NCBI RefSeq assembly: GCF_039523335.1
Contig: NZ_BAAAFC010000002.1
Coordinates: 248,001-312,000 of the forward strand
DNA from: Marinobacter szutsaonensis
Lineage (GTDB): Bacteria; Pseudomonadota; Gammaproteobacteria; Pseudomonadales; Oleiphilaceae
Reading direction: 5' to 3'
Length of the DNA stretch: 64,000 nt
Shown: positions 1-64,000 of the stretch, piece after piece
Position numbering within the stretch: the stretch's first letter is position 1
How the letters are laid out: every line of letters begins with the position of its first letter
Translations under genes and position numbers: made by a program
The notes under the pieces: model-generated
Databases searched by the model: none
The model's input: only the letters and a program-made list of their open reading frames with translations
Told to the model about the DNA's origin: nothing

Positions 1-1
1 A

Positions 2-142
2 ACCGGGGTTTGCGTGGTGCCGGGGGATGCCTTCGGGGAGGAGTGCACCAATGCCCTGCGCATCAGTTTCTCCACCACCTGCGAACGGCTTGAGGAAGCA
101 TTTGACCGGATCATCCCCTGGATGGCGAAACAGCAACTGTAA
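2..142 (+). CDS. Aminotransferase class I/II, C-terminal fragment
   Basis: Only the last 46 residues lie in the window; the frame is open from base 2 to the TAA at 140-142. The stretch GDAFGEECTNALRISFST, followed by an amphipathic helix ending near PWMAKQQL, matches the C-terminal small domain of fold-type I PLP aminotransferases of the aspartate aminotransferase type. There the Arg of the LRIS-like strand binds the substrate carboxylate. The PLP lysine lies outside the window, so substrate cannot be inferred. The next gene starts 9 nt downstream and may be co-transcribed. Confidence 0.75.
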   Translation, partial: TGVCVVPGDAFGEECTNALRISFSTTCERLEEAFDRIIPWMAKQQL

Positions 143-151
143 GGAGCCTGC

Positions 152-343
152 GTGTCTGCCCTGGAGTCTGTGCTCATCCAATGCCCTTACTGCTGGGAGA
201 CGCTGGACATCAGCGTCGACCCGTCAGTGGCGGAGCAGGAGTACGTGGAGGACTGCCAGGTTTGCTGCCAGCCGATCCTGCTGCATGTGACCATCGACGA
301 AAACCTCACGCCCCACGTTGAAGCCCGGGCCGAAAATGAGTAA
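152..343 (+). CDS. CPXCG motif-containing cysteine-rich protein
   Basis: A 63-residue acidic protein with a GTG start at 152 and AAGGAG 9 nt upstream (about 141-146). It carries CPYCWE near the N terminus and CQVCCQP about 25 residues later. This is the two-knuckle arrangement of the small CPXCG family, presumed to bind zinc; its function is unknown. Length and cysteine spacing fit the family. It follows the aminotransferase fragment closely, which suggests readthrough transcription. Only the family assignment is supported. Confidence 0.8.
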   Translation: MSALESVLIQCPYCWETLDISVDPSVAEQEYVEDCQVCCQPILLHVTIDENLTPHVEARAENE

Positions 344-435
344 GTCCGGGTTATCCTGACCAATCTGTAACGTCCCGCAGTTGCCCGATCCCGTCCCGTG
401 GCGCAGGATAAGAGCATCTTTCGGAGGAATCATTG

Positions 436-1008
436 ATGAAAACATTGCCCAACCGCGCCCTGTGGGCCGTTCTGGCCGTTGTAGCGCTGCTTTCCAGTGG
501 CTGTGCCAGCATCTCCCCCTACGCTATTTCAGAGGGGGAGCTGGAGAGTCATCTGAAAGACGTGGTGGCGGAGTATGACCGCAAGCAACTGCAGAGTGGC
601 TCTCCGCTAAGCCTGAGCCTCGATGACGCTGACATCACCCTGGGCCCGGATGGACGGGATGTTGCGGTGATTGATGTGCGCGGTCAGGTGGCCCTGAATG
701 CCCTGATGGCAAAGCTGCCCGTGGACATCGCCCTGAAAGTGGAAGGGGCGCCTTACTATGACAGCCAGGAAAAGGCCGTCTATATCCGGCGCCTGCAACT
801 GCTGGAAAGCAGTATCGACTCTCCCTTCTTCAAGGGTGATCTGGCGCCGGTGACCGATACCGTCATGCGCGTGGTGGCACAGATGCTGGAAACCATGCCG
901 GTGTACCGTCTGGATGAGGCCGACTTTGCCCAGCGGATGTTCGGGATGGTGCCGATGGATGTGCGGGTGGCGCCAGGCCGCCTGGAATTCGTGATGGATA
1001 ACGAGTGA
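436..1008 (+). CDS. DUF1439/YceB-like outer-membrane lipoprotein
   Basis: 190 residues. I place the start at the ATG at 436 rather than the in-frame TTG at 433, because GGAGG at 423-427 is then 8 nt away. The N terminus is a lipoprotein signal: basic start, hydrophobic stretch and lipobox LLSSGC, with the modified Cys near residue 24. The rest resembles the DUF1439 (YceB) family of periplasm-facing lipoproteins with a lipid-binding-like fold. No catalytic motif is visible. It is followed by two palindromic repeats and a convergent gene. Confidence 0.7.
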   Translation: MKTLPNRALWAVLAVVALLSSGCASISPYAISEGELESHLKDVVAEYDRKQLQSGSPLSLSLDDADITLGPDGRDVAVIDVRGQVALNALMAKLPVDIALKVEGAPYYDSQEKAVYIRRLQLLESSIDSPFFKGDLAPVTDTVMRVVAQMLETMPVYRLDEADFAQRMFGMVPMDVRVAPGRLEFVMDNE

Positions 1009-1026
1009 AAGTGGGGTCGCTAACAT

Positions 1027-1115
1027 GGGGTCAGATGAAAGCCTTCATCTGACCCCGTCTTGGGTCTATCTACAGATTTGAAAAAGGGGTCAGAAGAAAG
1101 CTTTCTTCTGACCCC
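1027..1115. repeat. Two REP-like 30-bp palindromes (family A)
   Basis: Units are 1027-1056, with 13-bp perfect arms around AGCC, and 1086-1115, a perfect 15+15 palindrome reading GGGGTCAGAAGAAAG and its complement. They fill the gap between two convergent genes. The same 30-mer occurs in three other clusters in the window. The structure suggests a REP-type element or bidirectional terminator. The arms lack a following T-tract, so a pure intrinsic terminator role is uncertain. Confidence 0.9.
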
Positions 1116-1140
1116 GTCGTCTTAGGTCTGGCTTCAAACT

Positions 1141-2400
1141 TCAGGCCGTCGCCTTCAACGCCTCCTCGAAAATCCCCGTCGCCTCGTCGATCTGCTGCTG
1201 GTTCACAATCAGCGGCGGCAGCCAGCGCACGATCTCGTGATAGGGGCCGCACCGCAGCATCAGCAGTCCGCGCTTCTCGCATTCCTTGAGCAGGTTGCCG
1301 GCCCGTTCGCCATCCGGGCAGTCGCCCCGGCGCATTTCCACGCCCACCATCAGGCCCTTGCCGCGGATATCCGCCATCTCGGGGTAGTCCTTCTTCAGGG
1401 CGTGCAGATTGTCCCAGAGGCGCTGCCCCATGTTGGCGGCATTCTCGACCAGGCCTTCTTCCCGGATGACATCGATGGTGGCGATGGCTGCCGCAGCGGA
1501 CACGGCATTACCACCGTAGGTGCCCCCCTGGGACCCGGGCCAGCCCTTGGCCATGGTTTCCTCGGAGGCTGCCAGGGCCGAGATCGGGAAGCCGCTGGCC
1601 AGGCCCTTGGCGATCATGATCGCATCCGGCGTGACACCAAAATGTTCATGGGCCCAGAACTTGCCGCTGCGGCCAAAGCCAGCCTGAACCTCATCGAACA
1701 CCAGCATGATGCCATGCTTGTCACAGCGTTCACGCAGGCCCTGCATGAAGCGTGCATTGGCGGGCACGTATCCGCCTTCCCCCTGAACCGGCTCGATGAG
1801 CATGGCAGCGGTTTCCTTCGGGGCGGAGTAGGTCACAAAGATCCGGTCCAGCTCCTTCAGGCAGAAATCCGTGGCCTCCTCGACGCTCCAGCCGTAATGG
1901 AAGGCGTGGGGGAAGGGGGCAACCACCACGCCACCCATCATCGGGCTCACGCCGGCCCGCAGGCCGACACTGGAGGTGGTCAGGGACAGAGACCCCATGG
2001 TCCGGCCGTGGAAGCCACCGTGGAACACGATGATGTTCGGGCGTCCCGTAACCTGGCGCACGAGCCGGATGGCACCCTCGGCCACTTCTGTCCCGGCATT
2101 TGAGAAAAAGAAGGCATTCAGGGGATCAGGCGTCAGTTCACCGAGCTTCTCGGCCAGCTCCGGCAGCCTGGGGTTCATCACCGTGGTGGCCTGGGCATGG
2201 ATCATGGTCGCCACCTGTTTCTGGGCGGCCTCCACAACCTTCGGGTGGCAGTGACCGGTACTGGTTACCCCGATCCCTGAGGTGAAATCCAGGTAGCGCT
2301 TACCCTCCGGATCAATAATGTAGGCGCCTTCGCCCTTGGCGGCAGTGATGCCGGTGGCCTGCTTGAGCAGGGGGGATAACTTGCCTTTGTGCTCGGTCAC
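1141..2400 (-). CDS. Class-III PLP aminotransferase (GABA/acetylornithine type)
   Basis: 419 residues, full length for class-III aminotransferases, which move an amino group from an omega-amine or amino acid to a 2-oxo acid using PLP. Visible motifs are the cofactor-phosphate region FFSNAGTEVAEGAIR (about 98-112), GGFHGRT (128-134), the pyridine-binding Asp in VFDEVQ (D236) and the PLP lysine in MIAKGLASG (K265). It is the second gene of a likely operon with the dehydrogenase upstream (44-nt gap). A GABA aminotransferase or related omega-aminotransferase is most likely; the exact amine donor cannot be read from sequence. Two palindromes follow the stop. Confidence 0.85.
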   Translation of the reverse strand: MTEHKGKLSPLLKQATGITAAKGEGAYIIDPEGKRYLDFTSGIGVTSTGHCHPKVVEAAQKQVATMIHAQATTVMNPRLPELAEKLGELTPDPLNAFFFSNAGTEVAEGAIRLVRQVTGRPNIIVFHGGFHGRTMGSLSLTTSSVGLRAGVSPMMGGVVVAPFPHAFHYGWSVEEATDFCLKELDRIFVTYSAPKETAAMLIEPVQGEGGYVPANARFMQGLRERCDKHGIMLVFDEVQAGFGRSGKFWAHEHFGVTPDAIMIAKGLASGFPISALAASEETMAKGWPGSQGGTYGGNAVSAAAAIATIDVIREEGLVENAANMGQRLWDNLHALKKDYPEMADIRGKGLMVGVEMRRGDCPDGERAGNLLKECEKRGLLMLRCGPYHEIVRWLPPLIVNQQQIDEATGIFEEALKATA

Positions 2401-2444
2401 ATTGCACCTCCAGAAGTGAGTGGAATACCTCTTTTGCAGACTAG

Positions 2445-3599
2445 TCAGGTCTCCAGACGTTTACAAATGGCCTGGCCTATTTCGTGGGTGCCGCGCTGAG
2501 TCCCGGCATTCTGGGCCAGATCGGCGGCAACGGCATCGAACAGTTCCTTGCCGGCTGCAGCCAGGGTCGGGTCCTTCCGGCCCAGCCATTCCAGCATGCG
2601 GGCCGTGGTGAACAGCATGGCGGTGGGATCCGCCAGGCCCTGTCCGGCGATGTCCGGAGCGCTGCCGTGGGTCGGCTCGAACATGGACGGCATGTTGCTG
2701 TCGGTGGGATTCAGGTTGCAGGACGGCGCCACCCCCATACCCCCGGACAGAACCGCGGCCAGGTCGGTGAGGATGTCGCCCTGGAGATTGCTGGCAACGA
2801 CGACATCGAATGCCCAGGGGGCCTGGACAAACTTCATGCAGGCGGCGTCCACCAGTTCGTGATGGGTGGCAACATCCGGGTATTCCTTGCTGATCGCCTC
2901 GAAGGCTTCGGTGTACATATCCCCCCAGTAACGCAGGGCGTTGCGCTTGGTCACCAGGCATACCTGGCTCTCGCAGGTCTTTCCGTCCAGAGTCCGGAAG
3001 CTGCGGGTGCGGCCATCCCGGACCCGCTCTTCCGCCCGTCTCCGGGCCTGCTCGAAGCCGTAACGAATGATCCGGTCGGTGGCCTTGCGGGTGAACACCT
3101 CCATCTGGGTAGCCACTTCATCCGGCGTGCCCTGACGTAGGCGGCCCCCCTGGCTGACATACTCGCCCTCGCTGTTTTCCCGAATCACGAGCATGTCGAT
3201 ATCCTTGGCCCGCTCGTCAGCCAGGTACTGCCGAGCGCCATCGAGCAGGCGGGCAGGGCGTTCACATACCCACTGATCGAAGCCCTTGCGCATATCCAGA
3301 AGCGGGGCCAGGGAAATGCTGTCCGGCAGCAGGTAGCGGTCAGGGTCATCCATCGGGCCCGGATCACCCAGGGCGCCCAGCAGGATGGCGTCGTACTGTT
3401 TGAGTTGCTCCAGTGCATCCGAAGGCCATGATTCTCCGTTCTCCTCATGCCAGGCATGAGATGGCCAGGGGAAACGGGTCCATTCCAGCGCCAGGCCATG
3501 TTTGGCGCGCAGGGTTTCAAGGCAACGTACTGCCTCCGCTACCACTTCCGGACCAATGCCGTCGCCCGGTGTAACGGCAATACGTGTAGATTGGACCAT
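2445..3599 (-). CDS. Isocitrate/isopropylmalate dehydrogenase family, tartrate/D-malate type
   Basis: 384 residues. Beta-decarboxylating dehydrogenase motifs are clear: TPGDGIGPEV at residues 9-18, the loop RENSEGEY near 140, and the NAD-site motif FEPTHGSAPDIAG near 308. RENSEGEY with a long N-terminal insertion is closer to tartrate dehydrogenase or D-malate dehydrogenase (TtuC/DmlA) than to LeuB or Icd. The expected reaction is NAD-dependent oxidation, with or without decarboxylation, of a 2-hydroxy acid in the cytoplasm. It precedes the aminotransferase in the same operon, and its divergent neighbour is the EAL gene. Substrate is inferred. Confidence 0.75.
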   Translation of the reverse strand: MVQSTRIAVTPGDGIGPEVVAEAVRCLETLRAKHGLALEWTRFPWPSHAWHEENGESWPSDALEQLKQYDAILLGALGDPGPMDDPDRYLLPDSISLAPLLDMRKGFDQWVCERPARLLDGARQYLADERAKDIDMLVIRENSEGEYVSQGGRLRQGTPDEVATQMEVFTRKATDRIIRYGFEQARRRAEERVRDGRTRSFRTLDGKTCESQVCLVTKRNALRYWGDMYTEAFEAISKEYPDVATHHELVDAACMKFVQAPWAFDVVVASNLQGDILTDLAAVLSGGMGVAPSCNLNPTDSNMPSMFEPTHGSAPDIAGQGLADPTAMLFTTARMLEWLGRKDPTLAAAGKELFDAVAADLAQNAGTQRGTHEIGQAICKRLET

Positions 3600-3741
3600 T
3601 CTGGAGACTCCTTTTCATAAAAGACGCGTATAAGTACAAAAGTCAGTGTAGTCACCCGTTCCGGGGATGCCACCGGTTGTCCCCGGCGATTGAGTACGTG
3701 GTTTTACCAACGGAAAGCCAACAACTATAGTTTGGATAAGT

Positions 3742-4557
3742 ATGTTAAACAGACATGCGGCCGTCGCCTGTACTGAGAAACCAGGAGTAGATGTGGAGCG
3801 ACCTGAAGTTCTCTTTGACGCGTCCCATTGCGGTCAATGCGCCTGCGGAGAAGGTCTGGGCTTTTCGTTCAGCTTTGCCTTCCAGCCAATCGTGGATGTC
3901 GTCAACCGCTCGGTGTTCGCCCACGAAGCCCTGGTCCGGGGAACCGAAGGCCAGGGGGCGCACCATGTCCTTTCAAGGGTCAACGACCAGAACCGGTATG
4001 CCTTCGACCAGGTCTGCCGGGTCAAGGCGGTCAAACTTGCCTCCCGTCTCGGCATGGATTCGATGCTCAGCATCAATTTCATGCCCAATGCGGTGTACCA
4101 GGCGGAATACTGTATCCGGACAACACTGGCAGCGGCCAAGACCTACAACTTCGACACCAGCAAGATCATCTTCGAACTGACCGAAAACGAAAACCTGTCC
4201 TCCGTCCAGCACCTGGTGTCGATCATCGAGGCCTACCAGGGGATGGGATTCAGTACCGCGATCGATGATTTTGGGGCTGGCTACTCCCGCTATAACATCA
4301 TGATGGCGAGCCCACCGGACCTGCTGAAACTGGACATGGGGCTGGTCCGCAGTATCAATGCCGAACCCAACAAGCAGGCGGTGATTGCGGGCATCATTGC
4401 CATGATGGAGCGCCTGGGTGGTCGCATCATCGCCGAAGGGGTGGAAACCAAGGAGGAGTATTTCTGGCTGCGCTCCCAGGGCATCACCCTGTTCCAGGGG
4501 TTCCTGTTCGCCAAACCGGGTTTTGAGTGCCTGCCGGAACCCGAGTATCCTGCCTGA
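3742..4557 (+). CDS. EAL-domain cyclic-di-GMP phosphodiesterase
   Basis: 271 residues, essentially a stand-alone EAL domain with a short N-terminal extension. The signature is EAL at 62-64 (HEALVRG). Metal and catalytic positions are present: N112 in INF, E146 in FELTENE, DD at 175-176 in DDFGAGYS, K196 in LLKLD, E232 in AEGVET and Q252. It therefore looks competent to hydrolyse c-di-GMP. The N-terminal extension has a cysteine cluster (C30, C33, C35) that is not part of the EAL fold. No signal peptide or transmembrane segment is seen. The start has only a weak ribosome site (GGATAAG). Confidence 0.85.
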   Translation: MLNRHAAVACTEKPGVDVERPEVLFDASHCGQCACGEGLGFSFSFAFQPIVDVVNRSVFAHEALVRGTEGQGAHHVLSRVNDQNRYAFDQVCRVKAVKLASRLGMDSMLSINFMPNAVYQAEYCIRTTLAAAKTYNFDTSKIIFELTENENLSSVQHLVSIIEAYQGMGFSTAIDDFGAGYSRYNIMMASPPDLLKLDMGLVRSINAEPNKQAVIAGIIAMMERLGGRIIAEGVETKEEYFWLRSQGITLFQGFLFAKPGFECLPEPEYPA

Positions 4558-4591
4558 GCCAAGCTTTCACCGAACCTGAAAGGACACGAAA

Positions 4592-4948
4592 TTGCTCTAT
4601 CGCATCATCACCATCATCGGCGCGCTGGTCTTTGTCGCTGCCCTGTTCGGGCTCATCTGGTTCTTCTGCAAGAAGTTCCTGGAGCATCATGGCGTGACCG
4701 ACCAGGTTTCCGACCGCGCCACCGTCCTGGCCACCTGGACCTTTGCCGGTATCAGCGTCGGCCTGGTATTTGCCGTCGCCGGCGCTTTCATACTCGGGCC
4801 CTGGGCCTTTTACCGCACCCTGCGCGGGCATGGGGTAAATATCTCTGATGCGGCGGCCGTCTGGTGGGGACTGGGAATTGTGGTGGCGTCTCTGGGGATT
4901 ACCGCCGCCGGCTTTTTCGGGTTCCTGGCCGCGGTGGGGGCTTATTGA
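4592..4948 (+). CDS. Small three-helix inner-membrane protein, unknown
   Basis: 118 residues from a TTG start at 4592, with AAAGGA about 8 nt upstream. I see three hydrophobic segments, roughly residues 5-27, 47-72 and 90-115, and a short charged loop HHGVTDQVSDR after the first. I do not recognise the family. It begins 34 nt after the EAL gene on the same strand, so the two may be co-transcribed. Three palindromes separate it from the convergent ydiJ. Confidence 0.65.
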   Translation: MLYRIITIIGALVFVAALFGLIWFFCKKFLEHHGVTDQVSDRATVLATWTFAGISVGLVFAVAGAFILGPWAFYRTLRGHGVNISDAAAVWWGLGIVVASLGITAAGFFGFLAAVGAY

Positions 4949-4952
4949 ACAT

Positions 4953-5097
4953 GGGGTCAGATGAAGGCTTTCATCTGACCCCGCTTTTCCCCGCGAGCAT
5001 CGACTCACACTCAGGGGTCAGATGAAAACCTTCATCTGACCCCAATTTCACGCCGGTCCTCAACTCAGGGGTCGGAAGAATGCCTTCTTCTGACCCC
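4953..5097. repeat. Three REP-like 30-bp palindromes (family A)
   Basis: Units are 4953-4982, 5014-5043 and 5068-5097, all of the form GGGGTCAGA...TCTGACCCC with small arm differences; the third has GGGGTCGGAAGAA as its left arm. They sit between the convergent membrane-protein gene and ydiJ, the last unit only 4 nt from the ydiJ stop. They are the same family as at 1027, 23257 and 47099. Spacer lengths between units (31 and 24 nt) are irregular. Confidence 0.9.
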
Positions 5098-5101
5098 AGG
5101 T

Positions 5102-8100
5102 TCAGCCAACTCGCTCACTGTCACCAACCTCCTCCCGCAACCTGTCCCGCAGGTACTCCAGCGGATGCCTTACTTTCGCACCATCAAACCTTTTCACCTG
5201 TGATCGGCACGAGTAACCGGTGGCCAGTATCGTCCCGCAATCCTTCAAAGTGCTGATCTTCGGACCCCAGGACAGGTCATAGATGGCCCTGGACGTTTCG
5301 ATATTTCGGGTTTCATGGCCATATGTACCTGCCATGCCGCAGCATCCGGTGGTCTCAATTCTGATTCCGATGCCCAGTGCTGCAAACACCTGCCGCCATT
5401 GATCCATGCTGCCGGCGGCGTTGGTTTTCTCCGAGCAGTGGCCCATCAGGGCCACCTGCTCCTCGGCACGCAGTTTAAAACCCGGGGATAATTGTCCGAT
5501 CCTTGCGGCTAGGAACTCCTGGGGCAGCATCACCTTGGGAACGTCCGGACCGACGTATTTCCGGTATTCCGACCGGAAAGCAAGGGTCATCGAAGGATCG
5601 ATGCCAACCAGAGGGATGTCGTACTTCGTATAGGAATTCAACAGGTTGGAATGCCTGCCTGCAATGGCCTCAAACTGTTTCAGAAAACCATGGACGTGAA
5701 GCGGTTTGCCATTCGGGTGGAAAGGCAGCAACCAGACCCGCAGGCCAAGATATTGAAGCGATTCAAGGATGGCGGCAAAGGTATCGGTCTCGAAGTAGCT
5801 GGTGAACGCATCCTGCACGATAATCAGCGACCGAGCCCGTTCCCCCTCGCTCAGGCCTGCCAGCTCTTTTTCATTTATTACACCGATGCCCAGCCGTGCG
5901 GCGGCCGCGACGGGTGTCTGCGATGCAAGCAGGGGGCTGTCCACCATGCCAATGTTGCGGACCAGCGCCTTGACCGGTGCCCAGCGCATGAGGCTATTGT
6001 ATAGGGGGCGGGCGAGGGGATTGGCGATGAAGGGAATCAGTTGCTCCAGCCTCCCGATCAGATGATCCTTGAACGGGCGCAGGTAACGACCATGGTACAG
6101 ATGCATGAACCGGGCGCGGGCTTCGGGAATGTTGACCTGGACAGGGCATTGGCCGGAGCAGGATTTGCAGGACAGGCATCCGTCCATCGCTTCCCGGACT
6201 TCATTTGAAAAGTCGTACTGCCCCCGGTTACGCGCCCGGGTATTCCGAAACCTGGTGGGCAGGCTCCGAAGCGCCGGGGTCGAGTCTGTCTGTGCCGCGA
6301 GCGATTCGGTGTCCGCACCTTGCTCCCCGAGTAGCCTGAGCCACTCCCGGACGAGGGAGGCGCGACCCTTTGGAGAATGCCGGCGGTCGCGAGTCGCTTT
6401 CCATGACGGGCACATGGCATCGTCCGGGTCGAAGTTGTAGCACGCGCCGTTGCCGTTACAGTTCATGGCGTCCGGCTGGCTGCCTCGGCTGGCAACCGGA
6501 ATGGTGCGATCCAGTGCTCCGCGCTGCCCGGGCTCATCCAGTTTCACCAGCGGGATTCGGGCATCGGGTGTCGCAATTTTGCCGGGGTTGAGTTGATTGT
6601 GGGGATCAAAGGCCCGTTTCACGGCCTGCAACTCCGGGTAGAGGTCCCCGAAAAAGCCGGGGGCAAACTCGGAACGGAAGCCCTTGCCATGCTCGCCCCA
6701 CAGCAGGCCATGATACTTGTGCACCAGTGCGACCACTTTTTCGGTGACCGAACGAACGAGGTTGATCGTTTCCGGATCCTTGAGGTCTAGGGCTGGGCGG
6801 ACATGGAGCACGCCTGCATCCACGTGCCCGAACATGCCGTAGCTCAGCCCTTCCTGGTCGAGGGCCTCGCGAAACTCACCGATGAAGTCCGCGAGATGCT
6901 CCGGCGGGACGGCAGTGTCCTCAACGAACGCCACCGGGCGGGCCTCCCCGGAAGTTTTGGCCAGCAGCCCCACGGCCCGCTTGCGCATTTTCCAGACCTG
7001 GTTGACCGCCTGTTCCCCGAATGCAATGGCGTAATGGCAGGTCGGCGTCCGTTCCGGATCTTCCAGCAGCTCAGTCAAAGCCCTCACGGCCCGACGTACC
7101 TCTTGCTCGTTGCTCCCGGTGAACTCGACAAGGTTTACGCCTCGGGTCGGAGAGTCTGCGGTGGTCGGAAAAAACGGCGCCACGTCGTGCCAGACGATGT
7201 CACCCCTGGCAAGCTCCAGTACCTTGCTGTCGATGGTTTCGATTGAGGCTGGGCCGGCTGCCATCAGGGCACGGGCATCCCGAAGGGAAGCATCGAAACT
7301 GTCGTACTGGACCACCACGAGTGCCTGGAAGGCAGGAATCGGCACCAGGTTTATTTTTGCCTCGACGATGAACCCCAGCGTACCCTCTGAACCGCACAGG
7401 ACGCTGTTGGCATTGAGCCGACCTTGTTCATCGCGGAGGTGGGCCAGGTCATAACCGGTCAGGCATCGGTTCAGCCTGGGAAAGTGTTGTTCTATATCCG
7501 CCCGGCGACGATCCCAGATATCAGTGAGAGTTCGGTAGATCTTGCCCGCAAGCGACGCTTGAGTGGTTGCGGCCGTCTCCTGGTCAGGGGCGAGGGCGGC
7601 GGTTTGAAGCAGGCTCCCGTCCATCAGCACGGTCTCCAGCTCCAGGACATGGTCCCTGGTCTTGCCATACATGACCGAGCCCTGGCCGCTGGCATCGGTA
7701 TTGATCATGCCGCCGATGGTAGCCCGGTTACTGGTAGACAGCTCCGGCGCGAAAAACAGACCGTGGGTTTTTGCAGCTGAATTCAGCTGATCCTTCACGA
7801 CTCCGGCCTCGACCCGCGCCCAACCCTCGGCAGCGTTGATTTCCAAAATCCGGTTCATGTGACGGGACAGGTCCACCACAATCCCATCTGTTAATGATTG
7901 ACCGTTGGTGCCGGTACCTCCGCCACGGGGACTGAAGACAATATCCGCCCAATCAGTTGTTGCAGCCAGACGTGCCAATGCCTGGACATCTGCCTTGTCC
8001 ATCGGGAAAACAACCGCCTGTGGCAAGACCTGGTATATGGAATTATCGGTCGCCAATACCGTCCTGGTTGCATAGTCCGGGGTCATTTCTCCCCGGAAAC

Positions 8101-8176
8101 CCGATTTCTTGAGAGTTTCGAGGAAGGCGACGTAACGGGACTGTGTCGGAGTAATTTGCTCAAGTCGAGGTAGCAT
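5102..8176 (-). CDS. ydiJ: YdiJ-type FAD/4Fe-4S D-2-hydroxy acid dehydrogenase
   Basis: 1024 residues, the same size as E. coli YdiJ, which has been described as a D-2-hydroxyglutarate dehydrogenase. Domain order: FAD_binding_4 (about 45-210, with SPRGGGTGTNGQS), FAD-oxidase C-terminal domain (about 220-510), an Fe-S segment with CLSCKSCSGQCPV near residue 667, and a C-terminal CCG-type domain with TGCCGMAGTYGHE near 945. It probably oxidises a D-2-hydroxy acid at the cytoplasmic face and passes electrons onward. Its start overlaps the end of the upstream MmgE/PrpD gene by 17 nt, so the pair is translationally linked. Confidence 0.9.
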   Translation of the reverse strand: MLPRLEQITPTQSRYVAFLETLKKSGFRGEMTPDYATRTVLATDNSIYQVLPQAVVFPMDKADVQALARLAATTDWADIVFSPRGGGTGTNGQSLTDGIVVDLSRHMNRILEINAAEGWARVEAGVVKDQLNSAAKTHGLFFAPELSTSNRATIGGMINTDASGQGSVMYGKTRDHVLELETVLMDGSLLQTAALAPDQETAATTQASLAGKIYRTLTDIWDRRRADIEQHFPRLNRCLTGYDLAHLRDEQGRLNANSVLCGSEGTLGFIVEAKINLVPIPAFQALVVVQYDSFDASLRDARALMAAGPASIETIDSKVLELARGDIVWHDVAPFFPTTADSPTRGVNLVEFTGSNEQEVRRAVRALTELLEDPERTPTCHYAIAFGEQAVNQVWKMRKRAVGLLAKTSGEARPVAFVEDTAVPPEHLADFIGEFREALDQEGLSYGMFGHVDAGVLHVRPALDLKDPETINLVRSVTEKVVALVHKYHGLLWGEHGKGFRSEFAPGFFGDLYPELQAVKRAFDPHNQLNPGKIATPDARIPLVKLDEPGQRGALDRTIPVASRGSQPDAMNCNGNGACYNFDPDDAMCPSWKATRDRRHSPKGRASLVREWLRLLGEQGADTESLAAQTDSTPALRSLPTRFRNTRARNRGQYDFSNEVREAMDGCLSCKSCSGQCPVQVNIPEARARFMHLYHGRYLRPFKDHLIGRLEQLIPFIANPLARPLYNSLMRWAPVKALVRNIGMVDSPLLASQTPVAAAARLGIGVINEKELAGLSEGERARSLIIVQDAFTSYFETDTFAAILESLQYLGLRVWLLPFHPNGKPLHVHGFLKQFEAIAGRHSNLLNSYTKYDIPLVGIDPSMTLAFRSEYRKYVGPDVPKVMLPQEFLAARIGQLSPGFKLRAEEQVALMGHCSEKTNAAGSMDQWRQVFAALGIGIRIETTGCCGMAGTYGHETRNIETSRAIYDLSWGPKISTLKDCGTILATGYSCRSQVKRFDGAKVRHPLEYLRDRLREEVGDSERVG

Positions 8177-9506
8177 GGCTGGGACTGCTTTCCTGTTGGT
8201 CCTGATGTGGCTGGGGTTGAGTCAGTTGTGCCAGAAGGTCTGTCACCGGCTGGTCAGACAAGCCGTGGACGGCCTGCTCCAGGCAATAGGCTGCCGGGCC
8301 GAGAAAAGGCCCTGCCAGTTCGTGAAATTTGGTGACCAGTTCGCTTCGGGGAATCGGATTGCCCGGTGTGCCTCTTGCCTCGAATCGGTCACTGACCAGT
8401 TCCCGGCCATCGCTCAGTCGGACCGTGACCGTGGCATACCTGTGTGCCGGGAAGCAGGCGGAGAACTCGGCAGATTCGTAAAGTCGGACCTTTCCGCTCA
8501 GCTGCAGGACCTCGGGATGCGCCAGATCATTGGTCACCGACTGCTGATTCACCGTGCCGCGGTGCAGAGCACAAGCTACCGCCCAGGGCAGGCTGTATTG
8601 GGCCTCTTCGGTACTATGAGGCCGGGACGTATGCAGTCGAATTGCCTGATGGAAGCTGGTGACTCGAATTTCCTCGACCCGATCCATGTCGGGCATTGAA
8701 GCTCGGAGCGACAGCAGTGCCTCTACTGCTGGTTGGGCCCAATAACACACCGGGTAACGTTTGAAATAAGTGTCCAGGAAATGCCAGCGGGTCCCAAGGT
8801 CCCGCCAGTGGTCGGCTTCCTCAAGCAACAACGCGGGGGCACCCGTAAAGCCGGCCCTGGCCAGCAGTGCGGCGGAAATCCCGGTCATGGCACCCCAGCC
8901 AGAGCCGTCCTTTAGCATGGTGGGGTGGTCTATGCAGCGCATCATCTGGCTGCGCGGACCGTAGAACTCGGCGGTGCCAAGTGCCTCGGCCAGTTGCTGT
9001 GCGGACAGCCCCATCACACGGGCCGCAACGGCGGCCACGCCCAGGCAGTTCCACGCACCGGAGGTATGGTAGTCGCAGGCTGAGCTGTGAAGGCTGATGC
9101 CGGCGCGGATGGCAATCTCGTAGCCGATGGCCAACTCCCCGAGAAACTGCCGTCCCGATAGGCTCCGGGTCTCGGGCAAAGAGAGCATCCCGGGCAGTAT
9201 GGCAACACCGGCATGACCTTTTGTCAGGACATGGCCGTCATGGGCATCCAGGGCGTCAATCAGCCAGCCGCCATACAGCGCCGCACCGGCGCTTGAGGCC
9301 TGACCTTCCGAGAACAGGAGTGGCTGCCTGCCGGGATACTGATTGCGTACAAACTCGAGGGCTGTCCGGGCCAGGGGCGTGCTGGTTGCACCTGCTGCCA
9401 CGCCCAGAAGGTCCAGCAGGCAGGTCCGCGCCAGTGTGTAGACTGGATCTGGCAGAGTTGTGGCGTCGAGCTCCAGGATCTTCTTCGGTAGCGAAAGGTC
9501 GGACAT
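8160..9506 (-). CDS. MmgE/PrpD family protein
   Basis: 448 residues from the ATG at 9506; a GTG at 9515 would add three. The sequence has the MmgE/PrpD look: an N-terminal helical segment with DLLGVAAGA, then ALDAHDGHVLTKGHAG and SACDYHTSGAWNCLG in the active-site region. Known members are 2-methylcitrate dehydratase (PrpD), cis-aconitate decarboxylase and related lyases acting on di- or tricarboxylates. The gene overlaps ydiJ downstream, suggesting both act on one hydroxy-acid route. The genomic setting has no prpB/prpC, so 2-methylcitrate dehydratase is unlikely. Substrate unknown. Confidence 0.8.
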   Translation of the reverse strand: MSDLSLPKKILELDATTLPDPVYTLARTCLLDLLGVAAGATSTPLARTALEFVRNQYPGRQPLLFSEGQASSAGAALYGGWLIDALDAHDGHVLTKGHAGVAILPGMLSLPETRSLSGRQFLGELAIGYEIAIRAGISLHSSACDYHTSGAWNCLGVAAVAARVMGLSAQQLAEALGTAEFYGPRSQMMRCIDHPTMLKDGSGWGAMTGISAALLARAGFTGAPALLLEEADHWRDLGTRWHFLDTYFKRYPVCYWAQPAVEALLSLRASMPDMDRVEEIRVTSFHQAIRLHTSRPHSTEEAQYSLPWAVACALHRGTVNQQSVTNDLAHPEVLQLSGKVRLYESAEFSACFPAHRYATVTVRLSDGRELVSDRFEARGTPGNPIPRSELVTKFHELAGPFLGPAAYCLEQAVHGLSDQPVTDLLAQLTQPQPHQDQQESSPSHATST

Positions 9507-9606
9507 AGTAGGCACTCGGTATTATTGTGCCTACATCATTGGGATTAAGGGGCTGGCCGGCTGCGAATAAACCGACATTGGCTGTCATAAAGACGACAAC
9601 TTCTCG

Positions 9607-10569
9607 TTAGCCTTGGGTCCGTTTTTGCCTCTGTTCCCGGGGTGTCAGCCCGAAGCCCTTGGTGTAGCAACGGGTAAAATAGGACGTGGAGTTGAAGCCG
9701 CAGGCCGTTGCGATCTGGGTAATGCTCATGGTGGACTGCAGTAGCAGGTGCCTTGCCCGTTCCAGTCGAAGCTCCATGTAGAAGGCGTTGGGTGTGGTTC
9801 TCAGGTGGGTGCGGAAAAGCCTCTCCATCTGACGGATGGATAATCCCACCTTCTCGCCGATATCGCTACAGCTCAGGACATCTTCCGTGTGGTTCTGCAT
9901 CAACTGGATGACCTTGAGCAGGCGGGGATGATTGGTGTTATGCCGGAACTGAAGTTCCATCCGCTGCTTTTCATTGGCCGGTCGGATCTGGGGATGGATG
10001 AACTGCTCGGCGCATCCCATTGCCAGATCCGCCCCGTGCTCCAGGGCGATCTTGTGGCACATCATATCGAGACTAGCCAGCCCGCCTGAGCAGGTCATTA
10101 TATTGCCGTCAATCTCATACAGCTCCCCGGTCATGTTGAGTTCGGGAAATTCCTCCTCGAAGCTCTCCTTGTTTTCCCAATGAATGGTGCATCGGTGATT
10201 GGACAGCAGCCGGGCGCGGGCCAGCAGGAGAGAACCGGTGGAAGTGGCACCCAGCGCCACCCCACGGCGAGAGAGCTGACGCAGCCACTCAAACAGTTTT
10301 TTGTCCCGTATAAGGGTGGTGCCGATACCTGCCACCACAATCATCAGGTCAATATCACCGGTTTCATCAAACCGCCGGTCTGGACTGATTGGCAAGCCGT
10401 TGCTGGCAGCCACGGGCTGGTTGTCCTGGGAAAAGATATGCCATTCGTACAGCGGCTGCTCGCTCAGGCGGTTGGCCGCGCGTAGGGGTTCCAGTGCCGC
10501 GACGAACGAAAGCATGGAGAACTGTGGAATGGCGAGAAAGCCAATTTTCCGGGTTTCCGGTTCTGTCAT
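9607..10569 (-). CDS. GlxA-type AraC-family transcriptional regulator
   Basis: 320 residues. The N-terminal half (about 8-180) is a DJ-1/PfpI-like class-I glutamine-amidotransferase fold used as a ligand-sensing domain. The C-terminal part (about 215-315) is an AraC-type double helix-turn-helix, with LSIRQMERLFRTH and ACGFNSTSYFTRCY. GlxA-type regulators such as GbdR and CdhR of Pseudomonas respond to betaine or carnitine breakdown products. It sits divergently (77-nt gap plus leader) from the hydrolase/amidohydrolase pair and near a betaine-type transporter, so it is the natural candidate activator of this cluster. Confidence 0.85.
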   Translation of the reverse strand: MTEPETRKIGFLAIPQFSMLSFVAALEPLRAANRLSEQPLYEWHIFSQDNQPVAASNGLPISPDRRFDETGDIDLMIVVAGIGTTLIRDKKLFEWLRQLSRRGVALGATSTGSLLLARARLLSNHRCTIHWENKESFEEEFPELNMTGELYEIDGNIMTCSGGLASLDMMCHKIALEHGADLAMGCAEQFIHPQIRPANEKQRMELQFRHNTNHPRLLKVIQLMQNHTEDVLSCSDIGEKVGLSIRQMERLFRTHLRTTPNAFYMELRLERARHLLLQSTMSITQIATACGFNSTSYFTRCYTKGFGLTPREQRQKRTQG

Positions 10570-10697
10570 TGGGCTACCTGAACGGAATGTCGCTTTTTTA
10601 GTGCATGATGGCGTTTTATTAAATTTTTGTCGATCCGGATTTTCTGATGATGGGACCCGTAGTCGTTAACAACAACGCCCATTGGCAGGAACCCGAC

Positions 10698-11588
10698 ATG
10701 ATCGAACAAAAAGTGAAATTCCAGAGCGACAAGCTCACCCTCGACGGCGCCTTCTTCAAGAATGAGGAGCACGACGACCCGCGTCTGCCGATCGTCATTG
10801 TTTGCTCCGGCTTCACCGGACAGAAAAACATCCACCCCGAGCGTTATGCCCGTTTCCTGACCCAAAAGGGCTTCACCGTATTTGGCTTCGACTACCGTGG
10901 CTTTGGCGAGTCTGAGGGTGAGCGTGAGCATGTCCTCATCGAAGAACAGGTTCGTGATATCGCCAATGCGGTGGCTGTGGTTGCCGAGCGCGCCAAAGAA
11001 GAGAAACGCAAAGTCGTTCTGGCGGGCTGGGGCATGGGCGGTGGTCTGGTGCTGGACGCCTTCCGCGTCTGTGAGGACCAGGTTGACGGTCTGATCGCCA
11101 TGAACGGTTTCTACGACGCTGTGCGTGTTCAAAAAGCTCTGCGCGGTGAGCATGGCTGGAAGCAGTTCCGCGCCTTCATGGCCAACGAGCGTCTGCGTCT
11201 GGCCAAGGGCGGAGAGCCCCAGGGTATCGACCCGTTCGAGATTTATCCGCTGGATCCGGTCAGCCGCGAATACGTTTACACCGAGCTGGTCAAGGCACCC
11301 GGTTATGGCGTGACTTCCACATTCGATTTTGCGGATTCGCTGATCAGCTTCTGCCCGGAAGCGCACCTCGATGACCGGTTCGCGCAGATTCCGTTGCTGA
11401 TCGCCCATGGCGCAGAGAACGACCTGCATCCGGTCACCGAAGCACGTTCCCTCTACGCCCGTTACCCGGGCCCGAAGGAGCTGTTCCTGCTCGAGGGCGG
11501 CGGCCACACTGAATGGATGCTGGACGAGAACCCCAAGTTCCAGGCCTTTGCCGGCAAGATTGCCGATTGGATCACCTCCACCTTCTGA
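10698..11588 (+). CDS. Alpha/beta-hydrolase-fold protein lacking the nucleophile Ser
   Basis: 296 residues from the ATG at 10698, with AGGA 7 nt upstream; an ATG at 10647 would add 17 residues. The fold is plain: VIVCSGFTGQKN oxyanion-loop region, FGFDYRGFGESEG, late-strand Asp in AHGAENDLHP and His in GGGHTEWM. The nucleophile elbow reads AGWGMGGG, so the Ser of G-x-S-x-G is Gly. Either the enzyme uses another mechanism, as some fold members such as lyases and dioxygenases do, or it is non-catalytic. It is followed by the amidohydrolase 52 nt later and is divergent from the GlxA-type regulator. Confidence 0.8.
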   Translation: MIEQKVKFQSDKLTLDGAFFKNEEHDDPRLPIVIVCSGFTGQKNIHPERYARFLTQKGFTVFGFDYRGFGESEGEREHVLIEEQVRDIANAVAVVAERAKEEKRKVVLAGWGMGGGLVLDAFRVCEDQVDGLIAMNGFYDAVRVQKALRGEHGWKQFRAFMANERLRLAKGGEPQGIDPFEIYPLDPVSREYVYTELVKAPGYGVTSTFDFADSLISFCPEAHLDDRFAQIPLLIAHGAENDLHPVTEARSLYARYPGPKELFLLEGGGHTEWMLDENPKFQAFAGKIADWITSTF

Positions 11589-11598
11589 TAGCTCTGCT

Positions 11599-11622
11599 GC
11601 GGCGGCCCCTGGCCGCCGCTTT
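11599..11622 (+). terminator. Hairpin between hydrolase and amidohydrolase genes
   Basis: GCGGCGGCC at 11599-11607 pairs perfectly with GGCCGCCGC at 11611-11619 around CCT, followed by only three T. It starts 10 nt after the hydrolase stop. With such a short T-run it is more likely a partial terminator or 3'-end stabiliser inside the two-gene unit. Confidence 0.45.
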
Positions 11623-11640
11623 ACCTTTGAGTGACCGATT

Positions 11641-12528
11641 ATGAGTTCCGAGATTCCCTTCTGCGAGGCGGCCCGCAAGGTGTTGCGCCGGCCGGACGTG
11701 GCGGTTCCGGCAAAGAGTTGCGATACCCATGCCCATGTCTTTGCTCGTCACGAGGACTACCCCTTTACCCCCAATCGCACCTACACCCCGCCAGAAGCCT
11801 CCCTGGAGCAGTATCTTGAGCTGCACCGGATGCTGGGTATCGAGCGCGGGGTTCTGGTACAGCCCAGTGTCTATGGCGCGGATAACTCTCTGCATCTCCA
11901 TGCCCTCCGGCAACTTCGGGAGCGGGGATATGATTATCGGGGTGTCTGTGTTGTGGCCCCGGATATCTCGATGACCGAATTGCAGGAACTCCATGAGGCC
12001 GGCTTCCGGGGGGTGCGGATGAACCTGCTGTTCCGTGGTGGCCTGCAATGGAATGACGTTCTGGGGCTGGCGGACCGGATTGCAGCCCTGGGCTGGCATT
12101 TACAATTCCTGATTAATGTTTCGGACTGTGGCGACATTATGGATCGCGTTGCGGATCTGCCTGTTCCGGTCGTGTTTGACCATATGGGACATATGCCCGC
12201 AGCCCTGGGGGCCGACGAGCCCGGCTTCCGCAAGCTGCTCGAGCTACTGTCTGACAACAAGGCCTGGGTGAAGCTCTCCGGCAGCTACCGGGTCACCCTG
12301 CAGGGCGAGTACCCCTATCCGGACGTTGCGGCAATTGCCCGCGCCCTCGTGGTCGCCAATGCCGACCGTTGCGTATGGGGATCCGACTGGCCCCATCCAC
12401 ATTTCCCGGGGCTGATGCCGGATGATACGGACCTGCTGGAAGATCTAGCCGCCTGGGTGCCTGACGCGGAGATCCGGGAAAGAATCCTGGTGTCCAATCC
12501 CGCCCGCTTGTATGGATTTGATGACTGA
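11641..12528 (+). CDS. Amidohydrolase-2 family (LigI-like) hydrolase
   Basis: 295 residues. It has the metal-site motif CDTHAHVF (H30, H32), a mid-barrel HMGH motif after VVFD, and WGSDWPHPHFPG near residue 246, whose Asp is the general base. This pattern matches the amidohydrolase-2 (PF04909) group that includes 2-pyrone-4,6-dicarboxylate lactonase (LigI) and 4-sulfomuconolactone hydrolase. These enzymes hydrolyse lactones or cleave related C-C/C-O bonds in the cytoplasm. It is probably co-transcribed with the hydrolase-fold gene. A strong terminator follows. Substrate is not evident. Confidence 0.8.
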   Translation: MSSEIPFCEAARKVLRRPDVAVPAKSCDTHAHVFARHEDYPFTPNRTYTPPEASLEQYLELHRMLGIERGVLVQPSVYGADNSLHLHALRQLRERGYDYRGVCVVAPDISMTELQELHEAGFRGVRMNLLFRGGLQWNDVLGLADRIAALGWHLQFLINVSDCGDIMDRVADLPVPVVFDHMGHMPAALGADEPGFRKLLELLSDNKAWVKLSGSYRVTLQGEYPYPDVAAIARALVVANADRCVWGSDWPHPHFPGLMPDDTDLLEDLAAWVPDAEIRERILVSNPARLYGFDD

Positions 12529-12550
12529 AGCGTTGACGAAGATGTTTTTC

Positions 12551-12574
12551 GGGCGGCCGTGGCCGCCCTTTTTT
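12551..12574 (+). terminator. Intrinsic terminator after the amidohydrolase
   Basis: GGGCGGC and GCCGCCC (12551-12568) form a GC-rich hairpin directly followed by six T (12569-12574). It lies 22 nt after the amidohydrolase stop and 12 nt before the convergent nitrilase-family gene ends. The T-tract orientation terminates the plus strand only. Confidence 0.85.
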
Positions 12575-12585
12575 ATGCTTTGAAC

Positions 12586-13422
12586 TCAGTACTGATCGTC
12601 GAGCAGACGTCGGATCAGGCGGGTATTGGAATCCCTTACAGTCGGCATCTCCAGGCGGGCGCGGTCGATGGACTCCTGGTTCAGCTCTGCCTGGATAATG
12701 CATTCGCGGTCGTCTGCAGCGGCCAGAATCTCGCCTTTCGGACCGAGGATGCAGCTCCCGCCCCAGAACCAGAGGTCTTTCTCGTGACCATAGCGGTTGG
12801 CCATCACCACGGGCGTACCGTAGATCATGGCGTAAAAGCTGATATTGGTCTTCCAGTTGTCCTCGTTGGAGAAGTTCTCACTGACAACGCCGGAGGCGGA
12901 ATTGATGGGTGCCAGCATCAGCTCGGGTTGCTTGAGGAAAGCGCAGTGGGTGAGGGCCGGGTTCCAAAGGTCCGCGCAGATCAGGCAGGTGGATTCCCAG
13001 CGCTCCCGGATTGCCACGTTGCCGATCTGACTGCCGGAATGGAACCACTTGCCTTCTTCCAGGCCGCCATAGGTGGGCAGATTGATCTTGCGATGAACGT
13101 GGATTACCTCACCGTCACGCAGGTACGCCATGGCGTTGTATAGTTCGCCTGCCCGTGCCCGTTCCACAAAACCGACCACAAGCGTGATGCCCTGTGCCTG
13201 CCTGGCAAGACTGAGCAAGGCGGGATCGTCCCGGCGCATTGCAACGGAGGGAGCATCGCGACCGACCTGGTATCCGGTCAGCGACAGCTCGGGAAACAGC
13301 AGCAGTTCCGCGCCACTCTGACGGGCCTGCTCAGCATATTCACGGTGCCGTTCAAGGTTGGTTTCAACATCCAGCAACTGGCTGTTGATCTGTGCGACGG
13401 CCACATTGAGGTTGGTAATCAT
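12586..13422 (-). CDS. Nitrilase-superfamily carbon-nitrogen hydrolase
   Basis: 278 residues from the ATG at 13422, which has GAGAAG upstream; a longer frame from 13476 has no better site. The Glu-Lys-Cys triad of the superfamily is intact: E45 in LLFPELSLTGY, K112 in HRKINLPTYG and C149 in CLICADLWNP. It should hydrolyse a linear amide, carbamoyl or nitrile group in the cytoplasm. It lies just downstream of the betaine-type ABC importer on the same strand, separated by a terminator hairpin, and faces the amidohydrolase gene. This suggests a role in nitrogen release from the imported compound (inference). Confidence 0.85.
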   Translation of the reverse strand: MITNLNVAVAQINSQLLDVETNLERHREYAEQARQSGAELLLFPELSLTGYQVGRDAPSVAMRRDDPALLSLARQAQGITLVVGFVERARAGELYNAMAYLRDGEVIHVHRKINLPTYGGLEEGKWFHSGSQIGNVAIRERWESTCLICADLWNPALTHCAFLKQPELMLAPINSASGVVSENFSNEDNWKTNISFYAMIYGTPVVMANRYGHEKDLWFWGGSCILGPKGEILAAADDRECIIQAELNQESIDRARLEMPTVRDSNTRLIRRLLDDQY

Positions 13423-13462
13423 GTCGGCTTCTCGGTAATTGACAGACGGGGTTGAAACGCCA

Positions 13463-13498
13463 AAAGCCCTGTGCACCGTAAGGGATGCGCAGGGCTTT
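13463..13498 (-). terminator. Terminator between ABC importer and nitrilase-family gene
   Basis: AAAGCCCTGTGC at 13463-13474 pairs with GCGCAGGGCTTT at 13487-13498 (12 bp, one G-U) around a 12-nt loop. On the minus strand the hairpin ends in a short T-run (CTTTTGG). It begins 13 nt after the stop of the substrate-binding protein gene, so it should limit readthrough into the nitrilase-family gene. Confidence 0.7.
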
Positions 13499-13510
13499 GT
13501 GTGACTCGGA

Positions 13511-14401
13511 TCAGATCAGGTCGTTCTGCTCGAGGAAATTGCGGGCAACCTTCTCGATTTCCTCTTTTTCGACATCCACCTGCGCGTTCAGACGAGACAT
13601 TACCTCGTTATCCAGCAAGCCGGAAAGCTTGTTGAGCTGATCGTCCAGTTCCGGGTTCTGGTCCAGAACTTCCTGGCGCACCACCGGAGTGATCGCGTAG
13701 TCCGGGAAGAAATTCTGGTCGTCCTTGAGCAATACGAAATCAAATGCCGGGATCCGTCCGTCAGTGGCGAACACCAGCGCCAGGTCCACTTCACCCTCTT
13801 TCAGTGCAGTATAGGTCAGACCGGAGTCCATACGCTTGATCTGGTCGCGCGGCAGTTTGAAGTCGTAGGCCTTGGCGAACGGGCGGAAGCCGTCTTCACG
13901 GGCATACCATTCGGCGTTGCTGGCAAGGACCAGTTCCTCGCCATCGTTGATGGCGGCAGCCATATCGCTCAGGGTCTTGATGCCCATGGCGCTAGCTTCC
14001 TCGGCCTGCATTGCCAGGGCGTAGGTGTTGTTGGCGTCAGAGGGATTCAGCCAGACCAGGCCTTTTGCCATGTCCAGCTCGCGCACTTTCTCATAACCTT
14101 CCTGGCGACCGAGCTTTTCCTTGACGTCGTTGTAAACAATCAGGCCGGTGCCGGTGTACTCCCAGTACACGTCCACCTGGCCATTTTCCTGAGCGGATCG
14201 CAGAACGGCACTGCCCATGCCGGCCCGGGTATCTACGTCGTAGCCCTTGGCACGCAGGTACTGGGCTGTCATGGAGGTCAGCAGTTGCTGCTCGGTGAAG
14301 TTCTTGCCACCGACAACGATGGTTTCGGCAGCTGCGACGCCACCGAAGGTCATGGAAATGGCGAGGGTCGCTACGGATGCCAGTTTCTTGAGGGTTTTCA
14401 T
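13511..14401 (-). CDS. Glycine betaine/choline-type ABC substrate-binding protein
   Basis: 296 residues with a Sec signal peptide (basic MKTLKK, hydrophobic stretch, cleavage near GVAAAE at about 25). The mature protein has VGGKNFTEQQLL, YWEYTGTG and LAMQAEEA, typical of the OpuAC-type QAT family (OpuCC, ProX of archaea, OsmF/YehZ), which binds quaternary ammonium compounds in an aromatic cage. It is the last gene of a four-gene importer operon: permease, ATPase, permease, binding protein. The ligand is probably a betaine or choline derivative. The catabolic neighbours suggest nutrient uptake rather than only osmoprotection. Confidence 0.85.
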   Translation of the reverse strand: MKTLKKLASVATLAISMTFGGVAAAETIVVGGKNFTEQQLLTSMTAQYLRAKGYDVDTRAGMGSAVLRSAQENGQVDVYWEYTGTGLIVYNDVKEKLGRQEGYEKVRELDMAKGLVWLNPSDANNTYALAMQAEEASAMGIKTLSDMAAAINDGEELVLASNAEWYAREDGFRPFAKAYDFKLPRDQIKRMDSGLTYTALKEGEVDLALVFATDGRIPAFDFVLLKDDQNFFPDYAITPVVRQEVLDQNPELDDQLNKLSGLLDNEVMSRLNAQVDVEKEEIEKVARNFLEQNDLI

Positions 14402-14487
14402 GTTTCAGTGCTCCAGGTGACTTCTTGTTTTGTGGCCCCCCTGTATGGAGTGGCCGGTTTTCACAGCCCGGGCCGCCTTATGCGACC

Positions 14488-15219
14488 TCAGGCGCGGGAT
14501 GGGTTAACGCCCCGGGGAACCATCAGGAACGCGCAGGCGGCTACCAGAATGTCTACGGTTATGGCCAGAAGGGCTGTCATGAGGGCTCCGGCCAGCATCA
14601 TTTCGGTATCGAAGAGATCGATGCCGGTGAAAATCAGCTCGCCCAAGCCGCCACCGCCGATCAGGAAAGCCAGTGGCACGGTTCCCACGTTGATGGCCAG
14701 TGCCGTCCGTATGCCTGCGAAAATGACGTACGCGGCGTTCGGGATTTCGACACGCAACAACATCTGTCCCGGAGACATTCCGATGCCAGATGCCGACTCC
14801 TTCAGGTGCGCAGGAACCCCCAGTAACCCCGTGTAGGTATTGCGCACGATCGGCAGCAGGGAGGCGATGAACAGGCCGAATACCGAGGGTATAAAGCCGA
14901 TGCCCAGGAGACTCATGGATAACGCCAGGATCGCCAGAGTCGGGATTGTGGTGCCTACGTTCAGCCCTTGCATGGCCCATTCGGAGACCTTGATAAAGCG
15001 GGGCCTGCTCAGGATGACCCCGAGCGGGACACCCACGGCAATCGCCAGCGTCCCGGAAATCGCAGTCAGCTGGATATGCTGCTTGGTCAGGTAAACGATG
15101 TCTTCCCAGTAGAACAGCATGCCGTCAATCAGGCCCGAACGCTGGAGGTAGACCCCCATCAGGAGGACGGCAATCAGTGCCGGCAACTGGAAGAAACGGG
15201 ACTGCTTGAGCTTTTTCAT
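14488..15219 (-). CDS. Betaine-type ABC importer permease (second)
   Basis: 243 residues, several transmembrane helices, with the binding-protein-dependent permease EAA loop around GIGMSPGQMLLRVEIPNA. It matches OpuCB/YehY-type permeases. The start ATG overlaps the ATPase stop by 4 nt (ATGA), a mark of translational coupling. A second permease is encoded at the head of the operon, so the transporter is probably a heterodimer, as in OpuC and YehWXYZ. Confidence 0.85.
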   Translation of the reverse strand: MKKLKQSRFFQLPALIAVLLMGVYLQRSGLIDGMLFYWEDIVYLTKQHIQLTAISGTLAIAVGVPLGVILSRPRFIKVSEWAMQGLNVGTTIPTLAILALSMSLLGIGFIPSVFGLFIASLLPIVRNTYTGLLGVPAHLKESASGIGMSPGQMLLRVEIPNAAYVIFAGIRTALAINVGTVPLAFLIGGGGLGELIFTGIDLFDTEMMLAGALMTALLAITVDILVAACAFLMVPRGVNPSRA

Positions 15220-16379
15220 GTTGCCACCCTGATGCGGCGAACGTTCTGGTCATCACTGCGGGATGACTTGTAGGTCGCGCCCAGATAATGGGTGATGCCG
15301 CGCTGGGTCACCACGCCCATAAGCTTGCCCTGTTCGGACACGCAGGGGAGCCAGGTGGCGTCATGGGTAAACATCTTGGAGGCCACGGTTCGCAGATCAT
15401 CCTCGGGGCGGACCACGGTACGCAGGTTGTAGCTGTGCTGTCCGCATTTGCCTTTGGCAGTGGTGGCCACGCTGCGGGAGACATAGCCCACGGGTCGGTC
15501 ATTGCCGTCGACGACAATGATGGCCCTTTCGTACCCGGCGTCGTCCATCCGTTGCAGAGCGATGGCCAGCGAATCCTCGGCAGTGACCACACTGGATTCT
15601 GTCTCCATCACCTCGGAGACAGTCACCAGCTGAAGGCGTTTCAGAGCCCGATCTCTTCCGACAAAGCCTTTGACGAAGTCGTTGGTTGGATGGGAGAGCA
15701 GATCGTCAGGGGTGTCGTACTGAATCAGCTTGCCGTCCTTGAAGATGGCAATCCGGTCCGCCATCTTGACCGCCTCATCGATGTCGTGACTGACGAACAT
15801 GATGGTTTTCTTCAGCTCCCGGTGCAGTTTCAGAAACTCGTCCTGGATCACTTCCCGGTTGATAGGATCGATCGCACCGAAGGGCTCATCCATCAGCATG
15901 ACGGGGGGATCCGCAGCCAGGGCGCGGATGACACCGACCCGTTGCTGCTGGCCGCCGGAAAGCTCATTCGGATACCGCTTGAGGAAAATGGCGGGGTCCA
16001 GAGCGACCATTTCCAGCAGTTCCGAAGCGCGCTTGAGGTAGCGGCTTTTCTCCCAGCCGATCAGCTTCGGCACGATCGAAATGTTTTCCTCGATGGTCAT
16101 GTTCGGGAACAGACCAATCTGCTGGATGACGTAACCGATGTTCCGGCGAAGGGAGACGGTATCCTGGTCGGTGGTGTCCTGACCGTTAATCAGGACGCGA
16201 CCGGAGGTCGGGGTGATGATCCGGTTCACCATTTTCAGGGTGGTTGTCTTGCCGCACCCGGAAGGTCCCAGCAGAACGCAGATTTCACCCTGCGGCACCT
16301 CCATGTTGATATGGTCGGCGGCAGTCACTACGCCGCGGTCGGTATCAAAAATCTTGGTCAGGTTGTCGAGTGTAATCAT
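15216..16379 (-). CDS. Betaine-type ABC importer ATPase with CBS domains
   Basis: 387 residues. Nucleotide-binding domain motifs: Walker A GPSGCGKTT (38-46), signature LSGGQQQR (about 139), Walker B LMDEPFGAID (about 163) and the switch His in FVSHDIDE. The C-terminal third (about 255-375) holds a tandem CBS pair, as in OpuA/OpuC/ProV-type ATPases, where CBS domains sense ionic strength or c-di-AMP. It is coupled to the downstream permease by a 4-nt overlap and lies 33 nt after the first permease gene. Confidence 0.9.
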   Translation of the reverse strand: MITLDNLTKIFDTDRGVVTAADHINMEVPQGEICVLLGPSGCGKTTTLKMVNRIITPTSGRVLINGQDTTDQDTVSLRRNIGYVIQQIGLFPNMTIEENISIVPKLIGWEKSRYLKRASELLEMVALDPAIFLKRYPNELSGGQQQRVGVIRALAADPPVMLMDEPFGAIDPINREVIQDEFLKLHRELKKTIMFVSHDIDEAVKMADRIAIFKDGKLIQYDTPDDLLSHPTNDFVKGFVGRDRALKRLQLVTVSEVMETESSVVTAEDSLAIALQRMDDAGYERAIIVVDGNDRPVGYVSRSVATTAKGKCGQHSYNLRTVVRPEDDLRTVASKMFTHDATWLPCVSEQGKLMGVVTQRGITHYLGATYKSSRSDDQNVRRIRVAT

Positions 16380-16412
16380 GTTCCGTATCCCGGTTGTTGT
16401 TATCTCGAGGAA

Positions 16413-17057
16413 TCAGAGGCCCCTGGGGGTCAGTTTGCGTTGCAGTGACAGCAGGGAGCGGTCAGCGACAATGGCCAGCAGGCTGACGGCAATCGCGCCC
16501 ACCACCAGTTGCCGGGGATCACTCTGGGAAATCCCGCGACTGATCAGTACGCCCAGCCCGCCGGCACCGATATAGGCCGCAATCGCCATGACACCGATGT
16601 TCATAACCACGGCCGTGCGCACGCCCGCCATGATGACCGGCACGGACAGCGGAATTTCCACTTTCCGGAGCCGCTGGGCACTGGTCATGCCGATGCCCCT
16701 GGCGGCCTCGCGAAGACCGGGGCTGACATTGTTAATGGCGGTGTAGGTATTCCGGATAATGGGTAACTGGGAGTAGAGCAGTACCGCAATAACGGCGGGA
16801 AGGTAGCCAATCCCGTGGCCAATGGTCGAGAGAATCGGAATCATGATTCCGAACAACGCAATGGATGGGATCGTGATGAGAACCGAGGCCACATAAAGCA
16901 CAACTGTGGCAATGCGCTCGTTCTGGGTGATCGCAATACCAATCGGGACGCCTGTCAGCGTTGCCAGACCCACAGCGACGACTACCAGGCTGATGTGCTC
17001 GAGAGTGAGCTTGCCGAGCAGGTTCAGGTTGGTCATGACGAAATCAAGGATTTCCAC
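16413..17057 (-). CDS. Betaine-type ABC importer permease (first)
   Basis: 214 residues from a GTG at 17057 with GAGGG upstream; an ATG lies 7 codons later. It has about five or six hydrophobic segments and the EAA-type loop GIGMTSAQRLRKVEIPLS. It is the first gene of the importer operon. The pairing with the other permease suggests a two-permease QAT importer. The upstream gap (17058-17191) holds no clear promoter match that I can defend. Confidence 0.85.
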   Translation of the reverse strand: MEILDFVMTNLNLLGKLTLEHISLVVVAVGLATLTGVPIGIAITQNERIATVVLYVASVLITIPSIALFGIMIPILSTIGHGIGYLPAVIAVLLYSQLPIIRNTYTAINNVSPGLREAARGIGMTSAQRLRKVEIPLSVPVIMAGVRTAVVMNIGVMAIAAYIGAGGLGVLISRGISQSDPRQLVVGAIAVSLLAIVADRSLLSLQRKLTPRGL

Positions 17058-17191
17058 AGCGGAGCCCTCTTTTTGTGAGTTGTAATCGGCAGAAGTCCAC
17101 GTTCAGGACAAGGTAAACCAGGGATGTAACGCGGACTTTAACGAAAGCGTCGTCAAAGCGAACAATAACGACAGTGCGTGGACTATCAGGA

Positions 17192-18085
17192 TCACTCGAT
17201 CTGGCGCAGCTGCTCCCGGAGCCAAACTAGCGCCGGTTCCTTCTCGTAGGCTTTGTGCCAATATAGGTGCACGTCTAGTGAGGGTAGATCAGTGGGAGGA
17301 GCCATGAGGGTGAGCGCGGTATTTTCCGCAATAATGCGGGCATAAGTTTCCGGCATGGTCAGCAGCAAGTCTGTGCCCTCCACCACCCGGCAGGCCGCGA
17401 AGTAATGCTGACAACGCAAGCGGATGTTTCGGTGCACACCCAGGCGTGAAAGTTCAAAATCCTCGATGCCCGGCCCCTCCGTGCGGGATGAAACGAGCAC
17501 GTGCTGTGCCGAGAGATAGCCATCCATCGTCAGGGTATCACCTGCAAGGGGGTGGTCCTTGCGAGTAAGAACCACGAGCCGGTCCTTGCGCAGCAGCTCG
17601 TGGCCGGTCTGACTGCTCACCGGCAAGAGTACATCAACCGCAAAATCCAGTTTGCCCGCCGCTAGTTGCGTTTCCATCTCCCGTCGGGCAATTCGGCGGG
17701 AAATTATCTCCAGCTCTGGATAGTCATCCAGTTGCTGCATCAACTGGGGGAGAAATGTGGATTCGAGTACATCCCTTAACCCCAGCGCGTAGGTCTTGCG
17801 CTGATTGGCCGGATCAAACGCATGGAACTGGTTCACCGCACTCTGGATCTGGGTGAGCCCCGGTCGCATCGATTCCAGGAACCGGCGGGCCAGAGGCGTG
17901 GGGATCATCTGGTTGCCCTGGCGGGTGAACAGCGGATCGTCGAAGTGATCCCGCAATCGGGACAGGGAATGACTGACCGCTGGCTGCGTGAGGTGAAGGG
18001 CCTTGGCGGCGCGGGTCAGACTGCCTTCCCGATAGATAGTGTCGAATACGTGCAACAGGTTCAGGTCCAGGCGATTGAGGGCCAT
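17192..18085 (-). CDS. LysR-family transcriptional regulator
   Basis: 297 residues. The N-terminal winged helix-turn-helix (about 5-65) is textbook: DLNLLHVFDTIYREGSLTRA, LTQPAVSHSLSRLRDHF and DPLFTRQGNQMIPT. The rest is a substrate-binding effector domain. It is divergent from the acyl-CoA dehydrogenase gene (141-nt gap), the usual layout for a LysR regulator and its target. It is therefore more likely the regulator of the fatty/hydroxy-acyl cluster to the right than of the importer to the left, although it is read in the importer's direction. Confidence 0.85.
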   Translation of the reverse strand: MALNRLDLNLLHVFDTIYREGSLTRAAKALHLTQPAVSHSLSRLRDHFDDPLFTRQGNQMIPTPLARRFLESMRPGLTQIQSAVNQFHAFDPANQRKTYALGLRDVLESTFLPQLMQQLDDYPELEIISRRIARREMETQLAAGKLDFAVDVLLPVSSQTGHELLRKDRLVVLTRKDHPLAGDTLTMDGYLSAQHVLVSSRTEGPGIEDFELSRLGVHRNIRLRCQHYFAACRVVEGTDLLLTMPETYARIIAENTALTLMAPPTDLPSLDVHLYWHKAYEKEPALVWLREQLRQIE

Positions 18086-18226
18086 GTCTCGGGTCCGTTT
18101 CTACAATAAGTGGGGGTAATGATAAACGATAAGAATAATTCAGTCGTCTAATACCTTGGTCCTGCCTAGACTGGTCCGAACAAGCGCAAAATTTCGCCGG
18201 CTTTTCAGAACCAGTGAGGACAGGCA

Positions 18227-19438
18227 ATGGACTTCAACATCTCCGAAAAAGGCCAGGATTATCTCAACCGAGTGAAGCATTTCATGAAGGAAGAGATTTA
18301 TCCCATCGAAGAGCAGTACCACAAGGAACTCGCTTCGCAGGAAAACCGCTGGGTCGTCCTGCCGATCATCCGGGAGCTCAAGGAAAAGGCCAAAGCCCAG
18401 GGGCTCTGGAATATGTTCTTCCCGGACGACAAATACGGATGCGGCCTGCTCAATTCGGATTATGCCCTCATCGCGGAAGAGACCGGCCGCAGCTTCATCG
18501 CGCCGGAGATCTTCAACTGCAACGCGCCGGATACCGGCAATATGGAAGTGCTGATTCACTATGGCTCTGAAGAACAGAAGGCTGAATGGCTACCGAGGCT
18601 GATGAGCGGCGAGATCCGGTCCGCCTTCTGTATGACTGAGCCGGCCGTGGCCTCATCCGACGCCACCAACATGGAAGCCACAGCCATCGTCCAGGGCGAT
18701 GAAGTGGTGCTGAACGGCCGCAAGTGGTGGAGCACCGGAATCGGTCATCCGGACTGCAAGGTGGGCATCTTCATGGGGCTGACGGATCCTGATGCCCACA
18801 AGCATCGCCAGCATTCCATGGTGCTGGTGCCGTTGGATACTCCGGGGGTGAAGATCGAGCGTATGCTGCCGGTCTTCGGCGCCTACGATGAGCCCTACGG
18901 TCACGGTGAGGTGCTGTTCGATAATGTGCGCCTGCCCAAGAGTGCGATCATTGCCGGCCCGGGACGCGGATTCGAGATTGCCCAGGGCCGTCTGGGGCCG
19001 GGCCGCGTCCACCATTGCATGCGGGCCATCGGTGCCGCCGAGCGTACGCTGGAACTGCTGATCAAACGGGCTACCACCCGGGAGGCCTTTGGCCGGCCGA
19101 TTGCCAAGCTGGGTGGTAACCCGGACATTATTGCCAATGCCCGTATGGCCATCGAGCAGGCGCGTCTGCTGACTCTGAAGTGTGCATGGGCACTGGATAC
19201 CAAGGGCATTATGGGGGCTCTGCAGGAGGTTTCCATGATCAAGGCGGTGGTGCCGCAGATGCTGCAGACCATTGTCGATCAGGCCATTCAGATTCATGGT
19301 GGTGCCGGTGTCAGTGATGATGACTTCCCGTTGACCCAGTTGTTTGCCTATGCTCGGGTATTGCGGTTGGCGGATGGGCCGGATGAGGTTCATCGGGCTA
19401 TGGTGGCTCGACTTGAGCTTCGGAAGTATCAGTCCTGA
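18227..19438 (+). CDS. Acyl-CoA dehydrogenase, ACAD10/11 (LvaC)-like
   Basis: 403 residues with an ACAD layout: N-terminal helical domain, middle beta domain with FCMTEPAVASSDATN, GRKWWSTG, and C-terminal helical domain ending RLADGPDEVHRAMVARLEL. The LADGPDEVH ending is typical of the ACAD10/11 subgroup rather than MCAD-type enzymes. With the APH-like kinase two genes on, this is the pair that in mammals (ACAD10/11) and in Pseudomonas levulinate catabolism (LvaA/LvaC) converts 4-hydroxyacyl-CoA through a phosphorylated intermediate to an enoyl-CoA. GAGGA precedes the ATG. Two hairpin elements separate it from the next gene. Confidence 0.85.
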   Translation: MDFNISEKGQDYLNRVKHFMKEEIYPIEEQYHKELASQENRWVVLPIIRELKEKAKAQGLWNMFFPDDKYGCGLLNSDYALIAEETGRSFIAPEIFNCNAPDTGNMEVLIHYGSEEQKAEWLPRLMSGEIRSAFCMTEPAVASSDATNMEATAIVQGDEVVLNGRKWWSTGIGHPDCKVGIFMGLTDPDAHKHRQHSMVLVPLDTPGVKIERMLPVFGAYDEPYGHGEVLFDNVRLPKSAIIAGPGRGFEIAQGRLGPGRVHHCMRAIGAAERTLELLIKRATTREAFGRPIAKLGGNPDIIANARMAIEQARLLTLKCAWALDTKGIMGALQEVSMIKAVVPQMLQTIVDQAIQIHGGAGVSDDDFPLTQLFAYARVLRLADGPDEVHRAMVARLELRKYQS

Positions 19439-19484
19439 AGTCGGGCTTGGGCGTCTGGATCGCTAGGCCTCTAACTTGGGGGCG

Positions 19485-19599
19485 GGGAGCGGGTGGGAGA
19501 CGGTTTCTGAAACCCGCTCCTTCGGCACGTCCATGTGACGCTTGAGCTCCGCCATCCATGGCTCCGCACAGTTTCAAAAACCGTCTCCCACCCGCTCCC
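19485..19599. repeat. Long-arm hairpin element B1
   Basis: Left arm 19485-19513 and right arm 19571-19599 are 29 nt each and complementary at 28 positions. The 57-nt interior contains two smaller palindromes, CACGTCCATGTG and GCCATCCATGGC, separated by ACGCTTGAGCTCC. Elements at 19700 and 43222 share this core but have different arm sequences. It lies after the acyl-CoA dehydrogenase gene inside an apparent operon. Confidence 0.85.
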
Positions 19600-19699
19600 T
19601 TAAAGCTTGGGAGCATGCATTTAGGCAGAATTTAGAGCAGCGGTATCGAGCAGAATTCCGAAAATCTTGCAGGCTGATATAAGAGCTCGGGAGTCGGCG

Positions 19700-19794
19700 A
19701 TGGGACCTCCTTTCTGAAACCTTGCGGAGCCATGGATGGCGGAGCAGAGCGTACAGGGATGTATTCACAGCGTGTTTCAGAAAGGAAGTCCCAT
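19700..19794. repeat. Long-arm hairpin element B2 (inverted relative to B1)
   Basis: Left arm 19700-19720 and right arm 19774-19794 are 21 nt each with one mismatch. The interior, read on the minus strand, contains TACATCCCTGTA and GCCATCCATGGC in the same order as B1, so B2 is in the opposite orientation. B1 and B2 share a GTTTC-type inner arm end but differ outside it. It ends 53 nt before the SDR start. Confidence 0.85.
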
Positions 19795-19846
19795 TGACGG
19801 CTCTTCCACCTTTGTTGAAAACAAGAGAAACCAACGGATAAAAACG

Positions 19847-20668
19847 ATGACACAGAGAGTATTCATTACCGGCGGGGCCTCGGGCCTCGGTCGGGCAATC
19901 GCACTGCGTTACGCCAAAGAAGGCGCCAAAGTCTGCATCGGGGATATCAACCCGGACCAGGGTGCGGCCGTCGAGCAGGAGATCAATAAGGACGGCGGCG
20001 AAGGCTACTTTGTCGAATGCGATGTGCGCCGGCTGACGGATTTCGAGAAAGTTCGGGATGACCTGGAGAAGAAGTGGGGCGGTGTGGATGTTGTCGTGAA
20101 CAATGCTGGTGTGGCCTCCGCCGGGTCTATTGAAGACACCACCATGGCGGACTGGGAATGGATCCTGGACATCAACGTGCTGGGCGTGGTGCGTGGTTGC
20201 AAGGCGTTTACGCCGCTGTTCAAACAACAGGGCTCCGGGGCGTTTGTGAACGTGGCATCCATGGCCGGACTGATGCTGGCGCCGTTGATGGATAGCTACA
20301 ATGTTTCCAAGGCCGGGGTTATCGCCCTGTCCGAGACCCTGAGCCAGGAGCTGCGGGACGCTGGCATTCATGTCAGCTGCGTGTGCCCGGCGTTCTTCCA
20401 GACCAACCTGGCCAGTACCATGCGCTCGGATATTCCCGGCATCCAGCAGAACGTGAACAAGCTGATGAAGCGTTCCAGCATCACCGCCGAGGATGTGGCT
20501 GAGGACATTTTCCGCAGCGTGAAGGACAAGAGTTTCTGGGTGCTGCCTCATGCGAAAGAACGCCGGATGTGGGTGTTGAAGCGCCACGCGCCGTGGGCTT
20601 TTGACTGGCTGATGCATCAGGAGAGCAAGCGCTGGATGAACAAGATGGGCGACAAGGCCAACGCCTGA
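19847..20668 (+). CDS. SDR-family oxidoreductase
   Basis: 273 residues from the ATG at 19847. An upstream frame from 19736 runs through repeat B2 and is not credible. Classical SDR motifs are TGGASGLG (8-15) for NAD(P) binding, NNAGVA near 86 and the catalytic YNVSK near 151-155. A basic C-terminal extension (about 30 residues, KERRMWVLKRHAPWAF) is longer than in minimal SDRs. It is in line with the acyl-CoA dehydrogenase and kinase genes, so a hydroxyacyl or ketoacyl substrate is plausible. It may play the role of LvaD (ketone reduction), but that is inference. Confidence 0.8.
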   Translation: MTQRVFITGGASGLGRAIALRYAKEGAKVCIGDINPDQGAAVEQEINKDGGEGYFVECDVRRLTDFEKVRDDLEKKWGGVDVVVNNAGVASAGSIEDTTMADWEWILDINVLGVVRGCKAFTPLFKQQGSGAFVNVASMAGLMLAPLMDSYNVSKAGVIALSETLSQELRDAGIHVSCVCPAFFQTNLASTMRSDIPGIQQNVNKLMKRSSITAEDVAEDIFRSVKDKSFWVLPHAKERRMWVLKRHAPWAFDWLMHQESKRWMNKMGDKANA

Positions 20669-20698
20669 GTGGCCGGAACAGACCACAGGAGAAAGTGA

Positions 20699-21763
20699 AT
20701 GACTCAGATCGACCAGGCGGTGGATATCCGTGAGGGTGAGGAACTGGATATCGGCGCCGTCGACCGGTTCATGAAACACGCGATTCCGGGGCTGGAGGGC
20801 CAGCCCGCCATCAAGCAATACCCGGGTGGCGCCTCCAACCTGACCTATCAGGTGGATTACGGTGACCAGTCCTACGTGCTGCGCCGGCCACCGTTCGGGA
20901 AGATCGCCAAGTCCGCCCACGACATGCTCCGGGAAGCGCGGGTGATGCAGGCGCTGAAGCCGGTGTACCCGTACGTGCCGAATATTGTGGCCATCTGCGA
21001 CGATCATGACGTTCTGGGATGTGATTTCTACGTTATGGAGCGCCTGAAGGGCATTATCCTGCGCCAGGACTTCCCGAAGGATTTCGAGCTGAGCGAGGCC
21101 GATACCCGCAAGCTGTGCCTGAACGTGATCGACAAACTGGTGGATCTGCACCGGGTCGACGCCCAGGCCGCAGGTCTCTATGAGCTGGGCAAGGGCGCCG
21201 GTTACGTGCAACGCCAGATTGGCGGCTGGAGCGACCGCTTCCGCAAGGCACGCACCGAGGATGTGGGTGATTTCGAGGCGGTGATGAGCTGGCTCAACGA
21301 CAAGATGCCGGAAGATATCGCTCAGGTAGTCATCCACAACGACTACCGCTTCGACAACGTGGTGCTGAACCCGGACAACCCCTTCGAAGTCATCGGTGTG
21401 CTGGACTGGGAGATGGCCACCATCGGCGACCCGCTGATGGACCTGGGCAATAGCCTGGCCTACTGGATCGAGGCGGACGACGAGGGGCCGTTCCAGATGC
21501 TTCGGCGTCAGCCGACGCACCGGCCTGGCATGCTGACCCGCAAAGAAGTTGTCGACTACTACATGGAGAAGTCGGGTTTTCGTGCCGATAATTTCGACTT
21601 CTACGAAATCTACGGCCTGTTCCGGCTGGCGGTGATCATCCAGCAGATCTACTACCGCTTCTATCACGGCCAGACCAAGGACAAACGTTTCGCCGCCTTC
21701 GGCCACGCCGCCAATTACCTGGAGAAGCGTTGCCAGCGGCTGATCAGCGAGAGCACCCTGTAA
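20699..21763 (+). CDS. APH-like kinase of the ACAD10/LvaA type
   Basis: 354 residues with an aminoglycoside-phosphotransferase/kinase fold: GGASNLTYQV loop near 43, catalytic HNDYRFDN near 212 and the metal-binding DWEMATIGDP near 236. Proteins of this kind paired with an ACAD phosphorylate the hydroxyl of 4-hydroxyacyl-CoA (LvaA; the kinase domain of mammalian ACAD10/11), rather than an antibiotic. AGGAG precedes the ATG. Its TAA overlaps the next ATG (TAATG). I see no clear homologue of the small LvaB partner here. Confidence 0.85.
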   Translation: MTQIDQAVDIREGEELDIGAVDRFMKHAIPGLEGQPAIKQYPGGASNLTYQVDYGDQSYVLRRPPFGKIAKSAHDMLREARVMQALKPVYPYVPNIVAICDDHDVLGCDFYVMERLKGIILRQDFPKDFELSEADTRKLCLNVIDKLVDLHRVDAQAAGLYELGKGAGYVQRQIGGWSDRFRKARTEDVGDFEAVMSWLNDKMPEDIAQVVIHNDYRFDNVVLNPDNPFEVIGVLDWEMATIGDPLMDLGNSLAYWIEADDEGPFQMLRRQPTHRPGMLTRKEVVDYYMEKSGFRADNFDFYEIYGLFRLAVIIQQIYYRFYHGQTKDKRFAAFGHAANYLEKRCQRLISESTL

Positions 21764-22452
21764 TGGCGACTATCTATCTGATCCGACACGGCCAGGCCAG
21801 TTTTGGCAAGGACAACTATGACCAACTGTCGCCCAGGGGGTGGGAGCAGGGGCAGGTACTTGGCCGCTGGCTGGCGGGCAAAGTCACGCCCAACGCGGTG
21901 TTCGGTGGCAACATGGAGCGCCATCGGGAGACCGTTGAGGCCATCGCATCCGGGTTCGGCCAGGCGCTGCCGGATATGCAGGCGGTTGAAGGGCTGAACG
22001 AATTCGACCACATGCAGGTGGTCGAGCGACTGAAGCCGGAATGGGCGGATCGTCAGGTAATGGCCCGCGATATGGCCGCCTTTCCCAAGCCTGCGCGGTT
22101 GTTCCAGCAGGTGTTCGAGGAGGCCATGGCGCGCTGGATCAGCGGTGAGTATGACGCTGAATACGCCGAGAGCTGGGGTGCGTTTCAGGCGCGAGTCATT
22201 GCCGCGCTGGACGAACTGATTGGCTATGCCGACGGTGGCGATGTGCTGGTGTCCACTTCTGGCGGCCCGATTGCCGTCATTGCCCAGCACCTGCTGGCGC
22301 TCTCCGATGAGAAAGCGCTGGCGGTGAACAACGTCATCGCCAATACCAGCGTCTCCCGCATTCTCTATTCCGGCCCGCGCCGCAGCCTGGCCGTCTTTAA
22401 CAACTACAGCCACCTGGAGGCGGAAGATCCCGCCCTGGTGACATTCCGATAA
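21763..22452 (+). CDS. Histidine-phosphatase superfamily protein, second His missing
   Basis: 229 residues from the ATG at 21763 that overlaps the kinase stop. The phosphoenzyme motif LIRHGQASFG is intact and the acid residue region GLNEFDHMQV is present. The C-terminal motif that usually reads V-x-H-G-G reads VSTSGGPIAV, so the second catalytic His is Ser. Translational coupling to the kinase suggests a job in the same pathway, for example removing misplaced phosphates or damaged acyl-CoA products. A specialised subfamily is more likely than a decayed gene, since all other features are kept. Confidence 0.8.
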   Translation: MATIYLIRHGQASFGKDNYDQLSPRGWEQGQVLGRWLAGKVTPNAVFGGNMERHRETVEAIASGFGQALPDMQAVEGLNEFDHMQVVERLKPEWADRQVMARDMAAFPKPARLFQQVFEEAMARWISGEYDAEYAESWGAFQARVIAALDELIGYADGGDVLVSTSGGPIAVIAQHLLALSDEKALAVNNVIANTSVSRILYSGPRRSLAVFNNYSHLEAEDPALVTFR

Positions 22453-22469
22453 CGCATTAGGGGAAATCC

Positions 22470-23240
22470 ATGAGTACCAAGAACCTGTTCGATCTGTCCG
22501 GAAAGGTGGCCCTGGTCACCGGCGCCAGCCGTGGTATTGGCGAAAGCGTTGCCCGGACCCTCGCTCATTACGGAGCCCACGTCATCGTCAGCAGCCGCAA
22601 GATTGATGGCTGCGAGAAGGTGGCCAGCAGTATTCGTGACGAGGGCGGCAGCGCCGAAGCGGTTGCCTGCCATATCGGGGAAATGGACCAGATCGAGGCC
22701 ATCTGGGAGCATATCGACAAGGCACACGGCAAGCTGGACATTCTGGTCAACAATGCGGCCGCCAATCCTTATTTCGGACCGGTGGAGGACACTGACCTCG
22801 GCGCCTTCCAGAAGACCGTAGACGTGAACATCCGCGGCTATTTCTTCATGTGTGCACGCGGCGCCCAGATGATGAAGAAACATGGGGGCGGCGCGATCGT
22901 CAACGTGGCCTCCGTCAACGGCGTGAACCCTGGTCATTTCCAGGGTATCTACTCCGTTACCAAAGCGGCGGTGATTTCCATGACCAAGTCCTTTGCCATG
23001 GAACTGGGCCAGCAGAACATCCGCGTCAACGCATTGCTCCCGGGCCTGACCGATACCAAGTTCGCCAGCGCCCTGACCACCAACGAGGCGATCAAGAAGC
23101 AGGCCATGGCGCACATCCCGATGAAGCGCGTGGCGGATCCGGATGAGATGGCGGGTACGGTGCTTTATCTGGTGTCCGGGGCGTCCAGCTACACGACGGG
23201 GGCTTGCATTAACGCCGACGGTGGTTACCTGACCATTTGA
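22470..23240 (+). CDS. SDR-family oxidoreductase (second)
   Basis: 256 residues, typical size. Motifs: TGASRGIG (17-24), NNAAANPYFG near 92 and YSVTK near 161-165, ending in SYTTGACINADGGY as in FabG-like enzymes. It probably interconverts a hydroxyacyl and a ketoacyl thioester with NAD(P)H in the cytoplasm. It starts 17 nt after the phosphatase-like gene and ends the five-gene unit that begins with the acyl-CoA dehydrogenase. Four palindromes follow. Confidence 0.85.
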   Translation: MSTKNLFDLSGKVALVTGASRGIGESVARTLAHYGAHVIVSSRKIDGCEKVASSIRDEGGSAEAVACHIGEMDQIEAIWEHIDKAHGKLDILVNNAAANPYFGPVEDTDLGAFQKTVDVNIRGYFFMCARGAQMMKKHGGGAIVNVASVNGVNPGHFQGIYSVTKAAVISMTKSFAMELGQQNIRVNALLPGLTDTKFASALTTNEAIKKQAMAHIPMKRVADPDEMAGTVLYLVSGASSYTTGACINADGGYLTI

Positions 23241-23256
23241 TGGGGGCGGTGAAGTC

Positions 23257-23478
23257 GGGGTCAGAAGAAAGCTTTCTTCTGACCCCAAGTTACGGCTTAA
23301 CCTCATGGCAACGGGGTCTGATGAAAGCCTTCATCTGACCCCATGTTTGGGTTTCACCTCGAGCTTGGGCCATGAAAATGGGGTCAGATGAACAAGTTCA
23401 TCAGACCCCGGTGCCGCAGGCTTAACCTCGAGATTTGACTATGGAAACGGGGTCTGATGAAAGCCTTCATCTGACCCC
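23257..23478. repeat. Four REP-like 30-bp palindromes (family A)
   Basis: Units are 23257-23286 (perfect palindrome), 23313-23342, 23380-23409 and 23449-23478. The third has its own inner arms (GATGAAC/GTTCATC), showing compensatory change that keeps the stem. Spacers are 26, 37 and 39 nt, several containing TTAACCTC or CACCTCGAG-like remnants. The array fills the gap between the convergent SDR and lipoprotein genes. No cas genes are present and the units are palindromic, so this is not a CRISPR array. Confidence 0.9.
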
Positions 23479-23505
23479 AACTTCACGCCAACTCACAGTC
23501 ACCCC

Positions 23506-24381
23506 TCACGCCGGCGAACAGGTCAGCGCCCTGAAATCCCCCCGAAGCTCAACCGCCCGGGCTTCCAGATGCGCCAGATGCGAAGGTGCTCCGGCTTCAA
23601 TCAGCTCATACATCAGATCCGCCATTGCCACCCGGCTCTCGGCCATCATCTCCTTGTAGGCCTCTCCGCGGACCTCTTCCGAGTTCACCAACAAGGAGCG
23701 GATTCGCTCCCCGAAATTCGGCGAATCCCGCTCTTCTAGTGCATCCAGCAGCGCCAGCTGCCAATTCCGTCGGCCCTCCAGCCAGATCTCGGTCTGCCGG
23801 CCCCGGCTTTCCGACCACTCACGGGCAATTCGTTGTTGCCGGTTGTTCAGGGGGCCAAGCCAGTTTTCGATACGCTCCATCGTCCGCTCAGCCCGGGCTT
23901 CGGCTCGTGCCTCGGGAGAATCCAGCAGGAATTTCTCCTCCATCTCCCCATGGTTGCGGGCCATGTTCCTGGCAAGTTCGGCGACCTGCTCGTCGCTGAG
24001 CGAGGCGAGCATATTCGTGGCAGTCGGCGCGGCCTGCTCAAGTAACCCGGGCAGGAAGTCGAACAGTCGCTCCTGATGGTAGCTGACTTTTCCACGGTCC
24101 AGATCGCCCGACCGCGTGTCCCGGACCAGTTCATGCAGCCATTGGCGATAGCGGGGCAGTTCTGCCGTGCAGTGCCACTGCCGGAGGTTGTTGAGGTCCT
24201 TCGCCAGTTGCTGTTCCTGCTCGTTGGTCAGGGTTACGTAGTCGTCGACCCACCAGGTAACGCCCCAATCCGCGTACCGGTAAGCCGTGCGCGTTGAGCT
24301 GCAGGCCGAGAGTAACGCCAAAGTCAGGAGTAACGCAGTTGCTCGAATCATGGCGCTCGGCCGGTAGGCAAGAGAACTCAT
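23506..24381 (-). CDS. DUF6279-like lipoprotein
   Basis: 291 residues from the ATG at 24381, placed 7 nt after GAGG. A lipobox LLSACS puts the lipid-modified Cys near residue 27, after a short N-terminal extension. The mature part is highly helical and charged, with YADWGVTWWVDDYV after the anchor, long amphipathic stretches and WLGPLNNRQQ. This resembles DUF6279 lipoproteins of gammaproteobacteria, whose function is unknown. It is probably anchored to the outer membrane facing the periplasm. It is divergent from the small DUF2798 gene. Confidence 0.7.
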   Translation of the reverse strand: MSSLAYRPSAMIRATALLLTLALLSACSSTRTAYRYADWGVTWWVDDYVTLTNEQEQQLAKDLNNLRQWHCTAELPRYRQWLHELVRDTRSGDLDRGKVSYHQERLFDFLPGLLEQAAPTATNMLASLSDEQVAELARNMARNHGEMEEKFLLDSPEARAEARAERTMERIENWLGPLNNRQQRIAREWSESRGRQTEIWLEGRRNWQLALLDALEERDSPNFGERIRSLLVNSEEVRGEAYKEMMAESRVAMADLMYELIEAGAPSHLAHLEARAVELRGDFRALTCSPA

Positions 24382-24521
24382 CACGGTGCCTCAGCGTAAA
24401 GCCCAATGGAAAAACATTGCATGCTCATTATCATGCATTCCCTGTCATAGATATTACGAACCAGGGCCTGGAACGGATGGAGCCGGCAGAAGCTCGCCAC
24501 GCCCCAGGTTATGGAGATTCA

Positions 24522-24770
24522 ATGTCCAAGCAAAAGTTCGCACGTGTTCGCCAGTTTGTCTTTGCGTTTTACATGTCCGGCATCATGTCCCTGATGATGT
24601 CAGGGATCATCACGTTTATTAACACCGGGCTCATCGAGGGCTTCCTGGCGCGTTGGGGGCCCGCCTTTCTCGTGGCCTGGGGCTCGGCCTTTCCGCTGGT
24701 TATTTTCGTTGCTCCGCTTGCCGGGCGGCTGACGACACGAACACTTCGTGTGCTGGCGGATGAGCGCTAG
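24522..24770 (+). CDS. DUF2798 small membrane protein
   Basis: 82 residues from the ATG at 24522 with GGAG about 5 nt upstream; a longer frame starting at 24294 is not needed. It has two transmembrane segments (about 12-34 and 46-70) joined by a short loop, beginning MSKQKFARVRQF. The pattern fits the DUF2798 family of two-helix inner-membrane proteins of unknown function. Confidence 0.75.
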   Translation: MSKQKFARVRQFVFAFYMSGIMSLMMSGIITFINTGLIEGFLARWGPAFLVAWGSAFPLVIFVAPLAGRLTTRTLRVLADER

Positions 24771-24922
24771 CGTCCAGTCTTGTGAGTCCGGTTGTCAAAA
24801 ATTGTAAATCTGTTTGTTGCACCCATCCGTAGATTGTTTTGCGTACAGTTCATGGAATGAATCTGTGCAGGTTCGAACCATCAAACCCTGATCTGCAACC
24901 TCGGAATTGAGGATGAGTGACA

Positions 24923-26368
24923 ATGAAGACAAAATTTGCTTTGCCTTTGGTGGCGGCCAGTACTGTGTTGTTGGCCGGGTGTTTCGATGGTGACGACGAT
25001 CCGGCGAAAACCAGTGTCCGGGTCGTTCATGCGTCTTCTGACGCGCCAGCAGTCAATGTGCGTGTGAACAATCAAACGGTGGTCTCCGGCGCTGACTACA
25101 AGCAGGCCGCTGTGCTGACCCCGAATGCCGGTACAGCCTCGATAGCGGTTGATGGCATCTTGCCGGGTGGTGAGACCGCCACCGTGATTGATGCGGATGC
25201 TTCTCTTCGATTTGATACTAAATATGATGTGATTGCCGTGGGTAAGGTGGGGGACCAGACCATCGCCCCACTGATTCTTGCTGACGACGGCGAACGCGAA
25301 AGCGCTGATTCTGTCCGCCTTCGGGTCGCGCATTTGTCGCCCGACGCTCAGGAGGCCGCGGGCGGCCCAGTTGATGTCTATGTGACGGCGGCCGGTGCAG
25401 AACTTCCTGCCGAAGCTACCTTCTCGTTTGCTTTCCAGGAAAGCGTTGGCCCGCTGGAAGTCCCCGCGGGTGAGTATCAGATTCGGGTTACGCCTGCGGA
25501 TTCAAGCATAGTAGTTTATGACAGCGGTTCCGTGGCGTTGCCTGCAGGAGCAGATCTTCTGGTGGGCGCCATCGACAACACGGTTTATGGCGAGTCACCG
25601 ATCACTTTACTGGTCATCAATGGTAGTGAAACGAGTGAAATTCTGTCCGCCGAGACCGGAGCCGATCTTCGGGCCGTGCATAGCGTCTCCGATATTGGGT
25701 TTGGAAGAACAAACACTGCCGTTGACGTCTATCTCAATTCAGATCCCGGAACTGGCACACCGTTGACCTTCTCTTTCGGTGATACGCTTCCTGACATCGC
25801 CTTTACCGGCAACTACCTTCTCGGGGCACCCGGCGGCGCTGTTGGCGATTACGATCTGACCGTGACTGCTTCCGGAGACACCGCCGCAGCGATAGAAGCA
25901 ACTCTGACGCTGGCCGCAGGTGATCTCAGAACGGTAGTTGCCGCTGGCAGTGCCGACGCAGGCTTTGAAGCGCTGGTCTTCAGTGACGACAACCGCAGGA
26001 TTGCCACTGCTGCGAAGTTGCGCCTGATCCACGGTGCCGTCGAGGCAGCAACCGTAGATGTATACCTGGTGCCAACAGCTGAGGGTGGTGCCGATGCAAC
26101 GATGATTGGTAACCTTGCCGGATCGCCGACCGTCCCCGGCTTCGAGTACGGAGCCAGCACGGGTTATGTGCAGGTAGCTGACGGAAACTATGTGGCGTTT
26201 ATCACCGAGGCAGGCAATCCGGCGAACGTACTCTATAAATCACCAGATCTCGAGCTTTCAGCCGGCGGCATCTACACCGCGGTGGCTCGGCGAGCCCTGA
26301 GCGGCAGTGATCCTGTGGCTGGTGTTACCTTGATGGATGATTTCATCCCTGAACCGCAGCCGCAGTAA
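24923..26368 (+). CDS. DUF4397-repeat lipoprotein
   Basis: 481 residues from the ATG at 24923 (a GTG lies two codons earlier). Lipobox LLAGC, then an acidic linker FDGDDD that suggests export to the outer membrane. Four DUF4397-like repeats begin with VRVVHASSDAP, LRVAHLSPDAQ, LRAVHSVSDIG and LRLIHGAVEA, each followed by a DVYV/DVYL strand. Such beta-rich repeats occur in surface proteins; no enzymatic motif is visible. It is probably monocistronic, with a strong hairpin 25 nt after the stop. Confidence 0.8.
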   Translation: MKTKFALPLVAASTVLLAGCFDGDDDPAKTSVRVVHASSDAPAVNVRVNNQTVVSGADYKQAAVLTPNAGTASIAVDGILPGGETATVIDADASLRFDTKYDVIAVGKVGDQTIAPLILADDGERESADSVRLRVAHLSPDAQEAAGGPVDVYVTAAGAELPAEATFSFAFQESVGPLEVPAGEYQIRVTPADSSIVVYDSGSVALPAGADLLVGAIDNTVYGESPITLLVINGSETSEILSAETGADLRAVHSVSDIGFGRTNTAVDVYLNSDPGTGTPLTFSFGDTLPDIAFTGNYLLGAPGGAVGDYDLTVTASGDTAAAIEATLTLAAGDLRTVVAAGSADAGFEALVFSDDNRRIATAAKLRLIHGAVEAATVDVYLVPTAEGGADATMIGNLAGSPTVPGFEYGASTGYVQVADGNYVAFITEAGNPANVLYKSPDLELSAGGIYTAVARRALSGSDPVAGVTLMDDFIPEPQPQ

Positions 26369-26393
26369 ATGACTTTGTAGAGATGACTTACTC

Positions 26394-26418
26394 GAAGCCC
26401 CGGCATTGCCGGGGCTTC
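26394..26418. terminator. Bidirectional terminator hairpin
   Basis: GAAGCCCCGGC (26394-26404) and GCCGGGGCTTC (26408-26418) form a perfect 11-bp stem with an ATT loop. It lies between the convergent DUF4397 and dacB genes, 3 nt from the latter's stop. The T-rich flank on the plus side is weak. Confidence 0.75.
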
Positions 26419-26421
26419 CTG

Positions 26422-28002
26422 TTATTGAATGGTCACATTCGAGCTGTTCGAATCTGCCCGCGAAATCGCCGTCCCCGTAGGCGGCCGGTAATGCAGCGAG
26501 TAAAGCACCCGATCCAGCACCGATTTGCCATTCCACGCCGGGTCGTTGTTCACGATACCCACCACCGCCCAGGTGGTGTTGTTCTCGTCCCGGGTAAAGC
26601 CGGCAATCGAGCGAACATGCTCCAGGTAACCGGTCTTGATGCGGCCTGTGCCTTCCATGCCTGCTCGCTTCAGGCGGCGGGCCATGGTTCCGTCCATGGC
26701 GGTGATCGGCATGGAGGCCATCAGGTCGGAGGCGAACGGGCTGTTCCAGGCGTGCTGGAGGAGCTGAACACCCTGGCGGGCCGAAATGCGGCCATGACGG
26801 GTGAGGCCGGCCCCGTTGTCGATCACCATGCCAGCAGTATTGATGCCTTTGCTCTCAAGCCACTCGTAGATCACACGGATACCGGCTACGCGGTCATCCT
26901 GTTCGTCCTCTTTCCGGTTTTCGGCACCGATAGCGAGCAACATCTGGCGGGCCATGACGTTGCTGCTCCACTTGTTGATGTCCCGCACCATGGTGACCAG
27001 GTCCGGAGAGGTGGTTCTCATCACCAGCCGGGCATCGTCGGGGGTCTTGCCGGTCATGCTGGCGCCGCTGATGGTCACGCCGGTTTCCTTGAGGACTGAA
27101 CGAATCAGGGACGCGGTGTACTGCTCGTGGGGCAGCAGGGACATATAGGTGGTGGTCCGGCAGCCTTGTGGCAGTTCGCCCGTCACGCGCACGGTGACCT
27201 GCATGTTGTCGTCAAACACCGGCTCCCAGTTGAAATCACGGCGGCCGGGGCAGGGACCCTCGGGTATGGCGGTGACCCGGTTGTCGATCCGCACTTCGCT
27301 CAGGTCCGGCGTCGTCCAGGCCTGGGTCCCGCGCTCGTCAGCCCGGACCTGGAAGTGCAGCAGGTTGAGGTTGGTCAGGTAGGCCGAAGGCTCCACCAGG
27401 AACGGACGGTAGGGATTGTCGCCATTGTCCTCGAATTTCGGGAAGCCGCCATCCACGCGGAAATAGCTGCCATCCAGAACCAGGTGGCCGTCAATGCTGG
27501 TCACGCCCATTTGCCGGAGTTCACGCATGGTGGACCACAGGCGTTCGAGGGTCAGTTTCGGGTCGCCTTCGAAGCGGACATACAGGTTGCCCTTGAGTGT
27601 GTCGCCGACCATTTGCCCGTCGGTCAGGAAATCGGTATTCCAGTGGTGGGTCGGGCCGAGAATTTCCAGGGCCGCGTAGGTAGTCACCAGCTTCATGATG
27701 GAGCCGGGGCTCATCAGTTCGTCAGCGTTCACATACTGCTCGATCCCCGGACCATTGAGGGGGACCGCCGCAACGCTCAGGCCTTCCTTGTTGTTGAGGG
27801 CCTTGAAGGCGTAATCCCGGACTTCCGTGCTCCAGAGCCGGGTGGGGGAGTCTTCACTACCCGATTGCGCAGCTGCAGCCAGCGGGAAACCCGCAGCCAT
27901 GACCGCGGCAATTCCTGCAGACAACATGAACCGACAGCTGGACCTCCTCAGTCCTGCCTGCCTGACGCTGCGTCGCATGACCCTGATCTTCATGATTTCC
28001 AT
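26422..28002 (-). CDS. dacB: D-alanyl-D-alanine carboxypeptidase/endopeptidase (PBP4)
   Basis: 526 residues with an N-terminal signal (hydrophobic segment about 25-45 ending AAAAQ). The three penicillin-binding motifs of peptidase family S13 are present: S-x-x-K as SIMK (S101, K104), S-x-N as SSN near 347, and KTG near 456 (GRIKTGYL). The large insertion between the first two motifs is typical of PBP4/DacB. It trims or cleaves peptidoglycan cross-links in the periplasm. A slightly long N terminus makes the start uncertain by a few codons. Confidence 0.9.
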   Translation of the reverse strand: MEIMKIRVMRRSVRQAGLRRSSCRFMLSAGIAAVMAAGFPLAAAAQSGSEDSPTRLWSTEVRDYAFKALNNKEGLSVAAVPLNGPGIEQYVNADELMSPGSIMKLVTTYAALEILGPTHHWNTDFLTDGQMVGDTLKGNLYVRFEGDPKLTLERLWSTMRELRQMGVTSIDGHLVLDGSYFRVDGGFPKFEDNGDNPYRPFLVEPSAYLTNLNLLHFQVRADERGTQAWTTPDLSEVRIDNRVTAIPEGPCPGRRDFNWEPVFDDNMQVTVRVTGELPQGCRTTTYMSLLPHEQYTASLIRSVLKETGVTISGASMTGKTPDDARLVMRTTSPDLVTMVRDINKWSSNVMARQMLLAIGAENRKEDEQDDRVAGIRVIYEWLESKGINTAGMVIDNGAGLTRHGRISARQGVQLLQHAWNSPFASDLMASMPITAMDGTMARRLKRAGMEGTGRIKTGYLEHVRSIAGFTRDENNTTWAVVGIVNNDPAWNGKSVLDRVLYSLHYRPPTGTAISRADSNSSNVTIQ

Positions 28003-28302
28003 CCGTTGAGTTCTTATGACTAAACAATAGCCGATCCTGGCGCGATGTACTATGCAGAAAAGCTCTACATGACGTTAAAAATTGCCAGTAGAGACGTTGT
28101 TTCTATTGAATTTTTGTGACGCTCTGTAAGGGCCCTTTGGAATCAGTGGGTTAGCTGTACAGAAATTAATCTTGTGGATGTCAATGACTTTGTGTGCGTT
28201 TTTTACCGTGGGTTTCAGGGCATTTCAGTCATGGAATTTCAGGTTCAATCAGCGTTTCCTAGTTGAGTGACACAACGACCACAACAAGAACAGGAGGGCG
28301 CC
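28003..28302. other. AT-rich intergenic region between divergent genes
   Basis: About 300 bp separating dacB and the hydroxylase-like gene, AT-rich compared with its flanks. It must hold promoters for both. I see no repeat, no convincing RNA fold and no ORF with a ribosome site, and no sigma-70 site good enough to report. Confidence 0.5.
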
Positions 28303-28779
28303 ATGATTGGTATACCGATCGGGTTGATCACAGCCAATGCCGTTGAGTGGGTATTCCACAAGCACGTTCTGCACAATCGGGGGCGTGACCGGAACAGTTT
28401 CTGGGCGTTCCATTGGCATGATCATCACCGGAATGTCCGCAGGAACGGTTTCCTGGATGAGGACTACCGGCACCCGCTCCTGACCTGGAATGCCCAGGCC
28501 AAGGAAGTCGCGGCTCTGGTGGCGGGAGCCGCGGCGGTGACACCCTTGCTGCCGGTAGCTCCGTTCTTTGTCGGTACCCTCTATTACAGTGCCTGGAACT
28601 ATTATCGGGTGCACAAGAGATCCCACCTGGATCCGGAGTGGGCCTGGGAGCATCTGCCGTGGCACTATGACCACCACATGGGGCCCAACCCCAACGCCAA
28701 CTGGTGTGTGACCAAACCCTGGTTTGACCACATCATGGGGACACGGGAGCCAATGGCAAACCGGGAGGCGCCCGCATAA
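28303..28779 (+). CDS. Fatty acid hydroxylase/sterol desaturase-like membrane protein
   Basis: 158 residues from the ATG at 28303 with a strong GGAGGG upstream. It has clustered histidines, HKHVLH (about 15-20), HWHDHH (about 35-40) and HYDHH (about 125), as in the membrane diiron fatty-acid-hydroxylase superfamily, plus one or two hydrophobic segments around residues 68-95. It is short for the superfamily (usually 200-300), so it may be a compact subfamily; the substrate is unknown. The stop overlaps an ATG (TAATG), and the GST-like gene follows. Confidence 0.7.
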   Translation: MIGIPIGLITANAVEWVFHKHVLHNRGRDRNSFWAFHWHDHHRNVRRNGFLDEDYRHPLLTWNAQAKEVAALVAGAAAVTPLLPVAPFFVGTLYYSAWNYYRVHKRSHLDPEWAWEHLPWHYDHHMGPNPNANWCVTKPWFDHIMGTREPMANREAPA

Positions 28780-28814
28780 TGGTCACTCCAACATCCCGAA
28801 ACCAAGGACAAACC

Positions 28815-29585
28815 ATGCTGAACGCGTTAAAGCACAACGTGAATGTGCTCGAATCCGTGGCAACCTCTTCCTTTACCGCCTGGCGCGGATGCCTGGTGGT
28901 GAAGGCGGCGGAGCAGCCGGAAAAGCCGATCATTCTCTATGACATGGAAGGCTGCCCCTATTGCCGGCGGGTGCGGGAGGCGCTTACGGCCCTGAACCTG
29001 GACGTTGAGATCCGACCGTGCCCCAAGGGCGGCCGAATTTACCGGGCTGAAGCGGAAGCGATCGGTGGCAAGCAGCTGTTTCCGCTTCTGGTGGACGAGA
29101 ATACCGGCCAGGTCATCTATGAATCCGAAGATATCGTTGAGTACCTTTTCCGCCAGTACGGTGGCCGACCGGTTCCGGGGTATTACAAGGCCAAGGTCTG
29201 GCAGCCGGTATTTGGCTCTCTGGGCTCGGTTGCCAGCGAAATGCGGGGGCTGCGGGCAGCACCGGGCAAGCGTCCCGATCAGGGGCTTCATCTATGGAGC
29301 TTCGAGGGCAGTCCATTCTCCCGGCTGGTGCGGGAAAAGTTGTGTGAACTGGAGATTCCGTACACGCTCCACAATCTTGGCAAGGAACACTGGACCGAAA
29401 TCGGGCCCGCGAAGCAGCGCATCAAACCGGGGAAATACCAGCCTTTACCCGGAGGTAAGCGGGATGCCTTCTTCCAGCAGCACGGGCGGGTTCAGGTCCC
29501 TTACCTGGAAGATCCCAACACCGGGACGTCCATGTTCGAATCGGCGCGTATATTGAAGTATCTGGAGGAACAATACGGCGGTTGA
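28815..29585 (+). CDS. Tandem glutaredoxin/GST N-domain protein
   Basis: 256 residues from the ATG at 28815, chosen for AAGGA at 28804-28808; an ATG at 28779 overlaps the previous stop and would add 12 residues. It contains two thioredoxin-fold GST-N-like units: the first with GCPYCRRVREAL (about 47-58) and YESEDIVEYL, the second with GSPFSRLVREKL and MFESARILKYL. The CPYC motif suggests glutathione-dependent thiol chemistry. No C-terminal GST helical domain is evident. It is probably co-transcribed with the hydroxylase-like gene. Confidence 0.8.
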   Translation: MLNALKHNVNVLESVATSSFTAWRGCLVVKAAEQPEKPIILYDMEGCPYCRRVREALTALNLDVEIRPCPKGGRIYRAEAEAIGGKQLFPLLVDENTGQVIYESEDIVEYLFRQYGGRPVPGYYKAKVWQPVFGSLGSVASEMRGLRAAPGKRPDQGLHLWSFEGSPFSRLVREKLCELEIPYTLHNLGKEHWTEIGPAKQRIKPGKYQPLPGGKRDAFFQQHGRVQVPYLEDPNTGTSMFESARILKYLEEQYGG

Positions 29586-29622
29586 GGCTGTCACTTAAGG
29601 CAGATTTCAAGGGAGGGCCACC

Positions 29623-30555
29623 ATGCTGGAGCTATCAAGGCGACGATTCCTGATCGGTGTCGGGCTGAGCGGCCTGGCTGTGGCTTCCCCCCGACTGATG
29701 GCTGCCGGCTCGCCCCCGGGAGAGCAGGCCTTTCACTCCCGGCCCATTCCCTCCACCGGGGAATCCGTCCCCGCCATCGGCATGGGAACCTGGATTACGT
29801 TCAACGTCGGGGGAGACCAGTACCTCATTGATCAGCGCACTCGGGTACTCGAGACCTTTCTTGAGCGCAATGGCACTGTGATCGACTGTTCACCCATGTA
29901 TGGCAGTGCAGCCGACGTCATCGGCGCCGGGCTGGACAAGCTCGGCGCCCATGACCGCATCTTTGCGGCGACCAAGATCTGGACCAGTGATGGCGCGGAG
30001 ACCCGGGAGCAGGCCGCCACGTCAGAGCGGCGATGGGGCATCGATCGCTTCGACCTGCTGCAGGTCCACAACCTGCTGGCCTGGCAGGAACACCTGGCGA
30101 CCCTGAAACAGATGAAGGCCGAAGGCCGGGTCCGTTACATCGGTATTACCACCTCCCATGGCCGCCGGCATCGTGAGCTGGCGCGCGTCATGGAAACCGA
30201 ACCGCTGGATTTCGTTCAGCTGACCTACAACGTATTGGACCGGCAGGCCGAAGAACGGCTGCTGCCCCTGGCCCGGGAACGGGGCATTGCAGTTATCGTG
30301 AATCGGCCGTTCCAGGGCGGTTCCCTGTTCCGCCGGTTCCAGTCCGAGCCGCTGCCGCCTTGGGCCAGTGAGGCCGGCGTGGGTAACTGGGCCGAGTTCT
30401 TCCTCAAGTTCATCATTTCCCACCCCGCCGTCACCTGCGCCATTCCGGCCACGACCAGCGTGGAGCATATGCAGGAGAACATGGGGGCCATGTACGGTCA
30501 GTTGCCTGACGCCAGCCTGCGAAGGATGATGGCAGAGTATGTGAGGCAGCTGTGA
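29623..30555 (+). CDS. Tat-exported aldo/keto reductase
   Basis: 310 residues. The N terminus SRRRFLIGVGLSGLAVA is a twin-arginine signal, so the protein is probably exported folded with its cofactor. The AKR tetrad is visible: Asp in VIDCSP, Tyr in MYGSA, Lys in ATKIW and His in LQVHNL. C-terminal phosphate-binding residues lie in CAIPATTSVEHM. Periplasmic AKRs of this type are known but poorly characterised. Its stop overlaps the start of the next gene by 3 nt. Confidence 0.8.
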   Translation: MLELSRRRFLIGVGLSGLAVASPRLMAAGSPPGEQAFHSRPIPSTGESVPAIGMGTWITFNVGGDQYLIDQRTRVLETFLERNGTVIDCSPMYGSAADVIGAGLDKLGAHDRIFAATKIWTSDGAETREQAATSERRWGIDRFDLLQVHNLLAWQEHLATLKQMKAEGRVRYIGITTSHGRRHRELARVMETEPLDFVQLTYNVLDRQAEERLLPLARERGIAVIVNRPFQGGSLFRRFQSEPLPPWASEAGVGNWAEFFLKFIISHPAVTCAIPATTSVEHMQENMGAMYGQLPDASLRRMMAEYVRQL

Positions 30556-31259
30556 ACGCGGCGACCTGGCTGAGCTATTCCTTGCAGGACTTCGTGATGT
30601 TCGGCCCGGAGGTATTCCTGAGATTGTTTGCGCGGATCAATCAGGACCTCTGGCCCTGGCTATTGTTGTGGCCACTGGCAGGCCTGGTGCTGCCGTGGTT
30701 CGGCCGGCAAGCCGCCGAGTTGCCGAGGCGGCTGGCTATGGCTCTGGCCGGGCTGGCGTGGATTGGCTGCGGCTACCTGTTCCTGGTGCGCTATTACGGC
30801 CCGGTAAACTGGCCGGCCACCGGGTTCGGGTGGGCCTTCGTGGTTCAGGGACTGTTATTGCTGCTGCTGAAGGGGAGGGCGCTGCCCGCACCGATGACGC
30901 GGCCGGAGGCGGTCAGCTGGTGGCTGGCGATATTTCTGTTGCCCTGGCTTTCGGTACTGGAGATGCCCGATTTGTGGGCGCTCGCCCTGTTCGGACTTGC
31001 GCCCGGGGTGACTGTTGCCGCCACCGTGCTGATGTTTGCCCGGCAACCGGCGCCACTAAGGTGGTTGCTGTTGGTGTTGCCCCTGGCCTGGACCCTGTTC
31101 AGTGCGGCCACCTACTGGGCCCTGGGTACCTTCTGGTTGCTGGGCTTTCCGGCGGCCACGCTGGTGCTGCTGGTTGTCGCGCTCAGGGTCAATCCCAGTC
31201 CGGTGCAAAACCCGGGTTCGCAATCCGTTCACCCCGGTCCAGGGCGTCAATCGCCCTGA
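30552..31259 (+). CDS. DUF6064-like multi-pass membrane protein
   Basis: 235 residues from a GTG overlapping the previous TGA. It has about six hydrophobic segments; the N-terminal LQDFVMFGPEVFLRLFARIN and the GYLFLVRYYGPVNWP region recall DUF6064 membrane proteins of unknown function. The last 23 residues are polar and overlap the convergent reductase gene by 71 nt, so the natural end may have been extended by loss of an earlier stop. It is coupled to the Tat-exported reductase. Confidence 0.6.
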   Translation: MNAATWLSYSLQDFVMFGPEVFLRLFARINQDLWPWLLLWPLAGLVLPWFGRQAAELPRRLAMALAGLAWIGCGYLFLVRYYGPVNWPATGFGWAFVVQGLLLLLLKGRALPAPMTRPEAVSWWLAIFLLPWLSVLEMPDLWALALFGLAPGVTVAATVLMFARQPAPLRWLLLVLPLAWTLFSAATYWALGTFWLLGFPAATLVLLVVALRVNPSPVQNPGSQSVHPGPGRQSP

Positions 31260-31998
31260 CTTCATCCTCGTTCAGTTGAATCTTCAGGGCCTCCAGGTTG
31301 GCCTTCTGGTGGGATGGCCGGGTAGAGGAGGGGATCGGCACCACGCCCCGTGAGGCCACCCAGGCAATGGCAATCTGCGCCGGAGTGGCGTTCCGCTCGC
31401 TGGCAATGCGCTGCAACGTCTCGTCCTCCATGACCTTGCCCACGGCCAGGGGCATGTAGCCTGTCACCGTAATGCCCAGTTTCTGAGCGTGTTCCACGAC
31501 TTTGCGGTTGGCCAGGAACGGATGGACTTCCACCTGATTGGTGAGGATGGTTGAGTCGCCAAGGATTTTCTTCGCCTGATCCATCTGCGCACAGGTGAAA
31601 TTGGAGATCCCGATGTGCTCGGTCAGGCCCTCGCGCTGGGCGTCCCGGAGAGCGCCCAGGTATTCCTCCATCGGCACTTCGTTGTCCGGGGAAGGCCAGT
31701 GGATGAGCGTCAGGTCGACGTGGTCGGTTTTCAGACGGGCCAGGCTGTCGTGGAGGCTGTTGATCAGATCGCTGGCGTGCAGATTGTCGTGCCAGATCTT
31801 GGTGGTCAGGAAGATATCGCGGCGGGGAATGCCGCTTGAGGTGATGCCGTCGCCCACTTCCGCCTCGTTTTCATACATCTGTGCGGTGTCGATGTGCCGG
31901 TAACCCAGCGACAGGGCGCTCTTCACCGCCTCCCGGGCATCATTGCCCTTCAGGCGAAAAGTACCCATACCGATCTTCGGAAGCGTGGTAAACGACAT
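31189..31998 (-). CDS. dkgB: Aldo/keto reductase, DkgB-like
   Basis: 269 residues, the length of E. coli DkgB (2,5-diketo-D-gluconate reductase B, also a methylglyoxal reductase). Catalytic residues: Asp in YRHIDTAQMY, the Tyr following, Lys in LTTKIWHDN and His in LTLIHWPSP. NADPH-binding IPSSTRPSHQKANLEA is near the C terminus. It reduces small aldehydes or ketones in the cytoplasm. It is probably a single gene; the 3' end overlaps the convergent membrane-protein gene. Confidence 0.85.
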   Translation of the reverse strand: MSFTTLPKIGMGTFRLKGNDAREAVKSALSLGYRHIDTAQMYENEAEVGDGITSSGIPRRDIFLTTKIWHDNLHASDLINSLHDSLARLKTDHVDLTLIHWPSPDNEVPMEEYLGALRDAQREGLTEHIGISNFTCAQMDQAKKILGDSTILTNQVEVHPFLANRKVVEHAQKLGITVTGYMPLAVGKVMEDETLQRIASERNATPAQIAIAWVASRGVVPIPSSTRPSHQKANLEALKIQLNEDEVRAIDALDRGERIANPGFAPDWD

Positions 31999-32122
31999 GA
32001 TCTCTGTCCTCCTGTTCCAGTTCTGTACTAACCCAGATGATGTCGCCAGGGTGGTTCTTCAAGTGGCTCGCCGGTATTATCCCGCCGGAGATTGAAACAA
32101 GTCCGAAGCGCGAGAGTGATTC

Positions 32123-32536
32123 ATGTATACCGGCCAGTGCCTGTGTGGCGACCTCACCTTTGAATATGACGGCCCTCTCGGCCCGATTTCCCTGTGCCAT
32201 TGCAGCCAGTGTCGGCGCGCCCATGGCAGTGCCTTCTCGGCCAGCGCGCCGGTGCAGGCGGTGAGGTTCCGGATTCTCTCCGGTGAAAACCGGGTGACTG
32301 AATACGAGTCCAGCCCCGGCAAGTACCGCGCCTTCTGCAGCCGTTGTGGCAGCCAGCTATACAGCCGGGTAGATGCCATCCCCGGTATCCTGCGCCTGCG
32401 GGTAGGCGTGATCAACGAACCCTTGGGCAAAGGCCCGGCGCAGCATGTCTATGTCGGTTCGAAATCGGATTGGTTTCCGATCACCGACGATATTCCCCAG
32501 TACGAAAAGACCGAGAGGACCAACGACCCTCACTGA
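32123..32536 (+). CDS. GFA/CENP-V family zinc protein
   Basis: 137 residues. The cysteine pattern of the Gfa-like fold is complete: QCLCGDLTF at the N terminus, CHCSQCRRAHGSAF around 25-38, and CSRCGSQLY near 71. The family includes the so-called glutathione-dependent formaldehyde-activating protein; most members have no proven reaction. The convergent gene downstream ends 3 nt away. Confidence 0.85.
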   Translation: MYTGQCLCGDLTFEYDGPLGPISLCHCSQCRRAHGSAFSASAPVQAVRFRILSGENRVTEYESSPGKYRAFCSRCGSQLYSRVDAIPGILRLRVGVINEPLGKGPAQHVYVGSKSDWFPITDDIPQYEKTERTNDPH

Positions 32537-32539
32537 GGG

Positions 32540-33661
32540 TCAGTTCACAGGAACGGTCCGGTAAACCTTGCCCCTGGGGGAGTCGGTCAACAGCCAGAGA
32601 GCGCCGTCCGGGCCCATGCGCACATCCCGGATGCGCTCGCCAAGGTCCGTCAGCAAATCTTCCTCCTCGGTGACGTCTCCATCCCGGATCTCCAGGCGCA
32701 CCAGCTTGCGCATTTTCAGCGCCCCCACGAACAGGTCACCTTGCCACTCCGGAAACAGGTCGCCGGTATAGAACGCCATGCCCGAGGGGGCTATCGATGG
32801 ATCCCAGTAATGCAGGGGCTGTGCCATGCCTTCCTTCTTGGTGTGCATGGTGATCGGCAGGCCCGAGTAATCGATGCCATAGGTGATCTCGGGCCAGCCG
32901 TAGTTGGTACCTGCAGAAATGATGTTGATCTCGTCACCGCCGCGAGGGCCATGTTCATGGGTCCATATCTCTCCGGTTTCCGGATGAATGGTCATGCCCT
33001 GGATGTTGCGGTTGCCGTAGGTGAAAAACGTGTCCTCGGCACCGGACTGGCCCATGAACGGGTTGCCCGGAACCGGCTCGCCGTTGACCGTGATCCGGTG
33101 TACGCCACCGGCGCCATCGCCAAGATCCTGGGCCCGATCCATTTCACCCCGGTCGCCGACGGAAATGTACAGGTTGCCGTCGCGATCAAACTCCATGCGC
33201 CCGGCGAAGTGCCGGGAGGTATTGGAGCGGGGCAGGGCCTCGAAAATAACCTCTACATCCTTAAGTTCGTCGCCTTCAAGCCGTGCCCGGGCAACCCGGG
33301 TGGTCATGCCTTCCCGGGTGCGGTGGGCATAGCTCAGGAACAGGGTCTGATTGCTTTCGAAATCCGGATGCAAAAGCACATCCAGCAGGCCGCCCTGGCC
33401 GGAAACCACCAGATCCGGAACGCTTGAGATCGGTTCACGGACGAGTTCGCCATCGCGGATGATCCGCAGTCGTCCGGCCCGCTCCGTTACCAGCTTGTCC
33501 CCGTTGGGCAGGAACGCCAGGCTCCAGGGGTGCTCAAGGTCCTCGGCAACGACCTCCAGCCGGAAATCCGCCTCATCCGATGAGAATGTCAGGTCAGCGA
33601 GCGTTGATAACGAAAACAGCATCAACCCGCTGGCCACAGCCAGGTGTTTGCTGGTGAACAT
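32540..33661 (-). CDS. PQQ-dependent aldose sugar dehydrogenase (YliI/Asd-like)
   Basis: 373 residues from the ATG at 33661, which has GGAGG upstream; a frame from 33685 adds eight residues without a better site. A Sec signal ends near STLADL. The body is a GSDH-type six-bladed propeller: HPWSLAFLPNGDKLVTER, GLLDVLLHPDF, the catalytic-His region SRHFAGRMEFD, and EHGPRGGDEINI. It should oxidise aldoses in the periplasm with PQQ, passing electrons to the respiratory chain. No PQQ biosynthesis genes lie in the window. Confidence 0.85.
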   Translation of the reverse strand: MFTSKHLAVASGLMLFSLSTLADLTFSSDEADFRLEVVAEDLEHPWSLAFLPNGDKLVTERAGRLRIIRDGELVREPISSVPDLVVSGQGGLLDVLLHPDFESNQTLFLSYAHRTREGMTTRVARARLEGDELKDVEVIFEALPRSNTSRHFAGRMEFDRDGNLYISVGDRGEMDRAQDLGDGAGGVHRITVNGEPVPGNPFMGQSGAEDTFFTYGNRNIQGMTIHPETGEIWTHEHGPRGGDEINIISAGTNYGWPEITYGIDYSGLPITMHTKKEGMAQPLHYWDPSIAPSGMAFYTGDLFPEWQGDLFVGALKMRKLVRLEIRDGDVTEEEDLLTDLGERIRDVRMGPDGALWLLTDSPRGKVYRTVPVN

Positions 33662-33814
33662 GGGAACCTCCGGCCTGTAGGGCATTCGGTCTGGAAACTC
33701 GGAAGCAACTGCCTAATCAGCATAGCACTTGACCCACTCCACTGCGCTGAACGGGTATTCTGGAATATAGGGTGAGGAGCTGGCGATGGATTACCTTGAT
33801 TTGAGGTTTTAAAT

Positions 33815-33833
33815 TAGAATGATTCGCATTAAG
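33815..33833 (+). promoter_or_regulatory. Candidate Fur box upstream of the siderophore receptor
   Basis: TAGAATGATTCGCATTAAG matches the 19-bp Fur consensus (GATAATGATAATCATTATC) at 12 positions by hand count. It lies about 52 nt upstream of the TonB receptor ATG, a fitting place for iron repression. Confidence 0.55.
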
Positions 33834-33884
33834 ATGTGCGTCGAATAATGACGAACCACCAAAACCTCACTCACGGAGAAAACG

Positions 33885-36065
33885 ATGTCCCGACTTCCCG
33901 AGCCGGCATTCCGCCGCAAGGCCCTGGTTTCCGCCATGATGTGCGCCGCTGTCCCTGCGGTGGCAGTAGCCCAGGAGAACAACCCAGCCACCCTGCAGGT
34001 GCTGGAAGTATCCGCAGAACGGGGCCAGACCCCTTCGGAGTTCACCGAAAGCTACGCCCCCGAAGCGACCACCACTTCTCTGAAAATGGAACTTTCCCAC
34101 CGCGAGACGCCACAGGCGGTCACCGTGGTGACGCGGAAACAGATGGACGATTTCGCCCAAAACGACATCAATGATGTTCTGGAGGGCACCACTGGTGTCA
34201 CGGTTGAGTCCGTTGAAACCGACAGGACCTACTACACCTCCCGCGGCTTCGACATCAACAACTTCCAGTACGATGGCGTCGGCCTTCCGGCGGTGTATGA
34301 CAACGTCCAGGGTGAGCTGGATACCGCCTTCTTCGATCGGGTTGAAGTGCTGCGGGGTGCCAACGGCCTGATGACCGGCTCCGGCAATCCGGCCGCCACG
34401 GTTAACTTCATCCGCAAGCGCCCCACCGCCGATACCAATGCCTCGGTGGCGGTGACCGCCGGTTCCTGGGACCAGAAGCGAATTGTCGGTGACGTCTCCG
34501 GCTCGGTTTCCGAATCCGGCAAGGTTCGCGCCCGGGTCGTGGCAGGGTATGAGGACAAGGATTCCTACCTGGATCGTTACAGCAACGAAAAGCAGATGTT
34601 CTACGGCGTCGTGGAAGCGGATCTGACCGATACCACGCTGCTCACCCTCGGCCATGCCATCCAGAGCTCCGACACCGACAGCCCGCTGTGGGGCGCGCTG
34701 CCGCTGTTCTACACCGACGGTACCGCCACCGACTTTGCCCGTTCCACCAGCACTGCTTCTGACTGGTCCTACTGGGATAACACCCAGCACAACAGCTTTG
34801 TGGAGCTGCAACAGGAGCTGGCTGGCGGCTGGCGCGCCAAGGGCACGGTGTTCCGGTTGGAAAATGACAGTGAATCCGAACTGTTCTACCAGTATGGAAC
34901 CCCGGACCCGGACACAGGTGAGGGGCTCCTCGCGTACCCGAGCCAGTATGATCTGAATTCCGAGCAGTGGGTGGCGGATGCCTATGCCACCGGTCCGTTC
35001 GACCTGGCCAACCGGACCCACGAGCTGGTGGTTGGTGCCAGCTGGTCCCGTTCCGAGACCGTGGACGAGTCCCGCTATGGCCAGGGTATCGGCGATCCAC
35101 TGCCGCCACTGAATGAATGGGATGGTAACTATCCGCGCCCGGCTTTCGATAATGGCGTGGCAGGCTCCGATTGGACCGACCGCGAAACCGCCACCTATGC
35201 CGCCGTTCGTTGGACCCTGACTGACAGCCTGACCGCCATCACCGGCCTGCGTCTGAGTTGGCTGGACAACAAAGGTACCAGCTACGGCAATTCCAAAGAG
35301 ACCAGCTACGATGCCGTGGAAACGCCCTATGCCGGCCTGATCTACGACATCAACGACAATCACTCGGTCTACGCCAGCTACACGGAGATCTTCTCCCCGC
35401 AAACCGAGCTGGACATCAACCGTGACCGCCTGGATCCGATCGATGGGGTGAACTATGAGCTGGGGCTGAAGAGTGAGTTCCGGGAGGACCGTATCAACAC
35501 TACGGTGGCGCTGTTCCAGGTCGAGCAGAAGAACGTGGCCGAGGCCGCAGGCACCTATGACGACGGTACCCAGGACGTCTACTACCGTGCGGTCGATGGC
35601 CTCGAGAGCCAGGGTGTGGAACTGGAAATCGTCGGTGACGTGACCGACCGCATCCAGCTCTTCGCCGGCTACACCTTTGTGGATATCGAGGATGCCGACG
35701 GTAACGACGCCAAATCCTTCGTGCCGGAGCACCTGGCTCAGCTCCGTGGCACCTGGAAAGTGCCGGGTGTTGACGGTCTGGAACTCGGCAGTCAGATCCG
35801 ATGGCAGTCCGAGATCAGCCAGGAGCAGGGTGTGGCGACCACCGGCCCGAATGCCGGTACCACCATCGTCACCGAGCAGGATGCCTATGCCGTAGTGGAC
35901 GTGATGGCCAGTTACGACTTTGCCCGCAGCTGGAATGCCACACTGAACGTCAACAATGTCACCGACGAGAAGTACATCGAGAGCCTGAAGAAATTCGGCG
36001 CCTCGGCCCAGGGCTTCTATGGCGAGCCGGCTAATGCCAGCCTGACCGTTTCCTGGGTTTACTGA
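33885..36065 (+). CDS. TonB-dependent siderophore receptor
   Basis: 726 residues: signal peptide to about 30 (AVAVAQ), a plug domain (about 55-165, with YYTSRGFDINNFQYDGVGL and EVLRGANGLMTGSGNPAATVN), then a 22-strand barrel ending in the aromatic C terminus SLTVSWVY. The plug sequence is of the siderophore type (FhuE/FpvA group). It should import a ferric siderophore, probably a hydroxamate given the fhu operon that converges on it. A candidate Fur box lies upstream. Confidence 0.9.
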   Translation: MSRLPEPAFRRKALVSAMMCAAVPAVAVAQENNPATLQVLEVSAERGQTPSEFTESYAPEATTTSLKMELSHRETPQAVTVVTRKQMDDFAQNDINDVLEGTTGVTVESVETDRTYYTSRGFDINNFQYDGVGLPAVYDNVQGELDTAFFDRVEVLRGANGLMTGSGNPAATVNFIRKRPTADTNASVAVTAGSWDQKRIVGDVSGSVSESGKVRARVVAGYEDKDSYLDRYSNEKQMFYGVVEADLTDTTLLTLGHAIQSSDTDSPLWGALPLFYTDGTATDFARSTSTASDWSYWDNTQHNSFVELQQELAGGWRAKGTVFRLENDSESELFYQYGTPDPDTGEGLLAYPSQYDLNSEQWVADAYATGPFDLANRTHELVVGASWSRSETVDESRYGQGIGDPLPPLNEWDGNYPRPAFDNGVAGSDWTDRETATYAAVRWTLTDSLTAITGLRLSWLDNKGTSYGNSKETSYDAVETPYAGLIYDINDNHSVYASYTEIFSPQTELDINRDRLDPIDGVNYELGLKSEFREDRINTTVALFQVEQKNVAEAAGTYDDGTQDVYYRAVDGLESQGVELEIVGDVTDRIQLFAGYTFVDIEDADGNDAKSFVPEHLAQLRGTWKVPGVDGLELGSQIRWQSEISQEQGVATTGPNAGTTIVTEQDAYAVVDVMASYDFARSWNATLNVNNVTDEKYIESLKKFGASAQGFYGEPANASLTVSWVY

Positions 36066-36074
36066 TCCGGAAGA

Positions 36075-36099
36075 AAGGGCGGGGATCATCCCCGCCCTT
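36075..36099. terminator. Hairpin after the receptor gene
   Basis: AAGGGCGGGGA (36075-36085) pairs perfectly with TCCCCGCCCTT (36089-36099) around TCA, 10 nt after the receptor stop. There is no real T-tract. It lies just upstream of a 36-residue ORF with a strong ribosome site. Confidence 0.6.
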
Positions 36100-36126
36100 C
36101 ATCGCCAAGTTAAGGGAGGAAGGGGC

Positions 36127-36237
36127 ATGACACCCGAGCAGGAAATGATTGAAGGACTCAAGCTCGCCGCCGGAGCCGGTCTGCTTATCGGGCTGGTTGC
36201 CATTGGCCTGGTGTTGGGCAATGGCCTGGCTGGCTGA
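36127..36237 (+). CDS. Small single-helix membrane protein (36 aa)
   Basis: ATG at 36127, TGA at 36235-36237. A strong ribosome site GGGAGGA lies 6 nt upstream. The peptide starts MTPEQEMIEGLKLAAG and continues into one hydrophobic helix of about 20 residues (LLIGLVAIGLVLG). It is downstream of the TonB receptor and overlaps the 3' end of the convergent fhuF-like gene by 53 nt. It may assist receptor or transporter function. Short length makes this provisional. Confidence 0.5.
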   Translation: MTPEQEMIEGLKLAAGAGLLIGLVAIGLVLGNGLAG

Positions 36238-37006
36238 GTGCGGCCATCCGCTCCTTACGATACACACCACACGTGCCGCAATAGCCGCCCTCCGGTAACA
36301 GGTATTTCAGGCAACAGCCCTTACGCTGAGGGATTGCCGTTTTCTGTTCTGCAAACACCGCCGGAATCCAGTCGATGAATCGATTGGCGTCATTCCTGAA
36401 TGCTTCCAGCCATTGCTGCGCGAGATTACACACAGAGGTGGGGTCGGCGAGATTCCACACCGCCGAGAAAGGCGCGCCCAGACCCAGGCCGACACTGCTC
36501 CAGTAGGCGCCGGGGCTAACCCCCAGTTGCTGCCTGAACACCGGATACCAGGCTTCCGTTTGTGCTGCCATACCGTGCCGGAAAACCTGTTCGCTTGCCA
36601 TTGGCTGGCCCGGAGTCTGGAACCATCGTGAAACGGTCTGTCCCGCCTTCTCGATGGGCGCCAGGAAGATTCGGGCCGGATTGGCAACGGGCGCCTCGCC
36701 ATAGCGGAACAGACGTAATGTGAGGGGAGCAAGCACACTGAGCGCCAGATCCTGCTGCAGTACCGACGCATAAGCCCGGACGGCTTTACGATCCTCGGCA
36801 TCGGGGTAATCCCGACCGATCTGCTGCACGAGCAACTCGGGCTGCTCGAGGCATTGGGCCAGGGAAAACAGGCCCCGGCGTTCCTGTGCCGGAGCTTTCA
36901 GAGACTGCGCGAGGATAGCTTCGCGGTCGAGACCGGAGACTTGCAGGAGCCGATCATAACGATCGACCCAGCGCTCGCCATTTGTTTCAGATTCAGGCGC
37001 GACCAT
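36185..37006 (-). CDS. fhuF: Siderophore-iron reductase FhuF-like
   Basis: 273 residues from the ATG at 37006; the longer frame to 37129 reads through fhuB. The C terminus has the FhuF 2Fe-2S ligand pattern: CC (in RKGCCLKYLLPE), then ten residues, then CGTC. FhuF reduces ferric hydroxamates in the cytoplasm to release iron. It overlaps the fhuB stop by 14 nt and is the last gene of the fhuCDBF-type operon. Confidence 0.85.
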   Translation of the reverse strand: MVAPESETNGERWVDRYDRLLQVSGLDREAILAQSLKAPAQERRGLFSLAQCLEQPELLVQQIGRDYPDAEDRKAVRAYASVLQQDLALSVLAPLTLRLFRYGEAPVANPARIFLAPIEKAGQTVSRWFQTPGQPMASEQVFRHGMAAQTEAWYPVFRQQLGVSPGAYWSSVGLGLGAPFSAVWNLADPTSVCNLAQQWLEAFRNDANRFIDWIPAVFAEQKTAIPQRKGCCLKYLLPEGGYCGTCGVYRKERMAALSQPGHCPTPGQWQPAR

Positions 37007-39023
37007 GGCGGCTGAGCCCCCAGAGGAAATAGATCCCGCCCACCAGGGCAGCCAGCAGACCGGCGGGCAATTGGTTGGGATACACGACAATGCGGGACAG
37101 GTAATCCGCCACACCGAGCAGCACGCCACCGACCAGAGCGGCGGCGATCAGCTGCCGGCCGACGGTCTGCTGGCCCAGCACCCGGGCCAGGTGCGGAGCG
37201 ATCAGGCCGACGAAGCTGAGTGGGCCGATCACCACTGTGGCGGCCGCGGTCAGCAGCGCTGCCAGAAGCAGCAGTAAGAGGCGAACCCGGGCCACCGGAA
37301 GACCCAGTGAGGAGGCCGACTGCTCGCCCAGTGGCAAGATAGTCAGGGGCCGTACGACCGAGGCCAGAGCTCCGGAAATCACCAGCATGAACACCAGCAA
37401 TCCGATGGCTTCCCCTTCGGACACCAGCCAGGTAGAGCCATACATCCAGTTCAGCAACTTGGAGGCCTCGGTCCCGCCGGAGGCCATCACCAGGCGAAGT
37501 CCAGCATCCATGAACACGTACAGGGCGAGGCCGCCAAGCAGTAACTGGTTGCCGGCAAAGCGGTGTCGCCGCGCCAGCAGAATCAGCAGGCCCAGGGCCC
37601 CAGCCGCGCCGGCGGTGGCTGCCACCAGTTGCCCCGCGCGCCCTGCCTCAATGCCAGAGAGCACAATGACCACCATCACCAGGGCAGCCCCGCCGCTGAT
37701 GCCCAGCATTTCCGGGCTGCCCATGGGGTTGCCGGTCATTCGCTGGATCAGGGTACCGGCCAGGCCGAGGGCGATGCCAGCGAGGACCGCAGCGAGCATC
37801 CGCGGGCCACGCCAGACCCAGGCCTCGTCCCATTGGGAAACGCTGGTCCAGCGCCAGCCGTCGAGGCTCGGCGACCAGCCCATGGAAATAACGACCGTAA
37901 TCAGTAGAAGCCCGGTGAGCACGGCTGAAACCAGCAGGATCGGGCGGCGTTTGGGCAGGAAGCCGGCCGGGCTGGAGGTTTGCCCCGGCATGTGATGGGT
38001 ATTCCGGAAGCCCTGCAGGGCCAGCAGGATGATCGGCCCGCCAATCAGGGCGGTGGTGGTGCCGGTGGGAATCAGGGAACCGTCGCCCCAGGTGGAGGCC
38101 CAATGGGCCAGGGTGTCTGCCAGTAACAGCAGACCACCGCCGAGCAGGGTGCTCCACAGCATGCGCCCCCCGACAGTGCGGGCGCCCAGAAGCCGGGCCA
38201 GTACCGGCGCGGCAAGCCCGACAAAGGCAATTACGCCAACCCGGCTCACTACCGTCGCGCTCAGCAGAACCACAAGGAACAGAGCCAGCGCCCGTACCCA
38301 CGCCACTTTTGCACCCAGGGAGCTGGCCGAGGTCTCTCCCAGTTGGAGCAACTGCAGTGGCCGCATCAACAACAGCATCAGGGCTGCCAGGATCAGGACC
38401 CTGGGCCAGAGATCCGTGAATGGCTGCCAATTGTTCTGGACCAGGGAGCCGGCACCCCAGATGAACAGGTTGCCCAGCCACTCGCCCTTGAGCAGCAGGA
38501 ACGCCATATTGGTGGCGCCAAGGAAGAAGGTGATCACTAGGCCGGCGAGGATCACGGTGACCGGGGAAAAGCCCAGCCGCCAGGTCAGGGCGATGACCAT
38601 GGCAATGGCCAGCAGGCCGCCGGCAATGGCAGGCAGGTCCGGGCTGAAGGCGAGCAGGCCCGGGAAAAACAGCGATGCGACAGTGACGCCGAACTGGCTC
38701 CCGGCGGCAACACCGAGGGTGGTCGGCGAGGCCAGCGGGTTGCCGAGGATCTGCTGGGTCACGGCACCGGCCAGCCCCAGCGCCGCGCCGACCAGAACGG
38801 CCATGGCCACCCTGGGTGCCCAGCTGAAGTGCGCCAGCACCGACGCATAGGTATCCGGGTTGAAGGTCCAGAAAGCACTCAGCAAGGCCATCGGATCCAG
38901 TTGCTGAAGCCAGGGCAGGGCGCTGGCCAGCAGAGCGGTCAGCCAGAGGATGGCTGCGGTTACCGGCAAACGGGCGGGAAGCACCGGGCTCTGTGCGGGG
39001 AGGGTGGTGGTATTACTGTACAT
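36993..39023 (-). CDS. fhuB: Ferric hydroxamate ABC permease FhuB (fused double permease)
   Basis: 676 residues from the ATG at 39023 with GGAGG 8 nt upstream. Two BtuC-type permease halves are fused, as in E. coli FhuB: the first half has GAVTQQILGNPLASPTTLG (about 85-105), the second repeats it as GTLIQRMTGNPMGSPEMLG (about 420-440). About 18-20 transmembrane helices are expected. It starts inside the end of the fhuD-like gene (11-nt overlap) and its own end overlaps the fhuF-like start. Confidence 0.95.
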   Translation of the reverse strand: MYSNTTTLPAQSPVLPARLPVTAAILWLTALLASALPWLQQLDPMALLSAFWTFNPDTYASVLAHFSWAPRVAMAVLVGAALGLAGAVTQQILGNPLASPTTLGVAAGSQFGVTVASLFFPGLLAFSPDLPAIAGGLLAIAMVIALTWRLGFSPVTVILAGLVITFFLGATNMAFLLLKGEWLGNLFIWGAGSLVQNNWQPFTDLWPRVLILAALMLLLMRPLQLLQLGETSASSLGAKVAWVRALALFLVVLLSATVVSRVGVIAFVGLAAPVLARLLGARTVGGRMLWSTLLGGGLLLLADTLAHWASTWGDGSLIPTGTTTALIGGPIILLALQGFRNTHHMPGQTSSPAGFLPKRRPILLVSAVLTGLLLITVVISMGWSPSLDGWRWTSVSQWDEAWVWRGPRMLAAVLAGIALGLAGTLIQRMTGNPMGSPEMLGISGGAALVMVVIVLSGIEAGRAGQLVAATAGAAGALGLLILLARRHRFAGNQLLLGGLALYVFMDAGLRLVMASGGTEASKLLNWMYGSTWLVSEGEAIGLLVFMLVISGALASVVRPLTILPLGEQSASSLGLPVARVRLLLLLLAALLTAAATVVIGPLSFVGLIAPHLARVLGQQTVGRQLIAAALVGGVLLGVADYLSRIVVYPNQLPAGLLAALVGGIYFLWGLSRHGRA

Positions 39024-39945
39024 TATCGGAGCCTCCCGCCAGCAGACTGTCGGTAATCTGTGTGGCCAGCCGCTTGACCGGGTAGATGCCACCGAAAGGC
39101 CAGGTGGCTTCCACCTGGTAAACCTGGCCCCGTTGCACCGCCGGCAGGTAGGTCCAGAAGGGACTGTCGGCGAGGGTATCAGCCAGCCCTGGCGGTGTCG
39201 GGGATATCACGATAAGCCGGGCCTCGCGAAACGGCGCAATCGCTTCCAGACCGACCACGGAAAACCCCCAGAAATTACCCGGGTGGGGCCAGGCGTTGTT
39301 CAGCCCGAGGGCGTCTAGTGCGGTCTGATAGAGTCCGTTCGGGGCGTAGATACGCACATGCCGGGCGTCGAGGAAGTTCACCAGCGCGGCCGGTCGCTCC
39401 GTGACACCCGCTTCGGCAAGTCGCTTCCGCTGGTTGGCGAGGGTCTGCTCGATATCCTCCACCACCTCTTGTGCGCGTGCTTCCCGACCCAGCATTTCGC
39501 CGAGGGTGAACAGCATCTTGCGGGCCTTGGCAAAGGGTTGCGAACCTTCCTTGTACACACTGACCACATAAGTGGGGGCCAGTCGTTCAAGCAGGTCGGC
39601 AGCGGGGGCCATTTCGGCGCTGGTCACGATCAGGTCCGGCTTCAGCTCGGCAATAGCTTCCAGACTGGGCGCTACGCGGGTGCCGACATTGCGCACACCG
39701 CTTTCCGGCAGCGCTGGTTCTCTGACCCAATGGCTGTAACCCGCCAGATCGGCCACCCCCACGGGGGTGACCCCGAGCAATAGCAACGCCTCGGTGGTGG
39801 CCCAGTTGAGGGCGACGATGCGTTCGGGAACCTTGTCCAGGGTGAGGGTGCCGTTCTCGTGCTGCCAGGTACCCGCGGTGGCGGGCATGGCGAGTGTGCT
39901 TAACAGGAGAAAGAGGCCAGCCAGCCCCGCGGATTTAATGCACAT
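39013..39945 (-). CDS. fhuD: Ferric hydroxamate-binding protein FhuD-like
   Basis: 310 residues with a Sec signal (cleavage near PATAG at about 24). It is a class-III periplasmic binding protein: ERIVALNWATTEALLLLGV, then APSLEAIAELKPDLIV, and a C-terminal lobe with GLEAIAPFREARLIVIS. It captures a ferric siderophore and delivers it to FhuB. Start and end overlap fhuC and fhuB by 11 nt each, implying coupled translation. Confidence 0.9.
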   Translation of the reverse strand: MCIKSAGLAGLFLLLSTLAMPATAGTWQHENGTLTLDKVPERIVALNWATTEALLLLGVTPVGVADLAGYSHWVREPALPESGVRNVGTRVAPSLEAIAELKPDLIVTSAEMAPAADLLERLAPTYVVSVYKEGSQPFAKARKMLFTLGEMLGREARAQEVVEDIEQTLANQRKRLAEAGVTERPAALVNFLDARHVRIYAPNGLYQTALDALGLNNAWPHPGNFWGFSVVGLEAIAPFREARLIVISPTPPGLADTLADSPFWTYLPAVQRGQVYQVEATWPFGGIYPVKRLATQITDSLLAGGSDNVQ

Positions 39946-40708
39946 AGGAAACCCACTGCCCCGGAGCCCGCTCCATCACACCCATGGGTACGCCATAAAT
40001 GGTTTCCAGGATGCCGGAATCCATGATGTCGTCGGGACGGCCATCGGCTACCAACCGGCCGGCCTTGATAGCCACCAGGCGGTCGCAGAAGCGGGCGGCA
40101 AGGTCTACGTCGTGCAGCACCACAATGACGGTCAGCTCCCGTTGCTCGGCCAGGCGATGCACCAGGCGCAGGGTTTCCACCTGGTGTTTCACATCCAGTG
40201 CGGAAATGGGTTCGTCCAGGAGCAGGCACCGGGTCTGCTGGGCCAGCAGCATGGCGATCCACGCCCGCTGGCGCTCGCCGCCGGAAAGGGTATCCACGGA
40301 GCGATGGGTGAACGGTTCCAGGGCGGTGTCGGCAATGGCCTGGTCGATCAGTCGGTGGTCTTCCCGGTTATAACGGCCGAGCGGCCCCCGCCAGGGGTAA
40401 CGACCGAGAGCAACCAACTCCCGAACCGTAAGCCCGTCCGTGCCGGGTGGATGCTGGGGCAGGTAGCCGACAGTACGGGCAAACTCCCGTGCACCAGTGT
40501 TGCGAAAGGCCTGGCCGAGCAGGCTGACGTTGCCCTCCGAGGGGGCCTGGTGCCGGGCCAGCACCTTGAGCAGGGTCGACTTGCCGGAACCGTTGTGGCC
40601 CAGAAGGGCAGTGACTTCTCCTTCCTGAAAACCGATGTGGATATTGCGAAGAATAGGTGTGTCACCGATACGGACACCCAGGCTGGATATTTCGAAGAAC
40701 GCCGACAT
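39935..40708 (-). CDS. fhuC: Ferric siderophore ABC ATPase FhuC-like
   Basis: 257 residues. Walker A GHNGSGKST (37-45), signature LSGGERQR near 141, Walker B CLLLDEPISALD near 160 and the switch His in VLHDVDLA. It is the first gene of the coupled operon for hydroxamate uptake. A candidate Fur box lies 36 nt upstream of the ATG. Confidence 0.9.
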   Translation of the reverse strand: MSAFFEISSLGVRIGDTPILRNIHIGFQEGEVTALLGHNGSGKSTLLKVLARHQAPSEGNVSLLGQAFRNTGAREFARTVGYLPQHPPGTDGLTVRELVALGRYPWRGPLGRYNREDHRLIDQAIADTALEPFTHRSVDTLSGGERQRAWIAMLLAQQTRCLLLDEPISALDVKHQVETLRLVHRLAEQRELTVIVVLHDVDLAARFCDRLVAIKAGRLVADGRPDDIMDSGILETIYGVPMGVMERAPGQWVSYVH

Positions 40709-40743
40709 GCAGACTCCCTTGTTCTGAGAGTCTGCAGGTTAAT

Positions 40744-40762
40744 CTAAATACGAATTACTATC
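40744..40762 (-). promoter_or_regulatory. Candidate Fur box upstream of the fhuC-like gene
   Basis: CTAAATACGAATTACTATC (plus strand) matches the 19-bp Fur consensus at 11 positions by hand count and is embedded in an AT-rich stretch (40741-40772). It lies between the fhuC start and the end of the upstream ABC exporter gene, so iron control of the operon is plausible. The match is moderate. Confidence 0.4.
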
Positions 40763-40785
40763 AATTATGATGTTGGGTTTGACGT

Positions 40786-42576
40786 TCAGACTTGCCCGGT
40801 CTGGACGCGCCATTGAGCCCGGTAGGCTCCGTCCTTCGACAGCAGGGTTTCGTGGTTGTCCTGCTCGACGACCCGGCCGTTCTCGATCACCGCAATGGTA
40901 TCCGCATCCACGATGGTGGACAGGCGGTGGGCAATCATGATCACCGTGCGGTTGTGGCCGATCCGGCGCAGGGAGCGCTGGATGGCTGCCTCGGTTTCGT
41001 TGTCCACCGCGCTCGTGGCCTCGTCCAGCACCAGGATCGGCGGGTTCTTCAGCAGGGCACGGGCCAGGGAGAGGCGCTGGCGCTGGCCACCGGACAACCG
41101 GACACCACGCTCGCCCACCGGCGTATCGAGGCCCTCGGGCAAGGCCTCGATGAAGCTCCAGGCCTCGGCGGTTTTTGCGGCCTCGATGATTTCCGCATCG
41201 GTGGCATCGGGCTTGCCGTAGGCCAGATTCTCGCGGATGGAACCCTCGAACAGGTACACATCCTGGCTGACCAGTCCGATGGCGCCGCGCAGGGACTTGA
41301 GGTTGATGTCCCGGATCGGCTGACCATCGATGCGGATCTCGCCGTGGCTCGGGTCGTAGAAGCGCAACAGCAGCTTGATCAGAGTGGACTTGCCGGAACC
41401 GGTGGCGCCCACCAGGGCCAGGGTGTTGCCGGCCGGAACGTTCAGGCTGATGTCCCGGATGCCGGCGCCGCTGGAGGGGTAGTGGAAGCTGAGGTTGCGG
41501 AAATCCACCTCACCCTTTACCGGCCGGGCGAGGTCCTTGCCGCCTTCGTCCCGAACGTGGACCGGTTCGGCGAGCAGGTTCAGGATGCGCCGGGTGCTGG
41601 CCATGGCGCGTTCGAACAGGTCGATGACTTCCGCGAGACCGGTCAGCGGCCAGAGCAGGCGCTGGGTGAGGAAGACCAGGACGCCATAGGCGCCCACATT
41701 GAGGGTGCCTTCCAGGGCCATCATGCCGCCGACGGTAAAGGTGGCGAGGAAGCCGGCGAGGATGGCCATGCGGATGACCGGAATGAACGCGGAACTGATG
41801 CGGATGGCCCTGCGATTAGCATCCACATACGCCTCACTGCTGGCCTTGAGCCGCTCTGCCTCCCGCTGCTCGGCGGTAAAGCTCTTGATGGTGGCAATGC
41901 CGCCGAGGTTGTTGGCCAGTCGGCTGGACAGGTCGCCTACCTTTTCACGAACGTCGGCATACAGGGGGCCGGCCTTGCGCTGGAAGTAGAAAGCGCCCCA
42001 GATAATCAGCGGAATCGGTGTAAAGGCCAACAGGGCCACGGTGGGCGAAATCACGAAGAATACGGCGCCGACGGCCACCACAGTGACCAGTACCTGGATC
42101 ATGGCGTTGGCGCCCCCATCGAGGAAGCGTTCGAGCTGGTTGACGTCGTCGTTCATGGTGGCCACCAGCTGGCCGGAGCTGCGCGCCTCGAAGAAGCTCA
42201 TGTCCAGGCGCTGGGCGTGCTCGTAGGCGTCCTGGCGCAGGTCGGATTGCAGGCGCTGGGCGAGGTTGCGCCAGAGTATCTGGAACAGGTATTCGAACAG
42301 GGATTCCCCAGCCCAGATGAAGAAGGTCAGTACCGCGAGGATGGTGATCTGTTCCCGGGCGGTCTCGAAGCCGAGCCCGGCGACGAAGCTCTGTTCCTGG
42401 TTCACCACCACGTCGATGGCGACACCGATCAGGATCTCCGGGGCGATGTCGAAGAGTTTGTTGATGATGGAGCAGGTGGTGGCGGCAATGATCCGGCGGC
42501 GGTAGCCGCGGGCGTATCTCAAGAGCCGGGCGAGGGCGGCGAAGCTGCTGGTGTTGGTGTGACTGCTGGTGGACAT
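40786..42576 (-). CDS. ABC exporter, fused permease-ATPase (siderophore export candidate)
   Basis: 596 residues: a six-helix type-I exporter domain (about 20-320) and a C-terminal ATPase with Walker A GATGSGKST near 392, RLSGGQRQRLSLARALL, and Walker B ILVLDEATSAVD. The family includes lipid A flippases, peptide exporters and siderophore exporters. A Fur-like site upstream and the fhu operon downstream suggest a role in iron acquisition, such as siderophore export. No siderophore synthetase lies in the window, so this is inferred. Confidence 0.85.
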   Translation of the reverse strand: MSTSSHTNTSSFAALARLLRYARGYRRRIIAATTCSIINKLFDIAPEILIGVAIDVVVNQEQSFVAGLGFETAREQITILAVLTFFIWAGESLFEYLFQILWRNLAQRLQSDLRQDAYEHAQRLDMSFFEARSSGQLVATMNDDVNQLERFLDGGANAMIQVLVTVVAVGAVFFVISPTVALLAFTPIPLIIWGAFYFQRKAGPLYADVREKVGDLSSRLANNLGGIATIKSFTAEQREAERLKASSEAYVDANRRAIRISSAFIPVIRMAILAGFLATFTVGGMMALEGTLNVGAYGVLVFLTQRLLWPLTGLAEVIDLFERAMASTRRILNLLAEPVHVRDEGGKDLARPVKGEVDFRNLSFHYPSSGAGIRDISLNVPAGNTLALVGATGSGKSTLIKLLLRFYDPSHGEIRIDGQPIRDINLKSLRGAIGLVSQDVYLFEGSIRENLAYGKPDATDAEIIEAAKTAEAWSFIEALPEGLDTPVGERGVRLSGGQRQRLSLARALLKNPPILVLDEATSAVDNETEAAIQRSLRRIGHNRTVIMIAHRLSTIVDADTIAVIENGRVVEQDNHETLLSKDGAYRAQWRVQTGQV

Positions 42577-42644
42577 TTCCGCTTTCTCCCAGATGTTTGG
42601 CCCGGTTTGGATTGGGCAGGGAGGTTAGCGGAAATGCCGGGAAA

Positions 42645-42663
42645 TTAAAATAGAATCATTATC
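42645..42663 (-). promoter_or_regulatory. Candidate Fur box upstream of the ABC exporter
   Basis: TTAAAATAGAATCATTATC matches the Fur consensus at 13 of 19 positions by hand count, including an exact CATTATC half. It is about 70 nt upstream of the exporter ATG and touches the stop codon of the upstream gene. It is the best of the three Fur-like sites here. Confidence 0.6.
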
Positions 42664-43114
42664 ATCTTCTGACGTTGCGCTGTAGCCACCGGTCCAGTTG
42701 ATCGGCGAATTCCTTGCGGTCGGTCTGGCTGAACGGGGCGGGGCCGCCGGTAACCTGGCCGGCGCTGCGCATTTCTTCCATGAAGTTGCGCATGGCCAGG
42801 CGCTGGCGAATATTTTCTTTGGTGAAGGCCTGGCCCCGGGGGTTGAAGACGTCGGCGCCTTTTTCGATAGCCTCGGCGGCCAGGGGGATGTCCTGGGTGA
42901 TGACGAGGTCGCCTTTGGTCATCTGGTCCATGATTTCGTTGTCAGCGACGTCGAAGCCGTGGGGGACCTGGCGGCGGCTGATGTAGGGGCTCGGCGGCAG
43001 GCTGATGGCGTGGTTGGCGATGAAGGTGGTCTGGATTTGCCAGCGGGTGGCGGCGCGGCAGAGGATTTCCCGGATGGGGACGGGGCAGGCGTCGGCGTCG
43101 ACCCAGATTGGCAT
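42662..43114 (-). CDS. YaiI/YqxD family (DUF188) protein
   Basis: 150 residues, full length. It begins with the family signature MPIWVDADACPVP, followed by DNEIMDQMTKGDLVITQDIPLA and NPRGQAFTKENI. The fold is PIN-like with conserved acidic residues, suggesting nuclease-type chemistry, but the function is unproven. Its end overlaps a Fur-like site serving the next gene, so the exporter is probably expressed separately. Confidence 0.9.
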   Translation of the reverse strand: MPIWVDADACPVPIREILCRAATRWQIQTTFIANHAISLPPSPYISRRQVPHGFDVADNEIMDQMTKGDLVITQDIPLAAEAIEKGADVFNPRGQAFTKENIRQRLAMRNFMEEMRSAGQVTGGPAPFSQTDRKEFADQLDRWLQRNVRR

Positions 43115-43221
43115 TTCGTTTTTCCTTTGGTGTTGGTTTCAAGGCTAGAGTTTAACTGTTCTGGGATTGAGCTTGTTAGTGGTTGGCCGCGTATTTCTCC
43201 TAGCCTGCGATGGTTGGAGCA

Positions 43222-43333
43222 GGGCGGCTTTGGGGCGAGCCACCCAAAAACCGCTACGAGCACGTCCATGTGCGCTTGTTTCAGGCCATCCATGGCCTTC
43301 AACATTTTTGGGAGGCTCACCCCAAAGCCACCC
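43222..43333. repeat. Long-arm hairpin element B3
   Basis: Left arm 43222-43250 and right arm 43305-43333 are 29 nt with three mismatches. The arms are unrelated in sequence to those of B1 and B2. The interior has CACGTCCATGTG, CGCTTG and GCCATCCATGGC in the same order as B1. It sits in the divergent gap between the YaiI gene and a histidine phosphatase gene, ending about 30 nt before the latter's ribosome site. Confidence 0.85.
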
Positions 43334-43379
43334 CAAACCTCACGATAACTCCGCGACTGCGGAAGGAGGGCGAACTGCC

Positions 43380-43961
43380 ATGATCAGGAAACTCGTTCTT
43401 TGCCTCACTATGAGCCTTATCACCTTCGGTTTTTCCTTGAATGCCTCTGCAAGCGACGGCAACGCGGAAGCCTGGCAAGCCCTGCGAGATGGCCAGGCCA
43501 TCCTCATCCTCCGCCACGCCCTAGCACCAGGCACCGGGGATCCTGCCAACTTCACACTAAACGACTGCAGCACCCAGCGGAATCTGAACGAGGCCGGTCG
43601 GGAACAGGCGCGGTCGTGGAAGCCGTTTCTGGCGAAACATGGGATTGAGGAGGCCCGGGTGTTTACCAGTCAGTGGTGCCGGTGTCGGGAGACTGCCAAT
43701 GAGATGAATGTGGGCGAGGTGACGGACATGCCGTCACTGAATTCGTTCTTCCAGAACCGCGAAAGCGGACCGGGGCAGACGCGGGAGACGATTGAGCGGG
43801 TGAACAGTTGGGAGCCGGGGCTGCCGGTGGTGTTGGTGTCGCATCAGGTGAACATAACGGCGCTGGCGGGGATTTTTCCGGCTTCGAATGAAGGCGTGAT
43901 TTTGTCGTTGCCGTTGTCGGAGGATCCGACGGTGCTGGCGCGGGTGGCGCCGGGGCGTTAG
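43380..43961 (+). CDS. Exported histidine phosphatase family protein
   Basis: 193 residues from the ATG at 43380 with AGGAGGG 9 nt upstream; the open frame extends back to 43167 through repeat B3 but that is not coding. A Sec signal ends near NASASD. The catalytic motif reads ILRHALAPG, and the second His is present in VLVSHQVNITAL. QWCRCRETA carries the conserved Arg. It is probably a periplasmic phosphatase of unknown substrate. Short (SixA-like) size. Confidence 0.8.
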   Translation: MIRKLVLCLTMSLITFGFSLNASASDGNAEAWQALRDGQAILILRHALAPGTGDPANFTLNDCSTQRNLNEAGREQARSWKPFLAKHGIEEARVFTSQWCRCRETANEMNVGEVTDMPSLNSFFQNRESGPGQTRETIERVNSWEPGLPVVLVSHQVNITALAGIFPASNEGVILSLPLSEDPTVLARVAPGR

Positions 43962-43981
43962 GGAACCGGGGCTGGGGTTTC

Positions 43982-43990
43982 TGGTATAAT
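43982..43990 (+). promoter_or_regulatory. Extended -10 promoter for the YjdM gene
   Basis: TGGTATAAT is a perfect extended -10 (TGn-TATAAT), 31 nt upstream of the ATG at 44022. No good -35 is seen at the expected spacing, which is normal for extended -10 promoters. Confidence 0.55.
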
Positions 43991-44021
43991 CCGGTTCTCA
44001 TTCAATTAACAGGAAATGATA

Positions 44022-44360
44022 ATGCCCCAGCTTCCTCCTTGCCCCCAGTGTGGTTCCGAGTTCACTTATGAAGATGGTGTTCAGTTGGTTTGTCCCGAGT
44101 GTGGGCATGAGTGGTCCGAGGCGGAGCAAGCGAATGCTGAGGCCGGTAAGGTGGTTCGTGATGCCAATGGCAATGAACTCCAGGACGGCGATATGGTCAC
44201 TGTCATCAAGGACTTGAAGGTCAAGGGTTCAAGTTCGGTGGTGAAGGTTGGTACCAAGGTGAAGAATATTCGTCTGGTGGAAGGTGATCACGATATCGAT
44301 TGCAAGATCGATGGCATCGGTGCTATGAAACTGAAGTCGGAGTTCGTCAAGAAGGCCTGA
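44022..44360 (+). CDS. yjdM: Zinc-ribbon protein YjdM (PhnA family)
   Basis: 112 residues from the ATG at 44022 with AGGAA 6 nt upstream; an ATG two codons earlier leaves no room for a ribosome site. N-terminal zinc ribbon [11 protein letters not shown] and CPECGHEW, then the PhnA C-terminal domain with [16 protein letters not shown] and [19 protein letters not shown]. Once named alkylphosphonate utilisation protein A, its real role is unclear. An extended -10 promoter lies upstream. Confidence 0.9.
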
Positions 44361-44400
44361 CGGACGTTGTCCGTTACCGGGAGCTTCATGGAGAGAGCAG

Positions 44401-44919
44401 ATGGTTGAGAAGGACCAGGAAGGGGTTTCACAGCCTGAGGTCCCGCCTCACAAGAGGCATGAACTGCACCAGGAGCTTCCGGTGGATTTTCCGGATCCGT
44501 TTTTCCGGGGCCTGCACAGGGTTATCCGTTTTGCCATCCGGGTGCTGGCCGTCCTGATGGTGGCGGTGATTCTCTGGGGTGTGGGTGATGTGATCTACAT
44601 CATTTACGACCGTCTGATCACGCCGCCTTTTCTGCTGCTGGATATCAACGACATTTTCTACACCTTCGGCGCTTTCATGGCGGTGCTGATTGCTGTGGAG
44701 ATCTTCATCAATATTCGGCTTTACCTCGGCACGAACGTGTTCCCGGTCCAACTGGTGGTTGCCACGGCGCTGATGGCGATTGCCCGGAAGGTGATCGTGC
44801 TCGATTTTGAGACGCTCACTCCCATGTACCTGATCGGTATTGCGGCGACCACGCTGGCGCTGGGTATTACCTACTGGCTGCTCCGGCAGGGTACCCAGTA
44901 CCAGGAGTGGGATGACTGA
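44401..44919 (+). CDS. PsiE-family membrane protein
   Basis: 172 residues with an acidic N-terminal tail (1-40) and four transmembrane segments (about 45-70, 82-103, 113-133, 139-160). LDINDIFYTFGAFMAVLIAVEIF and HRVIRFAIRVLA match the phosphate-starvation-inducible PsiE family. Function is unknown. It begins 40 nt after yjdM and is probably in the same transcript. Confidence 0.8.
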   Translation: MVEKDQEGVSQPEVPPHKRHELHQELPVDFPDPFFRGLHRVIRFAIRVLAVLMVAVILWGVGDVIYIIYDRLITPPFLLLDINDIFYTFGAFMAVLIAVEIFINIRLYLGTNVFPVQLVVATALMAIARKVIVLDFETLTPMYLIGIAATTLALGITYWLLRQGTQYQEWDD

Positions 44920-44996
44920 CACCCCGGATTGATCAATTGCCTCCTCTCGTCTAAACCTTAAACAGAGCCCCGTCGGGCTGGGCCAAGGAGTACGGG

Positions 44997-46079
44997 ATGA
45001 GACAACGCCATGAATTTCATGTGGATAGCACCCGCTATCTGGATGACCACGGCAAGCCGCTGGATGACTTGCCCGCCCTCGCCGGGGACACCGAGCGTGT
45101 CCTGGCTGCCTACCGCAATATGGTGCTGACCCGCACCTTCGATTCCAAAGTCATCGCCCTGCAACGCACTGGCAAGTGCGGTACCTATGCGTCTGTGTTG
45201 GGGCACGAAGTGATTGGAACCGCCATTGGCCAGAGCATGGCCAGAACCGATGTGTTTGTACCCTATTACCGGGATCAGGCGGTGCACACGCTCCGTGGCG
45301 TGAGCCTGAGGGATATGATGCTGTACTGGGGTGGAGACGAGCGGGGCAGTGCGAACTGGGAGAATTGTCCGGAAGACCTGCCCATTGCGGTGCCCATTGC
45401 GACCCAGTGCTGTCATGCCGTGGGCGTGGCCTCGGCGATCCGGATCCGGGGTGAGGAGCGGGCGGTGGTTTGCTGCGTGGGTGACGGTGGTACTTCCAAG
45501 GGGGATTTTCTGGAGAGCATCAACCTGGCCGGGACCTGGCATTTGCCGGTGGTGTTTGTTGCCATCAACAACCAGTGGGCGATCTCCACGCCCCGCAGCC
45601 TCCAAACCGGGGCCGAGACCATCGCCCAGAAGGCCATCAGCGCCGGCCTGCCGGGGCATGCGGTGGACGGCAACGACTATTTTGCGGCCTCGGAGGTTCT
45701 GGATACCGCCCTGGAGCGGGCCCGTGGTGGCAAGGGCGCGACTCTGATCGAGGCGGTGACTTACCGGCTTGGAGACCATACCACCGCTGACGACGCCACC
45801 CGCTACCGCACCGCCGAGGACCTGAAACGGGCCTGGGAGAAAGATGGCGTCAAACGCCTGCAGAACTGGCTGCACGATAACGGCCTCTGGGATGCCGACA
45901 AGGAAAAGGCCCTGCAAGCCGACAGCAAGAACAGGGTGGAGAGGGCGGTTGAGGAATACCTGGCCACGGAACCCCAGCCACCTACCGCGATGGTCGATTA
46001 CCTGTTCGAGACACTTCCCCCGGCCCTTCAGGCCCAGCGTGAACGGATTGCCGCCAAATACCGGGGAGGTGAATCATGA
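44997..46079 (+). CDS. pdhA: Pyruvate dehydrogenase E1 component, alpha subunit
   Basis: 360 residues. The thiamine-pyrophosphate motif runs from GDGGTSKGDF (about 162) to VAINN (about 190). LGHEVIGTAIGQSM and YYRDQAVHTLRGV belong to the alpha subunit of heterotetrameric E1, and the C-terminal YRLGDHTTADDATRY is the phosphorylation-loop region. The complex decarboxylates a 2-oxo acid, probably pyruvate; a branched-chain acid is possible. It overlaps the beta subunit gene by 4 nt. Confidence 0.85.
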   Translation: MRQRHEFHVDSTRYLDDHGKPLDDLPALAGDTERVLAAYRNMVLTRTFDSKVIALQRTGKCGTYASVLGHEVIGTAIGQSMARTDVFVPYYRDQAVHTLRGVSLRDMMLYWGGDERGSANWENCPEDLPIAVPIATQCCHAVGVASAIRIRGEERAVVCCVGDGGTSKGDFLESINLAGTWHLPVVFVAINNQWAISTPRSLQTGAETIAQKAISAGLPGHAVDGNDYFAASEVLDTALERARGGKGATLIEAVTYRLGDHTTADDATRYRTAEDLKRAWEKDGVKRLQNWLHDNGLWDADKEKALQADSKNRVERAVEEYLATEPQPPTAMVDYLFETLPPALQAQRERIAAKYRGGES

Positions 46080-47068
46080 GCAAGGGCGAGCTGCGTGACG
46101 TGACCCTGGTGGAGGCGGTCAACATGGCCCTGCACTGGGAAATGGAGCACGACGAGAATGTGGTGGTACTGGGCGAGGATATCGCCACCAATGGCGGTGT
46201 GTTCCGGGCCACCGTGGGCCTGAAGGAGAAATTCGGTTTCAAAAGGGTGATGGACACACCGCTGGCGGAAAACCTGATTGCCGGCACCTCCGTGGGGATG
46301 GCCACCCAGGACCTGAAGCCGGTGGCGGAGTTCCAGTTCATGGGATTCATCTACGCCGGCATGGAGCAGATCGTCAGCCACGCCGCCCGTATGCGTAATC
46401 GCACCCGGGGTCGGTTGCATTGCCCCATCGTGTACCGCGCACCCTTTGGCGGTGGTATCCACGCCCCCGAGCACCATTCCGAGAGTACCGAGGCCCTGTT
46501 TGCCCACATCCCGGGCCTGCGGGTGGTGATTCCCAGTTCGCCCCAGCGCGCCTACGGGTTGCTCCTGGCGGCCATCCGTAATCCGGATCCGGTGATCTTC
46601 CTGGAGCCCAAGCGCCTGTACCGGGCAGTGACCCAGCGCGTCGAGAACAACGGCGAGGCGCTGCCGTTGGACACCTGTTTCACCCTGCGTGAAGGCGATG
46701 ACGTGACTCTCATCACCTGGGGCCCCTGCGTGATGGAAACCCTCCAGGCCGCCGATAAGCTGGCACACCAGGGCGTAACCTGCGAAGTCATCGACGTGGC
46801 CACCATCAGCCCCCTCGACCGGGAAACCCTGCTGTGCTCCGTCGCCAAAACCGGCCGGGCCGTCATCATCCACGAAGCCTGCCGCAACGGCGGCGTAGGC
46901 GCCGAAATCGCCGCCTCCCTCGCCGAAGGCGCCTTCCTGGACCTCCAGGCACCAGTGGTGCGGGTAACCGGCTACGACACCATCATGCCCTATTACCGCA
47001 ACGAAGACGCCTACTTGCCAAAGGTGGAGGACATCGTAGAAGCCGTAGAACAAGTCATCGCCCTGTAA
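46076..47068 (+). CDS. pdhB: 2-oxo acid dehydrogenase E1 component, beta subunit
   Basis: 330 residues. The N-terminal VTLVEAVNMALHWEM and VVVLGEDIATNGGVF are standard for E1 beta (transketolase pyrimidine domain), with the conserved HSES after GGGIHAPEH and a C-terminal transketolase-C domain. It pairs with the alpha subunit upstream (ATGA overlap). Two family-A palindromes lie between it and the E2 gene. Confidence 0.85.
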   Translation: MSKGELRDVTLVEAVNMALHWEMEHDENVVVLGEDIATNGGVFRATVGLKEKFGFKRVMDTPLAENLIAGTSVGMATQDLKPVAEFQFMGFIYAGMEQIVSHAARMRNRTRGRLHCPIVYRAPFGGGIHAPEHHSESTEALFAHIPGLRVVIPSSPQRAYGLLLAAIRNPDPVIFLEPKRLYRAVTQRVENNGEALPLDTCFTLREGDDVTLITWGPCVMETLQAADKLAHQGVTCEVIDVATISPLDRETLLCSVAKTGRAVIIHEACRNGGVGAEIAASLAEGAFLDLQAPVVRVTGYDTIMPYYRNEDAYLPKVEDIVEAVEQVIAL

Positions 47069-47098
47069 CCGACTGACTCCATGGGACTGGCCACCCCC

Positions 47099-47208
47099 GG
47101 GGTCTGACCCCGCGGGGTCAGACCCCAATTTCACGCCCTAAAGGGGCGGAAAAGTCACCAAAATTCGCGGCCCGGCACCGGGGTCTGACCCCAAAGGGGG
47201 CAGACCCC
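47099..47208. repeat. Two shorter REP-like palindromes inside the pdh cluster
   Basis: 47099-47126 is GGGGTCTGACCCC-GC-GGGGTCAGACCCC, a perfect 13-bp stem whose arms are themselves near-palindromic. 47180-47208 is a 29-nt imperfect version around AAA. They differ from the other family-A units in the inner arm. They sit between co-oriented E1-beta and E2 genes, where they may reduce readthrough or stabilise the upstream mRNA. Confidence 0.85.
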
Positions 47209-47239
47209 ACCTTCACAAAAGAAACCAGGGGAGTAACCA

Positions 47240-48361
47240 ATGAAAAACTTCAAACTTCCAGATCTAGGCGAAGGCCTCCCCGAAGCCGAAATCGTCGAAT
47301 GGCACGTCAAAGTCGGCGACACCGTCGAGGTCGACCAAACCCTCGTCAGCGTAGAAACCGCCAAAGCCATCGTCGACGTCCCATCCCCCGAGGCGGGCAC
47401 CATCGCCAAACTCTACGGCGAGCCGGGCGACATCATCCACACCGGTGAACCGCTGCTGGCTTTCGAAGGCGAGGGCAGCGACAGCGGCACCGTGGTCGGT
47501 GAACTCAAAACCTCCGGCAAGGACGACAGAGGCCAGGCCGGCCAGGAACAATTCATCATCGGCGCCGCCCCCTCCAGCAAACGCGCCCGCGCCAACCGGG
47601 CCACGCCGGGCGTGCGGGCGCTGGCGGAACGGTTGGGCGTAAACCTCGAGCAGATCAAAGGCAGTGGCCCGGGCGGCCTGATCACCAACGACGATGTCCA
47701 CCGCCAGGCCAGCCACCAGAAAAAACTGGGCGACGCCGAACCCCTCCGGGGCACCCGCCGAACTATGGCCAAGAACATGGCACAGTCCCATGCCCAGGTA
47801 GTGCCGGTTTCCATCTTCGAGGATGTGGACATCGGCGCCTGGAAAAAAGGCACCGACATCACCATGCGCCTGGTCCAGGCCATCGGCACCGCCTGCGAAG
47901 CCTGCCCCGAACTCAACTGCTGGTTCGATGGCGACAACCTTACTCGGCGGTTACTGGAAGAAGTACACGTGGGCATTGCCGTGGACACCCCCGATGGCCT
48001 GTTCGTGCCCGTGCTCCGGGATATCACCCATCGCAGTCTCAAGGACCTGAGAAAGGGCCTGGAGAACCTGAGGGAAGCTGTCGCCACCCGCAAGATTCCA
48101 CCCAAAGAAATGCAGGGCGCAACGATCACCCTATCCAACTTCGGCACCATGACCGGGCAATACGCCAACCCGATCATCATCCCGCCGCAAGTGGCCATCA
48201 TCGGGTCCGGAAGCATCCGGGACAAGGTTGTGCCCGTGGACGGCAAACCCGCAGTCCGAAAGGTCTTGCCACTGTCGCTGACCTTTGACCACCGCGCCGC
48301 CACTGGCGGGGAAGCTTCCCGGTTCCTCGGGGCTATGATGGAAGCGCTCTCCAGGGCATAA
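47240..48361 (+). CDS. 2-oxo acid dehydrogenase E2 acyltransferase
   Basis: 373 residues, single-lipoyl type. Lipoyl domain 1-80 with K42 in VETAKAIVDVPSP; peripheral subunit-binding domain about 116-152 (TPGVRALAERLGV, GPGGLITNDDV); catalytic domain from about 165. The active-site motif reads DHRAATGGE near 350, so the usual H-R-x-x-D-G has Thr for Asp. His is kept; this variant occurs in one bacterial E2 group. It completes E1 alpha/beta here. No E3 gene is nearby, so dihydrolipoamide dehydrogenase must be shared from elsewhere. Confidence 0.85.
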   Translation: MKNFKLPDLGEGLPEAEIVEWHVKVGDTVEVDQTLVSVETAKAIVDVPSPEAGTIAKLYGEPGDIIHTGEPLLAFEGEGSDSGTVVGELKTSGKDDRGQAGQEQFIIGAAPSSKRARANRATPGVRALAERLGVNLEQIKGSGPGGLITNDDVHRQASHQKKLGDAEPLRGTRRTMAKNMAQSHAQVVPVSIFEDVDIGAWKKGTDITMRLVQAIGTACEACPELNCWFDGDNLTRRLLEEVHVGIAVDTPDGLFVPVLRDITHRSLKDLRKGLENLREAVATRKIPPKEMQGATITLSNFGTMTGQYANPIIIPPQVAIIGSGSIRDKVVPVDGKPAVRKVLPLSLTFDHRAATGGEASRFLGAMMEALSRA

Positions 48362-48464
48362 CACCACAAAGCTGCGACTATTTGCCGCACGCTGCCACTT
48401 GGCACGCGTACCAGACCTTCCTATGCTGGCACTAACCCGTTTACCCATTGAAAGGATCCACCCG

Positions 48465-48968
48465 ATGAAGAAAGGCCTGAGCATCCTGCTTCTGTGCATG
48501 GCCACACTGGCCCCCACCGCCTTCGCCGCTGATTACCAGAGCGGTGATGTGAAGATCGAAAACCCCTGGAGCCGCCCGACACCGCCTGGCACCCCCATGG
48601 GCGTGGGCTACATGAGCATCACCAACAACGGTGACAGCGACATCACCCTCGTGGCCGCCGAAACACCTCGCGCCGGCCACATCTCCATCCACGAAACCAG
48701 CATGAAAGCCGGTGTGATGCGAATGCAGCCCGTGAAGGGCGGCCTGGTGGTACCGGCGGGTGAAACCGTCGAACTCAAACCCCATAGCTACCACCTGATG
48801 CTGGAGAAGCTGACCCAACCCCTGGCAGAAGGCGAAAACATCCCGGTTACGCTGGATTTTGAAGGCGCCGAAGACATGGCCATCGAGCTGGCAGTGCAGC
48901 CTCTGGACGGCGGCATGAAGATGGAGAAAAAGGAAATGGACCACTCCGGGCACCAGATGGGTGATTGA
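48465..48968 (+). CDS. Copper chaperone PCu(A)C
   Basis: 167 residues from the ATG at 48465 (AAAGGA upstream). A Sec signal ends near TAFAADY. The PCu(A)C Cu(I) site uses spaced His and Met residues, visible as GHISIHETSMKAGVMRMQ and HSYHLMLEKL. A Met/His-rich C-terminal tail (GGMKMEKKEMDHSGHQMGD) adds likely copper ligands. It delivers copper to cytochrome oxidase assembly in the periplasm. It is probably a single-gene unit. Confidence 0.9.
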   Translation: MKKGLSILLLCMATLAPTAFAADYQSGDVKIENPWSRPTPPGTPMGVGYMSITNNGDSDITLVAAETPRAGHISIHETSMKAGVMRMQPVKGGLVVPAGETVELKPHSYHLMLEKLTQPLAEGENIPVTLDFEGAEDMAIELAVQPLDGGMKMEKKEMDHSGHQMGD

Positions 48969-49197
48969 CGCCAACCGCTGATTCTCGGATTCATTTTATC
49001 CCGCACTATCCCCCGAAGACCGGAGTTATGCGAACGAAGGCGTCTAGCTCCGGGATTCTCCTCTCAACTCTCTGATCCCCCCGCAGCTTTTGACCTCTTT
49101 CCCGGAATTAGTTGAACACTACAGATCTTGTGCACAAACAGAAACGTAATATTGTGTGTGCCCCCTGGCTTGTCTGTGTGCCCAAACTGGAGCGTAA

Positions 49198-50031
49198 ATG
49201 AAAAACTTCATCGGTTTAACGTTGGTTATATTTGTACAAGTGTTTTTCGTTCAAACCGCAATTGGAGAAGAATCACGGACGGCCTTGGTGCCATTGCCCT
49301 CGGTTGATGACTTCACCAGAGGCGAAGATGGCTGGGGAGTAGGGCTTGGTTTGGGTATTGAGTACGAGTCCGCCTACGAAGGGTCTGATGAATATGAGCT
49401 GGAGGTCGATCCTGCTGGCGCAGTGCAATGGCGAAATGGAAATGATATCTACTATTGGGCAGGTGCGGCACTCGGCTGGCGGGGACTTCGATCTCAAGCC
49501 TGGCTATTTGACGTGGCTGTGGCTTTCCCTTTCGAAGAGGGTCGTGAAGAGAGTGATTCCGAGGACGGTCGGTTGGACGGGCTCGGTGATATCGACGGGA
49601 GCACTGAAATCGTTTTGCAGGCGCGTCATGCACTCGATTCGGACTGGCGTTATTGGCTAGATGGACGACTTATTGCCAGCGAAGACGGAAGCCTTGGTAT
49701 TTTTGGGGCTGGTCGTCGTTTCGGTGATCAAACAGATGGCACGGGGTCTGATCTGAGTCTTGTTCTGGTTTTTCACGATAGCGATTATGCCAATCGAGAT
49801 TTTGGTATTAACTCAGAACAGGCAGTTAATTCCGGGCTGGCTGAAACCGATCTCGACGGTGGCTTTCGCTCTATCGGGCTAAACTATACTTTCCGTTATT
49901 TTGTAAGCGACAACTGGCAGCTATATGGCGAGGCGCTATACGAGCACTACAGTAGCGATGTCAGGGATAGCCCAATTGCGCGCAGCGATTATGAAGCGGA
50001 AGTGGGTGTTGGAGCCATCTACGTATTCTGA
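49198..50031 (+). CDS. MipA/OmpV family outer-membrane protein
   Basis: 277 residues: signal peptide to about 24 (TAIGEE), then repeated amphipathic strands, with GWGVGLGLGIEYESAYEGSD at the start of the barrel and a C terminus YEAEVGVGAIYVF ending in Phe. This fits MipA/OmpV proteins, scaffolds or porins of the outer membrane. The gene is clearly more AT-rich than those to its left and opens a stretch with similar composition up to about 55.3 kb. Confidence 0.75.
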   Translation: MKNFIGLTLVIFVQVFFVQTAIGEESRTALVPLPSVDDFTRGEDGWGVGLGLGIEYESAYEGSDEYELEVDPAGAVQWRNGNDIYYWAGAALGWRGLRSQAWLFDVAVAFPFEEGREESDSEDGRLDGLGDIDGSTEIVLQARHALDSDWRYWLDGRLIASEDGSLGIFGAGRRFGDQTDGTGSDLSLVLVFHDSDYANRDFGINSEQAVNSGLAETDLDGGFRSIGLNYTFRYFVSDNWQLYGEALYEHYSSDVRDSPIARSDYEAEVGVGAIYVF

Positions 50032-50083
50032 ATCTGGATCAAATATCCCGTGTCGCGGATCTTGGGCTATGCACGGAGGCATC

Positions 50084-50500
50084 ATGAAACCGCGGATCAG
50101 TATGATTACCTTGGGCGTGAGCGATCTGCAGCGTTCGATCGAGTTCTATGAAAAAGGACTTGGCTTTCCTCGAATGGATTCCCCTCCGGAAGTGGCATTT
50201 TTTACCTTGAACGGCACCTGGTTAGGTTTGTACGGACGTGACGCTCTTGCCGAGGATGCGTTGGTAGATGGGGCTTCTGGAGGCTTTGCAGGATTCAGTC
50301 TGGCGCACAATGTTAGCTCTGAGCGAGAAGTCGATCAGGTAATGGCCCAAGGAATTTCAGCGGGTGCCGTGGTCACTAAGCCCGCCCAGAAGACCGACTG
50401 GGGTGGCTACGCAGGTTACTTCTCTGACCCCGATGGCTACCTGTGGGAGATCGCTCACAACCCGCTTTTCTGGGTGGGGCCGCCGGATGAACCTGCATAA
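50084..50500 (+). CDS. VOC family (glyoxalase-like) protein
   Basis: 138 residues from the ATG at 50084 (GGAGG with 4-nt spacing; an ATG five codons earlier is possible). Two beta-alpha-beta-beta-beta modules: MITLGVSDLQRSIEFYEKGLGF at the start and GYFSDPDGYLWEIAHNP at the end. The Glu of LWEIAHN is the usual metal ligand. Function in this broad family (glyoxalases, dioxygenases, resistance proteins) cannot be chosen. Confidence 0.8.
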   Translation: MKPRISMITLGVSDLQRSIEFYEKGLGFPRMDSPPEVAFFTLNGTWLGLYGRDALAEDALVDGASGGFAGFSLAHNVSSEREVDQVMAQGISAGAVVTKPAQKTDWGGYAGYFSDPDGYLWEIAHNPLFWVGPPDEPA

Positions 50501-50564
50501 TCAAACCCGGCAGTACGCTGCCTCCGGAACTCCCTGACAGGCCGCCGTACCTTGCGGCAGGTAT

Positions 50565-50711
50565 ATGAACGAAGGCAAATTAGGGAAGGTTAGCGGAATC
50601 ATCCTGGGGATGAGTTTTTTGGCTTCGGGATATGGGGCGTCGTATTTCAATATCGCTTTCCCTTTGGGAGTGCGCCAGGTCATCAAGAAACGGCATGAGA
50701 GGGGGGGGTGA
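50565..50711 (+). CDS. 48-residue small membrane protein upstream of DUF2703
   Basis: ATG at 50565, TGA at 50709-50711, one nt before the DUF2703 ATG. The peptide is MNEGKLGKVSGIILGM with one hydrophobic helix (about 9-35, containing LASGYGASYFNIAF) and a basic tail (VIKKRHERGG). Upstream stop at 50535 limits any longer frame. The ribosome site is weak (AGG at 50559-50561). The stop-start spacing (TGAGATG) suggests coupled translation with DUF2703. I do not recognise a family. Confidence 0.5.
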   Translation: MNEGKLGKVSGIILGMSFLASGYGASYFNIAFPLGVRQVIKKRHERGG

Positions 50712-50712
50712 G

Positions 50713-51174
50713 ATGAAAACACTGACTATTCGGTGGCAGCGCCTGGTCGATGACCAGGGCAGAACCTGCGACCGCTGCGGCGCTACGGAAAGCGCTGTAG
50801 AGGGGGCTGTTCAAAAGCTTCAGCGCGCTCTCAGGGAATTAGGGATAGACGTTGTCTTGGAAAAGCACACGGTTGATCGTGCCACCTTTGATAAAGACCC
50901 CCTGCAGTCCAATCGTATCTGGATTGGCGGCAAGCCGCTCGAAGAGTGGTTGTCGGCAACGACTGGCCGGAGCCAATGCTGTTCTACCTGCGGCGAGGCG
51001 GAGTGTCGGACGGTGACGGTCGGCGGAGAGACCTACGAAGCCATTCCCCCTCAACTGATCTTGAAGGCTGGACTCATGGCGGGTGCACACCTGCTCGATG
51101 CTGAATTGCCGGAAGAGTGTGGCCCTGTATCATGCGCACCGAAAGATAGCGGTGGCTGTTGCCCCTCATCTTAA
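50713..51174 (+). CDS. DUF2703 cysteine-rich protein
   Basis: 153 residues from the ATG at 50713. It begins TIRWQRLVDDQGRTCDRCG, has NRIWIGGKPLEEWL in the middle, and CCSTCGEAECRTV near 101, the DUF2703 signature. The C terminus has more cysteines (CGPVSCAPKDSGGCC). It resembles thioredoxin-like metal-binding proteins; family members occur near mercury or arsenic genes, though none is here. The SecD-like gene follows by 10 nt. Confidence 0.8.
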   Translation: MKTLTIRWQRLVDDQGRTCDRCGATESAVEGAVQKLQRALRELGIDVVLEKHTVDRATFDKDPLQSNRIWIGGKPLEEWLSATTGRSQCCSTCGEAECRTVTVGGETYEAIPPQLILKAGLMAGAHLLDAELPEECGPVSCAPKDSGGCCPSS

Positions 51175-51184
51175 AGGAGCGACA

Positions 51185-51571
51185 ATGAAACTTTCTGGCG
51201 GATTGCGGTATTTGGGCGCGCTTTGTCTGTGCTTGTCCGGTCTTGCCAACGCCGAGCCTGAACCGGTGTTTGATTTATGCGCGCCCTACGTGGAGAAATC
51301 TGCGGTGGGTGAGTTGGCAGCCCAGGGCGGGTGGCCAGTTTATGTCGGACTGACAGAGGCCGGAGCCGAGAGCTTTAAAGCATTCACCAGGGAAAATGCT
51401 GGAAAAACAATCCGCGTTCAAGCGGGCGCTCGCCAGTTTGCCAGATTCAAAATATGGATGCCTCTTGATAGCCGTAGGCTAGGCGGGCATTTTGTTTCCC
51501 GGGAAGAAGCTCGGGCTTGGCAGCGGATTCTGGAAGACGATTTGCCATCAGGTCCGTGTGGTGTCAGGTGA
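51185..51571 (+). CDS. Periplasmic protein with a SecD-P1-head-like domain
   Basis: 128 residues from the ATG at 51185 with AGGAG upstream. Signal peptide to about 23 (LANAEP). The mature part (about 40-125) reads LTEAGAESFKAFTREN then a strand, then GGHFVSREEARAWQRILEDDLPSG. This is the pattern of the head part of the SecD periplasmic P1 domain (LT-x-x-G-A...LT-x-E-N...G-x-F-x-x-x-E-A). A complete SecD has twelve times more context; here the domain stands alone. It may bind or hold exported proteins. It is in one operon with DUF2703. Confidence 0.6.
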   Translation: MKLSGGLRYLGALCLCLSGLANAEPEPVFDLCAPYVEKSAVGELAAQGGWPVYVGLTEAGAESFKAFTRENAGKTIRVQAGARQFARFKIWMPLDSRRLGGHFVSREEARAWQRILEDDLPSGPCGVR

Positions 51572-51602
51572 GGAATGCCTTCCTTGCAAACATTCCTGTT
51601 TT
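51571..51602 (+). terminator. Weak terminator after the SecD-like gene
   Basis: AGGAATG (51571-51577) pairs with CATTCCT (51591-51597) around a 13-nt loop, followed by GTTTT. Modest stem, suitable position right at the stop codon. Confidence 0.4.
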
Positions 51603-51773
51603 AGTTGTACTGCTGAATTTTTGTAGCGACTCATCCCGATGGTTATTGCCGTCCATGTCTGTGTGACGCGGTCGACATATCTGAGGCGCAGCAGTTTTTC
51701 ATGTTGCCAGTAATTGTTAGCTTCATGCTTATAACCGTTATCTATAACGTGACAGCTTCTCAAGGATGGCTCC

Positions 51774-54700
51774 ATGATGCATTTTTACAAGAGGTCGATT
51801 CTCTGGGTATCTTTTTCTGTTGTGCTGACTGCGTGTGGCGGCGGCGGTGGCAGTGACGGATCTGATTCTGTCAGTGCTGGCAGTGGGGGAGGTGGGGGTA
51901 GTTCATCAGACTCCGAACCCCCAACCGTTGTTTCGACCTCCCCTTCTATGGCTCAAGAAGCCGTACCACTTGGTTCAACCCTATCCGTCACCTTCAATGA
52001 ACCTGTCGATCTGACATCTGTAAGAGCCAGTTTCCATCTTACGGAATCCGGAGGCAGCCCTGTTTTTGGCGATGTAAATTTGCAAAACAGTGGCAAGACT
52101 GCGCTGTTTACACCCGATTCACCCTTGCTCGAATACACCGAATATCAAGCGAACATCTTGGCATTTGACAGTGCGCTTAACCCTATGCCTGCCGCTTATG
52201 TCTGGTCATTTCGGACGCAGGATCTGACCGCGCCCACTACGACTCCGTCGCAGACGACCGGGCTCTTCAAGGCAGAGCTTGACGTTACCTTGAGCTGTGA
52301 CGATGGAGCCGGGTCCGGTTGCGCGTATACCTACTACTCGCTTGATGGCAGTGCGCCGTCCAAACCGTACGCCGGTCCCATCCGCATAGGTGGGGGCAAG
52401 ACGATACTACGTTTCTATTCCGTCGATAATGCTGGTCGGGCCGAGCAGGAAGTGCAGGAGGTATACACGATTGACCTGACGCCACCGGAAATACTAAAGC
52501 CGACGGCTCCCCTGGCGGATGCGACCAGTGTGCCGCGCACTTCCGATGTGGTGGTGACGTTCAGCGAAGCGATTGATCCGGCGTCCATCAGCGAAGGCAG
52601 TTTTTATCTGGATAACGGCATGCCAGGCCAGGTCAGCTATGACGAAGTGACCTACACAGCGACCTTGGATCCGCTGGTTCGTCTTGAGTGTGGCACGGTA
52701 TATCAAGCGACCCTGGGAACCGGGATTGCCGATCTGGCTGGCAATACTCTGGCGGCGCCAGAGCAGTTTTCATTCACTGTGACATCGGACTGTGTTGCCC
52801 CGCAAACCACCGGGTCTGAGGTGCCGGGTTACCATACCGGTACATCGCTTGATGTGGTGTTGAGCTGTACCGATGCCACCTCCGGGTGTGCCCGGCTGGT
52901 GTACACCACTGATGGCAGTAATCCCTCAGTCTCCCCCCTCAACGGTACGTTGGTCGAGGCTGCTTCCAGTGGCGCCATTACGCTGCCCAAGGGCGTGACG
53001 CGCCTTCGGTATTATGCGGAAGATGCTGCCGGTAATGCCGAGCCGGTCAAGGAATCTTTGTATATGGTGTCCGATGAAGGCCTGCTCTACGTTGGCGCCG
53101 ATGAAGGGCTGATGGTAGGCACCGGGCCTGAGGCTGATGACTTTCAACGCCTTGATGCCAGTCCCACAGGGCTTCTTACTCACGACTCGGCGTCCGGCCG
53201 TCTTTGGGGGGCGTCAGATGATGTTTTGCTCTACTCCGATGATAGCGGACTCAGTTGGCACCGCGTTCAGGTGGAGCCGAGATATTTAACGGCACTGCGG
53301 TTTAACGATGTCGATTCACAGGGCAGTCGTGTGGCGCTGGCCTCAGCCGAGGGCGTGGTGTTCACCGACGATACCTTTGGAGACTATTACTTCAGTGATA
53401 GTGGTAACGGGTTGGCCTCGAGTAACGTGAATGACGTTGCGTTTGCGGGCAAGGACCTGTTCGCCATTTCCGACACTGGATTATTTGTGAGCCGCAATTA
53501 TGGCGTGAGTTTTGAAGCGCTGGGCGTCGCGGAGGGCTTACCGGACAGCACGTTGCTGGATGTACGCTATTGTGAAGGCCTGATCTTTGTAAGCAGTTAT
53601 GCCGGTCTTTCGGTTTCACAGGACAACGGCGAGAGCTTCACCCTCTACGACAGTAGTAATGGCCTGGCAGATGATTTCGTCTATGACGCCTGCAGTGTCA
53701 ACGGTACCTGGTACGTTCTGACTGGGGCCGGAATATCTACCTCAACAGATCAGGGCCAGAGTTTTTTCAGTTCGGCAATTTCGATGCAGACTCCGCGGCA
53801 GCTGGAAGTCGTCGGTTCCAATGTATTCGTTACAGCGAGCGAGTCGTTTTCGCCTGGGGTAAAACTGTTTATTTCCAATGATGGCGGCGTCAGCTTCGGT
53901 TCCGCGTTTTCGGCAGCAGACGGTTTGCGTGGCGATTCCGTCTCGTCCATGACCTCTGGTGGTGGACAGGTGATGCTTGGAGGAGGCGGTGGTCTCGCCG
54001 TGACCAGCGATGGTGGAGCAACCTTTTCGTTGCCGGGACTTTCCTCTGGTGCTGCACGTGACCTTGCCGAGTCGGGTGGAAGGATGTTCGTGTCAGGCTA
54101 CGGTGGGCTGAGTGTTTCCGATGATAACGGTATAACTTTCGAAGCGAGATCCATTGCACAAGGGTTGGGCAGCACCAGACTCAATGATCTGGCCTTTGTC
54201 GGTAGCACACTATACGCCGCAACCGATTACGGTCTTGCCGCATCGACCGACAACGGCAATAGCTTTACCAACTACACAGTGACGGATGGTTTGGCAGACA
54301 ACAAAGTCAACGATCTGGAGAATCTCAACGGAACACTGTTTATTGCAACCTACGGTGGCCTGTCTCTCCCTGCCACCAAAGGTGGGATGGCTTACCAAAG
54401 CTTGTATGCCTCGGACGGGCTGGCGACTAATCGCATAGAGACTCTGGCATCGTCTGGCTCGACGCTTTATGCAGGTGGTTATGATGGCGACGATGGCATC
54501 AGTATCACCTCGGATGGGGGTGCCAGCTGGCTGGTACGAAACAGCGCCAATTCCGGTTTGGGCGTCAGTGCTATTTGGGACCTCTATGCCGATGCAAATG
54601 TGATTTACGCAGCGATCTCAACTGATCTCAATGTGTCTACCGACGGTGGCGCCAGTTTTGGTATCAATAGTGCACTTGAAGGATTGGACGCATTCAACGT

Positions 54701-54857
54701 TTGGCATGTGGAAAGCTCGGGCAATTATCTTTACGTTGGAACGAGCGATGGTCTCGCGATTTCATCCGATTCAGGCGCCAGCTTTGTGTTGAGGGAAGTC
54801 GGTGCAACACAGGATGTTTCCCTGTCCGGTACCAAGGCGACGTTATATAGACCGTAA
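51774..54857 (+). CDS. Large lipoprotein with Ig-like, chitobiase-C-like and propeller repeats
   Basis: 1027 residues. Lipobox LTAC (Cys21) followed by Gly/Ser-rich linker. Domain order: Big_5-like Ig domain (about 49-150), chitobiase/beta-hexosaminidase C-terminal-like domain (about 151-233), second Ig-like domain (about 234-338), second chitobiase-C-like domain (about 340-437), then about twelve repeats (438-1027) each with a BNR-type S-x-D-x-G-x-S-F motif, such as VSQDNGESF, TSDGGATF, STDNGNSF, STDGGASF. These should form one or two beta-propellers. It is probably anchored in the outer membrane and displayed at the surface for glycan or protein binding. No catalytic residues identified. 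Confidence 0.75.
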   Translation: MMHFYKRSILWVSFSVVLTACGGGGGSDGSDSVSAGSGGGGGSSSDSEPPTVVSTSPSMAQEAVPLGSTLSVTFNEPVDLTSVRASFHLTESGGSPVFGDVNLQNSGKTALFTPDSPLLEYTEYQANILAFDSALNPMPAAYVWSFRTQDLTAPTTTPSQTTGLFKAELDVTLSCDDGAGSGCAYTYYSLDGSAPSKPYAGPIRIGGGKTILRFYSVDNAGRAEQEVQEVYTIDLTPPEILKPTAPLADATSVPRTSDVVVTFSEAIDPASISEGSFYLDNGMPGQVSYDEVTYTATLDPLVRLECGTVYQATLGTGIADLAGNTLAAPEQFSFTVTSDCVAPQTTGSEVPGYHTGTSLDVVLSCTDATSGCARLVYTTDGSNPSVSPLNGTLVEAASSGAITLPKGVTRLRYYAEDAAGNAEPVKESLYMVSDEGLLYVGADEGLMVGTGPEADDFQRLDASPTGLLTHDSASGRLWGASDDVLLYSDDSGLSWHRVQVEPRYLTALRFNDVDSQGSRVALASAEGVVFTDDTFGDYYFSDSGNGLASSNVNDVAFAGKDLFAISDTGLFVSRNYGVSFEALGVAEGLPDSTLLDVRYCEGLIFVSSYAGLSVSQDNGESFTLYDSSNGLADDFVYDACSVNGTWYVLTGAGISTSTDQGQSFFSSAISMQTPRQLEVVGSNVFVTASESFSPGVKLFISNDGGVSFGSAFSAADGLRGDSVSSMTSGGGQVMLGGGGGLAVTSDGGATFSLPGLSSGAARDLAESGGRMFVSGYGGLSVSDDNGITFEARSIAQGLGSTRLNDLAFVGSTLYAATDYGLAASTDNGNSFTNYTVTDGLADNKVNDLENLNGTLFIATYGGLSLPATKGGMAYQSLYASDGLATNRIETLASSGSTLYAGGYDGDDGISITSDGGASWLVRNSANSGLGVSAIWDLYADANVIYAAISTDLNVSTDGGASFGINSALEGLDAFNVWHVESSGNYLYVGTSDGLAISSDSGASFVLREVGATQDVSLSGTKATLYRP

Positions 54858-55331
54858 TCGTTAATTGAGGCTGGGATTTCGCTAAGGGTCAGGTTTTGAA
54901 TTTGCCCACAAACGGACGGTGCATGAAGGCCGTATGCTCCGTAACCACCAGGTCCCGGGAGCGGGCGTTCATGCTCGAGAGTTCAACTGGGTTGAGTTGA
55001 AAGCTTCCCGCCTTGATGGCGGGAGTGCTTTCTGTCCGAAAGCCACCCTTTGGGTGGCGCCGGACACAACCTGGTCGCTGCCAGGCTTGGGGTCATGATT
55101 GACGTGGTTTTGATCTTCGGGGCATTGGCGAGTGGTTATGCGGCATTCTCGCCGCATTTGGTTCGTAGAGGATGAGGTAAGACGTCCGGTTAAATTTCCC
55201 CGCCTTGACGTGACAATCACCTGACTACGATATCGATCCGGGTACTTGAAAAGTGCGGTTTCACGTCCTTTCATGAAACCGACTACAGTGAATGGAAAGT
55301 CCGTGTCTACCGGATGCAGAAGGAGGCAACC
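54858..55331. other. Non-coding region at the edge of the AT-rich block
   Basis: 474 bp without a credible gene. It contains two tandem strong hairpins (54999-55066), a CCTGG...CCAGG stem (about 55071-55086), and ATGCGGC...GCCGCAT (about 55138-55157). The arrangement of palindromes recalls the ends of IS200/IS605-type elements or a decayed tnpB locus, but I see no transposase or tnpB reading frame that I can defend. It may mark an insertion boundary. Confidence 0.4.
54999..55066. ncRNA. Tandem hairpins, possible structured RNA
   Basis: Hairpin 1: GAAAGC plus TCCCGCC paired with GGCGGGA plus GCTTTC (54999-55032). Hairpin 2, immediately adjacent: TGTCCG plus GCCACCC paired with GGGTGGC plus CGGACA (55033-55066). 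Two abutting two-part stems with small internal loops suggest a folded RNA, for example an omega-RNA-like remnant. Strand and function are not settled. Confidence 0.35.
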
Positions 55332-55562
55332 ATGGCAGAGGTCATTCTGGAGTCCACCATCACCTGTCCCGAGTGCGGTCATCAGAAAATGGAAGTGATG
55401 CCGACCAATGCCTGTCAGTATTTCTATGAGTGCGAGGCCTGCAAAGCGCTGCTAAAGCCGAAGCCGGGCGATTGTTGTGTGTTCTGCTCGTTCGGCACCG
55501 TGGTTTGCCCGCCGGTTCAGCAAGGTCTCTCTTCATGTGGAGGGGAATGCCATGGATTATGA
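55332..55562 (+). CDS. GDCCVxC-motif small thiol protein (seleno-family homologue)
   Basis: 76 residues from the ATG at 55332 with AGGAGG 5 nt upstream. It has CPECGHQKMEVMP, CEACKALLKPK and GDCCVFCSFGTVVCPP. The GDCCVxC motif names a family in which one Cys is selenocysteine in some members; here it is Cys (TGT codons), so no SECIS is needed. It probably does thiol redox or metal binding. Its stop overlaps the dehydrogenase start by 11 nt. Confidence 0.75.
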   Translation: MAEVILESTITCPECGHQKMEVMPTNACQYFYECEACKALLKPKPGDCCVFCSFGTVVCPPVQQGLSSCGGECHGL

Positions 55563-56793
55563 TTTTCTGGATGAAAGTGGGCAGATTCTTCGTGAGGCTG
55601 GCCGCCTCGGCAGGATTGACCCCAATGTAATCGAGTTTCTTGCCGCACCGGCGCGTGTGGTGAGCTTTCGCATTCCGATGAAAATGGACGATGGCAGTTT
55701 CCGGGTGTTTGAGGCCCACCGTGTCCGCTATAACGATGCCCTCGGGCCGAGCCGGGACGGGACGCGGATTTCCCCGGATCTCGACCTGGATGAGGTGAAA
55801 TCGCTCGCGATGATCATGTCGATCAAACATGCGGCCGGGCGAATTCCTGCCGGTGGCGGCAAGGGCGGCATCGTGGCCGACCCGCGTGAACTGAGCGATC
55901 GGGAGTTCCAGTCACTCTGCCGGGCCTATATGCGCTTCCTTCGCCCGAGAGGGCAGGCCTATGATGTGCCAGGTGCCGATATCGGTACGAATCTGCAAAC
56001 CATGAGCTGGATGCTGGACGAATACGAGTCGATCACCGGCTACCATGAACCGGCGGCAGTCAATGACAAGCCGCCCATCCTTGGCGGCTCGCTGGGGGGC
56101 TTTGAGGCGACCGGGAGTGGGGTTTTCGATGTGTTCAGGGAAGCCGCCGAGCAGGCCGACTTTGACATCGAAAATGCCCGTGTGGCTATCCAGGGATTCG
56201 GCCAGGTCGGGTCCGTGGCGGCCAGCATGTTCTACGAAGCCGGCTGTGATGTCGTGGCGGTTTGCGATAGCCGTGGCGGCGTTTATTCGAACGACGGGCT
56301 CGATGTTCCGGCTCTGCTGGCGCACAAGAAGTCCACGGGAAAAGTCTCGGACTTTGCCGGCAATGAGCCGATCACCAGCGAAGCGATGCTGGAATGTGAC
56401 TGCGACGTACTGGTGCCTGCCTCGGTTCAGGGCGTGATTACCGCGGATAATGCGGACCGGATCCAGGCCCGCATGGTGGTGGAAGCCGCCAATGCGCCAA
56501 CCACGTTGAAAGCGGATGCGATGTTGCTGGAAAGGGGCGTGATTATTGTGCCGGATGTGCTGGCTAATGCCGGAAGTGTGCATTTGTGCCAGATGGAGCG
56601 TAGCCAGGGTCTTTCGGATAATTACTGGGATATTGATACCATCAATCACTTACGGCGGGAGCGCTTGGCAAAGGGCTATCGGGAAGCCGTGATTACGGCG
56701 GCTGAATACCAGGTGAAATCGGTCCGGCTGGGCGCGTGGGTTAATGCGCTCAAGCGGATTGAAGAGGCGATGCACCTGCGCGGTTGGTGTTAG
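55552..56793 (+). CDS. Glu/Leu/Phe/Val dehydrogenase
   Basis: 413 residues from the ATG at 55552 (GGAGG upstream). The catalytic segment reads MSIKHAAGRIPAGGGKGGI near 86-104, matching the lysines of hexameric amino acid dehydrogenases. VAIQGFGQVGS near 219 is the NAD-binding loop, and EAANAPTT near 311 is the family signature. It deaminates an amino acid oxidatively with NAD(P), or runs in reverse. Which amino acid is uncertain; glutamate is the default. Its 3' end overlaps the next, convergent gene by 4 nt. Confidence 0.85.
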   Translation: MDYDFLDESGQILREAGRLGRIDPNVIEFLAAPARVVSFRIPMKMDDGSFRVFEAHRVRYNDALGPSRDGTRISPDLDLDEVKSLAMIMSIKHAAGRIPAGGGKGGIVADPRELSDREFQSLCRAYMRFLRPRGQAYDVPGADIGTNLQTMSWMLDEYESITGYHEPAAVNDKPPILGGSLGGFEATGSGVFDVFREAAEQADFDIENARVAIQGFGQVGSVAASMFYEAGCDVVAVCDSRGGVYSNDGLDVPALLAHKKSTGKVSDFAGNEPITSEAMLECDCDVLVPASVQGVITADNADRIQARMVVEAANAPTTLKADAMLLERGVIIVPDVLANAGSVHLCQMERSQGLSDNYWDIDTINHLRRERLAKGYREAVITAAEYQVKSVRLGAWVNALKRIEEAMHLRGWC

Positions 56794-57719
56794 GTGGGTA
56801 TGGCCAGGTCGGCCCCTCTGGTGGGCGAGCATTTGAGGTCCGGGTTTTCCTGGCCGATCAACTCCAGAGCTACGGCGGCATTGCGCACGCGGTCGCGCAT
56901 CATGTCGTTGTGATAGCTGTCCGGGTTCCATGGTGAGTACATGGTTTCCTCCGATGGACCGGGCTCGATTTTGAAATAGCAGGGGGCCGCAATGCGGGCG
57001 ATCTCGGCAGCCTCGTAGAAACGCACGAAGCCTCCCATGGACTGGACCAGGCAAAGGTATACATCCATCGGGATCTGGATACTGCTGCGGATGGCCGAAA
57101 GCATCGGCAGGCTCAGGTCGGCGAGGGGGTTGAAAGTATCCGCCCCCAATTGTTGGGCCACGTGCGCACCTGCCGGGTTGGCCTGGCCGGCAAAGACTGA
57201 CAGCTTGAAAATGACATCCTTCGGAATGACGCCCTTCTGGCGTAATTGGTTGACCAGCCACAGCACGCCTTCATCTGTAACCAGAAAACCACGAAATCCG
57301 GCATTCATGCAGCGTTCGAGGTCTTTCAGCCAGTGCCGGACCGAATCCATGCCGCGCAGGCGCATGCCCGAAACGAGGCCCTCGGGGGTGGACATCTGGC
57401 GGCCGGCATCCCAGCTGCGGCGCGGGCCGGGCGTCATCACCACTTCGATCTTCTGTTCCCGCGCCAGTTGGGCAAAATCCTGCAATTCCGACTGGGTGAG
57501 ATAGGTGGCGCCACCGACGGTCGCAATGATGCGATGAACCGGTACTTTTTGGCGCTCCGCCTCTTTGATCATCGTCTCCAGGGCGGAGACCCGCTCGACC
57601 CCGGAGATTTCGATGCGGTAGTGGCCGCCATCGGGAAACCGCAGTTCCGAGGAGGGCAGCTGATTGTTGTCATGAGCCGGGAGACCGAGTTCTTCGAGCG
57701 CCTGTTCCAGGTTATCCAT
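56790..57719 (-). CDS. TIM-barrel-like protein, possibly U32-peptidase-related
   Basis: 309 residues from the ATG at 57719 (GAGG 6 nt upstream; a GTG precedes it). It reads like a TIM barrel: VHRIIATVGGATYLTQSE, IEVVMTPGPRRSWDAG, GFRGFLVTDEGVLWLV, QLGADTFNPLADLSLP, PCYFKIEPGPSEET. The pattern of strands and FLVTDEG/ADTFNP motifs recalls U32-peptidase-type proteins, but I do not have a sure match. It is divergent from the DapA-family gene and converges on the dehydrogenase, suggesting a three-gene amino-acid locus. Confidence 0.55.
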   Translation of the reverse strand: MDNLEQALEELGLPAHDNNQLPSSELRFPDGGHYRIEISGVERVSALETMIKEAERQKVPVHRIIATVGGATYLTQSELQDFAQLAREQKIEVVMTPGPRRSWDAGRQMSTPEGLVSGMRLRGMDSVRHWLKDLERCMNAGFRGFLVTDEGVLWLVNQLRQKGVIPKDVIFKLSVFAGQANPAGAHVAQQLGADTFNPLADLSLPMLSAIRSSIQIPMDVYLCLVQSMGGFVRFYEAAEIARIAAPCYFKIEPGPSEETMYSPWNPDSYHNDMMRDRVRNAAVALELIGQENPDLKCSPTRGADLAIPT

Positions 57720-57801
57720 CACTGCCTCTTGTACTCAGTTGTTTGGGCTATCCTTCACTATTAGCACACCACAGCGGAAAAGGTGGAAAACGGAGGTTCC
57801 C

Positions 57802-58860
57802 ATGGCACTGAGTAGCGCCGAACTCATTAACGATCCCATCGGTTGTTACCCGCAGGCGACTGTGGCCTGCTTCGATCCCACCCGTGGCGAACTGCCAAGG
57901 CGGCAACTGGATGAGGCCCGGACACAGGCCTTTCTCGAACGCCTGGCCGCCGCCGGAGCTCCGGCTGCACTCATTGCCTCGTCTACCGGGCAGGGGCACC
58001 TGCGCACCGTGGATGAGTTGGCCGCCTGGTTTCGTTGCGCGGCGGAGGCGAGCACCCGTGACACGCTGCTCATGGGGCTGCTGAAGCCGGAAGACGGGAT
58101 CGATGCCAATGAGCGGCTATTGGACCTGCTGGCCGACCTTCAGTATCCGGTGGTTTTCGTGCGCCCGGGAACCGATCTGTCCGGGCAGGCCAGTGACGAG
58201 CAGGTGAGTGACAGCCTGGCGCCGATCATTGCAGCGGCAGCAGATCGGGGGCTGGCCATCGGACTGTATTCGATTTCTGATGTCAGTGGCCTGCCGCTCA
58301 GTGCCGAATCGGCGGCGCAACTGCTCGGTTATGAAGGTGGCAAGCACATCGTCGCCGTGAAAGTGACCGAAACCGACTACGATAAGAGTACGGCACAGTT
58401 CCTGGCGCACCCGGCGCTGAGTCGCCTGAAGATCGTTCAGGGCTGGGACCCTCACCTGAGCCGTGCCCTGCGCGATGGTCCTCGTTTCGAAGCTGAGGGT
58501 CGACAACGGGCCGGCATTACATCGGGGCTGATGTCGCTGGCGGTTTACCAATATTTGCACATCCTGGATGCGGCAGCCGTTGAGAACTGGGACGAGGTCG
58601 CGGCGGCCCAGGATTCGACCGATGCCCTCTTCCGCTCAATGCAGGACGATCCCGGGCACTTCGCGGACCTTCAGCGTGCCAAGTTCATGATGGGCCTTGG
58701 GCATCCGTTAACAGGGCAAGTCAGCGACGATCAGGTCGAGCGGGTTTTTGAGGCACTTGAGCATTTGCCCCGAAACGCCGATCGACAACGTATTGCCCGC
58801 AGCCTTGATTTGATGGAGGACGGACCGTTTCATGATCGACTTCGTCGTTTGCAGGGCTAG
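57802..58860 (+). CDS. Dihydrodipicolinate synthase/N-acetylneuraminate lyase family protein
   Basis: 352 residues from the ATG at 57802 with GGAGG. It has a DapA-type barrel with a strand leading into SSTGQGHLRTVDELAAW (like the G-E-x-x-x-L-x-x-x-E motif), and the Schiff-base lysine in HIVAVKVTETDYD. Longer than DapA (about 290), with an added helical C terminus. It is probably a class-I aldolase acting on a 2-oxo acid. It is not the lysine-pathway enzyme by context. Divergent from the TIM-barrel-like gene. Confidence 0.7.
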   Translation: MALSSAELINDPIGCYPQATVACFDPTRGELPRRQLDEARTQAFLERLAAAGAPAALIASSTGQGHLRTVDELAAWFRCAAEASTRDTLLMGLLKPEDGIDANERLLDLLADLQYPVVFVRPGTDLSGQASDEQVSDSLAPIIAAAADRGLAIGLYSISDVSGLPLSAESAAQLLGYEGGKHIVAVKVTETDYDKSTAQFLAHPALSRLKIVQGWDPHLSRALRDGPRFEAEGRQRAGITSGLMSLAVYQYLHILDAAAVENWDEVAAAQDSTDALFRSMQDDPGHFADLQRAKFMMGLGHPLTGQVSDDQVERVFEALEHLPRNADRQRIARSLDLMEDGPFHDRLRRLQG

Positions 58861-58972
58861 ACCCTTGCCGTTGGGGCGTTATCAGGGGCAATAGCGCCGC
58901 CTATGAATTCTCGTGCTAGCCTTACAGGACAGACCACCATTCACGAAGTTCTCTCGTGAAAAGGGGATTGTC

Positions 58973-59299
58973 ATGTTACGGGGCATGCCTGGATCACCCG
59001 GGCGCTCTCTTCTGCCGGGCATTAGGGGCGCCTATGATGCCCGGTCGGTGGTTGTCTATCTGAATACCGACTTCGATTCCGACAGTCTTCTTGATATCAG
59101 TTACCTCCTGCATGAGCTGGTGCATCATTTCCAGGTTCAGAATGTGCCCAGTAACAACCGGGCCTCAAAGGCCGTCATGGAAGCGAGGGCACTACGTATG
59201 CAGACGGAATGGCTGGAGCAGAGAGGCTTGTCTGATGCAATGGAACAGTTGGGTGTCGACGAAAAAACACTGCGCATCCTGGAAGCTTCGCCCCGATAA
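58973..59299 (+). CDS. Small HExxH metalloprotease-like protein (DUF6647-like)
   Basis: 108 residues from the ATG at 58973 (AAGGGG upstream). The core has LLHELVHHFQVQN, a gluzincin HExxH motif, followed by KAVMEARALRMQTEWLEQRG, in which the downstream Glu could be the third zinc ligand. Related DUF6647 proteins carry a signal peptide; none is seen here, so the N terminus may be lost or the start misplaced (a GTG at 58913 adds 20 non-signal residues). Confidence 0.55.
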   Translation: MLRGMPGSPGRSLLPGIRGAYDARSVVVYLNTDFDSDSLLDISYLLHELVHHFQVQNVPSNNRASKAVMEARALRMQTEWLEQRGLSDAMEQLGVDEKTLRILEASPR

Positions 59300-59569
59300 A
59301 GCCCGGCAGTCCATTATCAGGTTTTCGGAAGCACAAACATCTGGTAGCCGCCTTCGATGTGTCCGGTTCCGAACCAGGCCCCCAGCGTTCCAGTGCCGAG
59401 AATACCTGCATGAAATCGGACACATATTGTTCGTGTGTATTCATGGTTTTGCATTACCATTTGGGTCCGAGGGAGGTCTCTTATTTCACTCCCTGCGATC
59501 AACAGCGCTTGCTCTCAGGAAACGATGATATCGGGGGCAGGTCAAAGAAAAGCCGGACGTCATTCGATC

Positions 59570-60031
59570 ATGAACGCACTTGAACTCAAGATCCCACCCC
59601 TGCTGCTCGTCATAATCTTCGGAGGGGCCATGTGGGCAGTTTCCCGTATTCTGCCGGCCGGTTACCTCACCATCCCCGGCAAGCTCTGGCTGTCCGCTGC
59701 CGTTCTGGCTGTCGGGGGATGCATTGCTCTGCTGGGGGTTCTCGAGTTCAGGTCTGCGGGCACGACGGTGGATCCGCGCACGCCGAATGAGTCGAAAAGC
59801 CTGGTGGTGAAGGGGGTGTATCGTTTTACCCGTAATCCTATGTATCTGGGATTCCTGCTGATACTTGTCGCTTGGGGGCTGTTCCTGGGCAGCGTATTCG
59901 CCGCTTTATTGTTGCCATTGTTTATCGTCTACATGAATCGCTTCCAGATTCTGCCGGAGGAACGACATATGCGAGCGTTGTTCGGGGAAGCCTTTGATCG
60001 ATATGCATCCCGGGTGCGGCGGTGGTTGTGA
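59570..60031 (+). CDS. Isoprenylcysteine/phospholipid methyltransferase-like membrane protein
   Basis: 153 residues from the ATG at 59570. About four transmembrane segments, with GVYRFTRNPMYLGFLLILVAWG, the ICMT/PEMT family signature where the R-N-P-M-Y loop and the C-terminal EERHMRALFGEAFDRYASRVRRW shape the SAM site. A small inner-membrane SAM methyltransferase of unknown acceptor. The convergent EamA gene overlaps its last 103 nt. No convincing ribosome site is seen; the 270-nt gap upstream (59300-59569) holds no supported gene. Confidence 0.8.
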   Translation: MNALELKIPPLLLVIIFGGAMWAVSRILPAGYLTIPGKLWLSAAVLAVGGCIALLGVLEFRSAGTTVDPRTPNESKSLVVKGVYRFTRNPMYLGFLLILVAWGLFLGSVFAALLLPLFIVYMNRFQILPEERHMRALFGEAFDRYASRVRRWL

Positions 60032-60993
60032 TGCCAGGACTCCGAGCGATCAAACACGGCCCGTACAGGTTGCGGACAGGCTTGTTTTCCCGCAGAACCT
60101 TGCCAGTTGCCAAGCCACAGACCGGTCAGAACTGCCAGGACGCCCAGCCAGATCGTCAGCGAATACTGTTCCCGGAACCAGATAACCCCAATGAGCAAAC
60201 CGAACACCGCTGCTACCGAGCCGAGTTGACTGAAAAACACGGGTGTCGCGCGTTTCTGGACCTCGAAGGAACAGAGGTAGGCCAGTGCCGTAAGTACACC
60301 CTGGAAGACAACCACTACCACAAGGCCTGGGCCGAAATCTAACGAGACCAGTGGGGTGTTGGTCAAGCTGGCAAACAGGGCGAGTGAGACTGCGCAGGCG
60401 AGCAGAGTTCCTGCCGCGAGCGTCATTGGCGCGGTGTGCCCGGGCCAGGCCACGGAGCGATAGATATTACCGATGGAAAGAGCCGCAGGTATAAGCAGCC
60501 CCAGGAGAAACCAGATCGGGCTTGAATCACTCAGATCGGAGTGGCGCTCTAGGATGATCCAGGCGCATGCCATTACCGCGATCAACAAACCGGTCAGCTT
60601 GCGCCAACTGCGTTGTTCCAGGCCCATCGAGGTTGCCATCAGGAAGGTGAAAATTGGTGGCAAGGCGTACATGATGCCGGTGAAGCCGGTTCCGAGTTTC
60701 GAGACGAGGAAGAACCCGGTCACATTGGGGATTGCGATACCCGAAAGACCGCTGATCAGGAAATAGGTCAGTAGTCGCCTGTTAAGCATCTGCCTGATCG
60801 GAGCCGATCGCAGCAGAAGAATCGAACCGGCAATGAGGGTCTGCCAGAAGGCGTAGGTTGTGGCGGCCATTCCCTGGGTCGTGGCAGTTTTCGACAGCGC
60901 CAGCATCAGTGCGATAAGGAAACCGTTGGTTATCAACAGGCCCCAGACAATTGCCTGGGGGGAGGGGGTTAGACGTTGAGCCAGAACTTTCAT
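59929..60993 (-). CDS. EamA-family (DMT) transporter
   Basis: 354 residues from the ATG at 60993; the frame to 61053 adds a poor N terminus. Ten hydrophobic helices in two EamA halves (PSPQAIVWGLLITNGFLIAL at the start; FFSQLGSVAAVFGLLIGVIWF in the second half). After the last helix (TGLWLGNWQ) there is a 56-residue polar, Arg/Ser-rich tail. The final part of this tail is antisense to the methyltransferase gene. It may be a read-on after loss of a normal stop. Divergent from a LysR gene, a common exporter-regulator pair. Confidence 0.75.
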   Translation of the reverse strand: MKVLAQRLTPSPQAIVWGLLITNGFLIALMLALSKTATTQGMAATTYAFWQTLIAGSILLLRSAPIRQMLNRRLLTYFLISGLSGIAIPNVTGFFLVSKLGTGFTGIMYALPPIFTFLMATSMGLEQRSWRKLTGLLIAVMACAWIILERHSDLSDSSPIWFLLGLLIPAALSIGNIYRSVAWPGHTAPMTLAAGTLLACAVSLALFASLTNTPLVSLDFGPGLVVVVVFQGVLTALAYLCSFEVQKRATPVFFSQLGSVAAVFGLLIGVIWFREQYSLTIWLGVLAVLTGLWLGNWQGSAGKQACPQPVRAVFDRSESWHHNHRRTRDAYRSKASPNNARICRSSGRIWKRFM

Positions 60994-61119
60994 CACCCGC
61001 TTGCTCCGAAGTGAGAATAAATGAGTGTTGGCCCTGAGTGTGCCCTGTTTCATTGAATTGATAATCGGAAGAGATCGAATAATACTTATTCCAATTCGGA
61101 AACGGTTGGAGAAAGGGTT

Positions 61120-62016
61120 GTGGCCACGGACAAACTAGCCGCTATGAGGATTTTTCGGCGTGTGGCGGAATTGGGGAGCTTCACCAGGGCGGCGGACGAT
61201 TTCGGAGTCACCGCTGCCACGGTGAGCAAGCACATTGCATTTCTGGAGCAGGATCTCGGCACACGGTTGATTAACCGGACCACGCGACGAATGAACCTGA
61301 CTGACGCCGGGCTGGCATTTCTGAAACGCGCCCAGACCTTGCTGGACGATCTGGAGGAGGCCGAGCTTGAGGCCAGGGGATTTCAGGCGGAGCCCCGGGG
61401 TACGATCCGGCTGAATGTGCCCATGTCGTTCGGTCTGACCCACATCACCGGGGCCATCGACAGTTTCCTCGACCGCTATCCACTCATCGACATTGATCTT
61501 CAGCTCAATGATCGAATGATCGACCTGGTCGAGCAGGGAGTTGATATTGCCATTCGGGTCCGCAGCGAACTCTCCGATTCCAGCCTGCGCGCGAAGCCGC
61601 TGAGGAAATCCCGCAACATTGTGTGTGCATCACCTGACTATCTGGCAAATACGCCAGAGATCCATTCGCCTGGCGATCTCGCTCGACATAATTGTCTGAG
61701 GTACACGCTCCACGACAGGACCGGAATCTGGGAGTTGGGTGACGAACACGTCACGGTCAGCGGTAATTATCGAACTGACAGCAGCCTGGCTATCCGTCAA
61801 AGCCTGCTGCGTGGCCTGGGCGTGGGGCTGTTGCCGCGATTTCTGGTGCAAGAGGATATCGAGAGCGGAACGTTGATTCCTCTTCTTGAGGATTATCCGC
61901 CCAAGGGCTACACAATCTTCGCCGTGTTTCCTCCGGGGCGCATGCAGTCGACCAAGGTCAGAATGCTGGTGGAACATCTGGAGCAGTGCCTTGGCGATAA
62001 GCCTTACTGGGAATAA
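61120..62016 (+). CDS. LysR-family transcriptional regulator (second)
   Basis: 298 residues from a GTG at 61120 (GGAGAAAGG upstream). N-terminal winged HTH: MRIFRRVAELGSFTRAADDF, TAATVSKHIAFLEQDLGTRL, INRTTRRMNLT. This is the AaeR/DsdC-like subgroup with NRTTRRM. It is divergent from the EamA gene, 126 nt apart, and is likely its regulator. Nitroreductase follows 178 nt downstream. Confidence 0.85.
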   Translation: MATDKLAAMRIFRRVAELGSFTRAADDFGVTAATVSKHIAFLEQDLGTRLINRTTRRMNLTDAGLAFLKRAQTLLDDLEEAELEARGFQAEPRGTIRLNVPMSFGLTHITGAIDSFLDRYPLIDIDLQLNDRMIDLVEQGVDIAIRVRSELSDSSLRAKPLRKSRNIVCASPDYLANTPEIHSPGDLARHNCLRYTLHDRTGIWELGDEHVTVSGNYRTDSSLAIRQSLLRGLGVGLLPRFLVQEDIESGTLIPLLEDYPPKGYTIFAVFPPGRMQSTKVRMLVEHLEQCLGDKPYWE

Positions 62017-62194
62017 CCCCGCTTGGTGGATTGCGCCGGCCAGGCTGTCGATTGTTTCTGTTCAGGAAACAGTATTCTTCTTTTCAATGGATTTATCGTA
62101 TTAACGTGCTTATCTAGATTAACCCCTCCAATGAACGGGAGCTCCGCCGGGTTCCCTGTCTATCGGCTCTTATATCGCTGGATGGAGGCGGTTT

Positions 62195-62821
62195 ATGAAC
62201 ATACACGAAGCCCTGGACTGGCGGTATGCCGTCCGTGAATTCTCACCGGAAAAGCTGGATAACCAGGTCGTCGAGGAATTAATTGAGGCCACCCGAAAGA
62301 GCGCGTCCTCCTACGGGTTGCAGCCCTACCAACTGGTGGTGATCGAATCTGAGTCAGTGAGGCGGGTGCTGCTGCCACATTCGTTTGGCCAGCAGAAGGT
62401 GCTGGATTGTTCCCATCTGGTGGTGCTGGCAGCTCATACCGACGTCGGGGATCACACCGTTGACCGTTACATCGATCAGTACATGAAGGTCCGGGGCGTG
62501 CCTTATGAGGACATTGCCGGATACGCCCGCCACATGAAGGAAGCGGTGGGGAGTAGAACGGATCAGGAGAAGCGTGAGTGGGCTCATCAGCAGGCGTATA
62601 TAGCTCTCGGCACGCTGCTGGCAGTCGCCGCCGCACTGCGGATTGATAGCTGTCCTATGACAGGGTTCGACCATGCAGCTTATGACGAGGTGCTGGGCCT
62701 GAATGAAATCGGACTTGAAACCTCTGCCATCGTGGCGCTTGGCCATCGCAGTCCGGCGGATGAACATGCCCGGTTGCCGAAAGTGCGCTTTGATGATGAG
62801 GACATGGTGATCCGCATGTGA
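62195..62821 (+). CDS. NAD(P)H-dependent nitroreductase family oxidoreductase
   Basis: 208 residues from the ATG at 62195 (ATGGAGG upstream). FMN-binding motif near the N terminus WRYAVREFSPEKL and SSYGLQPYQLVV, and AALRIDSCPMTGFD near 150, as in NfsB/NfnB-type enzymes. It reduces nitro or quinone compounds, or an unknown substrate, in the cytoplasm with bound FMN. It may respond to the LysR gene upstream. Confidence 0.85.
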   Translation: MNIHEALDWRYAVREFSPEKLDNQVVEELIEATRKSASSYGLQPYQLVVIESESVRRVLLPHSFGQQKVLDCSHLVVLAAHTDVGDHTVDRYIDQYMKVRGVPYEDIAGYARHMKEAVGSRTDQEKREWAHQQAYIALGTLLAVAAALRIDSCPMTGFDHAAYDEVLGLNEIGLETSAIVALGHRSPADEHARLPKVRFDDEDMVIRM

Positions 62822-62913
62822 GGGGCCCCGCAAATCTCCCTATGCGGACAGGGGTAGGCAACTCTGAGCGTCTCAGCTAGAGTTCGGCTTTTTTCGCGAT
62901 TGGGTTGTGACTG

Positions 62914-63246
62914 ATGAAAAGCTGGATTTTCCTGGGTATTGCAATCGTCGCCGAGGTGCTCGCAACGTCGGCACTGAAGGCCAGTGACGGGTTCACCAAA
63001 CTGGTGCCGAGCGTTCTGGTCGTCGGCGGCTACGCGATAGCATTCTATTTTCTGGCTCTCACGCTCAAGACAATTCCCGTGGGCATTGCCTATGCTGTAT
63101 GGGCCGGTCTGGGAATTCTTCTGGTGGCGCTGATTGGCTGGCTGGCGTTTGGCCAGCGGCTGGATCTGCCGGCGGTAATCGGGATGACGCTGATAGTTTC
63201 GGGAGTGCTCATTATCAGTCTGCTGTCAAAATCCAGTGCCCACTAA
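62914..63246 (+). CDS. SMR-family multidrug efflux protein (EmrE/QacE type)
   Basis: 110 residues with four transmembrane helices. The essential Glu14 of the SMR family is present in [21 protein letters not shown], and the [11 protein letters not shown] loop is intact. It works as a dual-topology dimer in the inner membrane, exporting cationic compounds in exchange for protons. A quaternary-cation role would suit the betaine-type background, but that is speculative. Confidence 0.9.
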
Positions 63247-63291
63247 TGCAATTAAACCGAAGGACCCGGTTGATGAGGTTCAGGTAGCCCC

Positions 63292-63522
63292 ATGAAAGAA
63301 GATGATCTGGATACATTGCTGGAAACGATTCCGGATGTGCGGGATGGCCTGACCCGTACCGAACGGATCATCCTGTATGTGCTGCACGAAACCCAGCGGG
63401 AGCTCAACGGCCGCAACGTGCCTACGGTAATGCTCTATGGCCGGGTGCTGGAGTATGTGAATATCAGTGAGCAGGAGCTCCACGTTTATCTGGACCGGCT
63501 GGGTGTCAAAGGAGACGGATAA
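63292..63522 (+). CDS. Small hypothetical acidic helical protein
   Basis: 76 residues, with no signal or transmembrane segment. It reads MKEDDLDTLLETIPDVRDG then RTERIILYVLHETQREL and VPTVMLYGRVLEYVNISEQELHVYLDRLG, which looks like a small helical (winged-helix-like) domain. I do not recognise a family. It ends 2 nt before the DUF3147 start, suggesting co-translation. Confidence 0.7.
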   Translation: MKEDDLDTLLETIPDVRDGLTRTERIILYVLHETQRELNGRNVPTVMLYGRVLEYVNISEQELHVYLDRLGVKGDG

Positions 63523-63524
63523 CC

Positions 63525-63875
63525 TTGGTTTACTACATCACGAAAGTGGCTGTGACTGCTGTCCTGGTGGTCCTCATTTCTGAAATCGCCAAGCGCAGCT
63601 CCGTCATTGGCGCCATTCTCGCTTCGGTCCCGCTGACCTCGGTCCTCGCCATGATCTGGCTGTATGTGGATACGGGGGATATTCAGAAGATCAGTGACCT
63701 GGCCTCCAGCATCTTCTGGCTGGTACTGCCGTCCCTGGCGCTGTTTATCGCTCTGCCCTTGTTGCTGGGCAAGGGCATGAATTTCTACCTGAGCCTGATT
63801 ATTTCGATTGGTATCACTGCGATTTGTTACCTGGTGATGGTGCTTGTATTAAAGCACTTCGGGATCAGTCATTAG
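63525..63875 (+). CDS. DUF3147 membrane protein
   Basis: 116 residues from a TTG at 63525 with AGGAG about 10 nt upstream. Four transmembrane helices (about 3-25, 29-48, 58-80, 85-110). The sequence VLISEIAKRSSVIGAILASVPLTSVLAMIWLY matches DUF3147. Function unknown. Its stop overlaps the convergent peptidase-like gene by 4 nt. Confidence 0.8.
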   Translation: MVYYITKVAVTAVLVVLISEIAKRSSVIGAILASVPLTSVLAMIWLYVDTGDIQKISDLASSIFWLVLPSLALFIALPLLLGKGMNFYLSLIISIGITAICYLVMVLVLKHFGISH

Positions 63876-64000
63876 CCCGGATTGAGCGGGTCGAATCGGT
63901 AGTAGTCCTTTAGGGCCTTGAACACTTTTGGCTGCTCGTGCCGCAAGTGCGCCGGCTGCTGGAAGAACGCTTCGGTCAGCACCGCGAAGAATTCCGCCGG
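63872..64000 (-). CDS. mtfA: MtfA-like zinc peptidase, C-terminal fragment
   Basis: The last 42 residues are in the window, running off the right edge. PAEFFAVLTEAFFQQP followed by a helix ending VFKALKDYYRFDPLNPG matches the end of the MtfA/DUF980 (M90) family, in which PEEFFAVxSExFF is conserved and provides the last zinc ligand (Glu). The HExxH motif lies outside the window. MtfA cleaves or titrates regulators in E. coli (Mlc). Identity rests on a short segment. Confidence 0.7.
   Translation of the reverse strand, partial: PAEFFAVLTEAFFQQPAHLRHEQPKVFKALKDYYRFDPLNPG

Follow-up and report, generated by a model that had tools for sequence, protein, structure and literature searches.

Three palindromic elements lie in the 64,000-nucleotide stretch of Marinobacter szutsaonensis DNA analysed here (the window), and their arms differ in sequence from one element to the next while each pair stays self-complementary around a common core. 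This raises the question of whether the elements belong to a wider family, and of which strand, as RNA or as DNA, the complementarity serves.

Structure of the three elements in the window

The elements are palindromes of 112–115 nt, with arms of 29–30 nt and a core of 53–57 nt carrying two hairpins:

19485–19599, plus strand: element 1, top orientation (R1 model, 110.2 bits)
19485–19513, plus strand: left arm of element 1, 29 nt
19526–19537, plus strand: hairpin 1 of element 1, with CATGGACG around the loop on the reverse strand
19551–19562, plus strand: hairpin 2 of element 1, with CATGGATG around the loop on the reverse strand
19571–19599, plus strand: right arm of element 1, 29 nt, 1 mismatch against the left arm
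19691–19803, minus strand: element 2, facing element 1 (R1 model, 96.5 bits at 19692–19802)
19691–19720, minus strand: arm of element 2 (right arm in element orientation), 30 nt
19729–19740, minus strand: hairpin 2 of element 2
19751–19762, plus strand: hairpin 1 of element 2, on the reverse strand GTACAGGGATGT, an exact CsrA SELEX consensus (RUACARGGAUGU)
19774–19803, minus strand: other arm of element 2, 30 nt, 4 mismatches against its partner
43222–43333, plus strand: element 3 (R1 model, 109.1 bits)
43222–43250, plus strand: left arm of element 3, 29 nt
43260–43273, plus strand: hairpin 1 of element 3
43285–43296, plus strand: hairpin 2 of element 3
43305–43333, plus strand: right arm of element 3, 29 nt, 3 mismatches against the left arm

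The initial annotation had placed the arms of elements 1 and 3 correctly and counted one to three mismatches per arm pair, which holds for these two; element 2 proved longer than annotated, with 30-nt arms, and has four mismatches. The two inner palindromes and their CGCT linkers, described at the same time, are present in the window elements. Elements 1 and 2 do lie in inversion, facing each other, between an acyl-CoA dehydrogenase gene (ending at 19438) and an SDR gene (starting at 19847). Element 3 lies between divergent genes, one encoding a DUF188 protein on the minus strand and the other a histidine-phosphatase family protein (starting at 43380). All six strands of the three elements folded better than each of 200 shuffles, both as DNA (z −4.9 to −10.2) and as RNA (z −6.1 to −9.5). 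The window also contains a second, clustered palindromic repeat family, GGGGTCAGATGAA...TTCATCTGACCCC, at 1019–1121, 4945–5104 and 23249–23485, with a partial copy at 49741–49767.

A multi-copy family in Marinobacter and beyond

The further copies of the core that the initial annotation expected were readily found. The 3.96-Mb genome contains 62 copies of the core sequence CCATCCATGG and 7 of the reversed control, so its recurrence is not due to chance. By our own arm score, arms flank 44 of the 62 sites, a count that includes one element twice and scores at least two further elements too low. A covariance model built from 51 copies returned 96 raw matches in this genome at E ≤ 0.001; removing 8 opposite-strand repeats and 3 partial matches, which are long-core copies, leaves 85 full-length copies.

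The family was present in all 19 Marinobacter genomes searched, with 3 to 127 raw matches each, and in 3 of 10 genomes from other families of the order. Across the gammaproteobacteria its distribution is patchy: 48 of 276 genomes have it (a count that includes this one), belonging to 44 of 216 genera. These class-wide counts are lower bounds owing to stricter filters and to the scoring of only 13 candidates per genome. The family is real: multi-copy, patchy, with a homologous core and with positions common to several species.

Relationship to known repeats

The core is homologous to that of the Yersinia repeat RU-2/YPAL, whose sequence is printed in the available part of PMC2759123. Aligned with the RU-2 sequence, element 2 scored 60 against a shuffled maximum of 32 and element 1 scored 42 against 34, while element 3 was barely above its maximum (30 against 29). 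Twenty of 39 distant cores were compared with RU-2 in the same way; 16 scored 49–72 and 4 scored 28–37. Both kinds of repeat are intergenic and multi-copy, with a homologous core and two inner hairpins. YPAL, as far as the accessible text of PMC2229807 and PMC2759123 describes it, is recently mobile, lies in or beside dyad symmetry and is a single 168-bp sequence with internal repeats and 3–26 bp target duplications, whereas the arms of our elements are near-perfect and unlike between copies, which makes the elements relatives of YPAL rather than YPAL copies. The RF02770 model of Ysr224, which the part of PMC9029176 at hand presents as a temperature-responsive Yersinia sRNA and among the most frequent annotations, matched the top strand in 6 of the 20 distant loci, always below its cut-off, and gave no match in this genome at E ≤ 0.001. 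Kinship with YPAL/RU-2, and with the Rfam motif TwoAYGGAY considered below, is well supported.

These relationships bear on the suggestion that the elements are MITE-like. It comes close, in that the core is that of a published mobile repeat and in that one distant genome (G129) carries a burst of near-identical copies: the arms were identical in 13 of the 16 copies read, with two more slightly different, and the copies (L343–L355) lie within repeats of up to ~370 bp, mostly on short contigs. This burst is a possible place to look for a mobilising partner. Terminal repeats common to the copies were not found, and a conventional MITE, which needs them, is unsupported because the outer arms are only about 40% identical between copies. 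REP elements are likewise palindromic and intergenic, and REP repeats often occur in inverted pairs. RAYT-type mobility is unsupported, as copy number showed no evident link to the number of Y1 transposases: four genomes (G001, G005, G008 and G009) have no Y1 transposase yet 65–102 raw matches, and another (G004) has 22 transposases and 7 matches. This genome contains one Y1_Tnp match. Integron attC sites, a further candidate, come with an integrase and have conserved outer R boxes, a layout opposite to the free arms and conserved centre seen here, and nothing observed spoke for integron-like sites.

Free arms around a fixed core

The arms (~29 bp, element-specific in sequence) flank a conserved core of two small hairpins, and arm likeness does not follow core likeness. 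Where two elements share at least 97% of the core (41 pairs), their outer arms were 43% identical, the same as in pairs with diverged cores (51 copies, leaving out 4 long-core copies). Among the 51 elements, both sides had changed in 28 of 29 arm pairs, and still 96.5% of the cells pair, with G-U in only 3 arm cells. The same division holds class-wide. This was read from 39 matches, taken from 20 class-wide loci and from 10 of the 30 retrieved in three other families of the order: the arm columns are without consensus (mean majority frequency, 0.41), whereas CGC-GT-AA, GCT and the TCC in each loop persist in the core. The unpaired junction bases CGC, GT, AA and GCT are conserved nearly as well as the loops. 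Pairing of the outer flanks was weak (9.92 versus 9.59, s.d. 0.19). We rejected the borrowing of arms from other copies, since a single non-orthologous pair in the genome stands out (0.94; next, 0.78). Our literature search returned no report of a family of this size, of arms whose complementarity outlasts their sequence, or of the one-strand mismatch bias described below.

At the site after the acyl-CoA dehydrogenase gene (site A), element 1 was found in all of the first 20 genomes read, one of them with a deletion hybrid. In 20 further genomes, chosen mostly for a BLAST match broken there, element 1 was present in 11 (one a hybrid and one a long-core copy), the second element alone in 3 and neither in 6. 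By eye, several absences of the second element look like deletions, the outer arm end seemingly being kept in these genomes, and none of the sites read was cleanly empty. The alignment for this site comprised 29 first elements, this genome's among them; the long-core copy and both hybrids were set aside. Both sides had changed in 23 of 29 arm pairs, and 92.9% of arm cells pair, against 39–49% when the arms are slid. Arms at an orthologous locus have thus changed on both sides and still pair, which, together with the 28 of 29 pairs among copies, upholds the initial annotation's view of a repeat family with a conserved core and element-specific, covarying arms. The refutation test set in that annotation is thereby passed. 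We regard the family and its structural upkeep as well supported.

Several site A copies are irregular. In genome G029 (L086), the left arm is identical to that of G001 and the right arm differs, which looks like a recent hybrid with its breakpoint in the core. Two others (L265, L256) comprise one copy with a different insert in hairpin 2 and one from which hairpin 2 was lost between GCTCCGC repeats. A module of ~83 nt with three small hairpins lies inside hairpin 1 at six loci (L036:2080–2273, L038:6189–6383, L115, L122, L143 and L170). At a second site (site B), the arms of G033 and G009 are identical or almost so, as are those of G045 and G055, with one of each pair carrying the extra ~83-nt module; such orthologues without it suggest that the module is inserted or lost cleanly. 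Perfect arms of ~35 bp, longer than those of Marinobacter elements, belong to an element of G281 (L335, 1001–1110).

The rate of arm change was estimated against M. pelagius 114J (G002), in which 34 of 40 elements examined, out of 105 raw matches listed, have an orthologue in this genome; two of the 34 assignments may be crossed, as two neighbouring elements look exchanged (L146). Arm-pair identity across these orthologues ranged from 0.35 to 1.00, and in 12 of the 34 arm likeness was at most 0.55, within the range of unrelated copies (mean 0.39, 95% at 0.55). The changed pairs comprised 74 compensated transitions, 89 compensated transversions and 36 uncompensated changes. Divergence between the two genomes is 0.178 at third codon positions, which were located by periodicity, and mean arm-pair change was 0.293, against ~0.32 expected from two neutral sites. 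The arms therefore drift at about the neutral rate yet remain paired, and this ordinary mean rate led us to reject wholesale arm replacement or hypermutation. The spread of arm change between loci is five times binomial, for which recombination between species would be our guess. When each of 25 site A sequences was compared with its nearest neighbour, 38 changes were uncompensated and 27 compensated (a reciprocal pair counts twice), so the path runs through mismatches, stepwise rather than by copied tracts.

Bottom-strand loops resemble CsrA/RsmA sites

At the gathering score, Rfam returned nothing in the window. In a permissive scan, the reverse strand of element 1 matched RF01731 (TwoAYGGAY) with 42.0 bits, below the cut-off of 43, and element 2 matched on the plus strand with 21.5 bits. 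With 66 of 209 candidates scored, this genome gave 13 matches to RF01731 at E ≤ 0.001, all on the bottom strand of the element, and none of the 13 reached the cut-off (best, 42.0). Matches above the cut-off occurred in 7 of 29 genomes, this one not among them, and the bottom strand matched in 3 of 20 distant loci, one above the cut-off. When compared directly, our elements and TwoAYGGAY were found to share the strand and two AYGGAY-type hairpin loops within an outer stem; they differ in that the score here is below the 43-bit gathering cut-off and that the elements form a high-copy repeat, which the available text on TwoAYGGAY does not describe. That text reports the motif from human gut, gammaproteobacteria and Clostridiales, and classes it as a probable RNA that is unlikely to be cis-regulatory (PMC2864571, in part). 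CsrA binding has already been proposed for it, according to the accessible section of PMC4333381, and RF01731 and CsrB share the Rfam clan CL00106. The initial annotation mentioned neither this RNA-motif likeness nor the one-sided mismatches described below.

On the bottom strand, ANGGAY stands at hairpin 2 in 83 and at hairpin 1 in 84 of the 85 copies, and class-wide in 33 and 35 of the 39 matches, respectively. The paired ANGGAN hexaloops are closed by a stem and lie 23–25 nt apart in the 82 copies in which our script found both. The excerpted text of PMC7652899 gives the CsrA SELEX consensus as RUACARGGAUGU, mostly in six-base loops, and 2 of the 85 copies match it exactly. The bottom-strand loops thus resemble CsrA/RsmA sites, and binding, like transcription and mobility of the elements, is putative. 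As in CsrA sponges of the CsrB/RsmZ type, GGA stands in hexaloops and the sites are paired; unlike in these sponges, there are two sites per unit, the units are scattered over 85 loci, and a simple scan showed no promoter. A decentralised CsrA/RsmA sponge, in which ~85 two-site units spread as a repeat, are kept in the bottom-strand fold by selection at each locus and set the level of free CsrA through their number in each species (3 to 127 raw matches), is a speculative extension that we consider rather improbable. Conservation of the junction bases exceeds what a plain CsrA site needs, which weighs against the CsrA reading.

csrA was present in 29 of 29 genomes, with a single copy in this one, and the family ranges from 3 to 127 raw matches although 18 of the 19 Marinobacter genomes have one csrA and the remaining one has three. 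Such copy numbers, the patchy class-wide spread and the burst in G129 are what plain selfish repeats without host function would produce, their complementarity being a residue of insertion. Compensated arm changes at fixed orthologous sites, however, need upkeep after insertion, and we consider this explanation very improbable.

Mismatch bias toward one strand

Mismatches occupy 85 of the 2210 arm cells in the full-length set of 85 copies; read on the top strand, they comprise 47 A-C, 5 G-T, 28 C-T/C-C, 4 A-A/G-A and 1 T-T. A-C and C-T/C-C on the top strand correspond to G-U, G-A and G-G on the bottom strand, so that the leftover mismatches favour folding of the reverse (bottom) strand (STATISTICALLY). 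They do so whatever the direction of neighbouring genes: A-C exceeds G-T both where the top strand is sense (12 to 0) and where the bottom strand is sense (9 to 4). Selection through the host mRNA is therefore unsupported. A symmetric aligner applied to 101 elements of two genomes gave A-C versus G-T counts of 51 to 6. In a pool of 156 elements from this and other Marinobacter genomes the counts were 88 to 22 at positions 4–29, and 70 to 6 without near-duplicates and elements with more than six mismatches. The bias was small in the 61 pool elements from Marinobacter genomes other than these two when all positions and hybrids were included (51 A-C, 36 G-T), and the distant families gave 15 to 8.

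The bias is compatible with a second explanation, in which it is single-stranded bottom-strand DNA whose folding matters, either as the substrate of a mobilising enzyme or through template switching at replication forks that copies arm to arm; arm complementarity would then be maintained at the DNA level instead of through selection on RNA. Independence of gene direction fits this explanation, as does the burst of near-identical copies in G129. G-A and G-G are retained no less readily than G-T, which agrees with the stability order of DNA mismatches, and their persistence is about that of mutation alone (47 to 28, against 2769 to 1802 transitions to transversions in the flanks). Compensated changes in 20 diverged orthologous pairs are likewise not enriched in transitions (70 to 85, against the same flanks). 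RNA helices usually hold more G-U pairs than these arms, and with few G-U and persisting G-A/G-G, folded DNA or strand-biased mutation fits as well as or better than RNA; strand-biased mutation rather than selection may underlie the bias. The stepwise changes at site A, by contrast, are not those of copied tracts, the Rfam RNA model fits, no enzyme was found, and searches of 72,556 plasmid and 50,697 phage records gave no match to the core at the E-values applied. We consider a role for folded DNA possible, with the odds clearly against it.

Placement relative to genes

Placement was assessed with our own codon-score gene calls, on which the positions relative to genes rest. The 63 single elements comprise 16 top-sense and 15 bottom-sense copies between same-direction genes, 14 flanked by convergent genes, 10 flanked by divergent genes, and 8 inside a called gene or beside only one. 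Between same-direction genes, the median distance after the nearest stop codon is 29 nt for top-sense and 27 nt for bottom-sense elements. Divergent genes flank 10 of the 76 copies that have a called gene on either side, compared with 28 of the 115 intergenic gaps that measure 100 nt or more. Neighbouring elements less than 400 nt apart face each other in 11 of 11 pairs, at 51–165 nt, while of seven neighbours 400–1500 nt apart four face each other and three face away. A simple scan of the flanks revealed no promoter-like pattern beside the elements, and this, together with the lack of orientation preference, weighs against a bottom-strand RNA.

Another possible explanation is that of hairpins at the 3′ ends of genes: the long stem, alike on either strand, would stabilise or terminate the mRNA of the gene just before it, and the loops would be leftovers. 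The short distances behind the stop codon in both orientations alike, and the few copies between divergent genes, are as this account predicts. It parallels the role proposed for YPAL, which the available part of PMC2229807 ties to upstream genes and perhaps to RNA stability. An mRNA stability role, already raised by the initial annotation, is thus possible given the proximity to stop codons (~30 nt), yet the elements occur in either orientation. Against orientation-neutral hairpins stand the mismatch strand bias and the class-wide pattern, in which loops and junction bases are most conserved and arms are without consensus, and we find this account unlikely.

A repeat family with a proposed role for the folded bottom strand

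We favour the reading, with a probability of roughly 0.6, that the elements form one class-wide interspersed palindromic repeat family, catalogued so far as YPAL/RU-2 and as TwoAYGGAY, whose working unit is the folded bottom strand. That strand, most likely as RNA, would form a three-way junction of a ~29-bp stem and two hairpins with ANGGAY loops 23–25 nt apart, which could hold one CsrA/RsmA dimer. The family would have spread by copying and now be mostly old in Marinobacter, its fold kept by selection and its copies lost by deletion. Copies behind genes would act as hairpins close to the ends of mRNAs and, when in one of the two orientations, as putative CsrA-binding sites dispersed over the genome.

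The family links a mobile DNA repeat to an RNA motif listed separately until now, and the Rfam cut-off misses it here, with no match above it in the window or among the 66 of 209 candidates scored in the genome. Its dozens of matched loci provide a natural record of compensated arm evolution. If the loops do bind CsrA, the repeat would be a scattered sink of a global regulator.
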